DNA of 64,000 nt, taken from the NCBI RefSeq assembly GCF_005938745.2, contig NZ_VCBX02000001.1, positions 3,734,501-3,798,500 on the forward strand, written 5' to 3'. The notes under the pieces were generated by a model. It did no database searches, had not been told where the DNA came from, and saw only the letters and a program-made list of their open reading frames with translations. Below, piece after piece: positions 1 to 64,000 of the stretch (position 1 is the first letter of the stretch; each line of letters begins with the position of its first letter). The position numbers were made by a program, and so were the translations under genes. The stretch is from Rhodococcus sp. KBS0724 (lineage in GTDB: Bacteria; Actinomycetota; Actinomycetes; Mycobacteriales; Mycobacteriaceae).

Positions 1-889
1 ACAACGCGTGGATCTTCTCGCGATCCCACGGAGCCAGTACCAGTTGCTCGGGTGTGTACGGGAGCGGCACGTCCCGAATCATCTCGGTGAGCTGACGGTT
101 GAGCAACACATTGGCGAGGTTTTCCCGCAACGAGTCGCCCACCTTGCCCCGGACCTTGTCGACGTTGTCGACCAAACCCTGCAGGTCTCCGTATTCACGA
201 ATCCACTTGGTAGCGGTCTTCTCCCCCACTCCCGGGATGCCGGGAAGGTTGTCACTCGGGTCGCCGCGCAGCGCCGCGAAATCCGGGTACTGGGCCGGCG
301 ACAGGCTGTATTTTTCCTCGACTGCGTCGGGTGTGAACCGGGTGAGTTCCGACACGCCCTTCTTCGGGTACAGCACCGTCACGTTCTCCGTGACCAGTTG
401 CAGTGAGTCGCGGTCGCCCGTGACAACGAGTACGCGGTACCCGAGCGCTTCGGCTTGCGTCGTCAACGTGGCGATGACGTCGTCGGCTTCGAAGCCTTCC
501 TCGGCCATGACCGGAATCCCCATCGCGCCGAGAACGTCCTTGGTGATGTCGATCTGCCCCTTGAACTCGTCCGGAGCCTTGGCGCGTTGCGCCTTGTACT
601 CCGGAAACAGCTCCGCGCGGAACGTCTGACGGGAAACGTCGAACGCAGCGGCCAAGTGGGTGGGCTGTTCGTCACGGAGCAGATTGATCAGCATCGACGT
701 GAAGCCGTACACCGCATTGGTGGTTTGACCACTTTGTGTCTTGAAGTTCTCCGCCGGCAACGCGTAGAAGGCACGAAATGCCAGAGAATGCCCGTCGAGA
801 AGCATCAAAAGGGGACGATCGTCTGCCTTGCCGGACGTGCCGGTTGCGGCGGTGGACGTGCTGGACCGAGTCGTGGTTGCGGGGCTCAC
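1..889 (-). CDS. polA: DNA polymerase I, N-terminal part (5'-3' exonuclease domain), cut by window edge
   Basis: The N-terminal 296 residues of DNA polymerase I, the enzyme that removes RNA primers and fills gaps in replication and repair. A Ser/Thr/Ala-rich leader of about 23 residues is followed by LLMLLDGHSLAFRAFYALP, the hallmark start of the 5'-3' exonuclease domain with its metal-binding Asp. A conserved AAAFDVSRQTFR segment follows. The polymerase domain lies beyond the left edge. I chose a GTG start at 889, before the leader; an in-frame ATG just before LLDGHS is the alternative. Its position near pdtaR matches mycobacteria. It is divergent from the liv operon. Confidence 0.93.
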   Translation of the reverse strand, partial: MSPATTTRSSTSTAATGTSGKADDRPLLMLLDGHSLAFRAFYALPAENFKTQSGQTTNAVYGFTSMLINLLRDEQPTHLAAAFDVSRQTFRAELFPEYKAQRAKAPDEFKGQIDITKDVLGAMGIPVMAEEGFEADDVIATLTTQAEALGYRVLVVTGDRDSLQLVTENVTVLYPKKGVSELTRFTPDAVEEKYSLSPAQYPDFAALRGDPSDNLPGIPGVGEKTATKWIREYGDLQGLVDNVDKVRGKVGDSLRENLANVLLNRQLTEMIRDVPLPYTPEQLVLAPWDREKIHAL

Positions 890-1130
890 GGTTCATCAGT
901 CTAGGGATTCGGACCGACACACATGCCGCCCACGGTCCTTTACGCAGTAACACGCCCGAAATCCGGTCAATCGCAGCTCTGCGAAGCTTCGATACGGAAC
1001 CGAAACATGCCGGAAATCGCAGAACCCCGTCTGGAGCGAACAGAGCCGTTAGAGTCCGGAAATCGCAGCAACGGGCTGACACCTCGCTGGCTGCGCGGCA
1101 ACCTTGTCCCGACCCGCTCGGAGGACGTAC

Positions 1131-2480
1131 GTGGCCCCACCCGTAGTGAAACGGCATACCCTCGCCACATTGAGCCGAATCCTGGCCTTTGCCCTGCTCG
1201 TCATAATTGCTGTACTCACTTTCGCGGGAACCGCGTCGGCGCAGGAACCGACCACCACCCCCGAATCTCCGACCATCTCGACCGCACCTGCAGTACCGGA
1301 CAATGCCGTTCCCGTCAGCGGCAACCTCAACAACGGGGGAACACGGCTTGAAGGCGTGACCGTTCGCGCCCTTGACTCGTCCGGCGCCGAAGTCGCTACC
1401 GGTGAATCCGCCCAGAACGGCCGTTGGGAATTGGCGGTCGCTCCGGGTGTCTACACATTCGAAATTGTTGCCGACACCCTTCCGGACGGGGTGAGCGTGC
1501 AGGCCACCGTCGAACGCGAAGTGATCGCCGGCCGCGCGAACACGGTGATCTTCTCGTTCGGCGAAGTGCGCACCGCATCCAATGTGAGCTTCGGTGAGAA
1601 ACTCGTCAGAACAACCGTCGACGGTCTCCGCTTCGGACTCGTGATCGCCATCGCCGGTGTCGGATTGAGCCTGATCTACGGAACCACCGGGCTGACCAAC
1701 TTCGCACACGGTGAGATGGTGACTCTAGGCGCCGTCGCCGCGTGGGCATTCAACACCTCGGTCGGAATCCCCTTGATACCGGCGACGCTGCTCGCGATCA
1801 TCGTCGGCATCGGCATCGGCGTTCTGACCAACGGGGTTGTCTGGAAACCCCTGCGCAAACGCAAGACCGGATTGATCGCACAGTTGGTCGTCTCGATCGG
1901 ACTTGCCATCGCCCTGCGCTACCTGATTCTGATCTTCTTCTCCGATCGCGCCGAACCCTTCGACGACTACCAAGGTCAGGTCGAGAAGAACTGGGGACCG
2001 ATCGCGCTGACAGACGCCAATGCCGCTGTCATGGTCGTCAGTTTGATCGTGTTGGTCGGCGTGGCACTGCTTCTGCAGAAGACGCGCATCGGAAAGGCAA
2101 TGCGCGCCGTTGCCGACAACCGCGACCTCGCCGCGTCGTCCGGTATCAACGTCGAACGCGTGATCATGTTCGTCTGGGGACTCGGCGGCGGATTGGCTGC
2201 CCTCGGCGGCGTCTTGTTCGGCATCTCCGAGCTCGGTGGACGCGTCCAGTGGGAGATGGGATTCAAACTCCTACTCCTGATGTTCGCGGGTATCACCCTC
2301 GGCGGACTCGGCACCGCCTACGGTGCACTTCTCGGGTGCGTCATAGTCGGCCTGCTGGTTCAGCTTTCGACGTTGATCATCAATCCCGACCTCAAATACA
2401 TCGGCGGGCTTCTCGTCTTGATCGTGATTCTCGTGGTTCGCCCTCAGGGCATCCTCGGATCCAGACAACGGATCGGGTGA
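1131..2480 (+). CDS. livH: Branched-chain amino-acid type ABC transporter permease LivH with fused secreted N-terminal domain
   Basis: Inner-membrane permease subunit of a LivHMGF-type importer. Residues 1 to about 40 form a signal peptide or first membrane segment ending in ASA. Residues about 40-145 look like an extracytoplasmic beta-sandwich of the carboxypeptidase-regulatory type (EGVTVRALDSSGAEVATGES). From about 165 a LivH permease of about 285 residues begins (GLSLIYGTTGLTNFAHGEMV) and runs through several membrane segments to the conserved end RPQGILG. The GTG at 1131 is chosen because GGAGG lies 6 bases upstream; a TTG at 1104 is in frame but less likely. First gene of livHMGF. The fused domain is absent from E. 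coli LivH. Confidence 0.88.
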   Translation: MAPPVVKRHTLATLSRILAFALLVIIAVLTFAGTASAQEPTTTPESPTISTAPAVPDNAVPVSGNLNNGGTRLEGVTVRALDSSGAEVATGESAQNGRWELAVAPGVYTFEIVADTLPDGVSVQATVEREVIAGRANTVIFSFGEVRTASNVSFGEKLVRTTVDGLRFGLVIAIAGVGLSLIYGTTGLTNFAHGEMVTLGAVAAWAFNTSVGIPLIPATLLAIIVGIGIGVLTNGVVWKPLRKRKTGLIAQLVVSIGLAIALRYLILIFFSDRAEPFDDYQGQVEKNWGPIALTDANAAVMVVSLIVLVGVALLLQKTRIGKAMRAVADNRDLAASSGINVERVIMFVWGLGGGLAALGGVLFGISELGGRVQWEMGFKLLLLMFAGITLGGLGTAYGALLGCVIVGLLVQLSTLIINPDLKYIGGLLVLIVILVVRPQGILGSRQRIG

Positions 2481-3476
2481 GTGGATATGGACATCATCGG
2501 AGCACTCCAAGTCTCCTTCGCCCAGTTCATCGGGCCGTCGGCGATCTTCTACGCGTTGTTGGCCATCGGCCTCAACTTGCACTTCGGTTATGCCGGCCTG
2601 CTGAACTTCGGCCAGATCGGTTTTGCCTTGCTCGGTGGGTACGGCGTCGGCATCATGACGGTGACATACGACCAACCGCTGTGGCTGGGAATCATCGTCG
2701 GACTGACCGCTGCGGGCCTTCTCGCATTGGTCCTCGGCATTCCGACTCTTCGCCTGCGCGCGGACTACCTCGCCATCGTCACCATTGCCGCCGCGGAGAT
2801 CCTGCGACTGATCTTCCGGTCGACGGCATCGGACTCCGTCACCGGATCGACCAACGGACTCTTCAGCTTTGCCGAACCCTTCACCTCGTTGAGCCCGTTC
2901 GACTCTGCAAAGCAGTACTCGTTCCTCGGTGTGAAGTTCTACGGCGACGACCTGTGGTCGATGGTCGTGGGATGGACTCTCGTGCTGATTCTCTGCGGAA
3001 TTGTGTATCTGCTCAGCCACAGTCCGTGGGGTCGTGTCCTCAAAGCAGTCCGCGAAGACGAGGACGCGGCACGGTCGTTGGGAAAGAACGTCTTCGTGTA
3101 CAAGATGCAGGCATTGGTGATCGGCGGCGTGATCGGCGGTATGGCCGGAGTCTTCAACGCCCTGCAGACCAAATCCATCAACCCCGACTTCTACTCGACG
3201 GCCCAGACCTTCTTCGCATTCGGAGCGTTGATCCTGGGCGGTGCCGCAACCGTATTCGGCCCGGTCGTCGGAGCGATGCTGTTCTGGTTCCTCCTCGCCA
3301 TCCCCGACGCGTTGCTGCGTCAGGCGATCTCGGGCGAGAACCCGCTCCTGTCTCTGACGGAGCAGCAGGTCGGCGCCACCCGATACGTGCTTCTGGGTTT
3401 GATGATTGCTCTCCTGATGGTGTTCCGGCCGCAGGGAATACTGGGTAACAAGCGGGAGGTGCAACTCAATGCTTGA
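2481..3476 (+). CDS. livM: Branched-chain amino-acid type ABC transporter permease LivM
   Basis: Second permease subunit, 331 residues, hydrophobic throughout. Typical LivM stretches are visible: GLNLHFGYAGLLNFGQIGF near the N-terminus, LRLRADYLAIVTIAAAEI, and SPWGRVLKAVREDEDAARSLGKN (the loop that contacts the ATPases). It ends in the conserved MVFRPQGILG. The GTG start directly abuts the livH stop codon, implying translational coupling. Its 3' end overlaps livG by 8 bases. It should pair with LivH to form the channel. Confidence 0.9.
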   Translation: MDMDIIGALQVSFAQFIGPSAIFYALLAIGLNLHFGYAGLLNFGQIGFALLGGYGVGIMTVTYDQPLWLGIIVGLTAAGLLALVLGIPTLRLRADYLAIVTIAAAEILRLIFRSTASDSVTGSTNGLFSFAEPFTSLSPFDSAKQYSFLGVKFYGDDLWSMVVGWTLVLILCGIVYLLSHSPWGRVLKAVREDEDAARSLGKNVFVYKMQALVIGGVIGGMAGVFNALQTKSINPDFYSTAQTFFAFGALILGGAATVFGPVVGAMLFWFLLAIPDALLRQAISGENPLLSLTEQQVGATRYVLLGLMIALLMVFRPQGILGNKREVQLNA

Positions 3477-4497
3477 CGCCGAAACACGAGCACAGATCTT
3501 TGCCGACGTTCCCCACGTTCCGGGATCGGCCAAGCCCGACCCGGTGTTGGTGGCCGACAAGGTGTCACGGACGTTCGGCGGCCTCAAAGCCGTTGACGTC
3601 GACCATCTCGAAATCCAACGCGGGTGTATCACCGGGCTGATCGGGCCGAACGGCGCCGGAAAGACCACCCTGTTCAACCTTCTCACCGGCTTCGATCGTC
3701 CGGACACGGGAACCTGGTCGATGGACGGTCAGTCATTGGGGCGCATGTATCCCCATCAGGTGGCGCGTAAAGGCGTGGTCCGCACGTTCCAGCTGACCAA
3801 GGCGCTGTCGAAACTGACAGTGCTCGACAATGTTCGGCTCGGAGCCACCGGGCAACGCGGCGAACGAATCTTCACGTCGCTGCTGCCCTGGACCTGGAAG
3901 GCGCAGGAACGGGAGATCACCGAGCGCGCCCACGAACTGCTGGGACGATTCAAGCTCGACACCAAAGCCGACGACCTTGCCGGTTCACTGTCAGGCGGTC
4001 AGCGCAAACTCCTCGAAATGGCACGGGCACTCATGACGGAACCATCCGTCGTGATGCTCGACGAACCCATGGCAGGCGTCAATCCCGCCCTGACACAGAG
4101 CTTGCTGGGCCACATCAAATCGCTGCGAGACGAGGGTATGACGGTCGTCTTCGTCGAACACGACATGGACGTGATCCGCGACATCAGCGACTGGGTGGTC
4201 GTCATGGCTCAAGGCAGCGTCATCGCGGAGTCGACGCCGGACGAACTCTCGTCGAACACCGCCGTCGTCGACGCCTATCTGGGTAGCCATCACGATCAGG
4301 CTCTCGAGTTCGACGACGACGGTAATCCGGTGGGCGACACCGCGGTTCTGGCGGCCGCTCTGGCCGAAGCCGAAGTCGAGACGCTCGAAGCGGGCGGCGA
4401 TCTGTCGGAGCCGGATCTGGGTAACCTACCGGCCGAGGTGGTCGAGGTTCTCGAATCCAGTCCGGATGAATCGCGGGGAAGGCACGAGAAGCCATGA
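3469..4497 (+). CDS. livG: ABC transporter ATP-binding protein LivG
   Basis: Cytoplasmic ATPase of the Liv importer. Visible motifs are Walker A (GPNGAGKTT, residue about 60), a Q-loop region, the ABC signature LSGGQRK, Walker B VVMLDEP and the switch histidine in VEHDMD. The usual LivG core of about 255 residues is followed by an acidic tail of about 80 residues rich in Glu, Asp and Ala, longer than the family norm and of unknown role. The start has an SD-like GGGAGG and overlaps livM; the stop overlaps the livF start by 4 bases. Confidence 0.92.
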   Translation: MLDAETRAQIFADVPHVPGSAKPDPVLVADKVSRTFGGLKAVDVDHLEIQRGCITGLIGPNGAGKTTLFNLLTGFDRPDTGTWSMDGQSLGRMYPHQVARKGVVRTFQLTKALSKLTVLDNVRLGATGQRGERIFTSLLPWTWKAQEREITERAHELLGRFKLDTKADDLAGSLSGGQRKLLEMARALMTEPSVVMLDEPMAGVNPALTQSLLGHIKSLRDEGMTVVFVEHDMDVIRDISDWVVVMAQGSVIAESTPDELSSNTAVVDAYLGSHHDQALEFDDDGNPVGDTAVLAAALAEAEVETLEAGGDLSEPDLGNLPAEVVEVLESSPDESRGRHEKP

Positions 4498-5300
4498 GCG
4501 AGAACGAAGCACGATCACTCACTCCCGCGGAATTCGCCGCAACTGCCGAGGAACACGCTCGACTGTCGGCGGGCGCACTGCTTCGCGCCGACGGCGTCGT
4601 GGCCGGCTACATTCCCGGCGTCAACATCCTGCGTGAATGCAACTTCTTCCTGAAGGAAGGTGAAATCGTCGGCATCATCGGGCCGAACGGCGCCGGCAAG
4701 TCGACGCTGCTCAAATCACTGTTCGGGCTTATCCCCGTCCGCGAAGGTTCGGTCACTCTCCGGGAGGACAACATCACGTCCGCCCCCGCTCACGTACTCG
4801 TCCAGAAGGGAGTGGGATACGTTCCCCAAACTCAGAACGTCTTCCAAACCTTGACCATCGAAGAGAATCTGGAAATGGGAATCTATCTGCGCCCCAAGGC
4901 CTTCGCCGAACGATTTGCTTTTGTCAGTGAACTGTTCCCGCTGCTGAGCGAACGCCGAAAGGTCAAGGCAGGCGCACTCTCCGGCGGCGAACGTCAGATG
5001 GTCGCGATGGGCCGGGCTCTGATGATGGATCCTTCGGTCCTTCTCCTCGACGAGCCGTCCGCCGGGCTGTCACCGATGTTCCAGGACGAGGTGTTCATTC
5101 GCTGCAAGAAGATCAATGCAGCCGGTGTATCGGTGATCATGGTCGAGCAGAATGCGCGACGATGCCTCCAGATCTGCGATCGCGGGTATGTGCTGGATCA
5201 GGGCAAGAACGCGTACACCGACACCGGAGCCAATCTCATGAACGACCCCAAAGTCATCGAGTTGTACCTCGGAACGCTGGCCGGCAGCAAAGAGAAGTAA
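4494..5300 (+). CDS. livF: ABC transporter ATP-binding protein LivF
   Basis: Second ATPase subunit, 268 residues. Motifs in order: Walker A GPNGAGKST at about residue 62, LSGGERQMVAMGRALM (signature), LLLDEPSAGLSP (Walker B) and VEQNARR (H-loop region, Gln-Asn form typical of LivF). It carries an N-terminal extension of about 30 residues before the ATPase core. The ATG overlaps the livG stop (ATGA), so the two ATPases should be made together. It ends the livHMGF operon just before a perfect hairpin. Confidence 0.92.
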   Translation: MSENEARSLTPAEFAATAEEHARLSAGALLRADGVVAGYIPGVNILRECNFFLKEGEIVGIIGPNGAGKSTLLKSLFGLIPVREGSVTLREDNITSAPAHVLVQKGVGYVPQTQNVFQTLTIEENLEMGIYLRPKAFAERFAFVSELFPLLSERRKVKAGALSGGERQMVAMGRALMMDPSVLLLDEPSAGLSPMFQDEVFIRCKKINAAGVSVIMVEQNARRCLQICDRGYVLDQGKNAYTDTGANLMNDPKVIELYLGTLAGSKEK

Positions 5301-5306
5301 CCACGG

Positions 5307-5351
5307 CACAAAGGTGGGCCAAGGTCTTCGCGACCTTGGCCCACCTTTGTG
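5307..5351. terminator. Perfect 20-bp hairpin between convergent livF and binding-protein gene
   Basis: Positions 5307-5326 and 5332-5351 are exact reverse complements around a 5-base loop, without mismatch. It lies 6 bases after the livF stop and 10 bases before the stop of the convergent gene. Short A and T runs sit inside the stem ends, but there is no long U tail. It is best read as a bidirectional terminator protecting two convergent transcripts. Confidence 0.85.
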
Positions 5352-5361
5352 TTCTGAACTG

Positions 5362-6690
5362 CTACTTACCGACGACCACAAATCCTTCGGTGGTCAGCGT
5401 GTTCGTAGGCCCGAACACCAACTTGCCGTACGAACCGATGGACGGCTCGCCCGAGTCGTTGAAGTCGAGTTCACCGGTGATGCCGTCGTAATCGATGTCG
5501 GTTCCCGCCTTCACCAGCGGCAGGCATTCCGCGTACGACGTGCACTTGGTGCCGCCCTCGGTGACGCTGTTGATGTTGGCGGCGATATCGACGCCTGCCG
5601 TCGACTTCGCCTGCTCAGCTGCGAGCGCCGAAATCACCACGGCGTCGTACGACTCACCCGCGTAGTTGAAGTCGATCAATGCGCTGTTGACAGCCTTCAA
5701 TCGATCCTGGAACGCGGCTCCCACATCGGTCAACGGCGTGGTGCCCTGCATAGTGTCGAGCAGCGGCGTCGCAACGGCTTCACCGAGCGCGTTACCCATG
5801 TTGCCGTCGACGCCGTACAGCGCCATACCGTCGGACGGTCCGATACCCACCTCGTGCATACGGGTGATGATCTTCGCCGATTCCTCGAAGCCCACCAACG
5901 CCACTGCATCCGGATTGAAGTTCTTGATCTGATCAACCTCGGAGTTGAAAGACTGTGCGTTGGGGTCGTAGATGATCTTCTCGACCTGATCCGACGGAAT
6001 ACCCGAGTCGATCAAATTCTTCTGGATGTTGTCGGCGAGACCCGTGCCGTAGGGATCGTTCATAGCCAGGATGGCTACTCGCTGTCCACCGTCGTCTGAA
6101 ATGAGCTGTGCGACAGCTTGAGCCTGCAGTACGTCCGTGGGAGCGGTGCGGAAGTACATGCCCTTGTCGGGGTAGCAGACAAACTGGTCGGAGGTATTGG
6201 CTGGGGAGAACATGACGACGCCCGCACTTGCGATCTTGTCGATCACCTTCAGTGACACGGACGACGACGCCGCGCCGACAATCACCTGGGTGCCTGCCGC
6301 CAATTCACGGTCGACGGTGGTGTTGGCCGTGTCCGTCGTCGTATCGCCGGAATCGCCGGGGATCAACTGGACGGGTGCTCCGAGCACACCGCCCGCCGCG
6401 TTGACGTCGTTGACACCGAGCTGCGTACCCGCAACCATCGGCGGGCCCAGGAACGACAGACTTCCCGTGTCGGGCAACAAGGTTCCGATGCGCAGAGGTT
6501 CTGTGGATGGAGTAGCGCCCGCCGTGGCCTGCTGCGGCGTGCAATCCGTCGAGACGGTTGTTGCCGCTGCGGAACCGGACGTGGTGGTGCCCGATGACGA
6601 ACTGTCGGAGTCGTCCGAGCTACAGCCTGCCAATGCTAACGCTGCAACGCCGAGAACTGCGGCAGTGCGCACAAGTGTTCGTCTAGCCAT
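5362..6690 (-). CDS. Branched-chain amino-acid type substrate-binding lipoprotein
   Basis: Extracellular solute-binding lipoprotein of the Leu/Ile/Val-binding family (periplasmic-binding fold type I), 442 residues. It has an N-terminal signal peptide with lipobox LAGC (Cys at residue 23), then a Ser/Asp-rich linker. The mature domain starts with LRIGTLLPDTGSLSFLGPP and contains GAASSSVSLKVIDK and YDAVVISALAAEQA, typical of the family. It faces livHMGF tail to tail and is the obvious partner. In most liv loci this gene is co-directional with the permeases, so separate transcription is unusual. The ligand cannot be told from sequence. Confidence 0.9.
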   Translation of the reverse strand: MARRTLVRTAAVLGVAALALAGCSSDDSDSSSSGTTTSGSAAATTVSTDCTPQQATAGATPSTEPLRIGTLLPDTGSLSFLGPPMVAGTQLGVNDVNAAGGVLGAPVQLIPGDSGDTTTDTANTTVDRELAAGTQVIVGAASSSVSLKVIDKIASAGVVMFSPANTSDQFVCYPDKGMYFRTAPTDVLQAQAVAQLISDDGGQRVAILAMNDPYGTGLADNIQKNLIDSGIPSDQVEKIIYDPNAQSFNSEVDQIKNFNPDAVALVGFEESAKIITRMHEVGIGPSDGMALYGVDGNMGNALGEAVATPLLDTMQGTTPLTDVGAAFQDRLKAVNSALIDFNYAGESYDAVVISALAAEQAKSTAGVDIAANINSVTEGGTKCTSYAECLPLVKAGTDIDYDGITGELDFNDSGEPSIGSYGKLVFGPTNTLTTEGFVVVGK

Positions 6691-6887
6691 CCCACGCTCC
6701 TTAGATCAGCCGGTGCTCGCGTCAACGAAACGACGCTCGCTGTGGGAAAAGACGCTAGACCCCGAAACCGTATCGCGATCCGACAAGAAAGCCCTGTGAC
6801 CTGACTGTTACCTGAGGGCCTCGACAATTTACACAACCGTGCCGAATGCGCGGTTTGATGTGCGGTGCGGAACGGGTCGCGCCCGAT

Positions 6888-7505
6888 TCAAGCGTTCGGT
6901 TCACCGCCCAGGGTTTCGATCACGACCAGCGCGACGGCCTTCATCGTGGAGCGGCGATCCATGGCGGCGCGCTGGATCCATTTGAACGCCTCCGGTTCGG
7001 TGAGCGCCTGACGCACCATCAACACACTTTTGGCCCGCTCGATCAGCTTGCGCGCCTCCAAGCGGTCGGAGAGATCCGCCACTTCGCGTTCCAGCGCAGT
7101 GACCTCACGGAATCTGCTGACGGCCAATTCAACAGCCGGGACAAGATCGGAAATCGAGAAAGGTTTGACCAAATACGCCATGGCGCCCGCATCTCGCGCT
7201 CGCTCAACCAATTCACGCTGACTGAACGCTGTGAGAATGACCACAGGAGCAATTCGCTTGGCCGCGATCTCCGATGCTGCGTCAATACCGTCGCGCCTGG
7301 GCATTTTCACGTCCATGATCACAAGATCAGGCTTGAGTTCCTCCGCAAGTTCGACTGCAACCTGACCGTCGCCGGCCTCGCCGACAACGTCGTAACCCTC
7401 TTCGCGGAGCATCTCGACCAGATCCATACGGATCAGCGCTTCGTCCTCGGCAACAACCACACGACGCGATTTGCTCTGATTGCCTTGCAGCTCTAGCGAA
7501 TTCAT
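6888..7505 (-). CDS. pdtaR: ANTAR-domain response regulator PdtaR
   Basis: Two-component response regulator of the PdtaS-PdtaR system, which acts on RNA through its ANTAR domain rather than on DNA. The receiver domain (residues about 15-130) shows the acidic pair in VVVAEDEALIR, phosphoacceptor Asp in DLVIMDVKMPRRDG, the switch Thr in LTAFSQ and the Lys in VKPFS. A coiled linker and ANTAR domain follow (RKLIERAKSVLMVRQ, then EAFKWIQRAAMD). The ATG at 7505 is preceded by GGAGG and gives 205 residues, the length I recall for Rv1626; an upstream in-frame start at 7553 is less likely. The kinase is not in this window. Confidence 0.93.
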   Translation of the reverse strand: MNSLELQGNQSKSRRVVVAEDEALIRMDLVEMLREEGYDVVGEAGDGQVAVELAEELKPDLVIMDVKMPRRDGIDAASEIAAKRIAPVVILTAFSQRELVERARDAGAMAYLVKPFSISDLVPAVELAVSRFREVTALEREVADLSDRLEARKLIERAKSVLMVRQALTEPEAFKWIQRAAMDRRSTMKAVALVVIETLGGEPNA

Positions 7506-7570
7506 GGCCACCACCCTCCTCGATCGAACCGCCCCGACACGAGACGCGAACATTTAGAGGGTACCGGTGT

Positions 7571-7598
7571 TTGACATTCGAAACGCATCTTCTAATGT
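7571..7598 (+). promoter_or_regulatory. Sigma-70-type promoter for the tRNA-Leu gene
   Basis: TTGACA (7571-7576) and TAATGT (7593-7598) are separated by 16 bases, close to the consensus for the housekeeping sigma factor. The expected start of transcription falls about 6-8 bases before the tRNA 5' end at 7613. Called by eye. Confidence 0.6.
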
Positions 7599-7612
7599 AG
7601 TCATCGCAACAA

Positions 7613-7689
7613 GCCCTCGTATCCCAATTGGCAGAGGAAACGGATTCAAAACCCGTCCAGTGTGAGTTCGAGTCTCACCGAGGGCACCA
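7613..7689 (+). tRNA. tRNA-Leu (anticodon CAA), CCA encoded, short variable arm
   Basis: A full cloverleaf can be drawn. The 7-bp acceptor stem GCCCTCG/CGAGGGC is perfect; U8-A9 are present; the D-loop has AATTGG. The T-stem GTGAG/CTCAC carries loop TTCGAGT, then discriminator A and an encoded CCA. The anticodon loop reads TTCAAAA, giving CAA. Two features are odd: the variable region is only about 5 bases, whereas tRNA-Leu normally has a long class II arm, and the last anticodon-stem pair is A-C. M. tuberculosis has, as I recall, a similar 74-base leuV next to Rv1626. The D-stem is imperfect. Confidence 0.85.
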
Positions 7690-7748
7690 CGCATGTGGAT
7701 GTTGCGGACAGTCGGAAATCACCGGCCGTACGCGACATTCGCAGAAAC

Positions 7749-7780
7749 AGATATTCAGGATCCGAGATATTCGCAATCCG
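7749..7780. repeat. Two tandem 16-bp imperfect repeats upstream of lipoprotein gene
   Basis: AGATATTCAGGATCCG at 7749-7764 is followed directly by AGATATTCGCAATCCG at 7765-7780, with three differences. They lie between the tRNA and the lipoprotein start. They could be a regulator site or a chance duplication. Confidence 0.45.
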
Positions 7781-7816
7781 AGTATGGGTCACTCGCAGAG
7801 CCGATAAGTTTTTCTC

Positions 7817-8428
7817 ATGCGGCACCGATATTTTGTTGCGTGGTCCGGAGCACTTCTTACTGTCGCCATTCTGACCGGGTGCCAAAGCCAGTCCGAATCT
7901 CCGAGACCGGATTCCGACTCCACATCGCGTCCGTCGCACTCAGCAGTCGACGGCTCAGTTGCTCAGACCGGTACGATGAGAATCGGAAGTCCTCCGCTGA
8001 ATGTGCCACCCAGTGTTGTTGTTCCCGGAACTGAAACAAACTCACCGCTACCTCTCGCCGAGGTAACCGACGTCGCCATCGAGCACCTTCACGACCGTTC
8101 GCGGGTGACGTATCACCTGAGTGGAACCGGCACTGTGACATGGAAAGTCGAGTATGTCAGCGAAGCGATTCGCGGCGGCGACAATCACGTGGTCGACGTG
8201 AACGGCTCGGCCATCCTTCAAGTCGATATCATGGGAGTTACTGCGCGACAACAATTTCCACCAATCGAAACGTATGGCGGCACCATCGCGGGTGTCGAGA
8301 CCGCACTGGTAAGCCGTGAGATCGTTCAATCTTTTGTCGGCACTGCCGCAGGGCACCCCGAGTTCCAGGTGATCGGAACGGAATCGCCTGGTCACATTGT
8401 TGTCGACGTCTTCTACGCGCCGGCCTGA
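7817..8428 (+). CDS. AMIN-like domain lipoprotein, function unknown
   Basis: A secreted lipoprotein of 203 residues. The signal peptide ends in lipobox LTGC (Cys near residue 22), followed by a Ser/Pro-rich linker. The C-terminal half (about 85-203) resembles the AMIN-like domain common in mycobacterial lipoproteins: DRSRVTYHLSGTGTVTWKVEYV, then FVGTAAGHPEFQVIGTESPGHIVVDV. AMIN-type domains bind cell-envelope polymers in other bacteria, so an envelope role is likely but not shown. The gene stands alone after the tRNA. Confidence 0.75.
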   Translation: MRHRYFVAWSGALLTVAILTGCQSQSESPRPDSDSTSRPSHSAVDGSVAQTGTMRIGSPPLNVPPSVVVPGTETNSPLPLAEVTDVAIEHLHDRSRVTYHLSGTGTVTWKVEYVSEAIRGGDNHVVDVNGSAILQVDIMGVTARQQFPPIETYGGTIAGVETALVSREIVQSFVGTAAGHPEFQVIGTESPGHIVVDVFYAPA

Positions 8429-8563
8429 ATACTCGGCACTCCTCACATTTCGGCGCTGACGTCCATCAACTCATTCAGGTAACGTTCGGCGCCCTCTCGG
8501 CCGAACCCTGTTAGCGTCAAATTTCGTCCGATTAGTCTGCTTTTCTCGATCGAGAGGACTCTC

Positions 8564-9814
8564 ATGCCGCACGCAGCGCACGAGAACATCAACGTAGATC
8601 CGAAGCTCGCCGACCTGTACAAGGACCTCCACAGCCATCCCGAACTCGGTTTCCAGGAACATCGCACCGCTGAAATAGTGGCGACGCGCCTGACCGCACT
8701 CGGCTTCGACGTCACCACCGGAATTGGGAAGACAGGAGTAGTCGGTGTCCTGAAGAACGGACCGGGACCAACCGCGCTCCTGCGTGCCGACATGGACGCA
8801 CTCCCGGTCAAGGAAGACACCGGACTGGATTACGCCAGCACTGCCACCGCGACCGACCAGAACGGGAAAACCGTTCCGGTGGCTCACGCCTGCGGCCACG
8901 ACCTCCACACCACATGCCTGTTGGGTGCCGCCCAGATCCTCTCCACAGACACCGCCAGTTGGTCCGGCACCCTCCTACTCGTCTTCCAACCCGCCGAAGA
9001 ACTCGGGGCCGGTTCCCAAGCCATGGTCGACGACGGATTGTTCGACAAGATCCCGAAACCCGACGTTGTTCTGGGACAACACGTAGCTCCGTTGCCTGCC
9101 GGAAAGATCGCCGGCCACGCAGGCCCGTCGTACGCGGGTTCCGACTCGCTGCGCGTGCGGCTCGTCGGCAAAGGCGCACACGGGTCCATGCCCGAAAACT
9201 CCGTCGATCCGGTGGTGATGGCAGCAGAGACCGTTCTGCGACTGCAGACAATCATCTCCCGCGAGGTCCCGAGCACGGCGATCGCAGTGCTCACCGTTGG
9301 GTCCATCCACGCCGGCGACGCAGCCAATGTCATTCCCGGCGAAGCCGAACTGCAGTTGAACATCCGAAGCTACGACGCTGCCGTCCGAGAGCGCATTCTG
9401 AGCAGTGTGGACCGGATCGTGCGGGGCGAAGCCACAACTGCCGGTGCCCCGGAAGAGCCCACCATCACCGAGATCGAACGCTTCCCGATCGTCGTGAACG
9501 ATCCTGCCGCTCTGGGCAAAACCCTCGATGCGTTTGCTGACTGGTTGGGCGAGGACAACATCCTCGATCCGGGGGCCGGAGCGGGCAGCGAGGATGTCGG
9601 CATCCTCGCGACGAGTTCGGGCGCACAGCTGTCGTACTGGCTGCTCGGTGGCACCGACCCTTCGCTGTTCACGACGGGCGACATGACCGACCCGGCCCTA
9701 CGGACCGTGCCGTCGAACCACTCCCCGCACTACGCGCCCGTTATCGAACCGACACTGACCATCGGAGTTTCCGCCCTCGTCACGGCAACGAGGACGTGGT
9801 TGCCGTCGGCCTGA
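8564..9814 (+). CDS. M20-family amidohydrolase (IAA-amino acid hydrolase / AmiA type)
   Basis: Metal-dependent peptidase/amidase of family M20, 416 residues. The first metal-ligand motif is VAHACGHDLHTT at about residue 108, followed by PAEELGAGSQAMVDDG with the catalytic Glu pair. The dimerisation (lid) domain spans about 190-300 (GKGAHGSMPENSVDPV). C-terminal residues SPHYAP supply the last ligand. The likely reaction is hydrolysis of an N-acyl or N-aminoacyl amide; the substrate is unknown. It ends inside the convergent acetyltransferase gene with a 35-base overlap. Confidence 0.88.
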   Translation: MPHAAHENINVDPKLADLYKDLHSHPELGFQEHRTAEIVATRLTALGFDVTTGIGKTGVVGVLKNGPGPTALLRADMDALPVKEDTGLDYASTATATDQNGKTVPVAHACGHDLHTTCLLGAAQILSTDTASWSGTLLLVFQPAEELGAGSQAMVDDGLFDKIPKPDVVLGQHVAPLPAGKIAGHAGPSYAGSDSLRVRLVGKGAHGSMPENSVDPVVMAAETVLRLQTIISREVPSTAIAVLTVGSIHAGDAANVIPGEAELQLNIRSYDAAVRERILSSVDRIVRGEATTAGAPEEPTITEIERFPIVVNDPAALGKTLDAFADWLGEDNILDPGAGAGSEDVGILATSSGAQLSYWLLGGTDPSLFTTGDMTDPALRTVPSNHSPHYAPVIEPTLTIGVSALVTATRTWLPSA

Positions 9815-10994
9815 TCGAACGGCCACCGCCTAACGCGTCCACTGCTTCGCGTCCGCGACGCAGAACCGCCCGGGCCTTGTCACGCAGATTTCTCGAGCGG
9901 CTGACCAACGATCCTGATTCCCAGGTTTCGATTGCGCGAACAATGGCCCGCGCACCGATTCTGCCCGACTGCACACCGGTGATGGTCACTACCGGTGTGC
10001 GGTTGTTGGCCCACACCAATTTCAAGTCGGTGGGACCGATTCCCATGTCGAGCACGTCGACGGCAAGTTCTTTGCGCTGCGCGACAAGCCATTCCATCAT
10101 TTGATGTCCAGGTTGAGTGTGGGCGCATTCAGGACGGTAATGCGTGACCCATCCTTCGAGCCGATTGCCGGTCCGAACGGAAACATCGTGCGCACACCAC
10201 ACTCCGTCGATGACCAACCCGAGAATGACGAGGCGTCCGAGTTCGGCTTCCGCGCGGAGGAAGCGATAGACGAATTGCTCGTTCGGCGGTGCCAGGAAGT
10301 TGACGCGGTCGCGGCCCGACGTTCCGATGGCAGCGACCACGCACAGATCGGACCATCGCCGATCCACATCGGCTGGGGTCGTCAACTGCTCGAATTCCAG
10401 TGAAGACCCGGATCGGGTGAGTGCCGTCCGATAGGAACGCAGCCGCTTCAACGAACGGGCGCTGCGAATGTCTGCGGGGACAGTTCCTTTCGGCACATCG
10501 ACCGAGAGATGTGTATCGCGAACTCGCACAACGCAGTTCCATCGCGGATCGTCCAACAAGGCGCTGACTGCAACGTCCGAGCCAACGACAAGATCGGCGT
10601 GCAGCACCAATCCACGGTCTGCGACCGCTCGCCAGAGTGCCCGAGCGGCATCGGCGTCGTCTGCCAGAATCTCGCCGATCACACCGCGCCCATGCCCGAG
10701 AAGGCGAACCACCTCGACAGTCAGCATCCGGCGAACCGCAAAGGGTGCCAGCGCTACCATCTCGGATCCTCGGTACACCGCGACCAGCAGGAAGGATCCA
10801 TTGCCGTCAGTGTTGTGAGCGCCTACCGCATACAGAAACCGCGACGACATTCGAGTTCCGGCGCGGGCAGCCAAGCGCTCCCAGTCCGCGCGGATTGTCT
10901 CCGGGTTGTCGTAGTAGCGCACAGTATGGCCAAATACGCGGGCCGCGTCGTCGCTAGTGGCGCGGTTCGCCCGGGACACCTTCGTTACGACCAT
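9780..10994 (-). CDS. GNAT acetyltransferase, BioF2-like (FemAB-type) family
   Basis: A 404-residue protein resembling the BioF2-like acetyltransferase domain (Acetyltransf_6) found in envelope and polysaccharide gene sets of actinobacteria and proteobacteria. Recognisable pieces are WERLAARAG near residue 40, LVAVYRGSEMVALAPF, and the C-terminal core FLRAEAELGRLVILGLVIDGVWCAHDVS, then MMEWLVAQRKELAVDVLDMGIGP. The conserved order suggests acyl or aminoacyl transfer to a polar acceptor, but the acceptor is unknown. The gene stands alone, and its 3' end overlaps the amidohydrolase on the other strand. Confidence 0.7.
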   Translation of the reverse strand: MVVTKVSRANRATSDDAARVFGHTVRYYDNPETIRADWERLAARAGTRMSSRFLYAVGAHNTDGNGSFLLVAVYRGSEMVALAPFAVRRMLTVEVVRLLGHGRGVIGEILADDADAARALWRAVADRGLVLHADLVVGSDVAVSALLDDPRWNCVVRVRDTHLSVDVPKGTVPADIRSARSLKRLRSYRTALTRSGSSLEFEQLTTPADVDRRWSDLCVVAAIGTSGRDRVNFLAPPNEQFVYRFLRAEAELGRLVILGLVIDGVWCAHDVSVRTGNRLEGWVTHYRPECAHTQPGHQMMEWLVAQRKELAVDVLDMGIGPTDLKLVWANNRTPVVTITGVQSGRIGARAIVRAIETWESGSLVSRSRNLRDKARAVLRRGREAVDALGGGRSIRPTATTSSLP

Positions 10995-11294
10995 GACTCG
11001 AACTTACCATTGCATTACCAAGTGTTCACCAGAACTAGCACTTTCGTCAGATCCTGAACGAACAAACCGAGAATCAGCAGTCCAAACGGTATGACAAACC
11101 AACGGAAACGGAGAATAGACGATAACCAAACAATTGCCTTTGTCCTCGGTTGCCGTCATAGACAGAGAAGTGCAGATCGCCACGAGGACATCGAAATGAA
11201 CACATTACAACGATCTGACCTGCAGTTATTCCGTCCGGGCCACAAAAATGGCACGATAGTGGCAACCGCACGGGCACCAACGTTGGAGGCACCG
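10995..11294. other. 300-base divergent intergenic region
   Basis: This stretch separates the divergent acetyltransferase and SRPBCC genes and must hold both promoters. It is visibly more AT-rich than its surroundings. An in-frame ATG at 11196 could extend the SRPBCC gene, but the residues it would add do not look like the family. I see no strong palindrome, hairpin or further gene. Confidence 0.5.
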
Positions 11295-11798
11295 ATGGAC
11301 AACGGCACAATCAACCTGACGTACGACGGTCGGGTGTCTCTGAACTTCCGGCTCGCCGTTCCACACTCGCCGGACAAAGTATGGAAGGTCATCACTCAGC
11401 GCGAATTCCTCGACACCTGGTTTCCCGCCGACGTCGATTTCAATCTCACCCCAGGCGCAGATCTCCTGTTCAAAGTCACGCCACAGCAGGTCGAGCGATA
11501 CGGATTGCCCGCAGATCACAGCACGCACGGAACTGTCATCAGTGTCCACCCGCACCACATATTCGAGTACCTGTGGGACGCAGACACATTGCACTGGGAA
11601 CTACACCCTGACGGCACCGGAGGGTGCTGGCTGACCCTCACCCACACAATGGAGGACGAGGACTCCGCATACGCACACGCAGCGGGCTGGCACGCGGGCC
11701 TGGAAGTGGTTGCGGCACAACTCGACGGCCGTGAAGTCGACTGGTCTCCCTGGGATCGCGCCGACGAACTCGCCTCGCAGTACCGCAAATCAGCCTGA
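11295..11798 (+). CDS. SRPBCC / AHSA1-like lipid-binding fold protein
   Basis: A 167-residue protein with the START/Bet-v1-like fold of the AHSA1 group: VPHSPDKVWKVITQREFLDTWFPADV at the N-terminus, a central sheet (HPHHIFEYLWDADTLHWEL) and the closing helix AYAHAAGWHAGLEVVAAQLDGR with trailing WSPWD. Members bind hydrophobic ligands or act as co-regulators; no ligand can be inferred here. GGAGG lies 5 bases before the ATG at 11295, which decides the start. The stop abuts the convergent tesB stop with no spacer. Confidence 0.8.
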   Translation: MDNGTINLTYDGRVSLNFRLAVPHSPDKVWKVITQREFLDTWFPADVDFNLTPGADLLFKVTPQQVERYGLPADHSTHGTVISVHPHHIFEYLWDADTLHWELHPDGTGGCWLTLTHTMEDEDSAYAHAAGWHAGLEVVAAQLDGREVDWSPWDRADELASQYRKSA

Positions 11799-12680
11799 CT
11801 AGTCTCCCCTGCGCGGGAAGTGCCTGATGACGCCTTCCTGCACAACCGTCGCCATCAGCATGCCCTCGATGGAGAAGTATCGCCCGGTTGCCAGTCCCCG
11901 AGAACCCGCGGCAACGGGCGATTCTGTCGCGTACAGAACCCAGTCGTCGAACCGGAACGGCCTGTGAAACCAGATCGAATGATTCACGGTCGCTGCAACA
12001 ATTCGATCGTGCCCCCACGACAATCCATGGGTGGTCAGGATGGAATCCAGCACGGTCGTATCCGACGAGTAGGCCAACACTGCAGCATGGATCAGCGGAT
12101 CGTCCGGCAGTGCGCCGTCCGGTCGCATCCACACGCGATTGTGGGTGAGCTTCTCCCCCGTGCCTTTCAGGATCCACGCCGGATCGTTGGCGTACCGCAT
12201 GTCGATCGGTTTGAGTGCGCCCACGAAGTGCGGAAGCGTCGCCTCGTAGCCGGACAGTCGATCACCTAAGGGCGGCAACGACTCCGGTAACGGAACATCC
12301 GGAATCTCGACGGCATGTTCGAGCCCCGTGCCGGAATCCTGGAATGCTGCCAGCATCACGAACAGCTCGTTGTCGCCTTGATACGCGGTGACCTGACGGT
12401 TCGCGAACGCCCGGCCGTCACGATGCCGTTCGACGCGATAGTCGATAGGCGCCTTGACATCTCCGCCGCGAATGAAGTGACCGTTGATGGCATGAATCGG
12501 CCGGTCACCGTCGACGGTACGGCCAGCGGCCATCAGTGCCTGAGACACCAATTGGCCGCCGAACGTCCGTGAACTTACCTGTGCCGGGTGATGGCCGCGG
12601 AACGCGTCGTCTCCGATAGGTTCGAGATCGAGCAGACCGAGAAGCGCATCCAGGTCTGTCGGCGCGTCCGCATCGTTCAC
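11799..12680 (-). CDS. tesB: Acyl-CoA thioesterase II (TesB)
   Basis: Double-hotdog acyl-CoA thioesterase, 293 residues, the usual TesB length. The first hotdog contains FRGHHPAQVSSRTFGGQLVSQALMAAGRTV and HAINGHFIRGGDVKAPIDYRVERHRDGRAFANRQV. The second contains MRPDGALPDDPLIHAAVLAYSSD, VNHSIWFHRPFRFDDWVLY and RGLATGRYFS. It hydrolyses medium and long acyl-CoA to free acid and CoA. It starts one base after the pyk stop, so it is co-transcribed with pyk, as in Rv1617-Rv1618. Confidence 0.92.
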   Translation of the reverse strand: MNDADAPTDLDALLGLLDLEPIGDDAFRGHHPAQVSSRTFGGQLVSQALMAAGRTVDGDRPIHAINGHFIRGGDVKAPIDYRVERHRDGRAFANRQVTAYQGDNELFVMLAAFQDSGTGLEHAVEIPDVPLPESLPPLGDRLSGYEATLPHFVGALKPIDMRYANDPAWILKGTGEKLTHNRVWMRPDGALPDDPLIHAAVLAYSSDTTVLDSILTTHGLSWGHDRIVAATVNHSIWFHRPFRFDDWVLYATESPVAAGSRGLATGRYFSIEGMLMATVVQEGVIRHFPRRGD

Positions 12681-12681
12681 G

Positions 12682-14100
12682 CTAGTGGAGCTCTTCGCCG
12701 ATGCGATGAACGTGAATCAGGTTGGTGGAGCCCACGGTTCCCGGAGGCGAACCGGCAACGATGACAACGAGGTCACCCTTCGCGTAGCGCCCCAGCGAGA
12801 GCAAGGCACTGTCGACCTGACGCACCATTTCATCGGTGGTGGACACCGAGTCGACGAGGAATGTCTCGGTTCCCCAGGTCAGTGACAGTTGGCTGCGCAC
12901 CTCGGGCAACGGAGTGAAGGCCAGCAGCGGCAACGGCGTGTGCAGACGCGCCAACCTGCGCACGGTGTCGCCGGACTGGGTGAAGGCAACCAGGGCCTTG
13001 GCGTCGAGACGCTCACCGATATCGCGTGCGGCGTAGGAGATCACGCCTCGCTTGGTGCGCGGGACGTGAGTGAGCGGAGGAACCCGAGTGGATTCGGTTT
13101 CGACTGCTTCGACGATGCGTGCCATGGTGCGGACGGTTTCCATGACGTACTTACCGACTGATGTCTCACCGGAAAGCATGACTGCGTCGGCGCCGTCGAG
13201 CACAGCGTTGGCGACGTCGGAAGCCTCAGCGCGAGTGGGGCGTGAGTTCTCGATCATCGACTCGAGCATCTGCGTTGCCACGATGACGGGCTTCGCGTTT
13301 TCACGAGCAATCTGGATGGCGCGCTTCTGTACGAGCGGAACCTGTTCGAGGGGCAACTCCACGCCGAGGTCGCCACGGGCAACCATCACGGCGTCGAATG
13401 CCAACACAATGGCCTCGAGATTGTCGATTGCTTCCGGCTTCTCGAGCTTCGCGATGACGGGAACGCGGCGACCGACTCGGTCCATGATGGCGTGAACCAG
13501 TTCGACGTCCGCAGGCGAACGAACGAATGACAGCGCGATGAAGTCGACACCCAACTTGAGGGCAAATTCCAGATCGGCGATGTCCTTGCCCGACAATGCC
13601 GGAACGGACACATTCATTCCGGGAAGCGAAAGCCCCTTGTTATTGCTGACCGGTCCACCTTCGGTGACCGTGCACACGACGTCGCTACCTTCGACCGCAG
13701 TGACGACAAGACCGACCTTGCCGTCGTCGACCAGCAGTCGATCGCCCGGCTTGGCATCGCGCGCGAGTTCCTTGTACGTGGTTCCGACGCGGTCGTGAGT
13801 ACCCTCGACGTCGTCGACGGTGATGCGAACCTCTTCACCGTTTTCCCAGACCGTCCGCTCGTCCTTGAATCGACCGAGGCGGATCTTCGGGCCTTGCAGG
13901 TCGGCGAGAACGCCGACGGCCTTGCCGGTCGCGTCGGATGCTGCGCGGACGCGGATGTAATTCTCTTCGTGATCGGCATGGTCGCCGTGGCTGAAGTTGA
14001 GCCGGGCCACGTCCATGCCGCTCTCCACGAGCTCACGGATGCGGTCACCGGTAGCTGTTGCGGGTCCCAGGGTGCATACAATTTTTGTCCGTCGGTTCAC
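12682..14100 (-). CDS. pyk: Pyruvate kinase
   Basis: Glycolytic pyruvate kinase, 472 residues, the short form without a C-terminal PEP-utiliser domain. It starts RRTKIVCTLGPATATGDRI, then MDVARLNFSHGDH (nucleotide and substrate site). Metal and phosphate site elements follow: VIAKLEKPEAIDN with the catalytic Lys, MVARGDLGVELP and the pattern ATQMLESMI. The C-terminal regulatory domain covers about 345-472. The product is pyruvate plus ATP from PEP and ADP. It shares an operon with tesB. Confidence 0.96.
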   Translation of the reverse strand: MNRRTKIVCTLGPATATGDRIRELVESGMDVARLNFSHGDHADHEENYIRVRAASDATGKAVGVLADLQGPKIRLGRFKDERTVWENGEEVRITVDDVEGTHDRVGTTYKELARDAKPGDRLLVDDGKVGLVVTAVEGSDVVCTVTEGGPVSNNKGLSLPGMNVSVPALSGKDIADLEFALKLGVDFIALSFVRSPADVELVHAIMDRVGRRVPVIAKLEKPEAIDNLEAIVLAFDAVMVARGDLGVELPLEQVPLVQKRAIQIARENAKPVIVATQMLESMIENSRPTRAEASDVANAVLDGADAVMLSGETSVGKYVMETVRTMARIVEAVETESTRVPPLTHVPRTKRGVISYAARDIGERLDAKALVAFTQSGDTVRRLARLHTPLPLLAFTPLPEVRSQLSLTWGTETFLVDSVSTTDEMVRQVDSALLSLGRYAKGDLVVIVAGSPPGTVGSTNLIHVHRIGEELH

Positions 14101-14174
14101 GGCTCGAGCCTAGTCGCTCGCAGTGCGCACTTCTATCCGGCGCGTCCGACGTGCACCTTTTGTTCTTACTCGAT

Positions 14175-15680
14175 TCAGTTTCGATTCCTAATTACGAGTG
14201 GCAACGCACCGGGATGTACGGGAGCCGGAAGCGTCGACGCCCCAGTCAGATACCGATCGACCGCGCACGCAACCGAGCGCCCCTCGGCAATAGCCCAGAC
14301 CACCAGCGAAGCACCACGGTGTGCGTCTCCGCACACGAAGACACCAGGGCAGGACGTTTGCCAGTCACGTCCGCACGCGATCACCCCTCGCGAATTCGGT
14401 TCGAGCCCGAAGCCACACAGCAAGCCGCTGCGTTCGACGCCCAGAAATCCGACGGCAAGAAATACAAGGTCACACGGCACGTCGAACGGAGCCCCCACCA
14501 GTTCGGCAATTCGTCGACCACTGGCGTCCCGAGACACCCGGACGGGAGCGACGCGCACGGCCCGCACGTGAGATTCACCCACGAATTCCTGAGCTGCTAC
14601 CTCGAACTCACGCACTCCCCCCTCGGCGTCAGCAGGAGCGCTGCGCAGTACCAACGGCCACAGCGGCCACGGATCCGAGGTGTCGTCACGATCGCGCGGG
14701 GGCTGCTCGTGGTAATCCAGTTCGACTATCGACGCAGGTCTTTGCCGATGAACTGTCCCGAGGCAGTCGGCACCGGTATCGCCGCCGCCGATGATGACGA
14801 CGTTCTTACCGGCTGCGTTGATTCCGCTCGGCCCGTCGCCGGCGCATTCACGATTGGCAGGAACGAGATATTCCATCGCCGGATGAACGCCGATCAGCTC
14901 GCGCCCCGGCACGTCGACATCACGTGCTCTCCCGGCCCCGACAGCCAGAACAACGGCGTCGTAGATCGAGAGGAGCTCACTCGCCGCGAGGTCGGTTCCC
15001 ACGTCGCACTCCGTCACGAACTCGGTGCCCTCGGCGCGCATCTGGTCCAGTCGACGATCGATGTGATGCTTCGAGATCTTGAAATCGGGGATGCCGTACC
15101 GCAGCAGCCCGCCGATTCGGTCATGCCGCTCGAACACAGTGACTCGGTGACCTACTCGCGTGAGCTGTTGCGCTGCAGCGAGTCCCGCAGGCCCCGATCC
15201 GACGATGGCCACCCCGGAGCCGGAGCCTGCGGACGGGGTCTGTGGGCGCACCGAACCGTCTTCCCAGGCGGTATCGGCAATCGCCGCTTCGATGCGCTTA
15301 ATTGCCACGCTTCCGCTGCTCAGATGACTGGAAAGCGCAAGTACGCAGGCCGTTTCACACGGCGCTGGACACAGTCGTCCGGTGAACTCCGGGAAGTTGT
15401 TGGTCTCGTGTAATCGGTCTGCGGCCCGGGACCAGTCGTCGCGTCGCACAAGGTCGTTCCAGTCCGGGATCAGATTCCCGAGCGGGCACCCCGACAGACC
15501 CGCATGGCAGTACGGGATTCCGCAATCCATGCAGCGCGATGCCTGCTCGGATACTTCGCCCTTACGCTGATCGGAGGGAAGCTCGGCGTAGACCTCACGC
15601 CAGTCACCTGTTCGCTCCGTTACGGGGCGCATCGGCGTCGACGCGCGAGCGGCGCCGAGAAAACCCCGCGGGTCAGGCAC
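14175..15680 (-). CDS. gltD: Glutamate synthase small subunit
   Basis: NADPH-dependent small subunit of glutamate synthase, 501 residues, which passes electrons to GltB. The N-terminal 4Fe-4S region has CMDCGIPYCH and CPLGNLIPDWNDLV. The FAD-binding Rossmann motif is VAIVGSGPAGLAAAQQL near residue 153; the NADPH site is VVIIGGGDTGADCLG. The C-terminus closes with CPGVFVCGDAHRGASLVVWAIAEGR, the FAD-contacting end. It overlaps gltB by 8 bases and is the second gene of gltBD. Confidence 0.95.
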   Translation of the reverse strand: MPDPRGFLGAARASTPMRPVTERTGDWREVYAELPSDQRKGEVSEQASRCMDCGIPYCHAGLSGCPLGNLIPDWNDLVRRDDWSRAADRLHETNNFPEFTGRLCPAPCETACVLALSSHLSSGSVAIKRIEAAIADTAWEDGSVRPQTPSAGSGSGVAIVGSGPAGLAAAQQLTRVGHRVTVFERHDRIGGLLRYGIPDFKISKHHIDRRLDQMRAEGTEFVTECDVGTDLAASELLSIYDAVVLAVGAGRARDVDVPGRELIGVHPAMEYLVPANRECAGDGPSGINAAGKNVVIIGGGDTGADCLGTVHRQRPASIVELDYHEQPPRDRDDTSDPWPLWPLVLRSAPADAEGGVREFEVAAQEFVGESHVRAVRVAPVRVSRDASGRRIAELVGAPFDVPCDLVFLAVGFLGVERSGLLCGFGLEPNSRGVIACGRDWQTSCPGVFVCGDAHRGASLVVWAIAEGRSVACAVDRYLTGASTLPAPVHPGALPLVIRNRN

Positions 15681-18600
15681 TGGCCGTCTCCGTCAGAATG
15701 TCGCCGGGCTCCGCAACGTCAGCCCCTGCCAGTCCTTGTGCCTCGATTACTCGCTCGTAGTCCACCGGCATCACCTTGGTGAATCGCCCGGACTCACACG
15801 ACCAGTGTGCAAGCAGGCGAGCCCCGACGCAGGACCTCGTCCATTCGACATGAGCGGTGATCATCATGTTCAACCACTGGAGATCGTCAGGCGTCGGTTC
15901 TTGCAACGTCACCGAGGTGAGGTTCACGTTGCTCGGATCCGCGTCGAGTAGAAATGCGATACCACCCGACATTCCCGCTGCAAGATTTCGGCCGGTTGCC
16001 CCGAGAATCACTACCCGGCCGCCGGTCATGTACTCACACGCGTGATCACCGGCTCCTTCGACCACTGCGTCGGCGCCGGAGTTGCGCACAGCACACCGCT
16101 CCCCCACCCGGCCGCGCGCAAACAGTTCTCCGGCCGTGGCACCGTACAAGAGCGTGTTGCCGGCAATCACCTGCTCTTCGGGCCGAAAGCCGACATCAGC
16201 ATCGGGGTGGAGTGCTATCCGACCTCCCGAAAGACCCTTTCCCACATAATCATTGGCGTCGCCGGTCAAGTCGAGTGTGATCCCTCTCGGTAGGAACGCA
16301 CCAAGTGACTGACCGGCGGTTCCGTGCAGTCGCACGACAATGGTGTTGTCCGGCAGTCCTGGTGCCCCGTATCTCCGGGTCGCCTCGGCGCCGAGTGCCG
16401 TACCCACTGCCCTGTCCCCGGTGTGGACGGGGCAGTCGATCCGAACGAGGGTCGCGTTGTGGAGTGCGTCTGCTGCACGCTCGACCAGCATCGTGTTGAG
16501 ATCACCGACGCGGGGCCGCTCAGCGCCGGCGACGCCGCACCGTAGCGGGACCGGAACCGACAGGAGCGGCGCCAGGTCCAGATGACGACTCTTCCGATTG
16601 CCGGTTTCGGTGCAGGGCATGAGCATGTCGGCGCGACCCACTGCCTCCTCGAGACTGTGGAATCCGATCTCGGCCAGTATCTCCCGCACATCGTCGGCGA
16701 TAAAGCGGAAGAAACTCGTGACGTACTCGGGACGTCCGGTGAACCGCGCGCGCAGTTCCGGATTCTGCGTCGCAACCCCGACCGGGCAGGTGTCGAGATG
16801 ACACACTCGCATCATGACGCAACCGGCTGCGATCAACGGCGCCGTCGAGAATCCATATTCCTGCGCGCCGAGTAACGCTGCCACGACAATATCGCGTGCC
16901 GTGCGCATGCCACCGTCGCATTGGAGTACGACCCTCTCGCGTAACCCGTTGAGCACCAACGTCTGCTGAGTTTCCGCGAGCCCGAGCTCCCATGGCGTCC
17001 CGGCATGCTCGATCGACGTCAACGCAGCCGCACCGGTACCACCGTCGTGGCCGGAAATCAGCACGACGTCGGCATGCGCTTTGACAACGCCTGCTGCGAC
17101 GGTTCCGACGCCGACGGCGCTGACGAGTTTGACGTGAATCCTGGCCCTGTTGTTGGCCTGGCGCAGATCGTAGATCAGCTGGGCGAGGTCCTCGATCGAG
17201 TAGATGTCGTGATGCTGCGGCGGCGAGATGAGGCCGACGCCCGGCGTCGAATATCTAGTCCGGGCAATCCACGGATACACCTTGCTGCCCGGCAGTTGTC
17301 CACCTTCACCCGGCTTGGCTCCCTGCGCCATCTTGATCTGAATATCGCTGGCACTGACCAGATAATCGCTGGTCACGCCGAACCTACCACTGGCAACTTG
17401 TTTCACGGCGCTACGACGTGCGCGGTCGTACAGGCGATCCGGATCCTCGCCGCCCTCCCCCGAATTGGATCGCCCGCCCATGGAATTCATCGCGATTGCC
17501 ATCGTCTCGTGGGCTTCCGCGGACAAGGAACCGTAACTCATGGCGCCGGTGTTGAATCGGCGCAGAATCGCCTCGGCAGGCTCCACGTCGTCGATGCAGA
17601 TTGCGGGCCGAACTCCGGTTCGGAAACCGAGAAGCCCTCGCAGGGTTCCGCCCTGCGCTCCGCTGCGATCGACCTCGTCGCTGTACCGACGGAACACGTC
17701 GGCGCGCCCTGATCGTGTGGCATGCTGAAGGAAGAACACCGATTCCGGTGTGAAAACGTGCATCTCACCATCTCGGCGATAGTGGTATTCGCCGCCGAAG
17801 TCGAGTTGGCGTCGACCCGCCAGCGCGGCGGCATGGCGCACCAACACGTCCTCGGCAATCTCCGCCAGGCCTATGCCACCGAGCTTGCTGGTTGTGCCAC
17901 AGAAATACTCGCCGACAAGTTGTGCACTCAGCCCGATAGCCTCGAATACCTGTGCACCGGTGTACGATTGGACAGTCGAAATCCCCATCTTCGACATCAC
18001 CTTGAGCACGCCTTGATTAGCCGCATCCAGGTAACGCGTCGCCGCAGTACATGAATCCACCCCGTCGAGGCCACATTCCGCAACTGATTCGAGCGCCAGA
18101 TACGGGTGGACAACAGCAGCGCCGTAGCCGAGCAACACTGCGCAGTGATGAATCTCCCGAGCATCACCGGTCTCGACGATCAACGAGACCTTGCTTCGCT
18201 GACGCGTCCGAACGAGATGGTGATGAACTGCGGCAACCGCGAGCAACGACGGAATCGGCGCGTGGGCACGGTCCCACCTTCGATCGGAGATGACCAGGAT
18301 GTGACACCCGGCGTCCACCGCCGCGCTGGCCTCGTCGCGGAGCCTGTCGAGCGCCACTGCCAGGCCGCTTCCGCCGCCGGCGATGTCGAACACACCGTGC
18401 AGCGTCGTCACAGGCACCGCGGATACGCGGGTGATCTCCGCCAGTTCGGCCCCGGACACAACTGGCCTGTGCACCAGGGTTCGGCTACACGACGATTCGT
18501 TCGGGTCGAGGAGATTCTGTTCGGAGCCCAGAACCACCGATAGCGTGGTGACAACTTCCTCGCGGATCGCATCCGACGGCGGATTGGTGACCTGCGCAAA

Positions 18601-20172
18601 CAGTTGAACGAAGTAGTCGTACAGCAGTCTGGGACGCTCGGAGAGCACCGCGAGTGGCGTGTCGGTTCCCATCGACCCCACCGGCTCGTGGCCTGTGGCG
18701 GCCATCGGCGTCAGAACCACACTGAGGTCTTCCTCCGTGTATCCGAAAACCTGCTGATGCTCGATCAACACCTCTGGGTCGCCACGGGCTCTAGGGGGAT
18801 CAGGTATGTCGCCGACCAGGGTGAGGTTTGCGTCGAGCCAGCGCCCGTAAGGCGCCGCACCCGCCAACTCGGCCTTGATCTCGTCGTCGGGAACAATTCG
18901 CTGTTGCGAGGTGTCCAGCAGAAACATTCGACCGGGTTCGAGTCGCCCCTTGGCGATCACGTCAGCCGGCGGCACATCGAACACACCACTCTCGCTGGAC
19001 AATACGACCCGGCCCGCCCGAGTGCGCCACCAGCGCCCTGGCCGTAGCCCATTGCGGTCGAGGACGGCTCCAACCACGGTTCCGTCACTGAACGTCACTG
19101 AGGCCGGCCCGTCCCATGCCTCCATCAGGCACGCATGAAATTGATAGAACGCCCGCAGTTCTGCCGACATCGACGCATCCTGTTCCCAGGCAGCGGGAAT
19201 CATCATCACGACCGAATGTGGCACACTTCGCCCGCCGAGGGACAACAACTCGAGTGCCTCGTCGAACGACGCAGAATCCGACACCCCCGGGGTGCAGATC
19301 GATGTCAGCCCATCCAGAGCACCACCGAAGAGTTCACTCCGTAGTTGCGGCTCGCGCGCCCGCATCCAATTTCGGTTTCCCACAATGGTATTGAACTCAC
19401 CGTTGTGTGCGACAAATCTGAACGGTTGCGCCAGCGTCCATGACGGAAACGTGTTGGTCGAGAACCTGCTGTGCACGACGGCTAGTGCGCTGCACATCCG
19501 CTCGTCCACCAGATCCGGGTAGAACTGCGTCAACTGAGACGGCGTCACCATCGCCTTGTACACCATCGTTCGCGCCGAGAACGACGGAAAGTAGACGCCG
19601 GAACCCTCGTCTGCAACGTCAGGCGTGATCCGTTCCGCCCGCTTACGCAACAAGAGGACACGGCGATCCAAAGCGATCCCGCCCGAGCCTGCCTGCGTGT
19701 CCGCGACAAAACACTGACTGACATACGGCGCACAGACCGTTGCCGCAGCGCCCAAGACCCCCGAATCGACGGGAACATCTCGCCAACCGAGTACCGACAA
19801 TCCCACCGAATATGCACACCGTTCGATCCGCTCGATTGCACGTCGCCGGGGCCGCACCGCCTGGGGAAGAAAGCAGATACCGGCCGCAAACCGATTCTCA
19901 CCACGCCCGTTTACATCTGGTAACACGAAGTCTGTGGTCGCCCTCAGCAATTCGACGGGCAACTGAACAAGTATCCCCGCTCCGTCACCGGTGGCGGAAT
20001 CCGCTCCGATGGCGCCTCGATGGGACAGCTTGCGCAGCGTAGACAAGCCGTCTCGCACGATCGAATGAGAGCGTCTGCCGTAGATGTCAGCGACAACGGC
20101 GACACCACACGAATCTGCTTCCTGATCGGGGTTGTACAACCCCTGCGGACCAGGCATCTGAGAAAACAGCAT
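15673..20172 (-). CDS. gltB: Glutamate synthase large subunit
   Basis: The ferredoxin/NADPH-type large subunit, 1499 residues. It transfers the glutamine amide to 2-oxoglutarate. The class II glutaminase domain is at the N-terminus with presumptive catalytic Cys in [13 protein letters not shown] after a short propeptide. The FMN/synthase domain contains [25 protein letters not shown] and [36 protein letters not shown]. The 3Fe-4S cysteines are in [15 protein letters not shown]. The C-terminal beta-helix (GxxxG-rich, [11 protein letters not shown]) ends the protein. The ATG at 20172 is chosen because GGAGGG lies just upstream; an in-frame ATG at 20220 adds 16 unconvincing residues. Confidence 0.95.
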   Translation of the reverse strand: [1499 protein letters not shown]

Positions 20173-20257
20173 GCGTGCCCTCCACCATGCGGGGCCGCCA
20201 CACGAACCCGCAACCGGCAAGGGTCAGTTTACAACCGGTATGTGCAGGTTGAAATAG

Positions 20258-20288
20258 AAAAACCGCGGCACCCCGATGTCGGGGTGCC
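20258..20288 (-). terminator. Intrinsic terminator after the TM2-protein gene
   Basis: GGCACCCC (20267-20274) pairs with GGGGTGCC (20281-20288). On the minus strand the hairpin is followed by a run of five T bases at about 20258-20262. It ends the TM2 transcript before gltB. Confidence 0.75.
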
Positions 20289-20310
20289 ACGGCGAAATCT
20301 CCGAGAAGGC

Positions 20311-21120
20311 TCAGCTGCGGAGTGGTCGCCCGTACTTGTCCTTCACACTGCCTGTCAGCATCATGATTCCATCGATCAAGGGCCAGATACCACCGATTCC
20401 ACACGTCAACCAGGTAACCGCAATCTGTGCAATCGCAGTACCGGGCTGATTGAGATAGAACCGACCGGCGCCGAATGCGCCGAGCAGAATACCGAGTAGA
20501 CCGGCCGTCACCTTCGACTTGTCAGACAAGGGCTGTCCGGTGAATGGATCACGACCGAACGGCGCCGACGGGTCGACAAAACCGTACGGCTGCGCGTAGG
20601 GCTGCTGCTGCCCGTAACCGGGCGTCTGCGGCGGAGCGGTGTACCCCTGAACCGGCGGCGCTGCATATGGATTTGCGCTCTGGTCAGCGGGGACGCCGTA
20701 CACCGGACCGTCGGCGGGCGGCGGATAGCTCTGCTGCTGAAACGGCTGCTGATAAGTCGGCGGCTCGTAATTCGGCGGCGCGGGTTCCGCAACCGGGTAC
20801 GCGGCCGTCGGGTTCGCAGCCGTCGGATCCGACGCAGCCGAGAAAGCAGTGGTGGGCTCCGTCCCCGCCGGCGGCGGATAAATCGGATGGCTCCCCCAGC
20901 CCGGGCCGTTACCCATTCCCGCATAGGTGTCCCAGCCAGGTCCGGTGCCCGTCGTTTCGGTTGACGGAGTCTTCTCCGTCGGCGCCGTGGTTTCGCTCAA
21001 GGAAGCATCAGCGGTTGCCTCGTAGTCGAAAGGTGAGCCGAACTGCGGGGGAACCGCAGACTGCGAGCCCGAGGAGTCCCCCGACTGTGCGGGATCCGGA
21101 TTCTTGTTCAAGTCAGGCAA
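20311..21120 (-). CDS. TM2-domain membrane protein with Pro/Gln-rich N-terminal region
   Basis: A 269-residue protein of two parts. Residues 1 to about 190 are low complexity, rich in Pro, Ala, Gln, Tyr and Thr, probably disordered. Residues about 200-269 are a TM2 domain: two membrane helices with the motif LLGILLGAFGAGRFYLNQPG and CGIGGIWPLIDGIMML, joined by a short turn. TM2 proteins are common in mycolata and their function is not established. The hairpin at 20258-20288 ends its transcript. Confidence 0.8.
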   Translation of the reverse strand: MPDLNKNPDPAQSGDSSGSQSAVPPQFGSPFDYEATADASLSETTAPTEKTPSTETTGTGPGWDTYAGMGNGPGWGSHPIYPPPAGTEPTTAFSAASDPTAANPTAAYPVAEPAPPNYEPPTYQQPFQQQSYPPPADGPVYGVPADQSANPYAAPPVQGYTAPPQTPGYGQQQPYAQPYGFVDPSAPFGRDPFTGQPLSDKSKVTAGLLGILLGAFGAGRFYLNQPGTAIAQIAVTWLTCGIGGIWPLIDGIMMLTGSVKDKYGRPLRS

Positions 21121-21206
21121 CGTGCATTCCTTCGGGTCGACGACGGTCCGGCAAATCGTTGAGGCAAGTGATCTTTATACCTCGAACTGGGTGCGATGCG
21201 AACCAA

Positions 21207-22256
21207 TCATTGTTTGTCCGGCTTCTTCAGATCAACGTTCGGTTTTCCGTCTGCGCCGGCTGAATCAGCAACCTTCGACGCTCCGACACCGTCAGTCGAG
21301 TCGGTCCCACCGTCGGAAGTATCCGAAGCTGTGTTCTCGACAGCCGTGTTGTCGAGAGGCGTGTTGTCGAGAGGCGTGTTCTCGACGTAGTCCTTCGACT
21401 TCAGTTCGGAAGGATCTTCACGACCCTTCTTCGCCAGCAGGAAGTACGCAACGGCCGCCACGAACACGATCACCGAGGTGAAGGAGTTGACACGAATACC
21501 TGCCAGTTCGTATGCCGGATCGTCGCGCATGAGTTCGACGAAGAACCGCCCGGCGCAGTAGCCCGCCACATAGAGAGCAAACAGACGCCCATGACCGATC
21601 TTGAATCGACGGTCGACCACAACAAGCGCAATGACGATGAGGACGTTCCACAAGGCCTCGTACAGGAACGTGGGATGCACGACCTTCTCGACGACACCGG
21701 TGGAGACACCGGACAACGCGTCGGTCTGACCTGACGAGTTCACGCGGTGGAAGATCTCCAGGCCCCACGGCACTGTGGTCTCGCGGCCGTACAACTCCTG
21801 GTTGAAGTAGTTGCCGAACCGGCCTATTGCCTGCGCGAGCAACACACCAGGCGCGATGGCGTCACCGAGCGCCGCGACCGGGATTCCACGTCTGCGGCAC
21901 CCGATCCACGCGCCGACACCGCCGAGGAAGACCGCGCCCCAGATTCCGAGGCCACCGTTCCACACTTTGAGTGCGTCGATCGGTGTGCCGCCTTCACCGA
22001 AATACTGCGGCCAGTCGGTGAGCACGTGGTACAGCCGGCCACCGATCAAGCCGAACGGCACGGCCCAGACTGCGATATCGAGAACGGTGCCCTTCTCGCC
22101 GCCTCGCGCGACCCAACGCCGATCGCCCCAGACGATGGCGACGATGATTCCGGCGATGATGCAGAGCGCGTAGGCACGCAGTGCTACGGGTCCGACGTAC
22201 CAGACACCTTGTGGCGGGCTGGGAATGTAGGCCAGTAGTTCAACAGTTGACGTCAC
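21207..22256 (-). CDS. lgt: Prolipoprotein diacylglyceryl transferase with long hydrophilic C-terminal tail
   Basis: Membrane enzyme that adds diacylglycerol from phosphatidylglycerol to the lipobox Cys of prolipoproteins. The Lgt signature GRFGNYFNQELYGRETTVPWGLEI is present near residue 145, as are WNGGLGIWGA and GHGRLFALYVAGYCAGRFFVELMRDDPA. The catalytic core ends around residue 280. A charged tail of about 65 residues follows, with a pentapeptide-like repeat (ENTPLDNTPLDNTAVENTA). Its start overlaps the trpA stop by 4 bases, the order trpA-lgt being the same as Rv1613-Rv1614. It is needed to process lipoproteins such as those encoded at 5362, 7817 and 32624. Confidence 0.95.
   Translation of the reverse strand: MTSTVELLAYIPSPPQGVWYVGPVALRAYALCIIAGIIVAIVWGDRRWVARGGEKGTVLDIAVWAVPFGLIGGRLYHVLTDWPQYFGEGGTPIDALKVWNGGLGIWGAVFLGGVGAWIGCRRRGIPVAALGDAIAPGVLLAQAIGRFGNYFNQELYGRETTVPWGLEIFHRVNSSGQTDALSGVSTGVVEKVVHPTFLYEALWNVLIVIALVVVDRRFKIGHGRLFALYVAGYCAGRFFVELMRDDPAYELAGIRVNSFTSVIVFVAAVAYFLLAKKGREDPSELKSKDYVENTPLDNTPLDNTAVENTASDTSDGGTDSTDGVGASKVADSAGADGKPNVDLKKPDKQ
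21331..21388. repeat. 15-bp tandem repeat coding for the lgt tail
   Basis: About three in-frame copies of a 15-bp unit containing gtgttgtcgagaggc occur here, encoding the NTPLD-type pentapeptides of Lgt. The unit length keeps the frame, so copy number could vary between strains without breaking the gene. Confidence 0.7.
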
Positions 22257-23056
22257 GACGCCACGTTAGCCGAGCGGACACCTTCAGCGAGTTCTTCGGT
22301 GAGGGTGCGGACAGCTCCGAGTCCGTTCTCCACAGCCGAGACCAGCGCGGATCCGACGATCACCGCGTCGGCGTAGGCGGCAATTTCTGCCGCTTGCACG
22401 CCGGAGCGAACGCCGAGCCCGACACCGACCGGGATATCGGAATGCGCACGAATCCGTGCAGTCAGTTCCGGTGCCATCGACGACACAGCGTCGCGGGCTC
22501 CGGTCACGCCCATCGTGGAGGCCGCGTACACGAACCCGCTACTCGCCTCGAGTGTCATTGCCAGACGCTCTTCGGTGGACGAAGGTGCAACGAGGAAGAT
22601 CCGATCGAGGTGGTGCTTCTCGGAAGCTTCCATCCAGTCGGCGGCCTCGTCGGGAATGAGGTTGGGAGTGATCAGGCCGAGTCCGCCGGCAGCAGCGAGG
22701 TCGCGGGAGAACTTGTCGATGCCGTACTGCATGACCGGGTTCCAGTACGTCATGACAACTGCCTTGCCGCCGACCGAGCTGATCTGCTCGACGACGGTGA
22801 AAATGTCGCGCAAGCGGACGCCGTTACTGAGGGCGGTTTCAGCGGCACGCTGGATGGTCGGCCCGTCCATCACCGGATCGGAGTACGCGACCCCGACCTC
22901 GATGATGTCGCAGCCGCCGTCGACCATCGTCTTGAAGACGTCGATGGATTCGGAGACCGTCGGATAGCCCGCGGGCAGGTATCCGACGAGCGCAGCCCGG
23001 TTTTCCGCCTTGCATGCCGCAAAAGTGGATGCGAGGCGTGATGGTCGTTCGCTCAC
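22253..23056 (-). CDS. trpA: Tryptophan synthase alpha subunit
   Basis: Cleaves indole-3-glycerol phosphate to indole, which is passed to TrpB. It is 267 residues, a TIM barrel. The two acid residues are visible in [18 protein letters not shown] (Glu general acid and Asp). [13 protein letters not shown] and the C-terminal phosphate loop [11 protein letters not shown] are also present. It overlaps trpB by 4 bases and lgt by 4 bases, so trpB-trpA-lgt are translationally coupled. Confidence 0.96.
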
Positions 23057-24369
23057 TTGTCCGAGCCTTCCGTGTTGTTCTGGCCTGCACTCTGGTCGGC
23101 ATCGTCGAAAAGACCGAACCAGCTCGCGGCGGTATCCATGTCCTTGTCACCACGACCGGACAGGTTGACGACGATGATGGCGCCTTCACCGAGTTCCTTG
23201 CCGAGGCGCAACGCGCCGGCGACCGCGTGCGCGGATTCGATGGCCGGGATGATGCCTTCGCGTCGTGAGAGCAGAAGGAGCGCATCCATTGCCTCGGAAT
23301 CGGTGACGGGTTCGTACGTCGCCCGACCGATGTCGTTGAGATACGCATGTTCCGGACCGACACCCGGATAGTCCAAACCTGCAGAGATGGAATGCGATTC
23401 GATTGTCTGGCCGTCTTCGTCCTGCAGCAGGTACGAGTACGCGCCTTGGAATGCACCAGGCGTTCCGCCGGCGAATGTTGCTGCATGCCTACCGGTTTCG
23501 ACGCCGTCGCCGGCTGCCTCGTAACCCACCAGCCGAACCGAGAGATCGTCGATGAAGGGGTGGAAGATGCCGATGGCGTTGGAACCGCCACCGACACAAG
23601 CGGTGACGGCGTCGGGAAGGCGACCGGTCAGGGCCTGAACCTGAGCGCGAGCCTCGAGACCGATGACCCGCTGAAAATCGCGCACGAGGGTCGGGAACGG
23701 GTGTGGACCGGCAGCGGTACCGAAACAGTAATAGGTGTCGTCCGCGTGGGAAACCCAATCGCGGAGAGCTTCGTTGATCGCATCCTTGAGTGTGCGCGAA
23801 CCGGTTTCGACCGAGACGACCTCGGCGCCCAGCAGACGCATCCTGGCGACGTTCAAGGCCTGACGTTCGGTGTCGACGGCACCCATGTAGATCACACACT
23901 CGAGTCCGAGCAGCGCGCACGCGGTGGCCGAGGCGACGCCGTGCTGTCCCGCCCCGGTCTCGGCGATGATGCGTGTCTTACCCATGCGCTTGGCCAGAAG
24001 TACCTGACCGAGAACGTTGTTGATCTTGTGAGAACCGGTGTGGTTCAGATCTTCACGCTTGAGGATGATGCGAGCGCCGCCGGCATATTCGCTCATACGC
24101 GTTGCTTCGAAAATCGGCGACGGACGGCCGGTGTAATCGCGCTGCAGTCGATCGAGTTCGTTCAGGAAAGCGTCGTCGCTGCGGGCCTTCTCGTATTCGG
24201 CGGTAACTTCCTCGATAACCGCCATGAGCGCCTCGGGCACGTGCCGTCCGCCGTAGACACCGAAATGCCCTCCGGTGTCCGGCTCATGAGTAGTGCGCTC
24301 GGCAAGTCCGGCACTGGCCGGCGGCAGATTGCCGCCCTTGAAGACTGGTCCCTGAGTACGTGAAGTCAC
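23053..24369 (-). CDS. trpB: Tryptophan synthase beta subunit
   Basis: PLP enzyme that condenses indole with serine to tryptophan. It is 438 residues with an N-terminal extension of about 35. The PLP lysine is in [14 protein letters not shown], the PLP phosphate loop is [10 protein letters not shown], and [10 protein letters not shown] carries the catalytic Glu region. [14 protein letters not shown] and the C-terminal LSGRGDKD are typical. It overlaps trpA by 4 bases. Upstream lies a 99-base gap to trpC with alternative hairpins. Confidence 0.96.
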
Positions 24370-24397
24370 CCCTCCAGTCTGCCTCGAGCGTGTCGCC

Positions 24398-24462
24398 TGT
24401 CACCGCCCGGGTACGGGCAGATGTCACCGCTCGGGTGCAGACACACTACTCCCGAGCGGTGA
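24398..24462 (-). promoter_or_regulatory. Alternative-pairing hairpins in the trpC-trpB gap
   Basis: Read as mRNA (minus strand), element A at 24462-24451 is followed by B at 24435-24424 and C at 24411-24400. A pairs perfectly over 12 bases with B, or over 12 bases with C using a single G-U wobble. B and C lie within a 15-bp direct repeat (24422-24436 and 24398-24412, one mismatch). Two mutually exclusive stems are the geometry expected of an attenuator or an mRNA processing/stability element. No U-tract follows, so simple termination is not evident. Confidence 0.5.
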
Positions 24463-24468
24463 TGCGAT

Positions 24469-25278
24469 TCAGCGCGACGGTTTAGGGCAGGACGGATGCG
24501 CTCCGGCGTTGACCAGATCGGCAACGGCCTTACGCGGATCACCGCTGGTCACGAGGCCTTCACCAACCAGGACGGCGTCGGCGCCTGCGCCTGCGTACGC
24601 CAGCAGATCGGCGGTGCCGCGAACCCCGGACTCGGCAATCTTGATGGTTTCGGTCGGCAGGCCGGGGGCGATCTGACCGAAGGTGTTCTTGTCGACCTCG
24701 AGAGTCTTGAGGTTGCGAGCGTTGACGCCGATAACTTTGGCGCCTGCCTCCAGCGCGCGATTGGCCTCTTCCTCGGTGTGCACCTCGACCAGCGCTGTCA
24801 TTCCCAAGGATTCGGTGCGATCGATCAGTGAGGCCAATGCCTGCTGCTCGAGTGCAGCGACGATCAGGAGGATGACGTCGGCACCGTGCGCGCGTGCCTC
24901 GTGAATCTGGTACGGACCGACGATGAAGTCCTTGCGCAGCACCGGAATGGTGACGGCTTTGCGGACGGCATCAAGATCGGCGAGCGATCCGTGGAAGCGA
25001 CGTTCTTCGGTGAGAACGCTGATGATTCGAGCGCCGCCTGCCTGATAGGCAGCCGCCAACTCGGCGGGGTCTGCGATGTCGGCGAGCGCACCCTTGGACG
25101 GGCTTGCTCGCTTCACCTCGGCGATGACGCCGATGCTCGGTTCCAGAAGTGCCGCTACAGCATCGAGAGCGGGGGGTGCAGTGGCCGCGGCAGCCTTGAC
25201 TGCAGCGAAGTCGAGTACGGCTTCGCGGGCGGCGACATCAGCGCGCACCCCGTCGAGAATCGAGTCGAGTACGGTCAT
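24469..25278 (-). CDS. trpC: Indole-3-glycerol phosphate synthase
   Basis: TIM-barrel enzyme closing the indole ring of tryptophan, 269 residues. Family motifs: [12 protein letters not shown] (catalytic Lys and Glu), [58 protein letters not shown] and [12 protein letters not shown]. The ATG at 25278 gives the length normal for the family; an in-frame start at 25326 adds 16 residues of no family likeness. It sits after the membrane-protein gene in the trp operon. Confidence 0.95.
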
Positions 25279-25409
25279 CGTGGCCCGAATCCTTTCTGGG
25301 CAAGTGCCCGATGTGAGATACGTCATCGGGGTGGTGTCAGCCTAGTTGGGCTATTTTTTGCTACTCCGCCGGGGTACCCACGCGCGTAGGAGTTCGGACG
25401 TAATCGAGG

Positions 25410-26153
25410 TCACGATCGTGAATCCTTGCCCGGCTCATTGCCGTCAGCGTCAGAGCCCGGCTCATCGCCGTCAGCGTCAGGTTTCTCGCCGTCTGCATCG
25501 AGCGTCGGATCTTCGCCGGCGTCGAGCGCGTCCCACAGCATCCGTTGTGTCACAGGCTCGTCGGCCGATTCCTTGTTTCCCTGCCCGAGCTTGGCCGCTG
25601 CCTCGCGGCGCGCTGCGGGGTTGTCGTACTTCGACGAGAGGCCGGCGCGCGCCTTGGGCTTTCGCATGAGCAGAACACCGGCAGCCAGCGCGGCAACTGC
25701 TCCCACGAGGGCAAGCAGCGGCGGTAACACCGACGACTCGGCGGAAACCTCTTCGAGGTGCGAGGACAGTTCGGCAAGATCTGCGGCACGGTCCGCATCC
25801 GCTCCCGAAACCAGGAGTTGCACCGCTGGAATTGCTACAGCGACGCCGACCAATCCCACCAACAGGCCGACTACTCGGACCGCCCACCCGCGGACCGCGA
25901 ACGACGCCGCAACAGCGGCAAGCAGCGTGAGAGCCAGCGGAGTCATCGCCGCCGCCCAGGTGCCACCGTCGAGATCCGTGGTGCGCGCCAATGTCTTACC
26001 GTCACTGGAGGTTACTTGTACCCACGTCATCCGTGAGCTTCCCCACAGCGCAACGGCGGCGAGACCCAGCAGAAGCGTGGTCAGCACCGTGGTGCTGCGC
26101 CCCGAACGAGGTGTCGGCGAGTCGGTGCCGGTGCTCGAAGCCTGTTCGCTCAC
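25410..26153 (-). CDS. trp-region conserved membrane protein (TIGR02234 type)
   Basis: Conserved actinobacterial membrane protein found between trpE and trpC (Rv1610 equivalent), 247 residues. Four membrane segments can be seen: [60 protein letters not shown] and [21 protein letters not shown]. The first extracytoplasmic loop has [11 protein letters not shown]. The C-terminal 70 residues are charged, with Asp/Glu/Gly repeats. It overlaps trpE by 4 bases. Its role is unknown despite the fixed position, so it is a candidate for tryptophan-pathway related transport or sensing. Confidence 0.85.
25428..25481. repeat. Two tandem 27-bp repeats in the tail of the trp membrane protein gene
   Basis: Copies at 25428-25454 and 25455-25481 differ at one position, and a more diverged third copy follows. 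They encode acidic DADG/EPG repeats. In frame. Confidence 0.7.
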
Positions 26154-27736
26154 TTACCTTCACCTCCGATGGTGCGCAACGTATGCGCCGACGCGATCGC
26201 ACTGAGCACCGCCATTGCCTTGTTCCGCGCCTCGGTGTCCTCGTAGACCGGATCCGAGTCGGCGACGATGCCCGCGCCGGCTTGGACGTACCCGATGCCG
26301 TCCTTGATGAGTGCGGTGCGGATCGCGATCGCGGTATCGGCGTCGCCGGCGAAGTCGAGGTATCCGACGATGCCGCCGTACACCCCGCGGCGGGTGGGTT
26401 CGAGTTCTTCGATCAGCTGCATTGCTCGAACCTTGGGCGCACCCGAGAGTGTTCCCGCCGGGAAACACGCCGTGACCGCGTCGAGCGCCTGCTTGCCCTC
26501 GGCCAGGTGCCCGGTCACGGTCGAGACCAGGTGCATGACGTGGCTGTATCGCTCGATGTGGCGGTAGTCGTGCACCTTGACAGTGCCGGGCCGGCAGACG
26601 CGCCCGAGGTCGTTGCGTCCGAGGTCGACCAGCATCAGGTGCTCGGAGTTTTCCTTCTCGTCCGCAAGGAGGTCCTTCTCGAGCAGGATGTCGTCTTCCT
26701 CGGTGGCACCGCGCCACCGGGTTCCGGCGATCGGGTGGGTGGTTGCGACGCCCTCCGAGACGGTGACCAATGCTTCGGGGCTGGATCCGACAATGGAGAA
26801 CGCGGTCTCACCGTCGGCGTTCGGAACGTTGAGCAGGTACATGTACGGACTGGGGTTCGACGCCCGCAACATCCGGTACACGTCGATAGGTGCTGCGGTG
26901 CAGTCGATCTCGAATCGCTGGGAGAGCACCACCTGGAAAGCCTCGCCGGCCTCGATGTCACCGATCAGCTTCTTCACGTCGACGCCGAAGCTCTCCGTCG
27001 TGCGCTGGCGACGATAGTTCGGGGTGACCTTGGCAAACGTGGACACCGTCGACGGCGCCGGCGCTGCAAGTGCCCGAGTCATCGCGTCGAGGCGAGCGAC
27101 GGCGTCGTCGTACGCCTCCTCGACCCGGGCATCGGTGCCGTCCCAGTTGACTGCGTTGGCGATCAGGGTGATCGCGCCCTCGTGATGGTCGACGGCGGCG
27201 ATGTCCGCGGCCAGCAGCATCACCATTTCGGGAATGTGCAGATCGTCGACGGCCGAATTGCCCACGTTCTCGAGGCGCCGGACGGCGTCGTATCCGAGGA
27301 ATCCGACCATCCCGCCGGTGAGGGGCGGCAGGTCCGGCAGACGCTCCGAGCGCAGCAGTTCGAGGGTGGCACCGAGTGCGTCGACAGGATTGCCACCGGA
27401 CGGTGCGCCGGCGGGGACGTTGCCGTACCAGGCGGCTTCGCCGTCGATGACGGTCAGTGCGGCGGGACTACCGACGCCGATGAAGGACCATCGTGACCAC
27501 GACCGGCCGTTCTCCGCGGATTCGAGAAGAAAGGTTCCCGGACGGTTCCCGGCCAGCTTCTCGTAAGCCGAGAGCGGAGTTTCGGAGTCCGCCAGCACTT
27601 TTCGCGTCACCGGAACTACCCGATGCTCGGCGGCGAGAGCGCGGAACTGCTCTCGCGTGGTGGTGGAATCGGACGCCGCATCGACAATCGCGGTGTCGGA
27701 CGAGGGTGCGGACTTGGAGGTGGGCTCGCCGTGCAT
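26150..27736 (-). CDS. trpE: Anthranilate synthase component I
   Basis: First committed enzyme of tryptophan synthesis (chorismate to anthranilate), 528 residues. The N-terminal allosteric domain carries [20 protein letters not shown] (with the LLES motif of the Trp-binding site). The chorismate-binding domain has [59 protein letters not shown] and [14 protein letters not shown]. It is the first gene of trpE-(membrane protein)-trpC-trpB-trpA-lgt. Only 57 bases separate it from divergent bcp, too short for a classic leader-peptide attenuator. Confidence 0.95.
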
Positions 27737-27793
27737 GACTCCATCATCCCAGGCTCACCCGTGCGGGCCTCGTTCGCGGGTAACCTCAGCCGA

Positions 27794-28252
27794 ATGAAAC
27801 CAGGTCAGCTTGCTCCCGATTTCACTCTGCCCGATCAGAACGGAGCGCCCCGTTCGCTGACCAGCCTGCTGGAGAATGGACCACTGGTCCTGTTCTTCTA
27901 TCCCGCAGCTTCAACGCCGGTGTGCACTGCGGAAGCGTGCCACTTCCGCGATCTCGGCAAGGAATTTGCAGAGGTAGGTGCCGCACGCGCCGGCATCAGC
28001 ACCGACACTGTCGAGGCGCAATCGACGTTTGCGGCCGCTCAGTCCTTCGACTATCCCCTGCTCGCCGACACGGACGGCACCGTTGCCGAGCAGTTCGGCG
28101 TCAAGCGCGGACTGCTCGGCAAGTTGATGCCGGTCAAACGTTCCACGTTCGTGATCGACACGGATCGAACCGTCCTGAAGGTCATCTCGAGCGAATTCCG
28201 CGCGAGCACGCACGGCGATCAGGCACTCGAGTTTCTCCGTAGCCGAAACTGA
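27794..28252 (+). CDS. bcp: Bacterioferritin comigratory protein type peroxiredoxin
   Basis: Thiol peroxidase of the Bcp/PrxQ group, 152 residues, close to BcpB (Rv1608c), which also sits beside trpE. The active site is AASTPVCTAEACHFRD: peroxidatic Cys and, five residues later, the resolving Cys. The N-terminal KPGQLAPDFTLPDQNG and the C-terminal STFVIDTDRTVLKV are standard. It reduces peroxides using thioredoxin-type donors. The ATG at 27794 is set by the family start; longer in-frame readings cross the divergent trpE region. Confidence 0.92.
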   Translation: MKPGQLAPDFTLPDQNGAPRSLTSLLENGPLVLFFYPAASTPVCTAEACHFRDLGKEFAEVGAARAGISTDTVEAQSTFAAAQSFDYPLLADTDGTVAEQFGVKRGLLGKLMPVKRSTFVIDTDRTVLKVISSEFRASTHGDQALEFLRSRN

Positions 28253-28271
28253 CGCTGCCGAAACCGACCTG

Positions 28272-29054
28272 TCAGGCGACCTGAATCGAGCGCTTCGCCA
28301 GACCCATCCAGAAACCGTCGATGACCTGGGTGGGTACCTGCTCCGGATCGGACGACGCACCGAGAGTGACGAACAGCGGCGCGAAGTGCTCGATCGTCGG
28401 GTGTGCGTACGGCATACCGGGCGCTTGCGCGCGGAAGTCGATGAGCGAATCGACGTCTCCCGCCGCGAACCGCTCCCCGGCCCAGGCATCGAATTCGGCG
28501 GACCAACCCGGAGCTTTCGCCTCGGGCGACGGGTCACGCAGGAACGGCAGACCGTGGGTCGTAAATCCGGATCCCACGATCAACACGCCTTGCTCGCGCA
28601 GTGGACGCAAACGTTGGCCGAGGTGCAGCAGACGTTCTGGGTCCAATGTCGGCAGGGAGATCTGCAGCACCGGGATGTCTGCATCCGGGTACATGACCGT
28701 CAACGGAACATAGGCGCCGTGATCGAGGCCACGGTTGGGTTGCTGGATAACCTGCTCGTTGTCGGGCATCAACGCTGCCACCTGTGCGGCCAGGTCCGGC
28801 GCGCCCGGGGAGTTGTACCGAGCGCGGTAGAACCGCTCGGGGAACCCACCGAAGTCGTAGATCAGCGGGGTTCCCGTGGTGGTCGATCCGATGGTCAGCG
28901 GTGCGGATTCCCAGTGCGCCGACACGATCAGGATTGCTGTCGGCCGAGGCAGGTCACCGGCCCACGCGCCGAGTTGCTTCACCCAGAGAGCGCTGTCCAC
29001 CAGCGGCGGGGCACCGTGGCTGAGATACAGCGCGGGCATAGTGGTGGCGGACAT
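28272..29054 (-). CDS. DODA-type extradiol ring-opening dioxygenase (LigB/YgiD family)
   Basis: A 260-residue metal-dependent dioxygenase related to 4,5-DOPA dioxygenase and E. coli YgiD. Metal-ligand histidines are in LYLSHGAPP (residue about 13), LIVSAHWES, LDHGAYVPLTVMYPD and GSGFTTHGLPF. The natural substrate of this subfamily is a catechol-type ring in plants but is often unknown in bacteria. GAGGAG precedes the start at 29054. It is divergent from a MarR gene, with a palindrome between them, suggesting repression by that regulator. Confidence 0.88.
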   Translation of the reverse strand: MSATTMPALYLSHGAPPLVDSALWVKQLGAWAGDLPRPTAILIVSAHWESAPLTIGSTTTGTPLIYDFGGFPERFYRARYNSPGAPDLAAQVAALMPDNEQVIQQPNRGLDHGAYVPLTVMYPDADIPVLQISLPTLDPERLLHLGQRLRPLREQGVLIVGSGFTTHGLPFLRDPSPEAKAPGWSAEFDAWAGERFAAGDVDSLIDFRAQAPGMPYAHPTIEHFAPLFVTLGASSDPEQVPTQVIDGFWMGLAKRSIQVA

Positions 29055-29088
29055 AGCGGCTCCTCAGAATTCTACCGAATAGTTTTAA

Positions 29089-29102
29089 GTTGAAGGTTCA
29101 AC
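29089..29102. promoter_or_regulatory. Candidate MarR operator, palindrome GTTGAA-GG-TTCAAC
   Basis: A perfect 6+6 palindrome with a 2-base spacer lies 35 bases upstream of the dioxygenase start and 112 bases upstream of the marR start. A second inverted repeat, TCAA-CAC-TTGA, lies at 29115-29125. Placement between divergent genes fits autoregulation plus control of the dioxygenase. Confidence 0.5.
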
Positions 29103-29214
29103 CTAATATAGAACTCAACACTTGAAACGCGCAACTATTCCCTGCCTGCACCGACTGGACACCCGTCTGCAACTCTGTACTGGTACAGAACGGGCAGCGA
29201 AGGGGTAAAGACCG

Positions 29215-29724
29215 ATGAGTGGATCGAACGGCCAGGCCGAATCGCCGCTTCAGACCAAGTGGCTCACTACCGAGCAACAGCAGGCCTGGCGCACTCTCAT
29301 CTCGTTGGTGACCCGCTTGCCGGCGGCCCTTGACACCCAGCTCCAACGTGATTCAGCACTAACACATTTCGAGTACTTCGTGCTGTCAGCACTGTCGGAG
29401 GTACCCGATCGAAAGCTGCAACTGTCCCTCCTGGCACAGCAGGCCAACGCGTCGCTCTCGCGCCTGTCCCATGTCGTCACGAAGATGGAGAAGGCCGGTT
29501 GGGTGAAGCGTGAAGTGATCCGCGGCAGCCGCGGCTCCAACGCGGTACTCACCGATGCCGGGATGTCCAAGGTGATAGAAGCCGCGCCGGGGCACGTCCG
29601 GTTGGTCCAGGCCTTGGTGTTCGAAGGCCTCGACGACAGCCAGGTCGCACAACTCTCGTCGTTGAGCGCCGCCATGGTCGAACAGCTCGACAAGGGAATT
29701 GCCGGCGGACTCGGGAAAGCCTGA
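29215..29724 (+). CDS. MarR-family transcriptional regulator
   Basis: A 169-residue winged-helix regulator. Helices 2 and 3 are LSLLAQQANASLSRLSHVVTKMEKAGWVKREVIRGSRGSNAVLTDAG, with the wing at RGSRGSNA. The N- and C-terminal helices form the dimer interface (TRLPAALDTQLQRDSALTHFEYFVLSAL). It probably represses the divergent dioxygenase gene and itself through the palindrome at 29089-29102. No Cys sensor of the OhrR type is seen, so a phenolic ligand is more likely than a peroxide. Confidence 0.88.
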   Translation: MSGSNGQAESPLQTKWLTTEQQQAWRTLISLVTRLPAALDTQLQRDSALTHFEYFVLSALSEVPDRKLQLSLLAQQANASLSRLSHVVTKMEKAGWVKREVIRGSRGSNAVLTDAGMSKVIEAAPGHVRLVQALVFEGLDDSQVAQLSSLSAAMVEQLDKGIAGGLGKA

Positions 29725-29765
29725 CACCACGACCCACACCGCGCGCGTCGTCTCCGACTCCCGTA

Positions 29766-30374
29766 GTGTCTGGACACATGTCTGGTAAGGCCAACTTCGA
29801 GTCCACCCGCCGGCGCCTGTCGGGGCAACAGGCTGAAACTGTCGATCGCTTGACTACCGCAGCGATTGCCATCCTGCGTACGCATGGGTTCTCCGACCTG
29901 ACAATCCGTATGGTCGCGGGCGAAGCGGGGGTCGCGCCGGCAACGGCGTACACCTACTTCTCGTCCAAGAGTCACCTTGTCGCTGAACTGTTCTGGCGTC
30001 GCCTCGCCACACTCCCCCACGAGGCCAAGACGGACAACGCCCGCGAGACTCAGGTCTGTTCGGTCCAGCGCAGTGTTGCACTCCTGGTGTCCGATGAACC
30101 GGAACTCGCAGCAGCGGTCACGACCGCGATGATGGCCGACGACCCGGACGTCGAACATCTTCGCGCCCGGATCGGGAAGAACATTCGCGAACGCCTGGTC
30201 GAGGCATTGGGACCGGAACATGACGCGGACGTCCTGGAAGCGCTGGAAATCGCCTGGTCAGGCGCATTGGTGCGAGCGGGAATGGGATACGAGTCGTACT
30301 CGCAGATAGCGGATCGCCTCGAGATCACCGCAAAGCTGATCATGGCGGGCCACGACAATCTGAGCAGTACCTAA
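29766..30374 (+). CDS. TetR-family regulator (paralogue of the regulator at 48182)
   Basis: A 202-residue TetR regulator. The DNA-binding domain is AAIAILRTHGFSDLTIRMVAGEAGVAPATAYTYFSSKSHLVAELFW. It aligns closely with the TetR encoded at 48182-48757 over the first 75 residues (FESTRRRLSGQQAETVDRLT against YESTRRRLNGKQADTVARLT). The GTG at 29766 lies next to an 18-bp palindrome that overlaps the first codons; an ATG at 29778 is an alternative. It is convergent with the last mce-run gene, sharing 4 bases. I infer that it regulates itself and perhaps the CYP51-mce run. Confidence 0.88.
   Translation: MSGHMSGKANFESTRRRLSGQQAETVDRLTTAAIAILRTHGFSDLTIRMVAGEAGVAPATAYTYFSSKSHLVAELFWRRLATLPHEAKTDNARETQVCSVQRSVALLVSDEPELAAAVTTAMMADDPDVEHLRARIGKNIRERLVEALGPEHDADVLEALEIAWSGALVRAGMGYESYSQIADRLEITAKLIMAGHDNLSST
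29769..29786. promoter_or_regulatory. TetR operator site A (TCTGGACA-CA-TGTCTGGT)
   Basis: An 18-bp near-palindrome with core GACA-N2-TGTC, covering the first codons of the tetR gene. Essentially the same sequence occurs at 48749-48766 and, with TA as the central pair, at 49950-49967. Overlap with the start codon region suggests tight autorepression. Confidence 0.65.
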
Positions 30375-30838
30375 ATCGGTGTCAGCTCACCCACCAACCA
30401 CCGATCACCGACGCGTACGACGGTGACCTGCACGCGACTCGAACTCGACGCCGGTGCCGGCTGCGCAAAACTGGTGGTGATCTGATCGACGAACATCAGC
30501 AATTCGACGCGATCGAGCGCAACACCGAGCAACCCGACATCGACAACCCGTGCTCTGGTACTGATTCCCTGCGCTTTCGATTGGGGCGCAACGGAAGTCG
30601 CGGCAAACTCGACGAATTCCTCCTTGAAGGTTCCGGTCACTGCGTCAGCTCCGACGGCGAGATCACTGTCGACCGTTTCACTGGTGTACGTGAGCACGTC
30701 CTCCACCAGAGCGGGTGCCTGCGCCATCGCGTCCGCTCTCACCGACTCGAGCGCAGCGGCGTCGCGGTGAATCCAGAGCAGTGCACCCGCGACGATCGCG
30801 AGAACCGCCACGAGCGAGAGGGATATCGCCCGCCTCAC
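30371..30838 (-). CDS. Mce-associated membrane protein (second)
   Basis: A 155-residue protein with one N-terminal membrane helix (SLSLVAVLAIVAGALLW) and an extracytoplasmic domain typical of Mce-associated proteins: residues TYTSETVDSDLAVGADAVTGTFKEEF, then a C-terminal strand VTVVRVGDRWLVGEL. Such proteins stabilise Mce complexes in mycobacteria (Mam/Mas family). Last gene of the long minus-strand run, overlapping the previous gene by 4 bases and the convergent tetR by 4. Confidence 0.85.
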   Translation of the reverse strand: MRRAISLSLVAVLAIVAGALLWIHRDAAALESVRADAMAQAPALVEDVLTYTSETVDSDLAVGADAVTGTFKEEFVEFAATSVAPQSKAQGISTRARVVDVGLLGVALDRVELLMFVDQITTSFAQPAPASSSSRVQVTVVRVGDRWLVGELTPI

Positions 30839-31362
30839 GGTACGAACTCCACACTCGACATCAGGATTTTCCCGTCGACGTCCTCGACACCGATGCGCAG
30901 TCGATACGTGCGCGAGGTCGTCTCTCCCGCAGAATTGGCCACCTGGGCCGAGGCGGCAATCAGCACTACCCCCGTCGACCCGGTCTCGGACGCCAGTGCG
31001 GCAGCATCGATCCTTGCGTCAGAGTTCACCGATGCGGAACGGATCGCGTCGACGAACCCGACCTCGCCAACCAGATCCTCCGCGAACTCGCCCGTGCTGA
31101 GTGCACGCAATCGGTCCACATCCTCGTCGACGGTATCGACGTGAACGTCGATCAACGCCAGGGCTCCCGCCGTCGCCCCGTCCACCAGTTCCTGCCGATG
31201 GGCATCGCGGGCATGATCGGCGCGCATCGACACAGCACCCGTCACCACTACTGCCACCAAACCTGCAACGACCACCGCGACGAGCACGCGGCCGCGTGTA
31301 CTCGCATGCCGCGAAACATCTTCGGTCGTCAGGGATTCGGTGTCGTCAACAACTGCTGCCAC
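30835..31362 (-). CDS. Mce-associated membrane protein (first)
   Basis: A 175-residue paralogue of the downstream gene: cytoplasmic N-terminus of about 25 residues, membrane helix RVLVAVVVAGLVAVVVTG, then the same domain (LRALSTGEFAEDLVGEVGF, ending RTYRLRIGVEDVDGKILMSSVEFV). The GTG start at 31362 has GGAAAGGG upstream although it lies 34 bases inside mceF. Likely an accessory subunit of the Mce1-type complex encoded upstream. Confidence 0.85.
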   Translation of the reverse strand: MAAVVDDTESLTTEDVSRHASTRGRVLVAVVVAGLVAVVVTGAVSMRADHARDAHRQELVDGATAGALALIDVHVDTVDEDVDRLRALSTGEFAEDLVGEVGFVDAIRSASVNSDARIDAAALASETGSTGVVLIAASAQVANSAGETTSRTYRLRIGVEDVDGKILMSSVEFVP

Positions 31363-32627
31363 GAATTACCCTTTCCGATATCGGTGTGGCCGTACACAAT
31401 CCCGTCCGGCCCGGTATACAGCTCGTCGGGAGCATTGGTTCCCGAAGCCACATACGGTTCCGGGCTCCGGCACGCCACCGGGTCCGGTGCCCGCTTGCCG
31501 GGAACTTCCATACACGGAATGTTCCGCGAACCACGCACCGCAAAAACCGAATCCGCCGGTACCTTGCAGAACAAGTCGGCCGGAGTGTCCGGAACGCTCG
31601 TCTCAGTCGGGTCACGGCGTTGATCTGCCGGTAGGTATCCGGTGGAGCAGGCCGCCGGGTCTTGAACCTGTAGATGGAAATTGACGTTGGCGGCGCCGTC
31701 GGCCTGTCCGCGTTGCACGACGGTTTCCTGAGCCGCAACAAGCGGCGGCAGTATCACCAGCACCTGTTCGAGTGACGCGTTGTAGGTCAGCGCGACTTGC
31801 CCGGTACTGGTCAGGTTGGCCAGGAGAACCGGCAGGGTGGGCCGTAGATCCTGGAACAAGAGCTCCGCTTCGGTCGCAAATCCCGGTCCCGTCGCGACGA
31901 TGTTGCGTATCGTCTCGTCGGCAATCTCCAACTGCCCACTCACTCGCGCGATGCTCGACGCCCATGACCGGATCTGGTCTCCCGTGACAACTTGGGTCTC
32001 GAGAAGCGGGGCAAGTTGCTGCACGAGAGTTGTCGCGGGAGTGGTGGCGTCGGACAACTGATCGACAAACGATGTAGTCGAATCCAGCAGTCTCGCAAGA
32101 TCTTCACCGCCGTCGGCAAAGGCCGCGGCAGACTCGTCGATGACCGCGCGCAGTTTGCCCTGTGGGACGGAGTCGAGCAATGCCTGTGCCTGATCGAGAA
32201 CGGGTCCGATCTCCTGAGATATCACCGCGGACTCGGCGCCGATCACGTCACCGTCGGCAAGGAACGGGCCGTCCGCGGTAGCCGGCTGCAGATCCACGTA
32301 CTGCTCGCCGATCGCCGATACGCTACGCACGGCCGCCACCAGTTCGGATTTCGGCACGGGAACTGAACTCTGCAAAGATAATTCGGCTTTCACGACATCC
32401 GGGTGGAGCTGCACCGATCGGACTTGACCGATGGTGTCACCGCGGTACGTCACATTCGCATTGCGGTACAGTCCACCGGCATTGGGCAATTCCAGCGTCA
32501 CCGTGTAGCGCCCGATACCCAGCATCGTAGGAACGCGGAGGTACGCGATCGCGGCCACCGTCATGCCGATGACGGCAAGGATCGCGAAGATCACCAACTG
32601 TCGGCGCACAAGCTTGGTGAGGATCAT
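31329..32627 (-). CDS. mceF: Mce family protein MceF
   Basis: Sixth Mce subunit, 432 residues. N-terminal membrane anchor RRQLVIFAILAVIGMTVAAIAYL, then the Mce/MlaD domain (YTVTLELPNAGGLYRNANVTYRGDTIGQV), a helical region with coiled-coil character, and a Pro-rich C-terminus. The ATG at 32627 is chosen for the GGAGGG upstream; it overlaps mceE by 4 bases. Mce proteins form the periplasm-spanning tunnel for lipid uptake. Confidence 0.92.
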   Translation of the reverse strand: MILTKLVRRQLVIFAILAVIGMTVAAIAYLRVPTMLGIGRYTVTLELPNAGGLYRNANVTYRGDTIGQVRSVQLHPDVVKAELSLQSSVPVPKSELVAAVRSVSAIGEQYVDLQPATADGPFLADGDVIGAESAVISQEIGPVLDQAQALLDSVPQGKLRAVIDESAAAFADGGEDLARLLDSTTSFVDQLSDATTPATTLVQQLAPLLETQVVTGDQIRSWASSIARVSGQLEIADETIRNIVATGPGFATEAELLFQDLRPTLPVLLANLTSTGQVALTYNASLEQVLVILPPLVAAQETVVQRGQADGAANVNFHLQVQDPAACSTGYLPADQRRDPTETSVPDTPADLFCKVPADSVFAVRGSRNIPCMEVPGKRAPDPVACRSPEPYVASGTNAPDELYTGPDGIVYGHTDIGKGNSWQQLLTTPNP

Positions 32628-33709
32628 CGTCCGCCCTCCCCTGCATCGACCGCCCCGTTCAGCGGAGCAGTCATAGGATCGACCGGGCCGCCGCCAGTCT
32701 GCGGAGCACCGAACGGGGTGCCGAAACCAAGTCCGGACTGCAATCGGTTGGTAGTGAGATCGATCAGCGCCCACAGATTGGTGTAATCGCCGCGCATCCC
32801 GTCGTCGATGGTGGTCTGAGGGAAGGGAAAGGTGCTCAGGTTGCCGAGGTTGTTGATCAGATCCGGACCTGCCGCGACAACCTGCTGCAACGTCGGCTCG
32901 AGTGCCGCAAGATTTGCGCTCAGATCATCTCGGGTGCGGTTGACCAGGTCGGTGCCGACGTCTCCGAATCGGCCCACGGAATCGAGGGCGGTGGTCAAAG
33001 TTGTGCGCTGATCCTCCAGTTCCGCCAATGCGGGAGCCAGCACGTCGAGCGCCTGCCGCAGTACGTCGCGTTGCGCGTTGATCTCCCCCGCGAACACATC
33101 CAGGTTCTCCATCGTGGTCACCATCGCGACGCGTTGCCGGTCCAGAGTCCCGGTCAATGTGTCCATCTGTGCGAGTAGATCGCGTGCCGATCCGGTGCGT
33201 CCACCGAGAGCATTGTTCAGCTCGGTGGTGATGGTGTGAATCTGCGCGAGTCCACCGCCGTTGAGCACTATCGACAGCGCTGTCAGAGCTTCCTCCGTCG
33301 TCGGGTACACACCGGCCGACGCCAGAGGAATGACCGAACCCTCCCCGAGTGTTCCTTGTGGTTCGACACCGACCGGCGGCGCCAAGGCAACATGCTTGGA
33401 CCCCAGCAAGCTGGTCTGTCCGATCTTGGCCGTGGAGTTGGCCGGCAACACCACCGAACCATCGAGTGACACCGTCACTCGCGCATGCCAATTGTCGGAC
33501 GTGATGGCGCTGATACTGCCAACCGTCACATCATTGACCATCACCGGCGAGTTCGGACTGATCGACGTAACGTCCGGCATCTCGATGACAACGGAAAAGC
33601 TGTCGGCGCCGCGGCCGGCGGCACCGGGCAGCGGCACCGAATTCAGACCGTTCCACGCGCAGCCGGACGCAAGCACGACAACACCGACGCAACAGATCTT
33701 CCGGATCAT
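32624..33709 (-). CDS. mceE: Mce family lipoprotein MceE
   Basis: Lipoprotein subunit (LprK-like) of the Mce complex, 361 residues. Signal peptide CCVGVVVLASGC with lipobox Cys near residue 17. The MlaD-like domain follows (DSFSVVIEMPDVTSISPNSPVMVNDVTVGSISAI) and then a long helical region (LLAQMDTLTGTLDRQRVAMVTTMENLDVFAGEI). Only this subunit of the six has a lipobox, as in other mce operons. The ATG at 33709 overlaps the mceD stop by 4 bases. Confidence 0.93.
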   Translation of the reverse strand: MIRKICCVGVVVLASGCAWNGLNSVPLPGAAGRGADSFSVVIEMPDVTSISPNSPVMVNDVTVGSISAITSDNWHARVTVSLDGSVVLPANSTAKIGQTSLLGSKHVALAPPVGVEPQGTLGEGSVIPLASAGVYPTTEEALTALSIVLNGGGLAQIHTITTELNNALGGRTGSARDLLAQMDTLTGTLDRQRVAMVTTMENLDVFAGEINAQRDVLRQALDVLAPALAELEDQRTTLTTALDSVGRFGDVGTDLVNRTRDDLSANLAALEPTLQQVVAAGPDLINNLGNLSTFPFPQTTIDDGMRGDYTNLWALIDLTTNRLQSGLGFGTPFGAPQTGGGPVDPMTAPLNGAVDAGEGGR

Positions 33710-34926
33710 CGTGTCCCCACCTCCGGCATCAGCAATTGACCCAACCCTGCGGGAACACTCACGCTCGGGAGCGACGGCGCCGGCTTCAAATCCGGTTCGC
33801 TGTATACCAACTGATCCGGCGCCGCACCGAGCGCTCGGGTCGGATTGATGTTCAGATCCGGATAGTTCGCCCTGATGGTGTTCAGGAACGGTCCGAGGTA
33901 CTCGGCGCACAACTGCGAACCCTTCTCGGAGGTTTCGTTTGCCAGTCCCGCGATGGCGCCGCAGATGAAGTCGATGGGGTTGCCGATGTTCTGGAAGGCA
34001 GGCACCCCGACCATCGCTCCTTGAGCCGGGCGGTACACGTTGTAATAGTTCGACAATGCCGTCGGCGCCAGATGCAGAAGCTTTTCGAGCCCGTCACGTT
34101 TATCCACCAGTACCTGGGTGACATCAGCCAAAGTGTTCACCTGCTCAGTGAGTCCGCTCCGATTCTGTTCGACAAATCGGTGCACGTCCCCGATCGCCGC
34201 ATCCAGGTCAACCAAGGCAGGCGCCAACTGTGTCCGGCTGTCCGCCAACAGACCGGTCACCGTGGCCAGCCGTCCCTGGAAGCTCACAATCTGTTCGTTG
34301 CTTGCCGCCAGCGCTGTTGTGAAGGTCTGCAGGCCTCGGATCGTCCCGAACAGATCCCCGCCGCCCTCGTTCAAAGTGCTCATGGCCGCAGACAGTTCCG
34401 CGATCGAACGCCCTAACGCCTCACCGTTCCCAGCCAAGGCGGTACCGGTGGCGTCGAGGAATTCGGCCGCTGACCCTCGGGCCGTGTCGGACGGCCCCAA
34501 TGCCTCTGCCGCCCGGCCCAATTGCTCCTTGATCTGATCCCACTCGACAGGCACAGCGGTTCTGTCGATTCCGATCTCCGCTCCCGGCGCCAAGGCGTGT
34601 CCCCCGTCCTCCGTCAACGCCGGGGTCAGCTGGACGAACCTGGCTGAGACCAATGACTGAGCAACGATCATGGCGCGTGCGTCCGCTGCGACGGGGACCG
34701 ATCGGGCCAGTTCGAGTTCGACCCGCATCTTCTCCCCCTGCGGGGTTATCGAGGTGACCCGGCCGACGTCGACGCCCACGACGCGGACGTCGTCACCGAC
34801 GTAAAGTCCCGTCGTCGATGCAAAATAGGCGGTCACCGAGTAGTACCGAAAGTGTTGTACGACAAAATATCCGGCCACAGCCAGCGCGAGCACGACGGCG
34901 GCACCGACACAACGCTTCACGACCAT
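33706..34926 (-). CDS. mceD: Mce family protein MceD
   Basis: A 406-residue Mce subunit. N-terminal helix VGAAVVLALAVAGYFVV, MlaD-type domain (YYSVTAYFASTTGLYVGDDVRVVGVDVGRVTSI), long helical segment with repeated Leu/Ala heptads (residues about 130-290), then a C-terminal Pro-rich tail ending in LPSVSVPAGLGQLLMPEV. Start and stop share one base with mceC. Part of the hexameric tunnel. Confidence 0.92.
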   Translation of the reverse strand: MVVKRCVGAAVVLALAVAGYFVVQHFRYYSVTAYFASTTGLYVGDDVRVVGVDVGRVTSITPQGEKMRVELELARSVPVAADARAMIVAQSLVSARFVQLTPALTEDGGHALAPGAEIGIDRTAVPVEWDQIKEQLGRAAEALGPSDTARGSAAEFLDATGTALAGNGEALGRSIAELSAAMSTLNEGGGDLFGTIRGLQTFTTALAASNEQIVSFQGRLATVTGLLADSRTQLAPALVDLDAAIGDVHRFVEQNRSGLTEQVNTLADVTQVLVDKRDGLEKLLHLAPTALSNYYNVYRPAQGAMVGVPAFQNIGNPIDFICGAIAGLANETSEKGSQLCAEYLGPFLNTIRANYPDLNINPTRALGAAPDQLVYSEPDLKPAPSLPSVSVPAGLGQLLMPEVGTR

Positions 34927-35948
34927 CAGCGAACCTCCGGTATCGGTAGCGGCGCAGGCGGAAGCCCGACAATCGCGTTGATCAACGGTTGGGTGTACTG
35001 GGCGGGAAGAAGGTTCTGGATGTACGAGTAGTAGAACGGTCCGCTCGCAACGGTGTCGCCGAGCGTTCCCACGTACGTTCCGAGGCCGTCGATGCCCTGG
35101 GCCAGGTTGTCCTTGTTCTTCTGGAGTATCCCCAGCACCGTGTCGAGCTTGCTCAGGACCGGGCCCAGTTGTGCTTCGTTGTCGTGTACCAACCCACTGA
35201 GTTGGATGGAGACCGCCGAGATGTCGGTGATGACGTTGCCCAACGCATCCTGCCTGCGAACCAGTTCACCCAGTAGCGCATCGCCGTCGACCAGAAGCGA
35301 GTTGACCTGCGGTCCGCGTTCCGCGAGGAGGCCGGCAACGTGATTCGCATCTGCGAGTAGAAGCTTCAACGTCTCGTCGCGGCGGTTGATACTGTCCGAA
35401 AGCCGGGCTACCCCGTCGAGCGCGGGCCGCAGGGAAGGCGCGCTGTCCGTCATCACTGCGCCGACCTCGTCCAACGACGCGGATAATTGGTCGAGGTTGA
35501 TGTCCTCGACCGTGGTTGTGAGGTCACCGAGTACATCGGGCAGCGAGTACGCCGATCGGGTGCGCTCGAGTGGTATCTGTCCGCCCACGGGAATCCGGCC
35601 ACTCCCGCCGAGATCGAGCGAGACGGCACGTTTGCCGAGCAGCGACATCGTGGTGATCGCCGCCGACGTGCTCTCACCCAGAGTGATCGAACCGTCGAGC
35701 GTGAAATCAACTCGGGCACGGCCTTTTTCGACAGCAATTCGGTCGACGGTACCGATCTTCACCCCGGCCGCGTTTACCTCGTCACCGGCAGCCACACCAC
35801 TGGCGTCGGTGAATACCGCGCTGTAGCTCACCCCATTTTTCACGAACTGCAGATCCTGATACTGCAATGACGCCAGCACTACCGACGCGGTCATCACCAT
35901 CCCCACGACGCCGACTCGCACTGCCTGCTTCTGCGCCATCTCTCTCAT
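34926..35948 (-). CDS. mceC: Mce family protein MceC
   Basis: A 340-residue Mce subunit. Anchor VRVGVVGMVMTASVVLASL, then LQFVKNGVSYSAVFTDASGVAAGDEVNAAGVKIGTVDRI (MlaD domain), helical section and a Pro-rich end. The ATG at 35948 overlaps the mceB stop as ATGA, which favours it over a GTG at 35960 and an ATG at 35939. It fits the mceA-F order exactly. Confidence 0.91.
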   Translation of the reverse strand: MREMAQKQAVRVGVVGMVMTASVVLASLQYQDLQFVKNGVSYSAVFTDASGVAAGDEVNAAGVKIGTVDRIAVEKGRARVDFTLDGSITLGESTSAAITTMSLLGKRAVSLDLGGSGRIPVGGQIPLERTRSAYSLPDVLGDLTTTVEDINLDQLSASLDEVGAVMTDSAPSLRPALDGVARLSDSINRRDETLKLLLADANHVAGLLAERGPQVNSLLVDGDALLGELVRRQDALGNVITDISAVSIQLSGLVHDNEAQLGPVLSKLDTVLGILQKNKDNLAQGIDGLGTYVGTLGDTVASGPFYYSYIQNLLPAQYTQPLINAIVGLPPAPLPIPEVR

Positions 35949-36967
35949 CGTGGTGCGCACCTTCCGGTCGTCTGGTCGATCAGGTCGACCGTCATCGGCG
36001 CGCCGTCTGCTCCGTCGACTTTCAGCGCGATCCCGCAGAGATAGAAATTGAAGAAGGATCCGTAGGCACCGACTCGAATCAGTTGTCGATAGTTCGACGG
36101 CATCGACGCGAGGATTCGGTCGAGCTCGCCTTGTTGCTCGACCAGTGGGTCCAGGCTCTGGTCGAGTTGCGACACAGTCCCGCTGATGTCGGGTCTGACG
36201 CCCGCCAAGAGATCTGCGAAAGTCTGTGCAGCGGTGTCGATGCTCGTCACCGACGTGCCGATCAGTTCCTTGTCCGACGCGAGTCCGCTGACCAGCTGTT
36301 GCAGATTGTCGAGCGTGTCGGTGAACTGTCCGCCCCGCCCCCGCACTTCACTCAGGACACCGTCAAGATTGTCGATGACCCGGCCGATGAGCACATCACG
36401 ATCGGCGAGTGTGTTGGTGATCGAACCGGTATGTGCAAGCACCGAAGCGACTGTGCCTGACTGGCCTTGAAATACTTCGAGCAGCGACAGCGACAGGGCG
36501 TTGACCTGAGCTGGATCGAGCGCCTGGAACAGCGGTTTGAATCCGCCGAGCAACGCGTCGAGGTCCAGGGCCGGCGCCGTTCGCGTCGTGGGGATGGTCG
36601 CACCCACAGCCAAGGGCTGAGCGGCGCCTGGACTGTCGAGTAATTCGAGATACCGGTTGCCCACGAGGTCCTGATAACGCACGGCCGCCCGGGTCTGCTC
36701 CGTCAGAGTTTCCACCGAATCGACGTTGAACGTCACGTGAGCAAGGTGGTCGTCGCCGAATTCGACGGCACTCACAGTTCCCACGGGCACTCCCGCAATC
36801 CGCACTTTGTCGCCGGATTTCAGCCCGGACACATTGACGAATTGGGCTGCGTAAGTGTGCTGGTCGCCTCCTCGCATCTGCCCGAAGACCAGGACGAGTC
36901 CGGCATTGACCAGCAGCATCACTGCCACGAAGATGCCGAATTTGACGCCGTAGCCGCGCCGCTTCAT
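35945..36967 (-). CDS. mceB: Mce family protein MceB
   Basis: A 340-residue Mce subunit. Anchor VKFGIFVAVMLLVNAGLVLVFG, MlaD domain (HTYAAQFVNVSGLKSGDKVRIAGVPVGTVSAVEF), LVGNRYLELL, a helical section with repeated SIDTAAQTFADLLAG-like segments, and a terminal region NFYLCGIALKVDGADG typical of MceB. It overlaps mceA and mceC by 4 bases each. Confidence 0.92.
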   Translation of the reverse strand: MKRRGYGVKFGIFVAVMLLVNAGLVLVFGQMRGGDQHTYAAQFVNVSGLKSGDKVRIAGVPVGTVSAVEFGDDHLAHVTFNVDSVETLTEQTRAAVRYQDLVGNRYLELLDSPGAAQPLAVGATIPTTRTAPALDLDALLGGFKPLFQALDPAQVNALSLSLLEVFQGQSGTVASVLAHTGSITNTLADRDVLIGRVIDNLDGVLSEVRGRGGQFTDTLDNLQQLVSGLASDKELIGTSVTSIDTAAQTFADLLAGVRPDISGTVSQLDQSLDPLVEQQGELDRILASMPSNYRQLIRVGAYGSFFNFYLCGIALKVDGADGAPMTVDLIDQTTGRCAPR

Positions 36968-38133
36968 CGAATCTCCGTTCCGAACAGGTAGCTGAGCAGG
37001 CTCGGCATGTCATCTATCGGCTGGCCGCCGTTCCATTGGCGCTCCGGTTCGAAGGGATTCACACCCGTATCCGTCACCAGGTAGGGCGCGTTGACATTCG
37101 GATCGCGCAACGGAAGTCCCATGCATTGCGGTCCACCGGTTGCCGCGACCTTCGGCAGATCTTCCGGGTAGCGGTACGGTTCGGTGCCTGCGATCAATCC
37201 GATCGACATCTTGATTCCCGACTGCCCGTTGTACGCACCGTCGCCGATTGCCTTACTCTCCTCGAGTCCGTGGAACATGCACGGAATCACCGGCGAGTAT
37301 TCCTCGAGGAGTTCGGTGGTGGGCCGCATGAGCGAGAGGACCGTGTCGACGCCGTCGGCATTGCTCCCGAGAACATCCTCTCCGGTGCGCGCCAGCCCGA
37401 TCACGCTGAGTAGCAGCAGATCCAGGTTCTCTTGCTCGTCGAGGACGGTGGTGCCGGTGATCGTGAGCGAGCCGAGGGTGTCCATCAAATCGAGAACAGC
37501 CGCCCGATAGGTCCCGGACACTACCGGAAGGTCGGCGAGAACTTCGTCGAAAGAAGCACCCGCACTGTTGAATTCGGCCAGCGACGCGTCTGCCTTCCCG
37601 AGTGCGACGCCCAACCTTCCCCCACGACCTTGCAACGCGGTGGAAATCGCCCCGAGCGTCGAATCGAGTTTCCCAGGATCAACCGTTCGCAGGACTGCCG
37701 TCAGCTTCTCGAATACCGTATCGATTTCGACGGTCACGTGATCCGCCTCGATGGTGGCGCCGGCCGTCAATCGCTCAACACTGGGATCCGCAGGCGGCGA
37801 CATGCTGACGAACTTCGCTCCGAAAGCGGTATTCGAGGTGATCGTGACATCGACGTTGGCCGGGATCGACTCGAGCGCATCCGGATCGAGAAGAAGGGAC
37901 AACGTCGCGCTGGAGTCGTCGGCCGGCGTGATCGACTCGACGGACCCGACGGTCACACCGGCCATCTTCACTCGCGCCCCCGGATCCATCACGAGGCCGG
38001 CCCGCTCGGCAACCACTGTCACCGGAACTCGCGTGGTGAACGACTGATTGAACGACGCGACCGCTAGCGCCACGACGGCAACAATCGCGCACACCAAGCC
38101 CAATGCCGCGAGCTTGTATCCGTATCTCTCCAC
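36964..38133 (-). CDS. mceA: Mce family protein MceA
   Basis: First Mce subunit, 389 residues. Anchor YKLAALGLVCAIVAVVALAVASF, MlaD domain (RVPVTVVAERAGLVMDPGARVKMAGVTVGSVESI), helical section, and C-terminal region EYSPVIPCMFHGLEESKAIGDG with conserved Cys typical of MceA. It starts 13 bases after yrbEB. The six Mce proteins plus YrbEA/B form a lipid importer; the MceG-type ATPase is not in this window and may be shared. Confidence 0.93.
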   Translation of the reverse strand: MERYGYKLAALGLVCAIVAVVALAVASFNQSFTTRVPVTVVAERAGLVMDPGARVKMAGVTVGSVESITPADDSSATLSLLLDPDALESIPANVDVTITSNTAFGAKFVSMSPPADPSVERLTAGATIEADHVTVEIDTVFEKLTAVLRTVDPGKLDSTLGAISTALQGRGGRLGVALGKADASLAEFNSAGASFDEVLADLPVVSGTYRAAVLDLMDTLGSLTITGTTVLDEQENLDLLLLSVIGLARTGEDVLGSNADGVDTVLSLMRPTTELLEEYSPVIPCMFHGLEESKAIGDGAYNGQSGIKMSIGLIAGTEPYRYPEDLPKVAATGGPQCMGLPLRDPNVNAPYLVTDTGVNPFEPERQWNGGQPIDDMPSLLSYLFGTEIR

Positions 38134-38146
38134 GCGCGCTCCCCCT

Positions 38147-39007
38147 TTATCCGGACAAGTTGAAGTTGCCGGAACCGCCGTACAGGGCGAGCGACACCAG
38201 AAGGGTCACCGCCACGACGCAGATCAGTGACAGTCGAACTCCCCGTCCGACGGCGGTGCCCACCCCCGATGGCCCGCCTACCGCGCTGTAGCCGTAGTAG
38301 GTGTGAATCAGCATGACCAGCAACGCCATCACCAGAACCTGAACAAAGGACCACGCGACGTCGACCGGATCGAGAAAGGTCGTGAAGTAGTGGTCGTAGA
38401 GCCCGGACGATTGACCGAACAGAACGACCGTGGTGAACCGACCCGCGAGAAACGACCCGACGAGCGCCAACGAGTACAGCGGCAGAATGGCGAGCATCCC
38501 GGCCACGATTCGAGTACTCACCACGTACGGAACAGAACTGATCGCCATCGATTCGAGTGCGTCGATTTCCTCACTGATGCGCATCGCACCGATCTGCGCC
38601 GTCGAACCGGCGCCGATGGTCGCGGACAGCCCGATTCCCGCAATGACCGGCGCGGCGATGCGCACGTTGATGAACGCCGAGAAGAACCCGGTGAGCGCCT
38701 CGACACCGATGTTTCCCAGCGAACTGAATCCCTGAATCGCGATGGTTCCACCCGATGCCAGCGTCAGGAACCCGACAACGGCGACGGTGCCCCCGATCAA
38801 TGCCAACGCACCGGTACCCATGCTGATCTCGGCGACAAGTCGCAAGACCTCTTTCGGGTGTTTGCGCAGCGCCCACGGAATGAACGCAATAGCTCGGACG
38901 AAGAACACCGCTTGCCGTCCGACATCGTCGACGGACCGCGACAGCCGGGCCATCCGTGCTCGGGTCGCCCCGAATTTTCCGAGTTCCGCCAGTGCCACGC
39001 CGCTCAC
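38147..39007 (-). CDS. yrbEB: YrbEB / MlaE-family permease
   Basis: Integral-membrane permease of the Mce system, 286 residues. Conserved MlaE-type features are ALRKHPKEVLRLVAEISMGTGAL, GFFSAFINVRIAAPVIAGIGLSATIGAGSTAQIGAMRISEEIDALESM and the end YYGYSAVGGPSGVGTAVGRGVR. The GTG at 39007 overlaps the yrbEA stop (GTGA) and begins VSGVALAEL. Together with YrbEA it should form the permease dimer. Confidence 0.92.
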   Translation of the reverse strand: MSGVALAELGKFGATRARMARLSRSVDDVGRQAVFFVRAIAFIPWALRKHPKEVLRLVAEISMGTGALALIGGTVAVVGFLTLASGGTIAIQGFSSLGNIGVEALTGFFSAFINVRIAAPVIAGIGLSATIGAGSTAQIGAMRISEEIDALESMAISSVPYVVSTRIVAGMLAILPLYSLALVGSFLAGRFTTVVLFGQSSGLYDHYFTTFLDPVDVAWSFVQVLVMALLVMLIHTYYGYSAVGGPSGVGTAVGRGVRLSLICVVAVTLLVSLALYGGSGNFNLSG

Positions 39008-39777
39008 CCCGCCGTCAGCCGGATACCCACCGCGGTCACGATGGTATTGACCACGAAGAGCGCCATGAACGCGTAGACCACCGTCTCGTTGACGGCCTCG
39101 CCCACACCTTTCGGACCACCACGGACGGACAGGCCCCGGTAGCACGCGACCAGCCCGGCGAGCATGCCGAACAGTGCGGCCTTCACCATCGACAAGGCAA
39201 CTTCGGGAAGCCCGGTGAGCAACGTGATGCCGTCGACGAACGCACCGGGATTCACGCCCTGGAGGAACACCGAGAAGATGTAGCCGCCCGTGATGCCGAT
39301 GACGCACACAAGTCCGTTGAGCAACAACGCGACTACCGTCGACGCGACAACGCGCGGTATCACGAGGCGGTTGATCGGATCGATCCCGAGCACTTCCATC
39401 GCGTCGATCTCCTCGCGAATGGTCCGTGACCCGAGGTCAGCGGCAATGGCGGTGGCTCCGGCGCCTGCCACGATGAGGACGGTGACCACCGGCCCGACCT
39501 GGGTGACGGCGCCGAGTGCTGCTCCGGCTCCACTGAGGTCGGCAGCGCCGATCTCGCGCAGCAAGATGTTGAGAGTGAAGCTCACCAGAACCGTGAACGG
39601 CACTGCCACCAGGACTGTCGGCACCAGCGATACCCGCGCGATCATCCAACTTTGTTCGAGAAATTCCTGCACCTGAAAGCGAGTGCGCACCAGTCCTACC
39701 GCAACGTCGGCGCCCATTTTGTAGAACTGTCCGAGTTGACGCATCGGCGCTGCGAGCGACACCCGCCCGGCGTACAT
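39004..39777 (-). CDS. yrbEA: YrbEA / MlaE-family permease
   Basis: First permease of the Mce system, 257 residues. It shows EFLEQSWMIARVSLVPTVLVAVPFTVLVSFTLNILLREIGAADLSGAGAALG, DLGSRTIREEIDAMEVLGIDPINRLVIPRVVAS (the MlaE cytoplasmic helix that couples to the ATPase) and CYRGLSVRGGPKGVGEAVNETVV. It starts only 3 bases after the CYP125-like P450 stop, linking the transporter to the catabolic genes. Confidence 0.92.
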   Translation of the reverse strand: MYAGRVSLAAPMRQLGQFYKMGADVAVGLVRTRFQVQEFLEQSWMIARVSLVPTVLVAVPFTVLVSFTLNILLREIGAADLSGAGAALGAVTQVGPVVTVLIVAGAGATAIAADLGSRTIREEIDAMEVLGIDPINRLVIPRVVASTVVALLLNGLVCVIGITGGYIFSVFLQGVNPGAFVDGITLLTGLPEVALSMVKAALFGMLAGLVACYRGLSVRGGPKGVGEAVNETVVYAFMALFVVNTIVTAVGIRLTAG

Positions 39778-39780
39778 GGT

Positions 39781-41034
39781 TCAGTGCTCCACGGGACACG
39801 CGGAATTGTTGCCGTAGTCGACCGTGAACTCCTTGATTCCGTTGATCCAGCCGGATGCCAACCGGCTGGGGTCGCCGAGTTTGCTGATGTCCGGCATGTA
39901 GTCGGCGATCTTGTTGAATATCAGGTCGATCTCCATCCTGGCCAGGTTGGCGCCGACGCAGTAGTGCGGTCCGGTACCACCAAAAGCCAAGTGAGGATTG
40001 GGATCACGAAGGATATCGAAGACGTCCGGATTCTCGAAGGCAGATTCGTCGAAGTTCGCCGATCCGTACAGCAGCACAACACGCTGCCCCTTCCGGATCG
40101 GAGTTCCGGCAATCTGGGTGTCCACCAATGCCGTCCGTTGAAACGACGTCAACGGCGACGCCCAGCGAATGATCTCGTCAGCCGCCGTGCGGGGGCGCTC
40201 ACGCTTGTAGAGTTCCCATTGATCCGGGTGCTGCATGAACGCCATCATCCCGAGTGTTGTTGCATTGCGCGTTGTCTCGTTGCCCGCAACCGCCAACATG
40301 ATGACAAAAAAGCCGAACTGTTCCGGCGTGAGGGCCTCACCGTCCACGTCCGCGTGCACCAATCGCGAAATGATGTCGTCGAGCGGTTCGGCCCGGCGAG
40401 CCTCTGCAAGCTGATAGGCGTACCCGAGAATCTGCGCCGACGCCATTCTGGACTCCCCGGCCATGGATTCGTCGTCGTATCCGGTCATCTGATTCGACCA
40501 TTCGTAGAGCTGCCGCCGAGCCTCCTGCGGAACTCCGATCAGGTCCGAGATCGCCTGCATCGGTAGCTCACTGGCCACTTGCCGAACAAAATCTCCGGTC
40601 CCGGAAGCCGCTGCGGCTTTCGCGATCTCTTCTGCTCTCTCTTCGAGTCCGGCCCGCATCGCTTCGACGGAGCGGGGTGTGAACAAGCGCGCGACCAACT
40701 TGCGCAATTGGGTGTGCTCGGGCGCGTCCTTGTTGATCAGAACGTATTTACTGACTTCCAATTCTTCGGCGGTGATGTTGTCCTCATGTCGCGGGACGCA
40801 CCCGTTGACGTTGTTGGAGAACTCCTCCGAGCGCAACGACACGTCACGCACGTCCGCGTGCCGCGACACTACCCAAGCGCCGCCGTCGTGGAAACCGCCG
40901 GTTCCCGGTTCCTGCGCGTTCCACCACACGGGCGCGCAGCGGCGAAGCTCCGCGAACTCTGCCAGGGGAACACGTTTGCCGTACATCCGTGGATCGGTGA
41001 CGTCGAAGCCGTCGGGAAGGTTCAGCTCGGGCAT
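39781..41034 (-). CDS. Cytochrome P450, CYP125-like (steroid C26/27 hydroxylase family)
   Basis: A 417-residue P450 very like M. tuberculosis CYP125A1. Shared stretches include FDVTDPRMYGKRVPLAEFAELRR, the I-helix AGNETTRN, EIIRWASPLTSFQRTAL (ExxR region) and the haem loop FGGTGPHYCVGANLARME with Cys at about residue 364. CYP125 oxidises the terminal side-chain carbon of cholesterol. The ATG at 41034 has GAGGAG upstream. The canonical cyp125 lies in the KstR cholesterol cluster, so this copy may be a paralogue with a different substrate. I have not excluded that it is the only copy. Confidence 0.85.
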   Translation of the reverse strand: MPELNLPDGFDVTDPRMYGKRVPLAEFAELRRCAPVWWNAQEPGTGGFHDGGAWVVSRHADVRDVSLRSEEFSNNVNGCVPRHEDNITAEELEVSKYVLINKDAPEHTQLRKLVARLFTPRSVEAMRAGLEERAEEIAKAAAASGTGDFVRQVASELPMQAISDLIGVPQEARRQLYEWSNQMTGYDDESMAGESRMASAQILGYAYQLAEARRAEPLDDIISRLVHADVDGEALTPEQFGFFVIMLAVAGNETTRNATTLGMMAFMQHPDQWELYKRERPRTAADEIIRWASPLTSFQRTALVDTQIAGTPIRKGQRVVLLYGSANFDESAFENPDVFDILRDPNPHLAFGGTGPHYCVGANLARMEIDLIFNKIADYMPDISKLGDPSRLASGWINGIKEFTVDYGNNSACPVEH

Positions 41035-41081
41035 TTCGGTTGCTCCTCGTTCAGGCAGGGCGCCGCGCGCGCCGAGACGGA

Positions 41082-42719
41082 TTAATCGATGCGGTGAGCC
41101 GGCTCCTGACTGCGTGCGTATTCCTTCGCCCAGCGGTAGTCGGGTTTTCCGCTGGGCGCTCGCACCACCTCGGGCGCAATCCAGAACGCCCGCGGGATCT
41201 TGTAACCGGCAAGCTGGCTGCGAGTGTGTTTCTCGATGGACTCGAAATCCGGAACGACACCCTCGCGCACCCGGACCACGGCCGAGACCCGGCTCCCCCA
41301 TCGTTCGTCCGGTAGCCCGATCACGGTGGCGTCGTAGATATCCGGATGTGCCTTGACGACGGCCTCGACCTCTTCGACAAAAACCTTCTCACCACCGGTG
41401 TTGACCACCATGTTTCCGCGGCCGAGCAGCGTGATGGAGCCGTCGTCCTCGATCCGGGCGCGGTCTCCGGTAACCACGGCTCGGCCGCCGTCCACCGTCC
41501 GGAAGATCTCTGCCGACTTCGCCGGATCCTTGTAGTACCCGAGCGGGACGTTGCCGAGCTTTGCCAGCCACCCCTCGGCGCCGCTGCCTGGCGTCAGAAT
41601 CCGGTTGTCGTCGTCGACAACCACCGTGAACCGGTTGGAGCCCACCCTCGGTCCACCGCGCTGCTTCAACCCTTTGGCTGCGAATCCGATACCGCCGAAG
41701 CCTGTTTCGGAGGAACCCACGGAGTCGGAGATCATCAGATTCGGAAACACCTCGAAGAAAGCGTCCTTCACCGAGCCTGAGAACAGTGCGGCTCCGGAAG
41801 CGAGAACTGCCAGGCTGGACGCATCGGGCTGGAGTTCCCGGTGAGCTTCCACCAAGGGACGCCCCATCGCGTCGCCAGTGATCACCATGACCTGTGGCCG
41901 GTATTCGGCAACAACAGCCCACACATGTGCCGCGTCGAACCGAGGTTCGAAGATCACGGTATTGCCCGAGAACAGTGCATTGAAGGTCGGCATCAACGCC
42001 GACGTATGGATGAGCGGTGGCAGCATGCACCATCGCATAGGTTCTGCCGCTGCTGCGCCGCCACGGGATTGTTGGTACTCGTCGGTGATCGGCTCACCGG
42101 TGTAGAAATCGTAGCCGCCGGCCAGAACTCGCCAGATGTCCTCCTGACGCCACACCACACCCTTGGGCCGCCCCGTCGTTCCGCCGGTGTAGAGGATGTA
42201 CAGGTCATCGCCACTACGCTCGCCGAACGCATCGCTGCCGCCACGTTCCGGAGAGTGCAGCGACAGCGCTTCCTCGTACGCAACCGCACCTGGCACGAGC
42301 GGTTCGGCGCCCGTCGCAAGCTCGTCCGGCACCAGCACCACGTGCTTGACCCCCGGTACTGATTCCAGGGACTCGGCCACGCGCGCCGAGTACCCCCGAT
42401 GGAACACGAGGGCCTCGAGGTCGGCGTTGTCGTAGAGGTACACCAACTCGTCCGTGGTGTACCGATAGTTCACGGTGATCGGAACGGCACGAATCTTGAA
42501 CGACGCGAGCACAGCCACCATCGTCTCGATCGAATTGTGCATCTGGATTCCGATATGAGTTCCGCTCCCGAAACCTACCGACAAGAAGTGATGTGCCAGA
42601 CGGTTGGCACGCTCGTCGAGTTCGCGGTACGTCACTTCCTTTCCCGACACGATCAACGCGCGTCGATCAGGCATCGCGTCGACGGAATGCTCGAACAGGT
42701 CTGCAAAGGTGTAGGCCAT
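41082..42719 (-). CDS. Acyl-CoA synthetase, FadD19-like (steroid side-chain type)
   Basis: A 545-residue AMP-forming ligase. The P-loop LYTGGTTGRPKGVVWR, the motif SVGSSETGFGG, adenosine site VTGDRARIEDDGS and C-terminal SGKPDYRWAKE with catalytic Lys are present. Many stretches match what I recall of M. tuberculosis FadD19 (IPVTVNYRY-like segment, GFGGIGFAAKG, PDYRWAKE). FadD19 activates C24-branched sterol side-chain acids. It lies between an unknown gene and the CYP125-like P450, which would supply the acid, so activation of a P450-oxidised side chain is likely. Confidence 0.88.
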   Translation of the reverse strand: MAYTFADLFEHSVDAMPDRRALIVSGKEVTYRELDERANRLAHHFLSVGFGSGTHIGIQMHNSIETMVAVLASFKIRAVPITVNYRYTTDELVYLYDNADLEALVFHRGYSARVAESLESVPGVKHVVLVPDELATGAEPLVPGAVAYEEALSLHSPERGGSDAFGERSGDDLYILYTGGTTGRPKGVVWRQEDIWRVLAGGYDFYTGEPITDEYQQSRGGAAAAEPMRWCMLPPLIHTSALMPTFNALFSGNTVIFEPRFDAAHVWAVVAEYRPQVMVITGDAMGRPLVEAHRELQPDASSLAVLASGAALFSGSVKDAFFEVFPNLMISDSVGSSETGFGGIGFAAKGLKQRGGPRVGSNRFTVVVDDDNRILTPGSGAEGWLAKLGNVPLGYYKDPAKSAEIFRTVDGGRAVVTGDRARIEDDGSITLLGRGNMVVNTGGEKVFVEEVEAVVKAHPDIYDATVIGLPDERWGSRVSAVVRVREGVVPDFESIEKHTRSQLAGYKIPRAFWIAPEVVRAPSGKPDYRWAKEYARSQEPAHRID

Positions 42720-42745
42720 GAACGATCCTTTTGAGGTCAAGCCAC

Positions 42746-44002
42746 TCAAACTACGAAGAGAGGCAACGGAATTCCACGATCTTCGAAAGTAAATGCTGCG
42801 CCGCTGCTCACTTTGGTGATGGCGACCTCGACACATTCCGGCGCAGCGTCCGCCGTGGTATCGACCGTGACCAGAAGTCCGGCTTCGGAATCCTCGAGTA
42901 CGCGGACTGTGAAATGTGGGTTCACGCCGCGTACCAGTGCCTGTAGCGGATCGAGATGCTCGGCGTCGATCAGAGTGGGCCAACCGCCGTCGGCGTCAAC
43001 CAGGCCACTCCGCGACAGAAAGACTTCGAGACTCTTTCCATCCCAGTGAATTTCACGCTCGACGTACTGCTTCGGATTGAGCAACGGATGCAGCGCCAGG
43101 ACCACCGCCAAGCCTTCCAGATCCTGCGGAAGACCTAATGCGTCGCGGATGCGCTGCGCAGCGACGCCCGCAATTCCGGTGAGTTGTTTGAGCGTAATTT
43201 CTCGCGCCTTGTCGGCACTACTGCGCCGGCGAACCGCGAGCAGAAAACCCAGCGAAAGCAGGTGGTGTTGAAGGCATACTTCCTGCGCAATGCGAACCAG
43301 CGCGGAGTGTGAGAAGTCGGAGAATCGCAGATCCGAGAGCAACGGTCCCGAGTAGTCGGCCGCGCCGTCCTCACTGTCGTCGATCGGACTCAACTCCACC
43401 GATACCGCAGCGCTCCGGCCGATCTGCTCGGTGTGGGACGTCATGACCGGCGGGACATGGCGCGGGTCGATCACCACTGTCCACGCACAGTGCGGGTGCC
43501 TGTCAGCGGGTTTGCGCGGGGGCCGATGGATCGGACGGATCTGCGCATGCGCGTTGGTGGCTATCGCCGTCGCATCGAACGTCGGATCTTCGATGTCATG
43601 ACACATCGTGGTGACAAACTCGTCCCCCAGCGGTTCGACGTCCGTCAGAGCGCCGCAATGGTCGAGCCAGAACTCACCGTGTTGTGGGTCGTCCACGCGG
43701 TAGCGGAAATCCATGAACTGCGGCGGCGCTCCGATGTCGAGTTGCAGTCCCTTGAAAATGGTCACGACGTCGTCGCCCTGATAGCGCAGCGCCTTCTGCA
43801 TCCGGCGGGTGTACCACGGACTGGCGGATTCCCATTCCTCGATCGCAACTTCCGCCATGCCTTCGCGGCCGTACTCCATGATCAGATGCGCCATCCCGGA
43901 TCTGTCGATCAGCTGACCACACAGCAGGAGTTCGGGCACCAACACAGCCAGGTCGCCGCGCGTGAGCGTCTCGAAGGATCCACCGACAGTCACCGGACTC
44001 AC
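42746..44002 (-). CDS. Conserved protein of unknown function in the CYP51-mce run
   Basis: A 418-residue soluble-looking protein that I do not recognise. It has no signal peptide or membrane segment. Noticeable stretches are LLLCGQLIDRSGMAHLIMEYG, EEWESASPWYTRRMQKAL, FWLDHCGALTDVEPLGDEFVTTMCHDIEDPTFDATAIATN, and HPHCAWTVVID, in which His and Cys recur in a way that could bind metal. The GTG at 44002 overlaps the NTF2-like stop (GTGA), preferred over in-frame starts further up. Its place between an NTF2-like protein and a FadD19-like ligase suggests an enzyme acting on the same substrate. Confidence 0.8.
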   Translation of the reverse strand: MSPVTVGGSFETLTRGDLAVLVPELLLCGQLIDRSGMAHLIMEYGREGMAEVAIEEWESASPWYTRRMQKALRYQGDDVVTIFKGLQLDIGAPPQFMDFRYRVDDPQHGEFWLDHCGALTDVEPLGDEFVTTMCHDIEDPTFDATAIATNAHAQIRPIHRPPRKPADRHPHCAWTVVIDPRHVPPVMTSHTEQIGRSAAVSVELSPIDDSEDGAADYSGPLLSDLRFSDFSHSALVRIAQEVCLQHHLLSLGFLLAVRRRSSADKAREITLKQLTGIAGVAAQRIRDALGLPQDLEGLAVVLALHPLLNPKQYVEREIHWDGKSLEVFLSRSGLVDADGGWPTLIDAEHLDPLQALVRGVNPHFTVRVLEDSEAGLLVTVDTTADAAPECVEVAITKVSSGAAFTFEDRGIPLPLFVV

Positions 44003-44550
44003 CACAGCGGAACCGGCGAGGTACCGGCGCGATACCACCCTGGGAGTGGTTCGCCGGAGATCGATCTCTGAATGCGTGCCTGCATCCCCGTGGACAGTGC
44101 GTTGTTCTGGATCATCTCCATGAACAGTGCCGAGACATTTCCGAAGTCGAAGAAGTCACGCTGCCAGGACCATTGGAAGTTTCCGCCGTACCGGAACCAG
44201 CTGCCACCGATGCCGTAGACGGAGTAGTTACTGCCGTCGTCCCGTTTGGCGTCGGAGATCTGTTTCCACAGTCCGATGACGTTGCCACTGCGCTCGTCGA
44301 TCACAAAGTCCTGATAGGGATATTCCCAGCCTTCGAGGCCGTTCATCTCGAGACCCAGCGCGACGGTACGGATCTCTTCTCGACCGACCGCCATGAAGTC
44401 CTGTTTGGGGCCGTAGTTCCAGCCGTAGGTCGCGTCCTCGGTGTACATGTCCGCCAACGGCTTCCAGTCTCCGGCGGCCTCTGCCTTCTTGTTCGCGTCA
44501 ACCCAACGTTGCACCATCTCGTCGAGCTCGGCACGGTCGAATCCGGTCAT
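43999..44550 (-). CDS. NTF2-like / SnoaL-type protein
   Basis: A 183-residue protein of the NTF2-like fold (the fold of ketosteroid isomerase and SnoaL cyclases): ELDEMVQRWVDANKKAEAAGDWKPLADMYTEDATYGWNYGPKQDFMAVGREEI is the usual N-terminal helix plus pocket; FVIDERSGNVIGLWKQI forms the central sheet. It resembles in position and size Rv0762c beside M. tuberculosis cyp51. The ATG at 44550 has GGGAGAGG upstream; in-frame starts at 44574 and 44580 would overlap the ferredoxin gene. Confidence 0.8.
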   Translation of the reverse strand: MTGFDRAELDEMVQRWVDANKKAEAAGDWKPLADMYTEDATYGWNYGPKQDFMAVGREEIRTVALGLEMNGLEGWEYPYQDFVIDERSGNVIGLWKQISDAKRDDGSNYSVYGIGGSWFRYGGNFQWSWQRDFFDFGNVSALFMEMIQNNALSTGMQARIQRSISGEPLPGWYRAGTSPVPLW

Positions 44551-44566
44551 GTGAACCTCTCCCTGG

Positions 44567-44764
<198 letters not shown>

Positions 44765-46177
44765 TCATGCCCCGCTACGTGTATCGGATCGACTGCGCTG
44801 GCCGGTTCGCCGTCGATACCTGACCGAGCACGGTTGCTGCAATTGCACGACCATCTTGCTGTGATCGTTACGGTAGCTTTCAGACGGTTGGGTCATCTCG
44901 AATTCGTAGTCGCGCAGCAGAATCGAGAAGATCGCCTTGAGCTGCATCTGCGCAAACGCCGCACCGACACACCGGTGCCTGCCCGCTCCGAACGGAATCC
45001 ACGTCCACCGGTTGACGATGTCTTCCTGACGTGGATCGATGTAGCGGCCGGGATCGAACTCGTCGGGATTTGGGAAGTCCTCGGGAATGCGATTGGAGAT
45101 CGCCGGCGTCGCCGCCACCAGGTCGCCTTCACGAATCTCGAAACCACCCACCTCGAAGTCGCCGCGCGCCACCCGCAGCAAAATGATCAGCGGCGGGTGC
45201 AGCCGCAGAGTTTCCTTCACCACCGCCTCGAGCACCGGAATCTGGCGCAGTGCATGGAAACTGATGTCGGCGCCGTCGGCATACAAACTGTCGAGTTCCT
45301 CGACTACATCGGCCATGGCGGCAGGATGGCGGAGCAACTCGATCAAGGACCACGCGGCCGTGCCGGATGTCGTGTGATGACCGGCAAACATCATCGAAAT
45401 GAAAATTCCGGTGATCTCGTCCGCGCTGAAGCGCAGCTCACCCTTCTCGTCCTTGACCGAGACCAGGATATCGAGCATGTCCCGGTCGTCCTTGCCGTGA
45501 GGCGGATTCGCAATTCGCCCATCCATGATCTCCTGTACCAGCGCAACCAAAGCGAGTCTGGCTTCGTCGCGTCGGCGAAAGCTCTCGATCGGTGCGTACG
45601 GATCGACGAAAGCGAGAGCGTCTGTGCCCTGTTCGAGTTCGTGATAAAGCTTGGCAAAGCGATCGTCGAGTTCGTCGCGGAACTTCTTTCCGATCAAACA
45701 GGCCGACGACGTGTAGATGGTCAACTCGGCAAAGAAGTCGAGGAGATCAATCTCGCCCTCGTCGCCCCACCCTGCCACCAACGCTTCGACTTCCGTGCCG
45801 ATGGTTGAAGCATGGCCTTTCATCTGCTCGCCGCGCAGTGCAGAATTGTGCAGCATTTCCTTGCGCCGCTCGGGACTGGCGTCGAACACCACCCCCTCAC
45901 CGAAGATCGGTTTCATGAACGGGTACGCGGCTTGCTGATCGAGATCCTCGTCGGTGGAGCGGAAAAAGAACTCGTTTGCCTCAGCGCCGGACAGCAGGAT
46001 CACCGTCCGGTCGGCTAGCTGGAAGGCTCCGACGTCGCCGCACTCACTCCGTACCCGACGCATCAACGCGATCGGATCAGTGCGCAGTTCTTCCAGATGC
46101 CCGTGTTCGAGTTCGCCCCCGGATACCCGCGGGGGTTGCGGCAGTGTGCGCGGGTTCTCCTGTACACCGTGAGTCAT
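44765..46177 (-). CDS. cyp51: Sterol 14-alpha-demethylase, CYP51
   Basis: P450 of 470 residues. It matches M. tuberculosis CYP51 over long stretches: VSGGELEHGHLEELRTDPIALM, YPFMKPIFGEGVVFDASPERRKEMLHNSALRGEQMKGHA, the BC-loop region, I-helix FAGHHTTSGTA, ExxR in VVKETLRLHPPLI, and haem loop FGAGRHRCVGAAFAQMQ. CYP51 removes the 14-alpha-methyl group of sterols in eukaryotes; bacterial substrates are uncertain. The N-terminus is about 15 residues longer than in M. tuberculosis. The ATG at 46177 overlaps the SDR stop by 4 bases. Confidence 0.95.
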   Translation of the reverse strand: MTHGVQENPRTLPQPPRVSGGELEHGHLEELRTDPIALMRRVRSECGDVGAFQLADRTVILLSGAEANEFFFRSTDEDLDQQAAYPFMKPIFGEGVVFDASPERRKEMLHNSALRGEQMKGHASTIGTEVEALVAGWGDEGEIDLLDFFAELTIYTSSACLIGKKFRDELDDRFAKLYHELEQGTDALAFVDPYAPIESFRRRDEARLALVALVQEIMDGRIANPPHGKDDRDMLDILVSVKDEKGELRFSADEITGIFISMMFAGHHTTSGTAAWSLIELLRHPAAMADVVEELDSLYADGADISFHALRQIPVLEAVVKETLRLHPPLIILLRVARGDFEVGGFEIREGDLVAATPAISNRIPEDFPNPDEFDPGRYIDPRQEDIVNRWTWIPFGAGRHRCVGAAFAQMQLKAIFSILLRDYEFEMTQPSESYRNDHSKMVVQLQQPCSVRYRRRTGQRSRSDTRSGA

Positions 46178-46980
46178 GTCGTCTCCTGCGAAGTGTGAGT
46201 GGGACGAGGATTGAGTGGAGCTTCGGGCTGAACCTCCACCAGAACGAGGTGCGCGCCTCGGGGAGCGGTCACGACGGCAACAATGGCGTTCGCAATATCG
46301 GAAGGCCGCAGCATGTAACCGTGCCGCGCAAAACCCCACCTGGCCCACGATTCGCCGACGGGGCCGATGATCTCCGGCGTCGTATCCATGCCCATCCCGG
46401 TCAATGTCGGTCCCGGCCTCACTATCGAGGCTCGAATGCCGGTGCCTTCGAGTTCCATTCGCATCTGACGGCCCATTGCTTCGAGGCCGGCTTTCGACGC
46501 GTCGTATGCACCCATGAGTGGGCGTTGCCGGTCGGCGCAGTCCGATCCGATCAGCACGAAATCACCCCGTTGCCGCTCCCGCATGCCGGGCAGGATTCGG
46601 TGAGCGAGCCGTTGTGCACCCACCAGATGGACTTCGATCTGACGCAGGAACCGTTCGGGTTCCATTTCATCGGCGGCACCGAATTCGAGATCACCGGCAC
46701 CTGACACCACGATTTCCACTGGTCCCATTGTCTTTTCGGCTGCAGTAACACACGCGTCCACCGAGCTGCCGTCAGTGACGTCGAGGAAATGTGCCATGGC
46801 TTCGCCGCCGTTGCTGCGGATCTTCTCGGCAATCGCCTCGCACTCGGATTCCCGCCGCGCCCCAAGAACAACGGGGTGCCCGAGCTCCGCCAGGGCATAG
46901 GCGGCCGCGGTGCCGATTCCTGACGATGCCCCGCTGATCACAGCGGTCCGTCGGGTCGGGTTGGGTTCGAAACGGGGCAT
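46174..46980 (-). CDS. Short-chain dehydrogenase/reductase (Rv0765c-like)
   Basis: A 268-residue classical SDR. NAD(P) motif AVISGASSGIGTAAAYALAELG; substrate site with Ser in LIGSDCADRQRPLMGAYDASKAG and the Tyr-x-x-x-Lys pair (YDASK). GPTLTGMGMDTTPEIIG is in the flexible loop. The ATG at 46980 shares one base with the CYP123 stop. It sits between the two P450 genes as Rv0765c does between cyp51 and cyp123 in M. tuberculosis; likely oxidises or reduces a hydroxyl produced by them. Confidence 0.9.
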   Translation of the reverse strand: MPRFEPNPTRRTAVISGASSGIGTAAAYALAELGHPVVLGARRESECEAIAEKIRSNGGEAMAHFLDVTDGSSVDACVTAAEKTMGPVEIVVSGAGDLEFGAADEMEPERFLRQIEVHLVGAQRLAHRILPGMRERQRGDFVLIGSDCADRQRPLMGAYDASKAGLEAMGRQMRMELEGTGIRASIVRPGPTLTGMGMDTTPEIIGPVGESWARWGFARHGYMLRPSDIANAIVAVVTAPRGAHLVLVEVQPEAPLNPRPTHTSQETT

Positions 46981-48185
46981 CAGCGCACCTGCACCTTCAC
47001 CGGCAGGGCGGCGAAGCCCCGCACATTTGTCGAATGGACTCTTTCGATACCCGCCTCGTCGACCTCGTAATCGCGCACCTGGCGGGCAAATTCGGCAAGG
47101 GCGATCTTCGCTTCGAGCCGCGCCAGGTGGGCACCGAGGCAAAAGTGCACGCCCGCGCCAAAACTGGCCAGCTTGTTGGCTGAATTCCGTCCGAGGCGAA
47201 ACACGTCTGCATCGTCGAAGACTTCCGCATCGCGATTGGCCGAACCGATCAGGAGCAGCATCTTCTCCCCCGCTGGAACGGTAGTGCCGTAGTACTCGAG
47301 ATCGACGGTCGTCGTGCGCGCCACGATCTGACTCGAGGTGTCGTAGCGAAGTGTTTCCTCCACCCACTCCGATGCCAGATCCGGATCACGAAGAACAGCC
47401 GCAATCTCGCTGCGATTGTGCGAACCCCAGTACAGGGCGTTCCCGAGCAGTTTGGTGGTGGTTTCGTTGCCGGCCACGACCATCAAGAACATGAAGCCGA
47501 GAATCTCGGAATCCGACAGTTTGTCTCCGTCGATTTCGGCGTCGAGCAGGGCTGACGTCAAATCACCGGTAGGCGAGCGACGACGCTCTGCAATCATGTC
47601 CTTGTAGTAGCTCATCAGGCTAATCGACGCGTCTACTGCAGCTGGTGGTACGTCGAGGACCCCGTCTTCCCGGTGCACCACCAGATCTGCTTTTCTCCGA
47701 AGCTCCGCCCGGTCCGGTTCCGGAACGCCCATCAACTCGGAAATCACGTCCATCGGCAGCTTGCCGGCCACTTCGGATATCCAGTCAAATTCTCCGGCGT
47801 CAAGTGCCGGGGCCAGGTGCGCCGTGGTGAGTTCGAGTATCCGCGAGTCGAGTTCGGCAACACGACGAGGCGTGAACCCGCGAGACACCAACTGCCGCAG
47901 ACGCATATGCCGCGGATCGTCCATGGCAAGAAAGGACATCACGTAGTGCGCATGAGGCCCGTAGGCAGCCGGGTCGAGCGAAACACCGTTTGCACTGGAG
48001 AGTCGCTTGTTGTCCTTGAACGCATCCAGAACGTCCGAATACCGTGACAACGCCCAGAATCCGACGTCGTCGTTGTGGTAGATCGGGGCTTCGTTTCGCA
48101 GCCGTGTGTAGGTCGGATACGGGTCTTCGTGGAAGTGATAGTCGTACGGATTGAACATCACCGGTTCGATCAATGCTTCGGTCAT
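46980..48185 (-). CDS. Cytochrome P450, CYP123-like
   Basis: A 401-residue P450 equivalent in position and length to CYP123 (Rv0766c). I-helix VVAGNETTTKLLGN, ExxR in EETLRYDTSSQIVARTT, PERF-like AGEKMLLLIGSANRDAEVF and haem loop FGAGVHFCLGAHLARLE with Cys at about residue 349. The substrate is unknown in mycobacteria. The ATG at 48185 overlaps the tetR stop as ATGA, so the P450 follows its regulator in the same transcript. Confidence 0.9.
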   Translation of the reverse strand: MTEALIEPVMFNPYDYHFHEDPYPTYTRLRNEAPIYHNDDVGFWALSRYSDVLDAFKDNKRLSSANGVSLDPAAYGPHAHYVMSFLAMDDPRHMRLRQLVSRGFTPRRVAELDSRILELTTAHLAPALDAGEFDWISEVAGKLPMDVISELMGVPEPDRAELRRKADLVVHREDGVLDVPPAAVDASISLMSYYKDMIAERRRSPTGDLTSALLDAEIDGDKLSDSEILGFMFLMVVAGNETTTKLLGNALYWGSHNRSEIAAVLRDPDLASEWVEETLRYDTSSQIVARTTTVDLEYYGTTVPAGEKMLLLIGSANRDAEVFDDADVFRLGRNSANKLASFGAGVHFCLGAHLARLEAKIALAEFARQVRDYEVDEAGIERVHSTNVRGFAALPVKVQVR

Positions 48186-48757
48186 GGATGCTCCAAGATC
48201 AGTCGTGCGGAAGCCTCCAGGCGTCCGGCAATGTACTCGTAAGTCCCATATCCCATTCCGGCCCGCAAAAGCGCTCCGGCATACAGCATTTCAATGGCCT
48301 CGATCCGATGTGGATTCACTACCGGATCCATCGCCGCGACCAACCTGCTGTGAATCTCGAATCCGATCCGATCGCGAAGATGCTCTACCTCGGGATCGGT
48401 TCCCAGCAAAGCGTTGGTCACGGCGGCTGACACCTGCGGTTCGTCGGCGAGCAGCAATGCAATGTTTCGCAGTACGGCAAGCACTCGGGCGGTGGAGTCC
48501 GTAGCGGTACCGTCCGGGCTCGGGAACGCCCGCAACCGGCGCCAGAAGACCTCCGCAACAAGATGTTCCTTCGACGAGAAGTAGGTGTAGGCGGTTGCCG
48601 CTCCCACCCCGGCTTCGGCAGCGACGGCGCGCACGGTCAAACCTGAATATTCATGCTCACGGAGCACGACGACGGCGGCTTCGGTAAGCCGGGCGACGGT
48701 GTCTGCCTGCTTCCCGTTGAGGCGTCGGCGAGTCGATTCGTAACCATGACTGGACAC
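48182..48757 (-). CDS. TetR-family regulator (Rv0767c-like)
   Basis: A 191-residue TetR regulator with DNA-binding domain AVVVLREHEYSGLTVRAVAAEAGVGAATAYTYFSSKEHLVAEVFW. It is a close paralogue of the TetR at 29766. The GTG at 48757 is chosen because it puts the start in the same place relative to the palindrome as in the paralogue; an in-frame ATG at 48805 would bury the operator in the coding region. It heads the 19-gene minus-strand run and matches Rv0767c in the cyp51 locus. It probably represses the run and itself. Confidence 0.88.
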   Translation of the reverse strand: MSSHGYESTRRRLNGKQADTVARLTEAAVVVLREHEYSGLTVRAVAAEAGVGAATAYTYFSSKEHLVAEVFWRRLRAFPSPDGTATDSTARVLAVLRNIALLLADEPQVSAAVTNALLGTDPEVEHLRDRIGFEIHSRLVAAMDPVVNPHRIEAIEMLYAGALLRAGMGYGTYEYIAGRLEASARLILEHP

Positions 48758-48766
48758 ATGTCTGGA
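48749..48766. promoter_or_regulatory. TetR operator site B (ACTGGACA-CA-TGTCTGGA)
   Basis: An 18-bp near-palindrome spanning the GTG start of tetR at 48757. It shares its GACA-CA-TGTC core with site A. A possible extra half site, TGTCCAGG, lies at 48783-48790. It would control the tetR-cyp123-SDR-cyp51-mce transcript. Confidence 0.65.
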
Positions 48767-48860
48767 CGTTACTACAGGTGTGTGTCCAGGGCAATGAAAT
48801 CGCAATTTCAGAGTCGACGAGCCACATATTCGCGCCGGTCACGGCTGAAAACAACGCCCC

Positions 48861-49718
48861 TCACAGCCCGATCTTCATCCCTGCACCCGCATCAACCCGA
48901 AGTTGCTGACCGGTGACAAATCGCGATTCGTCCGACGACAAATACACCACCGCGTACGAGATGTCCTCGGGTTCGACCCAGGGCGTCGGCATCGCCTGCA
49001 TGAAGGGAAATGTCACGGCGGCATCCTCCGCAGTCGGGTTTTCCAAATCCGGACGAAACGTCCGGTACATGGGCAGACTCTGGAGCATGTTCGTGTTCAC
49101 ATTTGTCGGGTGGATAGCATTGACCCGTATCGAACTCGGCCCCAGCGTCAATGCCAGCGACATGGTGTACGTCTGAATCATCTTCTTGGCCAAGCCGTAT
49201 CCGTCTCCGCCCGGCCCCTGCAACGCTTGTTGCCCGTTGAATCCGGTCTGCGGAACCAGACCGGCCACGGAACCGATCGCAATGATCGACCCACCCTCGC
49301 CCAGGTATTCCAAACCCGCGTGGACAGTGTTCACGACGCCGAGAAAGTTCACGTCGAACGCGTCGACGAAGCCGGAATTGGACACATGCTTACCCAGTGG
49401 GCAGATCCCGGCGTTCGCGACGACCACATGTAGTCCACCGAGCGTTTCCACACCCTCTGCCAGCGCTTCTTCGACACCGGCCCGATCGCGAACGTCCACC
49501 TGGGCTGCCACGACACGCTGCCCCGTCTCCTTGACCAGCCTCGCGGTCTCGTCCAGGTCGTCTCGGGTTGCCAACGGGTACTCGTTGGATGCAATGTCCG
49601 CGCAGATGTCGAACGCTATGACATCCGCGCCTTCCCGAGCCAGACGCACCGCATGACTGCGACCCTGACCGCGCGCGGCGCCTGTCACCAGGACAACTTT
49701 TCCAGCAACTCTGTTCAT
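48861..49718 (-). CDS. Mycofactocin-dependent type short-chain dehydrogenase
   Basis: A 285-residue SDR with the extended loop of the mycofactocin-coupled subfamily: NAD site VVLVTGAARGQGRSHAVRLAREGADVIAFDIC, long insert after VNFLGVVNTVHAGLEYL, and catalytic GYGLAKKM (Tyr and Lys) with Ser in AIGSVAGLVP. This group carries tightly bound NAD recycled by mycofactocin, an established property of the family. The ATG at 49718 starts NRVAGKV; longer in-frame starts run into the tandem repeat region. It points at the tetR gene from upstream, 103 bases away. Confidence 0.88.
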   Translation of the reverse strand: MNRVAGKVVLVTGAARGQGRSHAVRLAREGADVIAFDICADIASNEYPLATRDDLDETARLVKETGQRVVAAQVDVRDRAGVEEALAEGVETLGGLHVVVANAGICPLGKHVSNSGFVDAFDVNFLGVVNTVHAGLEYLGEGGSIIAIGSVAGLVPQTGFNGQQALQGPGGDGYGLAKKMIQTYTMSLALTLGPSSIRVNAIHPTNVNTNMLQSLPMYRTFRPDLENPTAEDAAVTFPFMQAMPTPWVEPEDISYAVVYLSSDESRFVTGQQLRVDAGAGMKIGL

Positions 49719-49769
49719 CGGCTTACTCCTGCAATCGGATCGACATACGAAGGGAACCGCCCAGGGCCA

Positions 49770-49812
49770 CAAGGTCACCGACGAGCAGGTCACCGAGGAG
49801 CAGGTCACCGAA
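49770..49812. repeat. Three GGTCACC repeats at exact 15-bp spacing
   Basis: GGTCACC occurs at 49773-49779, 49788-49794 and 49803-49809, within an imperfect 15-bp unit (gcaggtcaccgagga). The array lies between the divergent SDR and aldA genes. GGTnACC is itself palindromic, so a repeated regulator site is possible. Confidence 0.6.
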
Positions 49813-49949
49813 CAACGGGACACCGGATCGGGATATCTGGTGAAGAACCGTAGCGCCCGAACCAACAAACTTGGACAGTTTTCGAATTCTCGGTACCCAA
49901 ATCGGTTCTGCCCGAAACTCATTGCCATGGACCGATGTGTGAACTAGAG

Positions 49950-49967
49950 TCCAGACATATGTCCAGA
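49950..49967. promoter_or_regulatory. TetR operator site C (TCCAGACA-TA-TGTCCAGA)
   Basis: An 18-bp palindrome with core GACA-TA-TGTC, 17 bases upstream of the aldA ATG. It shares outer half-site bases with sites A and B at the two tetR starts, implying that the aldA operon is under the same regulator(s). Confidence 0.65.
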
Positions 49968-49984
49968 AAGGAAGAGTTCACACT

Positions 49985-51451
49985 ATGAACCTTCGACCCA
50001 CAGACAGTTCCGCACTTCTTGTCGACGGCAAACTCGTTCCCGGTTCCGGCGGCACCTTCGACATCCTGAATCCGGCCACCGAGGAAGTACTCGGACAAGC
50101 GGCCGAAGGAACCTCCGTCGACATGGACGCCGCAATCGCCGCGGCCCGTCGCGCCTTCGACACCACCGACTGGTCGCGGAACCACACATTTCGCGCACAC
50201 TGCCTTCGCCAACTCTGCGACGCTCTCGAGTCTCACATCGAGGAGCTACGCGAGATCACGATCGCCGAGGTCGGAGCACCGCGGATGCTGACCAGCGGCC
50301 CTCAACTCGAAGGACCGATCGACGACCTCCGATATTGGGCGCAGCTCATCGAATCCTATTCGTGGCAACAAGATCTCGGAAATGCGACGCCAATGGGAGT
50401 TCCCACCCACCGCCTGCTGCTCAAGGAAGCTGTCGGAGTGGTCGGTGCCATCACGCCGTGGAATTTCCCACACCAGATCAACTTCGCCAAGCTGGGCCCG
50501 GCGCTCGCCGCGGGCAACACCATGGTTCTCAAACCCGCACCGGACACGCCGTGGTGTGCCGCGCTGGTAGGCAAGGTCATCGCCGAGGAGACAGACATCC
50601 CCGCCGGCGTTGTCAACATCATCACGTCGACGGACCACTCGCTCGGCACACAACTGTGCGCCGACCCCCGCGTCGACCTGATCTCCTTCACCGGATCCAC
50701 CGCGACCGGGCGCACGGTGATGTCGACCGCGTCGGGCACCCTGAAAAAGGTCTTCCTGGAACTTGGCGGAAAATCCGCATTCCTAGTCCTCGACGATGCC
50801 GACATCAAAGCTGCCAGTTCGGTCGCGGCCTTTTCTGTGTGCGTCCATGCCGGGCAAGGCTGCGCCCTGAGCACACGACTCTTGGTGCCGCGCAGCCGAT
50901 ACGACGAAGCTCTTGCTGCCGCTACCCGCACCATGTCCGGCATTCGGGCCGGCGACCCGTCGGCAGCCGGAACCATCTGCGGCCCGTTGAGTTCCGCGCG
51001 CCAACGCGGACGTGTCGAAAGCTATCTGCAATTGGCGCGGGAGGAAGGCGGCACGGTGTTGACCGGCGGCGGCCGACCAGAGGATCAGCCCCGCGGATAT
51101 TTTATCGAACCCACTTTGATTGCCGGACTGGAAAACTCGTCGCGAGTCGCCCAGGAGGAGATTTTCGGACCAGTCCTGGTGATCATTCCGTTCGACGACG
51201 ACGACGATGCCGTGCGCATCGCCAACGACTCCCCCTACGGCCTGTCAGGTTCGGTGTGGGGCACTGATCCTGATCGCGTCAACCGCGTCGTCGCCGGTGT
51301 GCGCACCGGGACATTGAGCGTCAACGGCGGAGTCTGGTATTCCGCCGACGCCCCGTTCGGCGGCTACAAACAATCCGGAATCGGCCGAGAGATGGGACTC
51401 GCCGGTTTCGAGGAGTACCTCGAGACAAAGCTCGTCGCATCCCCCGCGTAG
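49985..51451 (+). CDS. Aldehyde dehydrogenase (Rv0768 AldA-like)
   Basis: NAD(P)-dependent aldehyde dehydrogenase, 488 residues. Motifs: ITPWNFPHQINFAKLGPALAAGNTMVLKPA, SFTGSTATGRTV, catalytic Glu in LELGGKSAFLVLDD and catalytic Cys in HAGQGCALSTR, then EEIFGPVLVI and the C-terminal GGYKQSGIGREMG. It would oxidise an aldehyde made by the P450 and SDR enzymes to a carboxylate ready for CoA activation. First gene of a six-gene plus-strand operon under site C; the order matches Rv0768-Rv0771. Confidence 0.94.
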   Translation: MNLRPTDSSALLVDGKLVPGSGGTFDILNPATEEVLGQAAEGTSVDMDAAIAAARRAFDTTDWSRNHTFRAHCLRQLCDALESHIEELREITIAEVGAPRMLTSGPQLEGPIDDLRYWAQLIESYSWQQDLGNATPMGVPTHRLLLKEAVGVVGAITPWNFPHQINFAKLGPALAAGNTMVLKPAPDTPWCAALVGKVIAEETDIPAGVVNIITSTDHSLGTQLCADPRVDLISFTGSTATGRTVMSTASGTLKKVFLELGGKSAFLVLDDADIKAASSVAAFSVCVHAGQGCALSTRLLVPRSRYDEALAAATRTMSGIRAGDPSAAGTICGPLSSARQRGRVESYLQLAREEGGTVLTGGGRPEDQPRGYFIEPTLIAGLENSSRVAQEEIFGPVLVIIPFDDDDDAVRIANDSPYGLSGSVWGTDPDRVNRVVAGVRTGTLSVNGGVWYSADAPFGGYKQSGIGREMGLAGFEEYLETKLVASPA

Positions 51452-51491
51452 GGACCTCACACACATCCGTCACCACGAAAGCAGGATCGAC

Positions 51492-52259
51492 ATGGGACGC
51501 ATCGAACCTACAGAACGTTTTAAGGGACGCACCGCCATCGTCACCGGCGCCGCTCAGGGCATCGGCGAGGCGTACGCCCGCGCACTGGCTGCTGAAGGCG
51601 CCAATGTTGTTGTCGCCGACCTCAATCACGAACTCGGCGAATCGGTGGCCAAACAGATCTCCGCCGACGGTGGTACCGCGGTGTTCAAGGAGGTCGACGT
51701 TGCCGATGGCGCTTCCGCGCAAGCGCTCGCCGACTTCACGATCGGGCAGTTCGGAAGCATCGAACACCTGGTCAACAATGCTGCCATCTACGGCGGCATG
51801 AAGATCGACTCACTACTGACCGTCGACTGGGAGTACTACCGCACGTTCATGAGCGTGAACATGGACGGCGCACTACAGGTCTGCCGGGCAGTAGTGCCCC
51901 ACATGCGCGCCAACGGTGGTTCGATCGTGAACCAATCGTCCACGGCCGCCTGGCTGTACTCCGGTTTCTACGGCCTCGCCAAAGTGGGGATCAACGGACT
52001 GACTCAGCAATTGGCCACCGAACTCGGTTGGTCCAAGATCCGGATCAACGCGATCGCTCCCGGACCGATCGACACCGAGGCCACCCGCACCGTGACACCG
52101 GGCAACATCGTCAAGGACATGGTCAGACGGATTCCACTGCAGCGCATGGGAACACCGGAAGACTTGGTGGGCATGTGCCTGTTCCTGCTCTCCGACGAGG
52201 CGAGTTGGGTGACGGGCCAGATCTTCAACGTCGACGGCGGGCAGGTGTTCCGATCGTGA
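51492..52259 (+). CDS. Short-chain dehydrogenase/reductase (Rv0769-like)
   Basis: A 255-residue classical SDR. NAD site AIVTGAAQGIGEAYARALAAEGANVVVADLN, NNAA motif in LVNNAAIYGG, catalytic Ser in NQSSTAAW and Tyr-x-x-x-Lys in FYGLAKVG. The C-terminal end ASWVTGQIFNVDGGQVFRS is typical. It overlaps the next gene by 4 bases (GTGA). Confidence 0.92.
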   Translation: MGRIEPTERFKGRTAIVTGAAQGIGEAYARALAAEGANVVVADLNHELGESVAKQISADGGTAVFKEVDVADGASAQALADFTIGQFGSIEHLVNNAAIYGGMKIDSLLTVDWEYYRTFMSVNMDGALQVCRAVVPHMRANGGSIVNQSSTAAWLYSGFYGLAKVGINGLTQQLATELGWSKIRINAIAPGPIDTEATRTVTPGNIVKDMVRRIPLQRMGTPEDLVGMCLFLLSDEASWVTGQIFNVDGGQVFRS

Positions 52260-53182
52260 CCGAGAATGCCGACACGCCCACGCTCGGCTACATCGGACTG
52301 GGCAACATGGGAGCGCCCATGGCGACTCGACTCCTCGACTGGCCCGCCGGACTGGTGGTGTGTGACGCGCGAGCCGAAGCGCTCGAGCCGTTCACTGCGG
52401 CGGGCGCACGTCCAGCACGTACACCGGCCGACGTCGCAGCCACGGCGAATGTCATCTCGGTAACCGTGCTCGACGACGCTCAAGTGCGCGACGTCGTCAC
52501 CGGACCGGACGGCATTCTCGCCACTGCTCGCCCCGGAACCGTCATCGCCGTCCACTCGACCATCTCCGACACCACCGCGGTGGAGTTGGCCCGGATCTGC
52601 AAAGAGCACAGTGTGTCCTTGATCGACGCCCCCGTCAGCGGCGGCGCTCCCGGCGCAACGCAGGGCAAGCTCGCCGTGATGATCGGCGGGCCGATCGAAG
52701 CGTTCGAGCGGGTCCGTGAGCCGTTCGGATGTTGGGCGGAACTGGTGGTCCACGCCGGAGACGTCGGCGCCGGCACCCGGATGAAGTTGGCGCGCAATCT
52801 TCTTCACTTTGTATCCTTCACCGCCGCAACCGAAGCGTCGCGATTGGCCGAAGCGGCCGGTCTCGACATCCGCACGCTGGGCAAGGTCGTACGCCATACC
52901 GACGCCATCACCGGTGGAGCCGGCGCCATCATGCTACGAGACACCACCGCGCAGGTTGACGAGAGCGATCCTTGGTATTCGATCCTTCGTCACGTCCGAA
53001 ACCTGGGTGAGAAGGATCTGAGCCTGGCGCTCGATCTGGGTGATCGTCTCGGCCTCGAACTCCCTCTCGCCCACCTTGCTCTCACCGGACTCGGGGCTGG
53101 CCTCGGCGTCGACGCCGGGCTGGAAAACACCGGGCCCGAGAACACAGCGCTCTCAGGACCGCCAACCAAGGAGCAGTCATGA
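52256..53182 (+). CDS. 3-hydroxyisobutyrate dehydrogenase-like beta-hydroxyacid dehydrogenase (Rv0770-like)
   Basis: A 308-residue NAD(P)-dependent beta-hydroxyacid dehydrogenase. N-terminal dinucleotide motif LGYIGLGNMGAPMATRLL; substrate loop DAPVSGGAPGATQGKL; catalytic Lys in GAGTRMKLARNLL. C-terminal all-helical domain. A Gly/Asn/Thr-rich tail (GLENTGPENTALSG) extends past the family end. GTG at 52256 overlaps the previous stop; the stop overlaps the next ATG by 4 bases. Substrate unknown. Confidence 0.88.
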   Translation: MTENADTPTLGYIGLGNMGAPMATRLLDWPAGLVVCDARAEALEPFTAAGARPARTPADVAATANVISVTVLDDAQVRDVVTGPDGILATARPGTVIAVHSTISDTTAVELARICKEHSVSLIDAPVSGGAPGATQGKLAVMIGGPIEAFERVREPFGCWAELVVHAGDVGAGTRMKLARNLLHFVSFTAATEASRLAEAAGLDIRTLGKVVRHTDAITGGAGAIMLRDTTAQVDESDPWYSILRHVRNLGEKDLSLALDLGDRLGLELPLAHLALTGLGAGLGVDAGLENTGPENTALSGPPTKEQS

Positions 53183-53610
53183 CCGATCAGAACGGACACC
53201 CGATCTCCGAGGCCCGGGCACGTGGAGTGTCGAAAATGAACGAGGTGTACGGCTGGGAAATGCCTGCCGACGTTCCCGGCGACTTTTTTGCTGTCACTGC
53301 CGATCATCTGTTTGCCGATATCTGGACGCGGCCAGGGTTGTCGATCCGCGATCGACGACTGCTCCTCCTCGGCGCGATTACCGCCCAGGGACAAACTGAC
53401 GTCGCAAAGATCCAGATCAATGCAGCGATCCTCAACGAAGAACTCACCGAGCAGCAAGTCGAGGAAGCTGCCATCTTCCTGTGCCACTACACCGGGTGGC
53501 CATTGGCAACAGGACTCAACAATGCCTTGATCTCGGTCAAGGCCGATCGCCGTAAGGCTGCCCGAGCTGCTGAGAAGGCTGCAACCGAACCGACGCCTGC
53601 GAAGGACTGA
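53179..53610 (+). CDS. Carboxymuconolactone-decarboxylase family protein (Rv0771-like)
   Basis: A 143-residue all-helical protein of the CMD family: GWEMPADVPGDFFAVTADHLFADIWTRPGLSIRDRRLLLLGAITAQGQT and NEELTEQQVEEAAIFLCHYTGWPLATGLNNAL. It lacks the CxxC of AhpD-type members, so a decarboxylase or isomerase-like role is more likely than peroxidase. Coupled by ATGA overlap to the upstream gene. Confidence 0.9.
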   Translation: MTDQNGHPISEARARGVSKMNEVYGWEMPADVPGDFFAVTADHLFADIWTRPGLSIRDRRLLLLGAITAQGQTDVAKIQINAAILNEELTEQQVEEAAIFLCHYTGWPLATGLNNALISVKADRRKAARAAEKAATEPTPAKD

Positions 53611-53617
53611 CATCGCG

Positions 53618-55123
53618 ATGACCCCTCCGAAACCTGCCGGACCGGCGCATGACACTGCCGGACCGGCGCACTCCATCCGGCCCGTCCCGGCAGACGACAT
53701 CGACACATGGCACCTCGAGGCCGACGTCGTGATCGCCGGATACGGAATTGCCGGCGTCAGCGCCGCCATCGAAGCAGCCAAAACCGGTGCGGACGTCCTC
53801 GTCCTCGAACGCACCAGCGGATGGGGCGGGGCGGCGGCACTGGCCGGTGGGTTCATCTATCTCGGCGGCGGCACACCACTGCAGAAGGCCCTTGGTTTCG
53901 AGGACACCCCCGAGAACATGAAGACGTTCATGATGGCCGCACTCGGGCCGGGTGCCGACGAGGAAAAGATCACCGACTACTGCAACGGCAGTGTCGAGCA
54001 CTACAACTGGCTGGTCGACAACGGAGTGCCGTTCAAAGAAAGCTTCTACGGCCAGCCCGGCTGGGAAACTCCGTTCGACGACGGCCTCATGTACTCGGGC
54101 GGCGAGAACGCCGCACCGTTCAACGTCATTGCCGATCCCGCACCGCGCGGGCATGTGCCGCAAATGAGCGACAAACGCACCGGAGAAAAGGGCGGCGGGT
54201 ACATGCTGATGAAACCGCTCGTCGAGACTGCCGAAAATCTCGGTGTGCGGGCCGAACACGACATGCGAGTGCAGCGCCTCGTCGTCGACGGTGATCGCGT
54301 GGTCGGCATCATCGCCAAGCGTTACGGCAAGGAAGTGGCGGTGCGCGCTCGGACCGGCGTTGTTCTCGCAATGGGCAGCTTTGCCTACAACGAGGCGATG
54401 GTCGCGTCGTTTGCGCCGCGCCTGATCGGGCGTCCCGGTGCGGCGATCGAGGAACACGACGGTACCGGCATCCGGATGGCGCAAGCTCTGGGCGCCGACC
54501 TTGCTCACATGGACGCCACCGAGGTCGCGTTCTTCGGAGATCCCCAACTGATGGTGCGCGGGATCCTGGTCAACGGCCGCGGCCAACGCTACGTCAACGA
54601 GGACACGTACCCTGGCCGAATCGGCCAGGAAACGTTGCTCCGCAACAACAATGAGGCCTATCTGATCATCGATGAAGCCGCGTACGACGAAGGTTCCGCA
54701 GCAGACAGTTCCACACCGTTCTTCCGTTTCCGCCCCAAGTGGGTGGCCGAGACCGCCGCGGAACTCGAATCGGACATGGGATTACCCGAGGGCACGCTGC
54801 AGTCCACGGTCGAGGTGTACAACCGCCACGCCGAACGGGGCGAGGATCCGGTGCTCGGTAAGAAATCCGAATGGGTCAAGCCGATCGGTTCCCCGATTGC
54901 CGCCCTCGATCTTCGGGGTTTCACGGCAGGCTTCACGCTCGGCGGCCTGCGCACGTCGATCAATGCCGAGGTACTCCACGTTTCCGGCGAACCCATCCCC
55001 GGTTTGTTTGCCGCGGGCCGCTGCACTGCCGGAGTCTGTGCCGGCGGGTATGCGTCGGGAACATCGCTTGGTGACGGCAGTTTTTACGGGCGCCGCGCCG
55101 GGATCAGCGCAGCCAAGGGATAG
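53618..55123 (+). CDS. FAD-dependent oxidoreductase, fumarate reductase / 3-ketosteroid dehydrogenase-like
   Basis: A 501-residue flavoprotein of the FAD_binding_2 family. The dinucleotide motif is ADVVIAGYGIAGVSAAIEAAKTGADVLVLER, then SGWGGAAALAGGFIYLGGG. The C-terminus carries GLFAAGRCTAGVCAGGYASGTSLGDGSFYGRRAG, the FAD-closing motif. KstD and Delta4(5-alpha) steroid dehydrogenases share this architecture, so dehydrogenation of a steroid-like ring is plausible. Start ATG 53618 lies 7 bases after the CMD stop. The N-terminal PAGPAHDTAGPAHS is a short duplication. No counterpart in the Rv0768-Rv0771 block. Confidence 0.82.
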   Translation: MTPPKPAGPAHDTAGPAHSIRPVPADDIDTWHLEADVVIAGYGIAGVSAAIEAAKTGADVLVLERTSGWGGAAALAGGFIYLGGGTPLQKALGFEDTPENMKTFMMAALGPGADEEKITDYCNGSVEHYNWLVDNGVPFKESFYGQPGWETPFDDGLMYSGGENAAPFNVIADPAPRGHVPQMSDKRTGEKGGGYMLMKPLVETAENLGVRAEHDMRVQRLVVDGDRVVGIIAKRYGKEVAVRARTGVVLAMGSFAYNEAMVASFAPRLIGRPGAAIEEHDGTGIRMAQALGADLAHMDATEVAFFGDPQLMVRGILVNGRGQRYVNEDTYPGRIGQETLLRNNNEAYLIIDEAAYDEGSAADSSTPFFRFRPKWVAETAAELESDMGLPEGTLQSTVEVYNRHAERGEDPVLGKKSEWVKPIGSPIAALDLRGFTAGFTLGGLRTSINAEVLHVSGEPIPGLFAAGRCTAGVCAGGYASGTSLGDGSFYGRRAGISAAKG

Positions 55124-55236
55124 CGGGCACAGTCGGGCAGTGTGGTTCTCGTGCCGACCAGTGGGACTCGCACAACGGTCCGGCAGGTTCTCGCCGTTAT
55201 CGTCGGAGAAAGAAACCATACGAGATGGAGTCGACG

Positions 55237-55716
55237 ATGAACATCACTGTGCCCGAGGGCAAAGATCCCATCGAATACGTGTGGGGTGACATGGTTCCCG
55301 ACATCGGGCGAGCAGCGTCGAGGCTCTCCCGCGCAGTCACCACGAAGTCGACTCTTGGCCTACGCGAGTTCGAGGCCGCACGGTTGCGGATCGCACAGAT
55401 CAACGGCTGTATTGTCTGCATGGACTGGCGTACCGAACGCGACGGAGTCAAGGTTGAGGACACTTTTGCCGACGCCGTCGAAAACTGGGACACCACCGAC
55501 GCTTTCGATGACCGCACGCGACTGGCCGCTGAGTACGCGCAGCGCTACGCGTTGGATCACCACGGACTCGACGACGCATTCTGGGAACGGATGAGTTCTC
55601 AGTACAGCCAAGCGGAGATTGTCGAACTCTCGATCAGCATCGGGTCGTGGATCACGTCCGGTCGGCTCAATCACGTCCTCGGACTCGACACGGTCTGCGT
55701 ACTCCCAGGTCAGTGA
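55237..55716 (+). CDS. Carboxymuconolactone-decarboxylase / AhpD-like protein
   Basis: A 159-residue CMD-family protein with the redox-type motif NGCIVCMDWR (Cys-x-x-Cys at about residue 58) and a helical scaffold (FDDRTRLAAEYAQRYALDHHGLDD, then VELSISIGSWITSGRLNHVLGLD). AhpD-type members use the Cys pair as a thiol peroxidase. An in-frame ATG at 55225 exists; 55237 is preferred for the GGAG 5 bases upstream. It is 113 bases after the flavoprotein gene and probably ends this operon. Confidence 0.85.
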   Translation: MNITVPEGKDPIEYVWGDMVPDIGRAASRLSRAVTTKSTLGLREFEAARLRIAQINGCIVCMDWRTERDGVKVEDTFADAVENWDTTDAFDDRTRLAAEYAQRYALDHHGLDDAFWERMSSQYSQAEIVELSISIGSWITSGRLNHVLGLDTVCVLPGQ

Positions 55717-55755
55717 GGCTGTGCGTGCCACACCGGCCGGGCGCGTCTGTCACAG

Positions 55756-56799
55756 TTATCGCTGGGTACCGATCGCGTCGGCGATCATGGGCCAGGAATT
55801 ATGCAGATCGTCCTGCCAGTAACCCCACGAGTGAGTGCCGGTCGGCCGGAAGTCGTACGTCGCCGGGATTCCCAAGGAATTGAGACGATCCGCAAGACGC
55901 TGCGTGCACTGATTTGTCCCCGCCTCGATGACCCCGCCCACGATCACCTGGTTGGCGAGGACGCCGAGGTCTCCGTTGACCATCGGCCCGGCCAGAGTCT
56001 CGTGCGGGCCGGGTAGACCGCTTCCGTTGCTGATGTACAGATCGATGCCACGCAACTTATCCGCGTTGACAACCGGATCGTTTGCCACCCAGGCCGGGCT
56101 TCCGGGCGGGCCCCACATGTTGTTGACGTCGCCGCCACGGAAGCTGACCACGAAGGTGACGTAGTCCTGGCCGGGCTGGGTGCTCGTCTCAGCACATCCA
56201 CTGAACGCTCCGACCGCGCGATATACCGACGGCGCTGCTTCGGCCAGACTCAGAACCGATGTGCCGGCCATCGACAGACCCGCGACGGCATTCTCCCCGG
56301 TTGTCCCGAGGGTCGCGTCGACGATCGGGGGAAGTTCCTCGGTCAGGAATGTCGTCCATTTGTTGAGTCCGAGAGCCGGATCGGGTTGCTGCCAGTCGGT
56401 GTAGTAGCTGTAGGCGCCGCCGATGGGATTGACGACATTGACATTCTTGTCGCCGAAGAAATTGACGACGTCTGTTCTAGTCTGCCAGGTCGCCGAATCT
56501 TCGCCGCCGCCGGCGCCGTTGAGCAGATAGAGCGTCGGTCGCGGCGCGCTGGCGTCCGCTGGGAGGATCACCTCGAGCGGTATCACTTTGTCCATCGCCG
56601 CCGAGCGCACGTACATCATCAGTTGACGGTCGTTGACCACTTCGATGCGATCGAGGGCGGAACCGTCCGCCGATGTCGGTGTGCCCGCGGGAAGGGACCG
56701 AGTCTGATCGGCAGACGCCAGCGCTACTTCACCGAACAATCCCGTCGACGCAATGAGGACGCCAACCAGTAGTGCCCGACTGTGTCTGATCCTTCTCAT
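55756..56799 (-). CDS. Secreted esterase, Ag85 / mycolyltransferase family
   Basis: A 347-residue secreted alpha/beta hydrolase of the esterase (Ag85) group that moves mycolic acids in the mycolata. Signal peptide at residues 1 to about 31 (ends near ALASA). Nucleophile Ser in VAGLSMAGTSVLSLAE (about residue 175); acid residue likely in a later loop; catalytic His in GTHSWGYW near the C-terminus. NPIGGAYSYYTDW is a typical Ag85-fold segment. It is followed 113 bases later (same strand) by the NRPS stop end; a functional link is possible but not shown. Confidence 0.9.
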   Translation of the reverse strand: MRRIRHSRALLVGVLIASTGLFGEVALASADQTRSLPAGTPTSADGSALDRIEVVNDRQLMMYVRSAAMDKVIPLEVILPADASAPRPTLYLLNGAGGGEDSATWQTRTDVVNFFGDKNVNVVNPIGGAYSYYTDWQQPDPALGLNKWTTFLTEELPPIVDATLGTTGENAVAGLSMAGTSVLSLAEAAPSVYRAVGAFSGCAETSTQPGQDYVTFVVSFRGGDVNNMWGPPGSPAWVANDPVVNADKLRGIDLYISNGSGLPGPHETLAGPMVNGDLGVLANQVIVGGVIEAGTNQCTQRLADRLNSLGIPATYDFRPTGTHSWGYWQDDLHNSWPMIADAIGTQR

Positions 56800-56912
56800 T
56801 GCCGCTCCTCGTGCTCGATTGCGGTGCCCGAAAACGGCATGGTCGCTCTTGTGTCATTCCCCCACAGTCCAATCCGAAAACATCACGCGATCGGCACTGT
56901 GCGCGAACGGGT

Positions 56913-59900
56913 TCAGGAATCCGCCGAGAGAGCACGCGCAAGCGCCGGCCCGATGATGGTCATGGCCTGCGGTTCGATCATCTCGTTATGCGCGCAGTCG
57001 ACGGGTATCTCGTCAACTCGCCCGGTCACGAGCGGCTTCCATTCCTGTGGTGACCGCTCCCGAGTTTCGCTGTCACCCTCGCCTGTGGCCGGAAAGATGA
57101 GCAGGTTCCCGTCGTACACCTGGGGGACGAATTGGTGACCGATCCGCTGCGAGTTCTCGTATCCCGCGGCAATCCGTTCGAGGTCTTTTCCCCGTATCCC
57201 GGTCTCGGTCCCGAGCGAGTCGTCCAACAGTGCGGCGGCCTGTTCGAAGGTCATCTCACCTCCCGATTCGATCTCCAATCCGAGGCCGCGCAGCAGATCT
57301 CGAACATCGAGTCCGCCCTGCGGTGCCACGTCACCGTTGTCCGGGTAGCTGTCCATGACAGCCAATGTGGCAACGTCACGGCCCGACAATTGAAGTTCTA
57401 CTGCCATGGCGTGTGCGATGACCCCTCCGAGCGACCAGCCGAGCAAGTCGTACGGACCGTGGGGCGCGATGGCCTCGATTTCCTCGACATAGCGGTTCGC
57501 GAGTTGTTCGATCGAACGGTAGTCGCCGTCGTCACTGATCGTCGGCAGCTGCAATCCGTACACCGGCCGATCAGGTGGTAGATACTGCACCAAACCCGCG
57601 TAACCCCAAGACAATCCGATTCCCGGATGCACACAGAACAGCGGCCGACCGCTCCCCTCGGCGCGTAGTGGAATCACCACGGCAAGTGCCTCGTCCAGAT
57701 CCGCGCTCGCTGTGGGGATATCAAGGCGTCGTGCGATCCCCGCGGGCGTCGGGTCGAGGAACATCCATTGAAGCGGAATCCTGCGATCCAAGCGTGAATG
57801 CAGGGCAGTGACGATTCTGGTCGCGATGAGTGAATTGCCGCCCAGGTCGAAGAAACTGTCGGCGGTGCCGACTCGATCTACTCCGAGAACCTCGACAAAG
57901 GCGTCCACGACGGCATGTTCGGTCTTGGTGGTCGGTGCGTGATACTCCGCGCCGATCGACCCGAATTCCGGCGCAGGCAGGGCTTTTCGATCAAGTTTGC
58001 CCACCGGTGTCATCGGGATGCGATCGAGTACCACCACTGCGGCCGGCACCATGTGTGACGGCAATCGTTCCGCAGTGAAGGCGCGTAGGTCTGCAGGCTC
58101 CACCTCGTGTCCGTCCACTGCTCGCACGTACGACGCGAGAACCGTGTCACCCGATGGAGCGGTATGGCCGATGGTAGCGGCAAAGTCCACCGATGGATGA
58201 CGCACGAGAACGGCGTCGATTTCGCCGAGTTCGATGCGGAAACCTCGAACCTTGACCTGGAAGTCGCTACGTCCGATGTACTCGAGCGTGTGGCCGTCTC
58301 CGTTGGGTGTCTCGTCAGTCTCCGGTGTCTCGTGAGTCTCCGGCGTTCCGTGTGCCGACTCGCGCCACCGGACCACATCTCCGGTGCGGTACATCCGGCG
58401 CCCTGGCTCTCCGTACGGGCACGCGACAAATCGCTCCGAGGTGAGGACAGTTCGATTGTGGTAACCGCGCGCCATGCCGGGGCCGATGATGTACAATTCG
58501 CCGTGAACACCGACCGGGACAGGCTGCAGTCGCTCGTCGAGGACAAGGAAGCCGAACCCTAGCGCGGGTGCCCCGATGTTCACTCCTTCTCCGGGTCGCA
58601 TCGGCGCACTGACGCTGGCCTGCACCGTGGTTTCCGTCGGTCCGTACCCGTTGTGCAGACTACGACCCGGCGCCCATTGCGCGACCACATCCGGCGGGCA
58701 GGCCTCCCCCACCAGATCGAGGACGTGCAGCGATTCGAATCCGTTGTCGCCCAATGCCGCCAGCGCTGTGGGCGTGATAGTGGCATGGGTGACCTGCTCA
58801 TCGCGAAGGAGGTCGGCCAATTCACTACCGCCGTAGACAGCGGCCGGAACGATCACAACACGCGCCGACGCACTGAACGCCATCATCAACTCGAACACCG
58901 ACGCGTCGAAGCTTGGCGAAGCCAACTGCGATACGCGCGATTCATGAGTGACTTCGAATCGTTCTCGCGTTTCTGCGGTGAGGTTCGCCAACCCACGGTG
59001 AGTAACGTTGACACCCTTCGGCTTTCCGGTCGAACCCGAGGTGTAGATGAGATACGCCGGATGTTCGAGATGCAGCGGGCACGTCCGATCCTGGTCGGTG
59101 ACCTCCGCCGACGACTCCGCCGCCACACGCTCCGCAAATTCCGCGTCGTCGAGTACCAACCAGGGAACCGTATCGGGGAGTTGACCTCGACTGCCCGTTA
59201 CGGTGAGTCCTACGCAAGCACGGCAGTCTGCGAGCATGTAGTCGATCCGCTCGCGCGGGTAGGCCGGATCGACCGGCACAAATGCCGCTCCCACCTTCGT
59301 GACCGACCAGATCGACACGACGGACTCGATCGAACGGGGCATCCCCAATGCGACAAAGGTTTCCGGACCTACTCCGCGCCTTCGCAGGACCCGCGCCACT
59401 CTGTTCGACCACTCGTCGAGTTCGCGATAGCTGACGTGGCGGCCCTCGTAGGTCAATGCCACCGAGTCCGGGTCGAACGCCGCAGCGGTTGTCAGCAGCT
59501 CGGGCCACAACTGCGGCCGCACTGCCGGCTCGCCGAGCGCCGGCACCATCGTGCGGCGATCCACCTCTCCCAGCAGCGGAATGTCGCCGATCGGCCCGTC
59601 CGGGTTCTCGGTGACCGATTCGAGAACGCGCACGAACATATCGGCAAACCCGGCGACGGTCTCCCTGTCGAAAAGATCGGTGGCGAAGTCGACGGCACCG
59701 CTCATGCCCGTCGGCGCACCGTCGTCGTCGAATTCCTCCGCCAGGAGGAATTCGAGATCTACCTTGACGACGTCGAGTTCGGGGTCGATTCCCCGCACGT
59801 CCAACTCCGGCAGCGTCAGCACCGGCCGATCGTTGTTCTGGAACTCTAGCGACACCGACGCTATCGGCGCATACGCCGTCGACCGGTTCGGGCCGATCGT

Positions 59901-62900
59901 GTCGACCACTCGCTCGAAGGGGACGTCGGCATTGGCAAACGCACCGAGATCCACCTGGCGGCAATGCTCGGCCAGCGCGCGGAACGACTGTGCCGGTTCG
60001 ACTTTCGTTCGAAGAGCAAGCGTGCCGACGAACATACCGATCAGATCGTCGAGAGCGCGGTCCCCTCGGCCGGCAATCGGCGTCCCGATCACCACGTCGT
60101 CAGTGCTGCCGAGACGCGCCAGCAGGATCGCGAGCGCGGCATGCACGGTCATGAACTCGGTGGAGTGATGCCGGCGCGACAGTTCTCGGATGCGGTGATG
60201 AAGTTCCCGCCCAACACCGAAGTGCACACGAGCGCCGTGGAAGGTCTGCTGCGCCGGCCGGTCCCGATCGAGGGGCAGTTCGAGGAGATCCGGAGTACCC
60301 GCCAGCGCGCTGCGCCAATAGGCAAGTTGCTCTCCGATCACCGACGCTGGATCGTCATCATCACCCAGTACCTCGCGTTGCCACAACGCGTAATCTGCGT
60401 ACTGCACCGGCAACGGCGCCCAGTCCGGCGCGACGCCGCGGGTGCGTGCCTGATAGGCCGTCATCAGATCCCGAACAAGCGGGGACATCGAGAAGCCGTC
60501 AGCCGAAATATGATGGACCACAACGGCCAGAACGTGTTCGGTGTCGGTCAGCGCAAACAGTGCCACTCGCAACGGAATGCGCGCAGTGACGTCGAAACCC
60601 GCCGACACCAGCCGGGCGAGCTCGTCGTGCAATTCATGCTCGTCCGCAACACGATGAGGCAGCAGGGGTTCCACCGCATTCTCGGCCGGGAGTATCTGTT
60701 GGACGGGCGCAGCGCCGCGGACTGGGAACATGGTCCGCAGCGACTCGTGACGGTCGACAAGGTCGGACACGGCCGAACCCAGTGCCGGCGTATCGAGTTC
60801 GCCGCTCAAGCGGACCGCGATCGGAATGTTGTATGCGGGAGAACTGGTGTCGAGTTGATTGACAAACCACATTCGCTGCTGAGCGAACGACAGTGGAACA
60901 TCTCCCGGCCTGGTACGGGCTTCGAGGCGCGGACGCCCGAACACTCCGGTACGCATTTGCTCGGATGTACGCAACTGCTCGATGCGCGTGGCCAGGCCGT
61001 CAACGGTCGACGCCTCGAAGAGATCCCGCACTCCGCTGTCGACACCGAGCACTGTCCGGAGCCTCGCTGTGACCCGAGTTGCACTGAGCGAATTGCCACC
61101 GAGGTCGAAGAAATCGTCGTCGGCACCCACCCGTTCGAGGCCGAGTACATCGGCAAAGACTTCCGCGACTGCCTGTGCAATCGGCCCAGTCGGCTCTCGG
61201 AAAGGCCGGGTCCGCGACACTGCGTCTGGGACAGGCAGAGCCGAGCGGTCGAGCTTGCCCACCGCCGTCAGTGGAATGCGCTCCAGCACTGTGATCGAGG
61301 AGGGAACCATGTGCGAGGGCAATTTGTTCGACAGTGCGCGCGCGAGAATGTCGGCATCGAGAGCGCCTCCAGCAGCTGGTACGACGTAGGACTCGAGCTG
61401 GGTGTCGCCGGCAGGACCACGGTGAGCGATTGTGGCCGCAAACCCGACGCGGGGCTGCGCCAGGAGAGCACTGTCGATCTCACCGGGTTCGATGCGGAAA
61501 CCACGAACCTTGACCTGGAAATCACTGCGACCGACGTACTCGATGCACTTGTCCGGCGTCCAGCGCACGATGTCGCCGGTGCGGTACATGCGAGACCCCG
61601 GATCGGCGGGATTGGCAACAAACCGTTCGGCGGTCAGCCCTGGGCGCCGATGGTATCCCCGCGCCAATCCGGCCCCGGCCAGATACAGCTCGCCTGGCAC
61701 CCCGACTGGGACCGGTTGCAGCCGAGCGTCGAGTACTACTTCGCTCACACCGCGAATAGGTCCACCGATGGTGATGGGATCCCCCGGCACCATCGGCGCG
61801 CTGATGTTGGACATAATCGTCGTTTCGGTCGGCCCGTAGGCGTTGTGCAACCGCCGGCCCGGTGCCCAGCGATCGACCAGATCGGGTGGACACGCCTCAC
61901 CGCCCACCACGAGGTCCGTAAGATGTTCGAGGTCGGCCGGATCCAGAGAAGCCAGAGCTGCGGTGGTGATGAATGCGTGGCTGACGTCCTGATCGGCCAA
62001 TAGCCGGGCGAGTTCCTCACCGCCGTACACGTCAGGTGGCGCAATCACCATCGTCGCGCCGGCGCCGAACGCCTGCAGGTATTCGAAGAGCGACCCGTCG
62101 AAACTCGGAGTGGAGAAGTGCAAGGTTCGAGATCGGGAATTCGCGGCGAATCGGTCGATCTGGTCGCGGGCGAAATTGTCGAGCCCCTGGTGCGTGACGA
62201 CCACCCCTTTGGGCAGTCCCGTAGACCCCGACGTGTACACGATGTACGCAGCGCAATCCATCCTGATCGGACGGATTCGGTCGGAATTTGTCACGGGTGC
62301 CCCGGAGTGGTCCTCGCATTCGTCCACGAAGTCCGGGTGGTCGAGAACCAGCCAACGCGCTGTTCCCAGGAGGCGATCGTGGTGCTCGGTTGTGGTGACA
62401 CCGACGCTTACTCCGGAGTCTGCGAGCATATGAGCGATACGCTCGTCCGGATAGTTCGGGTCGATCGGCACAAATGCGGCGCCTGTTTTTGCCACCGCCA
62501 CCATCGACAGTACCGAATCGAGCGAGCGCGGAATCCCCACGGCGACCTGATTCTCCGGGCCAACGCCATGCGAGATCAGCACTCGGGCAATTCGATTCGA
62601 GCGTCGGTCCAACTCCTCGAAACTCATGTCGCCGTCCTCCGAGACGACGGCGATCGCATCTGGATTACGTGTGGCGGCGTCGCCGAAAATCTCCGGCAAG
62701 GTGCGGGCCGAACCGCCGCTGGGGCCGCTAACCGGCATCAGATCGCGGCGCTCGCTATCGGTCAACAGCGATACGGCGGCCAACGGTTGGTCGGGGCGAA
62801 GACAATTCTCGAGCATCTGCAGCAGACGACGTGCCATGGATTCGATTGCGTCCGAACCGAAAACGTCGGGAAGATACTCGAATTTCAGGTGCAACCTGGT

Positions 62901-64000
62901 GTCGACCGACGCCACCAGACTCAGCGGATAGTGGGCGGCATCCTTGGCGTCGACGCCGGTAACTCGCATTCCGGCGATGTCGGTGTCCGTCGACAATCCC
63001 TCGCGGTCAACCGGATACGACTCGAACACGGTCAACGTGTCGAATCCGATCTCCGGGCCACCGACCTCTTGAATCTCGGCAAGACCGAGATAGTGGTGAT
63101 CCAGCAACGCTGCCTGCTCGACCTGAACCCGATCGACCAATTCACCCAGCGTCTCGTCGTTACGAAGACTGATCCGCACAGGAAGTGTGTTGATGAACAG
63201 TCCGATCATCGTTTCGATGCCGCCCAGTTCAGGTGGTCGTCCCGATACTGTGGCACCGAACAGGACGTCGTCTCGCCCGGTCATCGCGGCGAGCACGATC
63301 CCCCACGACACCTGCACCAGCGTGTTCATTGTCAGCCCACGCGAACGCGCAGCATCTCGCAGACGAGTAGTCGTGTCTTCACCGACGTCGAACACCCATT
63401 CCTCCGCCGTAGTGGACAATCGGCGCGCGCGATCCACGGGAGCGAGCAGGGTCGGGCCGTCCACCCCGGAGAGGGCCAGGGCCCACGCGTCTCGGGAGTC
63501 GCCGTGATCGCGGCGACTCATCCACTCGAGGTAGTCACGGTACCCGCGTGTGCGCGGCAATGCCGACACGTCACCGTCGACGGCGTACAACGTCAACAGT
63601 TCCTTGACCAGCAACGGCATCGACCACCCGTCGAGCAGGATGTGATGGTTGGTGACCACGAGCGTGTACGTGCTCGGCGTGATCCTGATCAGCGTGAACC
63701 GGATCAGCGGCGGTTGTGTCATGTCGAACGGCGTCGACCTGTCCTGCGCCAGAACGTGGTCGACGGTCCTCTCGCCGCCGGCCGTGAGATCAACCTCCAG
63801 CCACGGCGGGGACACCTTCCGACTGACCACTTGCACAGCCTGCCCGTCTACGTCGTGCAGGAACGCGGCGCGAAGGTTGGCATGCCGGTCGAGCACTGTG
63901 GCAGCAGCACGGTGCAACCGATCGGGATCCACATCACCGACAAGGTCGAGCGCGACCTGCACGAGATAGGCGTCAACAGACTCGTCGTCGTGGGCGGATT
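56913..64000 (-). CDS. Non-ribosomal peptide synthetase, C-A-PCP-C-A-PCP-TE (5' end outside window)
   Basis: The reading frame is open to the right edge, giving 2362 residues of a larger protein. Domains, in protein order with approximate residues from the edge: condensation 1 (1-425; HHILLDG), adenylation 1 (435-925; core SFDGSLFEY), carrier 1 (about 935-1010; Ser in [10 protein letters not shown]), condensation 2 (about 1030-1470; HHISADG), adenylation 2 (about 1485-1995; core SFDASVFEL), carrier 2 (about 2015-2085; [10 protein letters not shown]) and thioesterase (about 2105-2350; GWSLGG, His in CAHNEMI). By hand alignment to GrsA, the specificity positions read D-G-F-F-V-G-A-I-M-K for A1, close to aliphatic residues such as Ile, and D-A-F-T-D-V-G-V-Q-K for A2, which I cannot match. 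No epimerase domain is seen. The terminal TE means the product ends with A2's residue and is released here. Confidence 0.95.
58306..58341. repeat. 18-bp tandem repeat inside adenylation domain 2 of the NRPS
   Basis: A unit close to ggtgtctcgtcagtctcc occurs at least twice in tandem, followed by a diverged copy. It encodes the insert [16 protein letters not shown] between the conserved blocks TGDVVRW and LEYIGR of A2. In frame and acidic. Confidence 0.65.

Follow-up and report, generated by a model that had tools for sequence, protein, structure and literature searches.

The window, a stretch of 64,000 nt from Rhodococcus sp. KBS0724 (contig NZ_VCBX02000001.1; coordinates count from window position 1), carries a run of 19 minus-strand genes (48757-30371) that probably (we put the probability at about 0.68) constitutes a KstR-independent operon using external 14α-methyl sterols as food. 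The presence in one run of CYP51, a sterol-type importer and enzymes of sterol-tail oxidation suggests uptake and breakdown of methyl sterols, not their synthesis. The food sterol would be lanosterol or, by preference, a C4-monomethyl plant type such as obtusifoliol.

A compact run ending in an Mce4-type importer

The preliminary description claimed a tight minus-strand run of 19 genes, and all 19 are present, the widest gap being the 47 bases from the ligase to cyp125. Its list omitted u415, a gene required to reach the total of 19. Tight spacing and overlaps suggest that the 19 genes form one predicted transcript. Eleven named relatives (L019-L027, L029, L030) preserve the spacing, with estimated gaps of at most 78 bases, in a comparison covering tetR to mceB only. 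A sigma-70-type scan gave 2 sites against 4.3 in shuffles, and such scans say little for actinobacteria.

The importer occupies the distal part of the run. The permeases YrbEA (39004..39777) and YrbEB (38147..39007), both of MlaE type, exceed the PF02405 cut-off; they are 72% identical to their counterparts in the genome's KstR-boxed mce operon at 1.03 Mb and at most 49% identical to those of the other four mce operons. TIGR00996 is over its cut-off in MceA (36964..38133), MceB (35945..36967), MceC (34926..35960), MceD (33706..34926), MceE (32624..33709) and MceF (31329..32627). MceA matches PDB entries 8fed_A (Mce family protein) and 7ai2_A (Mce4A), and MceB is 51% identical to that of the 1.03 Mb operon. 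The two Mce-associated proteins matched no family in the profile search; the first (30835..31362) is 31-37% identical to genes in the equivalent position of other Mce4-type operons, and the second (30371..30838) is 31-36% identical to those of L202-L204. In a tree of 43 YrbEA sequences, several nodes of which are weak, the YrbEA of the run clusters with those of the KstR-boxed mce operon and its relatives, and the YrbEAs of CYP51-linked loci form one clade with that of Speluncibacter (support 0.96-0.97). Judged by sequence, the importer is of Mce4 type, and it would bring the sterol into the cell. Among the 19 genes, none was recognised as a C4 demethylation gene or an Mce ATPase.

The CYP51 chain and side-chain enzymes

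The product of cyp51 (44765..46177, minus strand like all genes of the run) matches the PDB structure of CYP51 Rv0764c with 799 bits over 445 residues. It is the single CYP51 of the genome, the next P450 scoring 112 bits. It aligns over its full length with solved CYP51s, and the alignment contains ETLR and FGAGRHRC, which we take to be the ExxR and heme-Cys motifs. The helix-B' signature (Y, F, M, F positions), including the helix-B' Phe, is shared by all 109 CYP51 loci aligned, in which a few genomes appear twice. The Phe of the window CYP51 presumably occupies this same helix-B' place, as judged from alignment to M. tuberculosis CYP51. According to PMC11089504, the helix-B' Phe accompanies a preference for C4-monomethyl substrates. 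The CYP51 of R. triatomae BKS 15-14 (L028), in which the gene order is the same up to CYP125, is 89% identical to the window enzyme and demethylates lanosterol (Ke 2017, cited in PMC11279926). By analogy with it, the window CYP51 is expected to remove the 14α-methyl group and, with the ferredoxin (44567..44761; PF13459, PF13370, PF06902), would yield a Δ8,14 sterol.

The next gene encodes an NTF2-like protein of the 8,14-sterol reductase (Bsr) type (43999..44550). Its Y36, Y42, Y77, Y79, D132 and D135 correspond, at a constant offset of -1, to the pocket residues Y37, Y43, Y78, Y80, D133 and D136 of M. capsulatus Bsr (PMC13277303), matched by published position numbers rather than by aligning it with the protein of either M. 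capsulatus or M. tuberculosis. The six residues are invariant in 121 of 121 sequences (the window and the best 120 of 2738 relatives). With six of six pocket residues present, the CYP51-ferredoxin-reductase chain looks complete. The same paper reports that in E. coli the M. tuberculosis Bsr acts on what CYP51 produces; in work cited there, a lanosterol-fed Mycobacterium yielded a C19 steroid whose double bond is 8(14). From these relatives, the window enzyme would convert the Δ8,14 sterol to the 8(14)-ene.

Downstream lies u415 (42746..44002), an uncharacterised 418-aa protein without a Pfam domain. Its start is more likely at 44002, given the GTGA overlap and homologues that, among the matches listed, are mostly 412-423 aa. 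It has 6690 relatives; among the 120 matches listed, those with names are hypothetical or uncharacterized. The predicted structure (pLDDT 80.5) returned no convincing fold match. To follow these genes we used 80 named CYP51 loci, 43 with a lone cyp51 (Nocardia) and 37 non-Nocardia loci with cyp51 in a run; kinship among genomes inflates every count. All 37 non-Nocardia loci contain u415, Bsr and the ferredoxin, the last missed by our position rule in L034, L036 and L042 though present there.

The remaining enzymes point to side-chain and further oxidation. The cyp125 product (39781..41034) has M. tuberculosis CYP125 as its best PDB match (579 bits over the whole length, against 271 to CYP124); its closest P450 is thus CYP125. 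It is 63-64% identical to the genome's two other CYP125s and forms its own clade in a tree. The acyl-CoA ligase (41082..42719; AMP-binding; NF005863 724 bits, cut-off 543), which we take to be FadD17/FadD19-like, is 48% identical to the ligase of the genome's 0.94-1.04 Mb region (L102). From their families, CYP125 would oxidise the end of the side chain and the ligase would make the CoA ester. The P450 of cyp123 (46980..48185), a P450-family member named CYP123-type by gene order, adjoins the SDR and CYP51 in relatives; the SDR itself is encoded at 46174..46980 (NF005854 435 bits, cut-off 260). CYP123, the SDRs, an aldehyde dehydrogenase and a FAD enzyme encoded nearby may oxidise further positions, after which the nucleus would join ordinary steroid catabolism.

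Putative regulation by a local palindrome

The run resembles the KstR cholesterol cluster (mce4, cyp125), of which the genome has its own copy at C1:0.99-1.04 Mb, in its Mce4-type YrbE and Mce proteins, CYP125 and similar ligase, the shared proteins being 37-72% identical. It differs in having another TetR and no KstR box, and in being joined to CYP51, ferredoxin and Bsr. The box [AT]nnAACnnGTTnn[AT], the form that we take to represent KstR sites in these scans, is absent from the window. At up to three mismatches, TAGAACnnGTTCTA occurs 13 times in the window against 8.2 expected, never with fewer than three; the laxer form GAACnnGTTC occurs five times, once inside mceC at 35256 and never at the run promoters. 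KstR-type boxes stand upstream of the genome's other Mce4-type operon and of the CYP125 that lies 34 kb before that operon. Membership of the run in the KstR regulon was rejected, the box being absent from its promoters.

The first gene, tetR (48182..48757; PF00440), is Rv0767c-type by gene order; its best NCBIfam match is KstR, at 41 bits against a cut-off of 280. Its start codon lies inside an operator (48749..48766) at the predicted promoter of the run, an exact match to CYRGACAYRTGTCYRG. The palindrome is found in 46 of the 47 tetR promoters compared, a partly circular figure because the PWM and pattern were built from tetR sites, the window's own included; the aldh and cyp51 sites lay outside the training set. 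Exact CYRGACAYRTGTCYRG sites number three in the 7.25 Mb genome, all at this locus. One (49950..49967; score 25.0) stands between the divergent sdrU and the aldehyde dehydrogenase gene, and the other (29769..29786; score 26.3) at the start of a second tetR (29766..30374, plus strand; PF00440) that converges with the run. The second TetR is 56% identical to the first, and its start codon is probably near 29779. In the one relative read at the end of the mce run (L206), this gene and its operator are absent. A minus-strand open frame at 29250-30221, at first taken for a downstream gene, was dropped as antisense to the second tetR.

With as many as two mismatches allowed in the genome, a reversed control pattern gave 88 matches (all mismatch numbers pooled) against 44 per strand for the real one, so only exact sites carry weight. 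In the named loci, the operator precedes aldh in 32 of 34 and the lone cyp51 in 35 of 43 Nocardia loci, the other eight having none at score 12, and it precedes cyp51 within a run in 0 of 37. The last class includes L019, L020, L025 and L049, which the script had sorted as lone cyp51 owing to gene overlap and which were counted by hand, with no operator there. It stands before cyp123 in 6 of 40, and upstream of yrbEA, the ligase and u415 in 0 of 12, 0 of 34 and 0 of 44, as expected, without being proof, if these genes are read from another promoter. The operator was not found at the Mce4-type operons away from cyp51 (L201-L204), which are therefore not assigned to this regulon.

The operator is apparently that of the Rv0767c or 'motif X' regulon, an identity based on the place of the TetR, the gene set and the GAC- and GTC-rich Rv0767c sites (PMC10312376), and not on comparison with the published logo. 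PMC6593523 describes, in a Mycobacterium, 14 'motif X' operons, 12 of them up more than 3-fold on phytosterol; in M. smegmatis and R. jostii RHA1, most regulon genes were not raised in studies cited there. The mycobacterial Rv0762c-Rv0771 locus of that paper shares gene kinds and order, the kind of palindrome and the divergent Rv0768-type dehydrogenases, but here the same run goes on with u415, the ligase, CYP125 and a complete Mce operon.

The neighbouring genes begin with a mycofactocin-type SDR, sdrU (48861..49928, minus; TIGR03971 338 bits, cut-off 300). On the plus strand follow aldh, of the Rv0768 family (49985..51451; TIGR04284 905 bits, cut-off 775), an SDR that is Rv0769-type by position (51492..52259; NF005853 441 bits, cut-off 303), and a 3-hydroxyisobutyrate-dehydrogenase-like gene, Rv0770-type by position (52028..53182, true start later; PF03446). 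The FAD-binding dehydrogenase (53531..55123, plus; NF005512 948 bits, cut-off 812) scores 144 bits against a cut-off of 788 with the 3-oxosteroid 1-dehydrogenase model and by sequence is a distant relative of 3-ketosteroid dehydrogenases; its inclusion in the regulon is a guess. The first TetR would repress the run, the divergent Rv0768-type genes and the second tetR through the shared palindrome, the operator being recognised by its conservation, and a sterol or a derivative may release it.

Alternative readings and distribution

No squalene/oxidosqualene cyclase domain (PF13243) was found in the genome; no own sterol is therefore expected, and the sterol must come from outside. A squalene epoxidase model matched a single marginal fragment covering 69 model positions (19.7 bits, E 1e-3), not read as an epoxidase because the model also matches in E. 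coli. Synthesis of sterols or hopanoids was rejected, the genome lacking PF13243. In sterol-making methanotrophs (PMC13277303), CYP51, ferredoxin and Bsr with the same pocket residues are often co-localised, the ferredoxin being fused to CYP51 there and adjacent here. Unlike them, this genome has no cyclase domain, with importer and side-chain genes instead, and thus indicates breakdown rather than synthesis.

An unlikely reading is a second KstR-independent route for plant sterols or cholesterol (4-desmethyl, C24-branched), in which CYP51 and Bsr would clear minor 14-methyl contaminants. CYP125, the ligase and the Mce4-type importer are indeed side-chain and uptake functions, and the authors of PMC6593523, whose matching regulon is phytosterol-induced, propose plant-sterol side chains as its target. 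Outside Nocardia, it is CYP51, ferredoxin, Bsr and u415 that are constant, while CYP125 and Mce vary, and a KstR-boxed CYP125 and mce operon already exist in the genome. Still less probable is a role of the regulon in modifying or detoxifying triterpenoid or sterol-like molecules (saponins from plants, triterpenoids from fungi or a host), without food use. Control by a local TetR that has operators at its own gene is typical of detoxification systems too, and u415 and CYP123 have no assigned substrates, but a dedicated importer and CoA ligase point to use instead of disposal, the published assays of relatives show CYP51 and Bsr acting on sterols, and own hopanoids are unlikely substrates because the genome has no cyclase domain. 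The uptake and oxidation of one lipid, as proposed in the preliminary description, is supported for a 14-methyl sterol by the Mce4-type importer, Bsr, operator and synteny; its triterpenoid or hopanoid alternative found no support.

A fuller version of the methyl-sterol reading, to which we give slightly less than even odds, is a complete, separately regulated route: an importer shifted from cholesterol to 14α-methyl (and 4-methyl) sterols, its own CYP125 and ligase, a CYP51-ferredoxin-Bsr chain acting on the nucleus, with u415 serving as a new enzyme or binding protein for sterols. If true, bacterial CYP51 would have a role in catabolism across the whole of the Mycobacteriaceae. The run bears on why actinobacteria that make no sterols retain CYP51; in M. 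tuberculosis it is non-essential, and its role and relevance are described as unclear in PMC6469627. Here CYP51 shares one run with a sterol-type importer, a ligase, a side-chain hydroxylase and the enzyme that follows CYP51 in the 14-demethylation chain. The genus includes tractable laboratory strains, which makes the role approachable in a soil bacterium, and the answer would tell which sterols these bacteria recycle.

In other genomes, a Mce4-type yrbEA lies within 10 kb of cyp51 in 12 of the 80 named loci. The other 68, of which 14 end at a contig edge, have none within that distance, so the importer is not an obligate CYP51 partner; in R. triatomae, the 1.0 kb remaining after cyp125 contains no yrbEA. 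That the adjacency is a rearrangement accident, with the mce part a separate transcript for another cargo, agrees with these 68 loci but is very improbable given the tight spacing across 11 named loci, the single clade of their yrbEA with Speluncibacter, and the different arrangements by which cyp51 lies near mce4 or CYP125 in other genera. The contrast drawn with M. tuberculosis, that cyp51 there is not next to an mce operon, is less sharp on inspection. In what we infer to be the genus Mycobacterium, the 20-kb stretches of 14 loci read contain no mce gene; the distance from cyp51 to a Mce4-type operon is 26-69 kb in 30 of the 34 genomes sampled, using YrbEA matches down to E 1.6e-104 only. 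In one family (f1), a YrbEA relative (E ≤ 1e-80) is present in 45 of 45 CYP51-positive genomes against 4 of 10 without CYP51. Closeness of CYP51 to sterol genes is widespread, and a private importer within the CYP51 run is restricted to a few.

The cyp51 run and its importer

The 19 minus-strand genes from 48757 to 30371 form a genuine run, as the preliminary description had proposed: with the start codons chosen, adjacent genes overlap by at most 34 bases or lie at most 47 bases apart, and the gene families were confirmed by family searches. The order is TetR, a CYP123-type P450, an SDR, CYP51, a ferredoxin, an NTF2-like protein, an uncharacterised protein of 418 aa (u415), an acyl-CoA ligase, CYP125, YrbEA, YrbEB, MceA-F and two small Mce-associated proteins. 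The run is a predicted sterol-use operon that joins the mycobacterial CYP51 regulon to a private Mce4-type importer. Parts of this logic are already published, namely the phytosterol response of the regulon and the 8,14-sterol reductase Bsr; no report of the CYP51 regulon joined to such an importer turned up in the literature searched.

The surrounding 7.25-Mb genome contains 12 MlaE-type permease matches, arranged as six pairs. YrbEA and YrbEB of the run share 72% identity with the pair at 1.03 Mb and at most 49% with the other four. A tree of 43 YrbEA sequences, in which some deeper nodes are weak, places the window protein, its CYP51-linked relatives and that of Speluncibacter in one clade within the Mce4-type group. 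The P450 encoded before yrbEA is a CYP125, 63-64% identical to the two other CYP125s of the genome, and the CYP125s of CYP51-linked Rhodococcus loci constitute their own clade (support 1.0). The run thus has an uptake and side-chain module of its own. Boxes of the type bound by KstR, the regulator of cholesterol genes, are present upstream of the 1.03-Mb mce operon and of a CYP125 gene 34 kb before that operon. No box of the same form was found in the window, where a laxer form gives five scattered matches, one of them inside mceC. The third CYP125 of the genome (63% identical; contig C1, 5023530-5024765) lies in a 20-kb stretch whose sole KstR-type box is about 8 kb away.

The operator and its distribution

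A palindrome upstream of tetR, with the consensus TCCAGACAYGTGTCCAGA, is shared by 46 of the 47 promoters compared, that of the window included. Only three sites in the whole genome match the pattern CYRGACAYRTGTCYRG perfectly, and all are in the window: at tetR, between sdrU and the gene for an Rv0768-type aldehyde dehydrogenase, and at a second tetR. When up to two mismatches were allowed, the reversed control was commoner than the pattern (88 versus 44 matches per strand), and weight was therefore placed on exact matches only. Across the 80 named loci (1.58 Mb), 141 operator matches scored at least 12, compared to 3 in shuffled sequence. The operator precedes the aldehyde dehydrogenase gene in 32 of 34 named loci. 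After reassignment of four loci by hand, it was counted before a lone cyp51 in 35 of 43 Nocardia loci and before an in-run cyp51 in 0 of 37. Four Nocardia loci (L056, L066, L071 and L085) carry a cyp123 piece with its own operator.

A transcriptome study has described a related arrangement in a Mycobacterium, where a "motif X" resembling the predicted site of Rv0767c, the M. tuberculosis TetR counterpart, marks 14 operons, 12 of them up more than 3-fold on phytosterol (PMC6593523, 2019). This arrangement is of the same kind as that of the window. Studies cited in the same source report most genes of the motif X regulon as unresponsive in M. smegmatis and R. jostii RHA1. Rv0767c sites are described as rich in GAC and GTC (PMC10312376), a feature common to the window palindrome.

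The second TetR (29766-30374, plus strand) is 56% identical to the first and convergent to the final gene of the run, and a copy of the operator covers its start codon; it is absent from the end-of-run position in L206, the one relative read there. A LigB/DOPA-dioxygenase-like gene (28272-29054, minus strand) and a weak MarR-type regulator (29215-29724, plus strand), both without operator, also lie beside the run. At the other side, a long NRPS open frame with condensation, adenylation, carrier and thioesterase domains extends to the window end (56913-63998, minus strand).

Linkage in other genomes

The synteny search suggested in the preliminary description found the fusion in a minority of loci. 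Among the 80 named loci, which are the best 80 of 546 CYP51 candidates and of which 14 end within 9 kb downstream, 11 show the full fusion with CYP125 and Mce; one more, Speluncibacter, has Mce without CYP125 between. The nearest named locus by CYP51 is that of Rhodococcus globerulus (97% identity). Outside Nocardia, CYP51 is accompanied by Bsr and u415 in 37 of 37 named loci, and by the ligase (at least 50% identity) in 29.

Proximity of cyp51 to sterol genes is also achieved by three other arrangements. In genus g2, probably Mycobacterium, a Mce4-type yrbEA lies 26-69 kb from cyp51 on the same contig in 30 of 34 CYP51-bearing genomes; in those of one to four contigs linkage is 16/16 versus 1.45 expected by random placement, but these genomes are related, so that the counts are not independent. 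A CYP125 gene that carries KstR-type boxes is located some 3 kb past the ligase in R. jostii, R. opacus, R. koreensis and R. tibetensis. In Nocardia, CYP125 is convergent to cyp51 in 15 of 43 loci and in the same direction in one more. Within family f1, a YrbEA relative at E≤1e-80 was counted by hand in 45/45 CYP51-positive versus 4/10 CYP51-negative genomes (Fisher 7e-6, kinship ignored).

An MceA-like gene (40-41%) adjoins cyp51 in three Nocardia loci (L066, L091 and L097), with no full mce operon in view. One g2 genome has a u415 relative (58%) and a CYP125 (56%) on the Rv0770 side of its CYP51 locus (L154, G166:C32, 2.2-4.6 kb). Two CYP51 genes occur in one genome, G214 (C1:2195775 and 6329939), and two CYP51 loci in Nocardia pseudovaccinii (L060, L089).

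CYP51, its partners and the candidate substrate

CYP51 of the run, the sole copy of the genome, aligns with its M. tuberculosis counterpart over 445 residues (799 bits). It is 89% identical to that of R. triatomae BKS 15-14, whose gene order is the same as far as CYP125 and whose CYP51 demethylates lanosterol (Ke 2017, as cited in the review PMC11279926). In M. tuberculosis, the ferredoxin adjoining CYP51 supports its activity (PMC9868604). The most telling correction to the preliminary description concerns its NTF2-like gene (44550-43999), which is present but is of the Bsr type. A protein frequently encoded close to CYP51 yields an 8(14)-sterol from the CYP51 product, as shown with the versions from a methanotroph, a myxobacterium and M. 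tuberculosis (PMC13277303, 2026). All six pocket residues studied in that source recur in the protein of the run, each shifted by one position, and none varies across the 121 sequences compared (the window and its best 120 relatives). Feeding work cited there reports conversion of lanosterol by a Mycobacterium to a C19 steroid with an 8(14) double bond.

The C-terminal domain of squalene/oxidosqualene cyclases (PF13243) has no match in the genome, by a search that matches 2 of 14 control genomes; CYP51 is therefore expected to act on a substrate of external origin. A squalene epoxidase model, which also matches in E. coli, gives one marginal piece. The helix-B' Phe is kept in 109/109 aligned CYP51 loci. 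In other organisms this residue goes with C4-monomethylated sterols such as obtusifoliol (PMC11089504), and M. tuberculosis CYP51 converts lanosterol, dihydrolanosterol and obtusifoliol (PMC6469627). Because of the conserved Phe and these substrates, our first guess is that the enzyme acts on a plant-derived 14-methyl sterol.

The u415 gene (44002-42746) has 6690 counted relatives; among the 120 matches listed, the named ones are all hypothetical or uncharacterized. The CYP51 loci of Rhodococcus, Prescottella and their relatives contain it, as do those of genus g5 and the pieces in Nocardia. The AlphaFold model is of fair quality (pLDDT 80.5) and gave no convincing fold match in structure comparison. 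Two invariant His/Cys pairs, at residues 115-116 and 134-135, hint at a metal or catalytic site, which is a guess from conservation.
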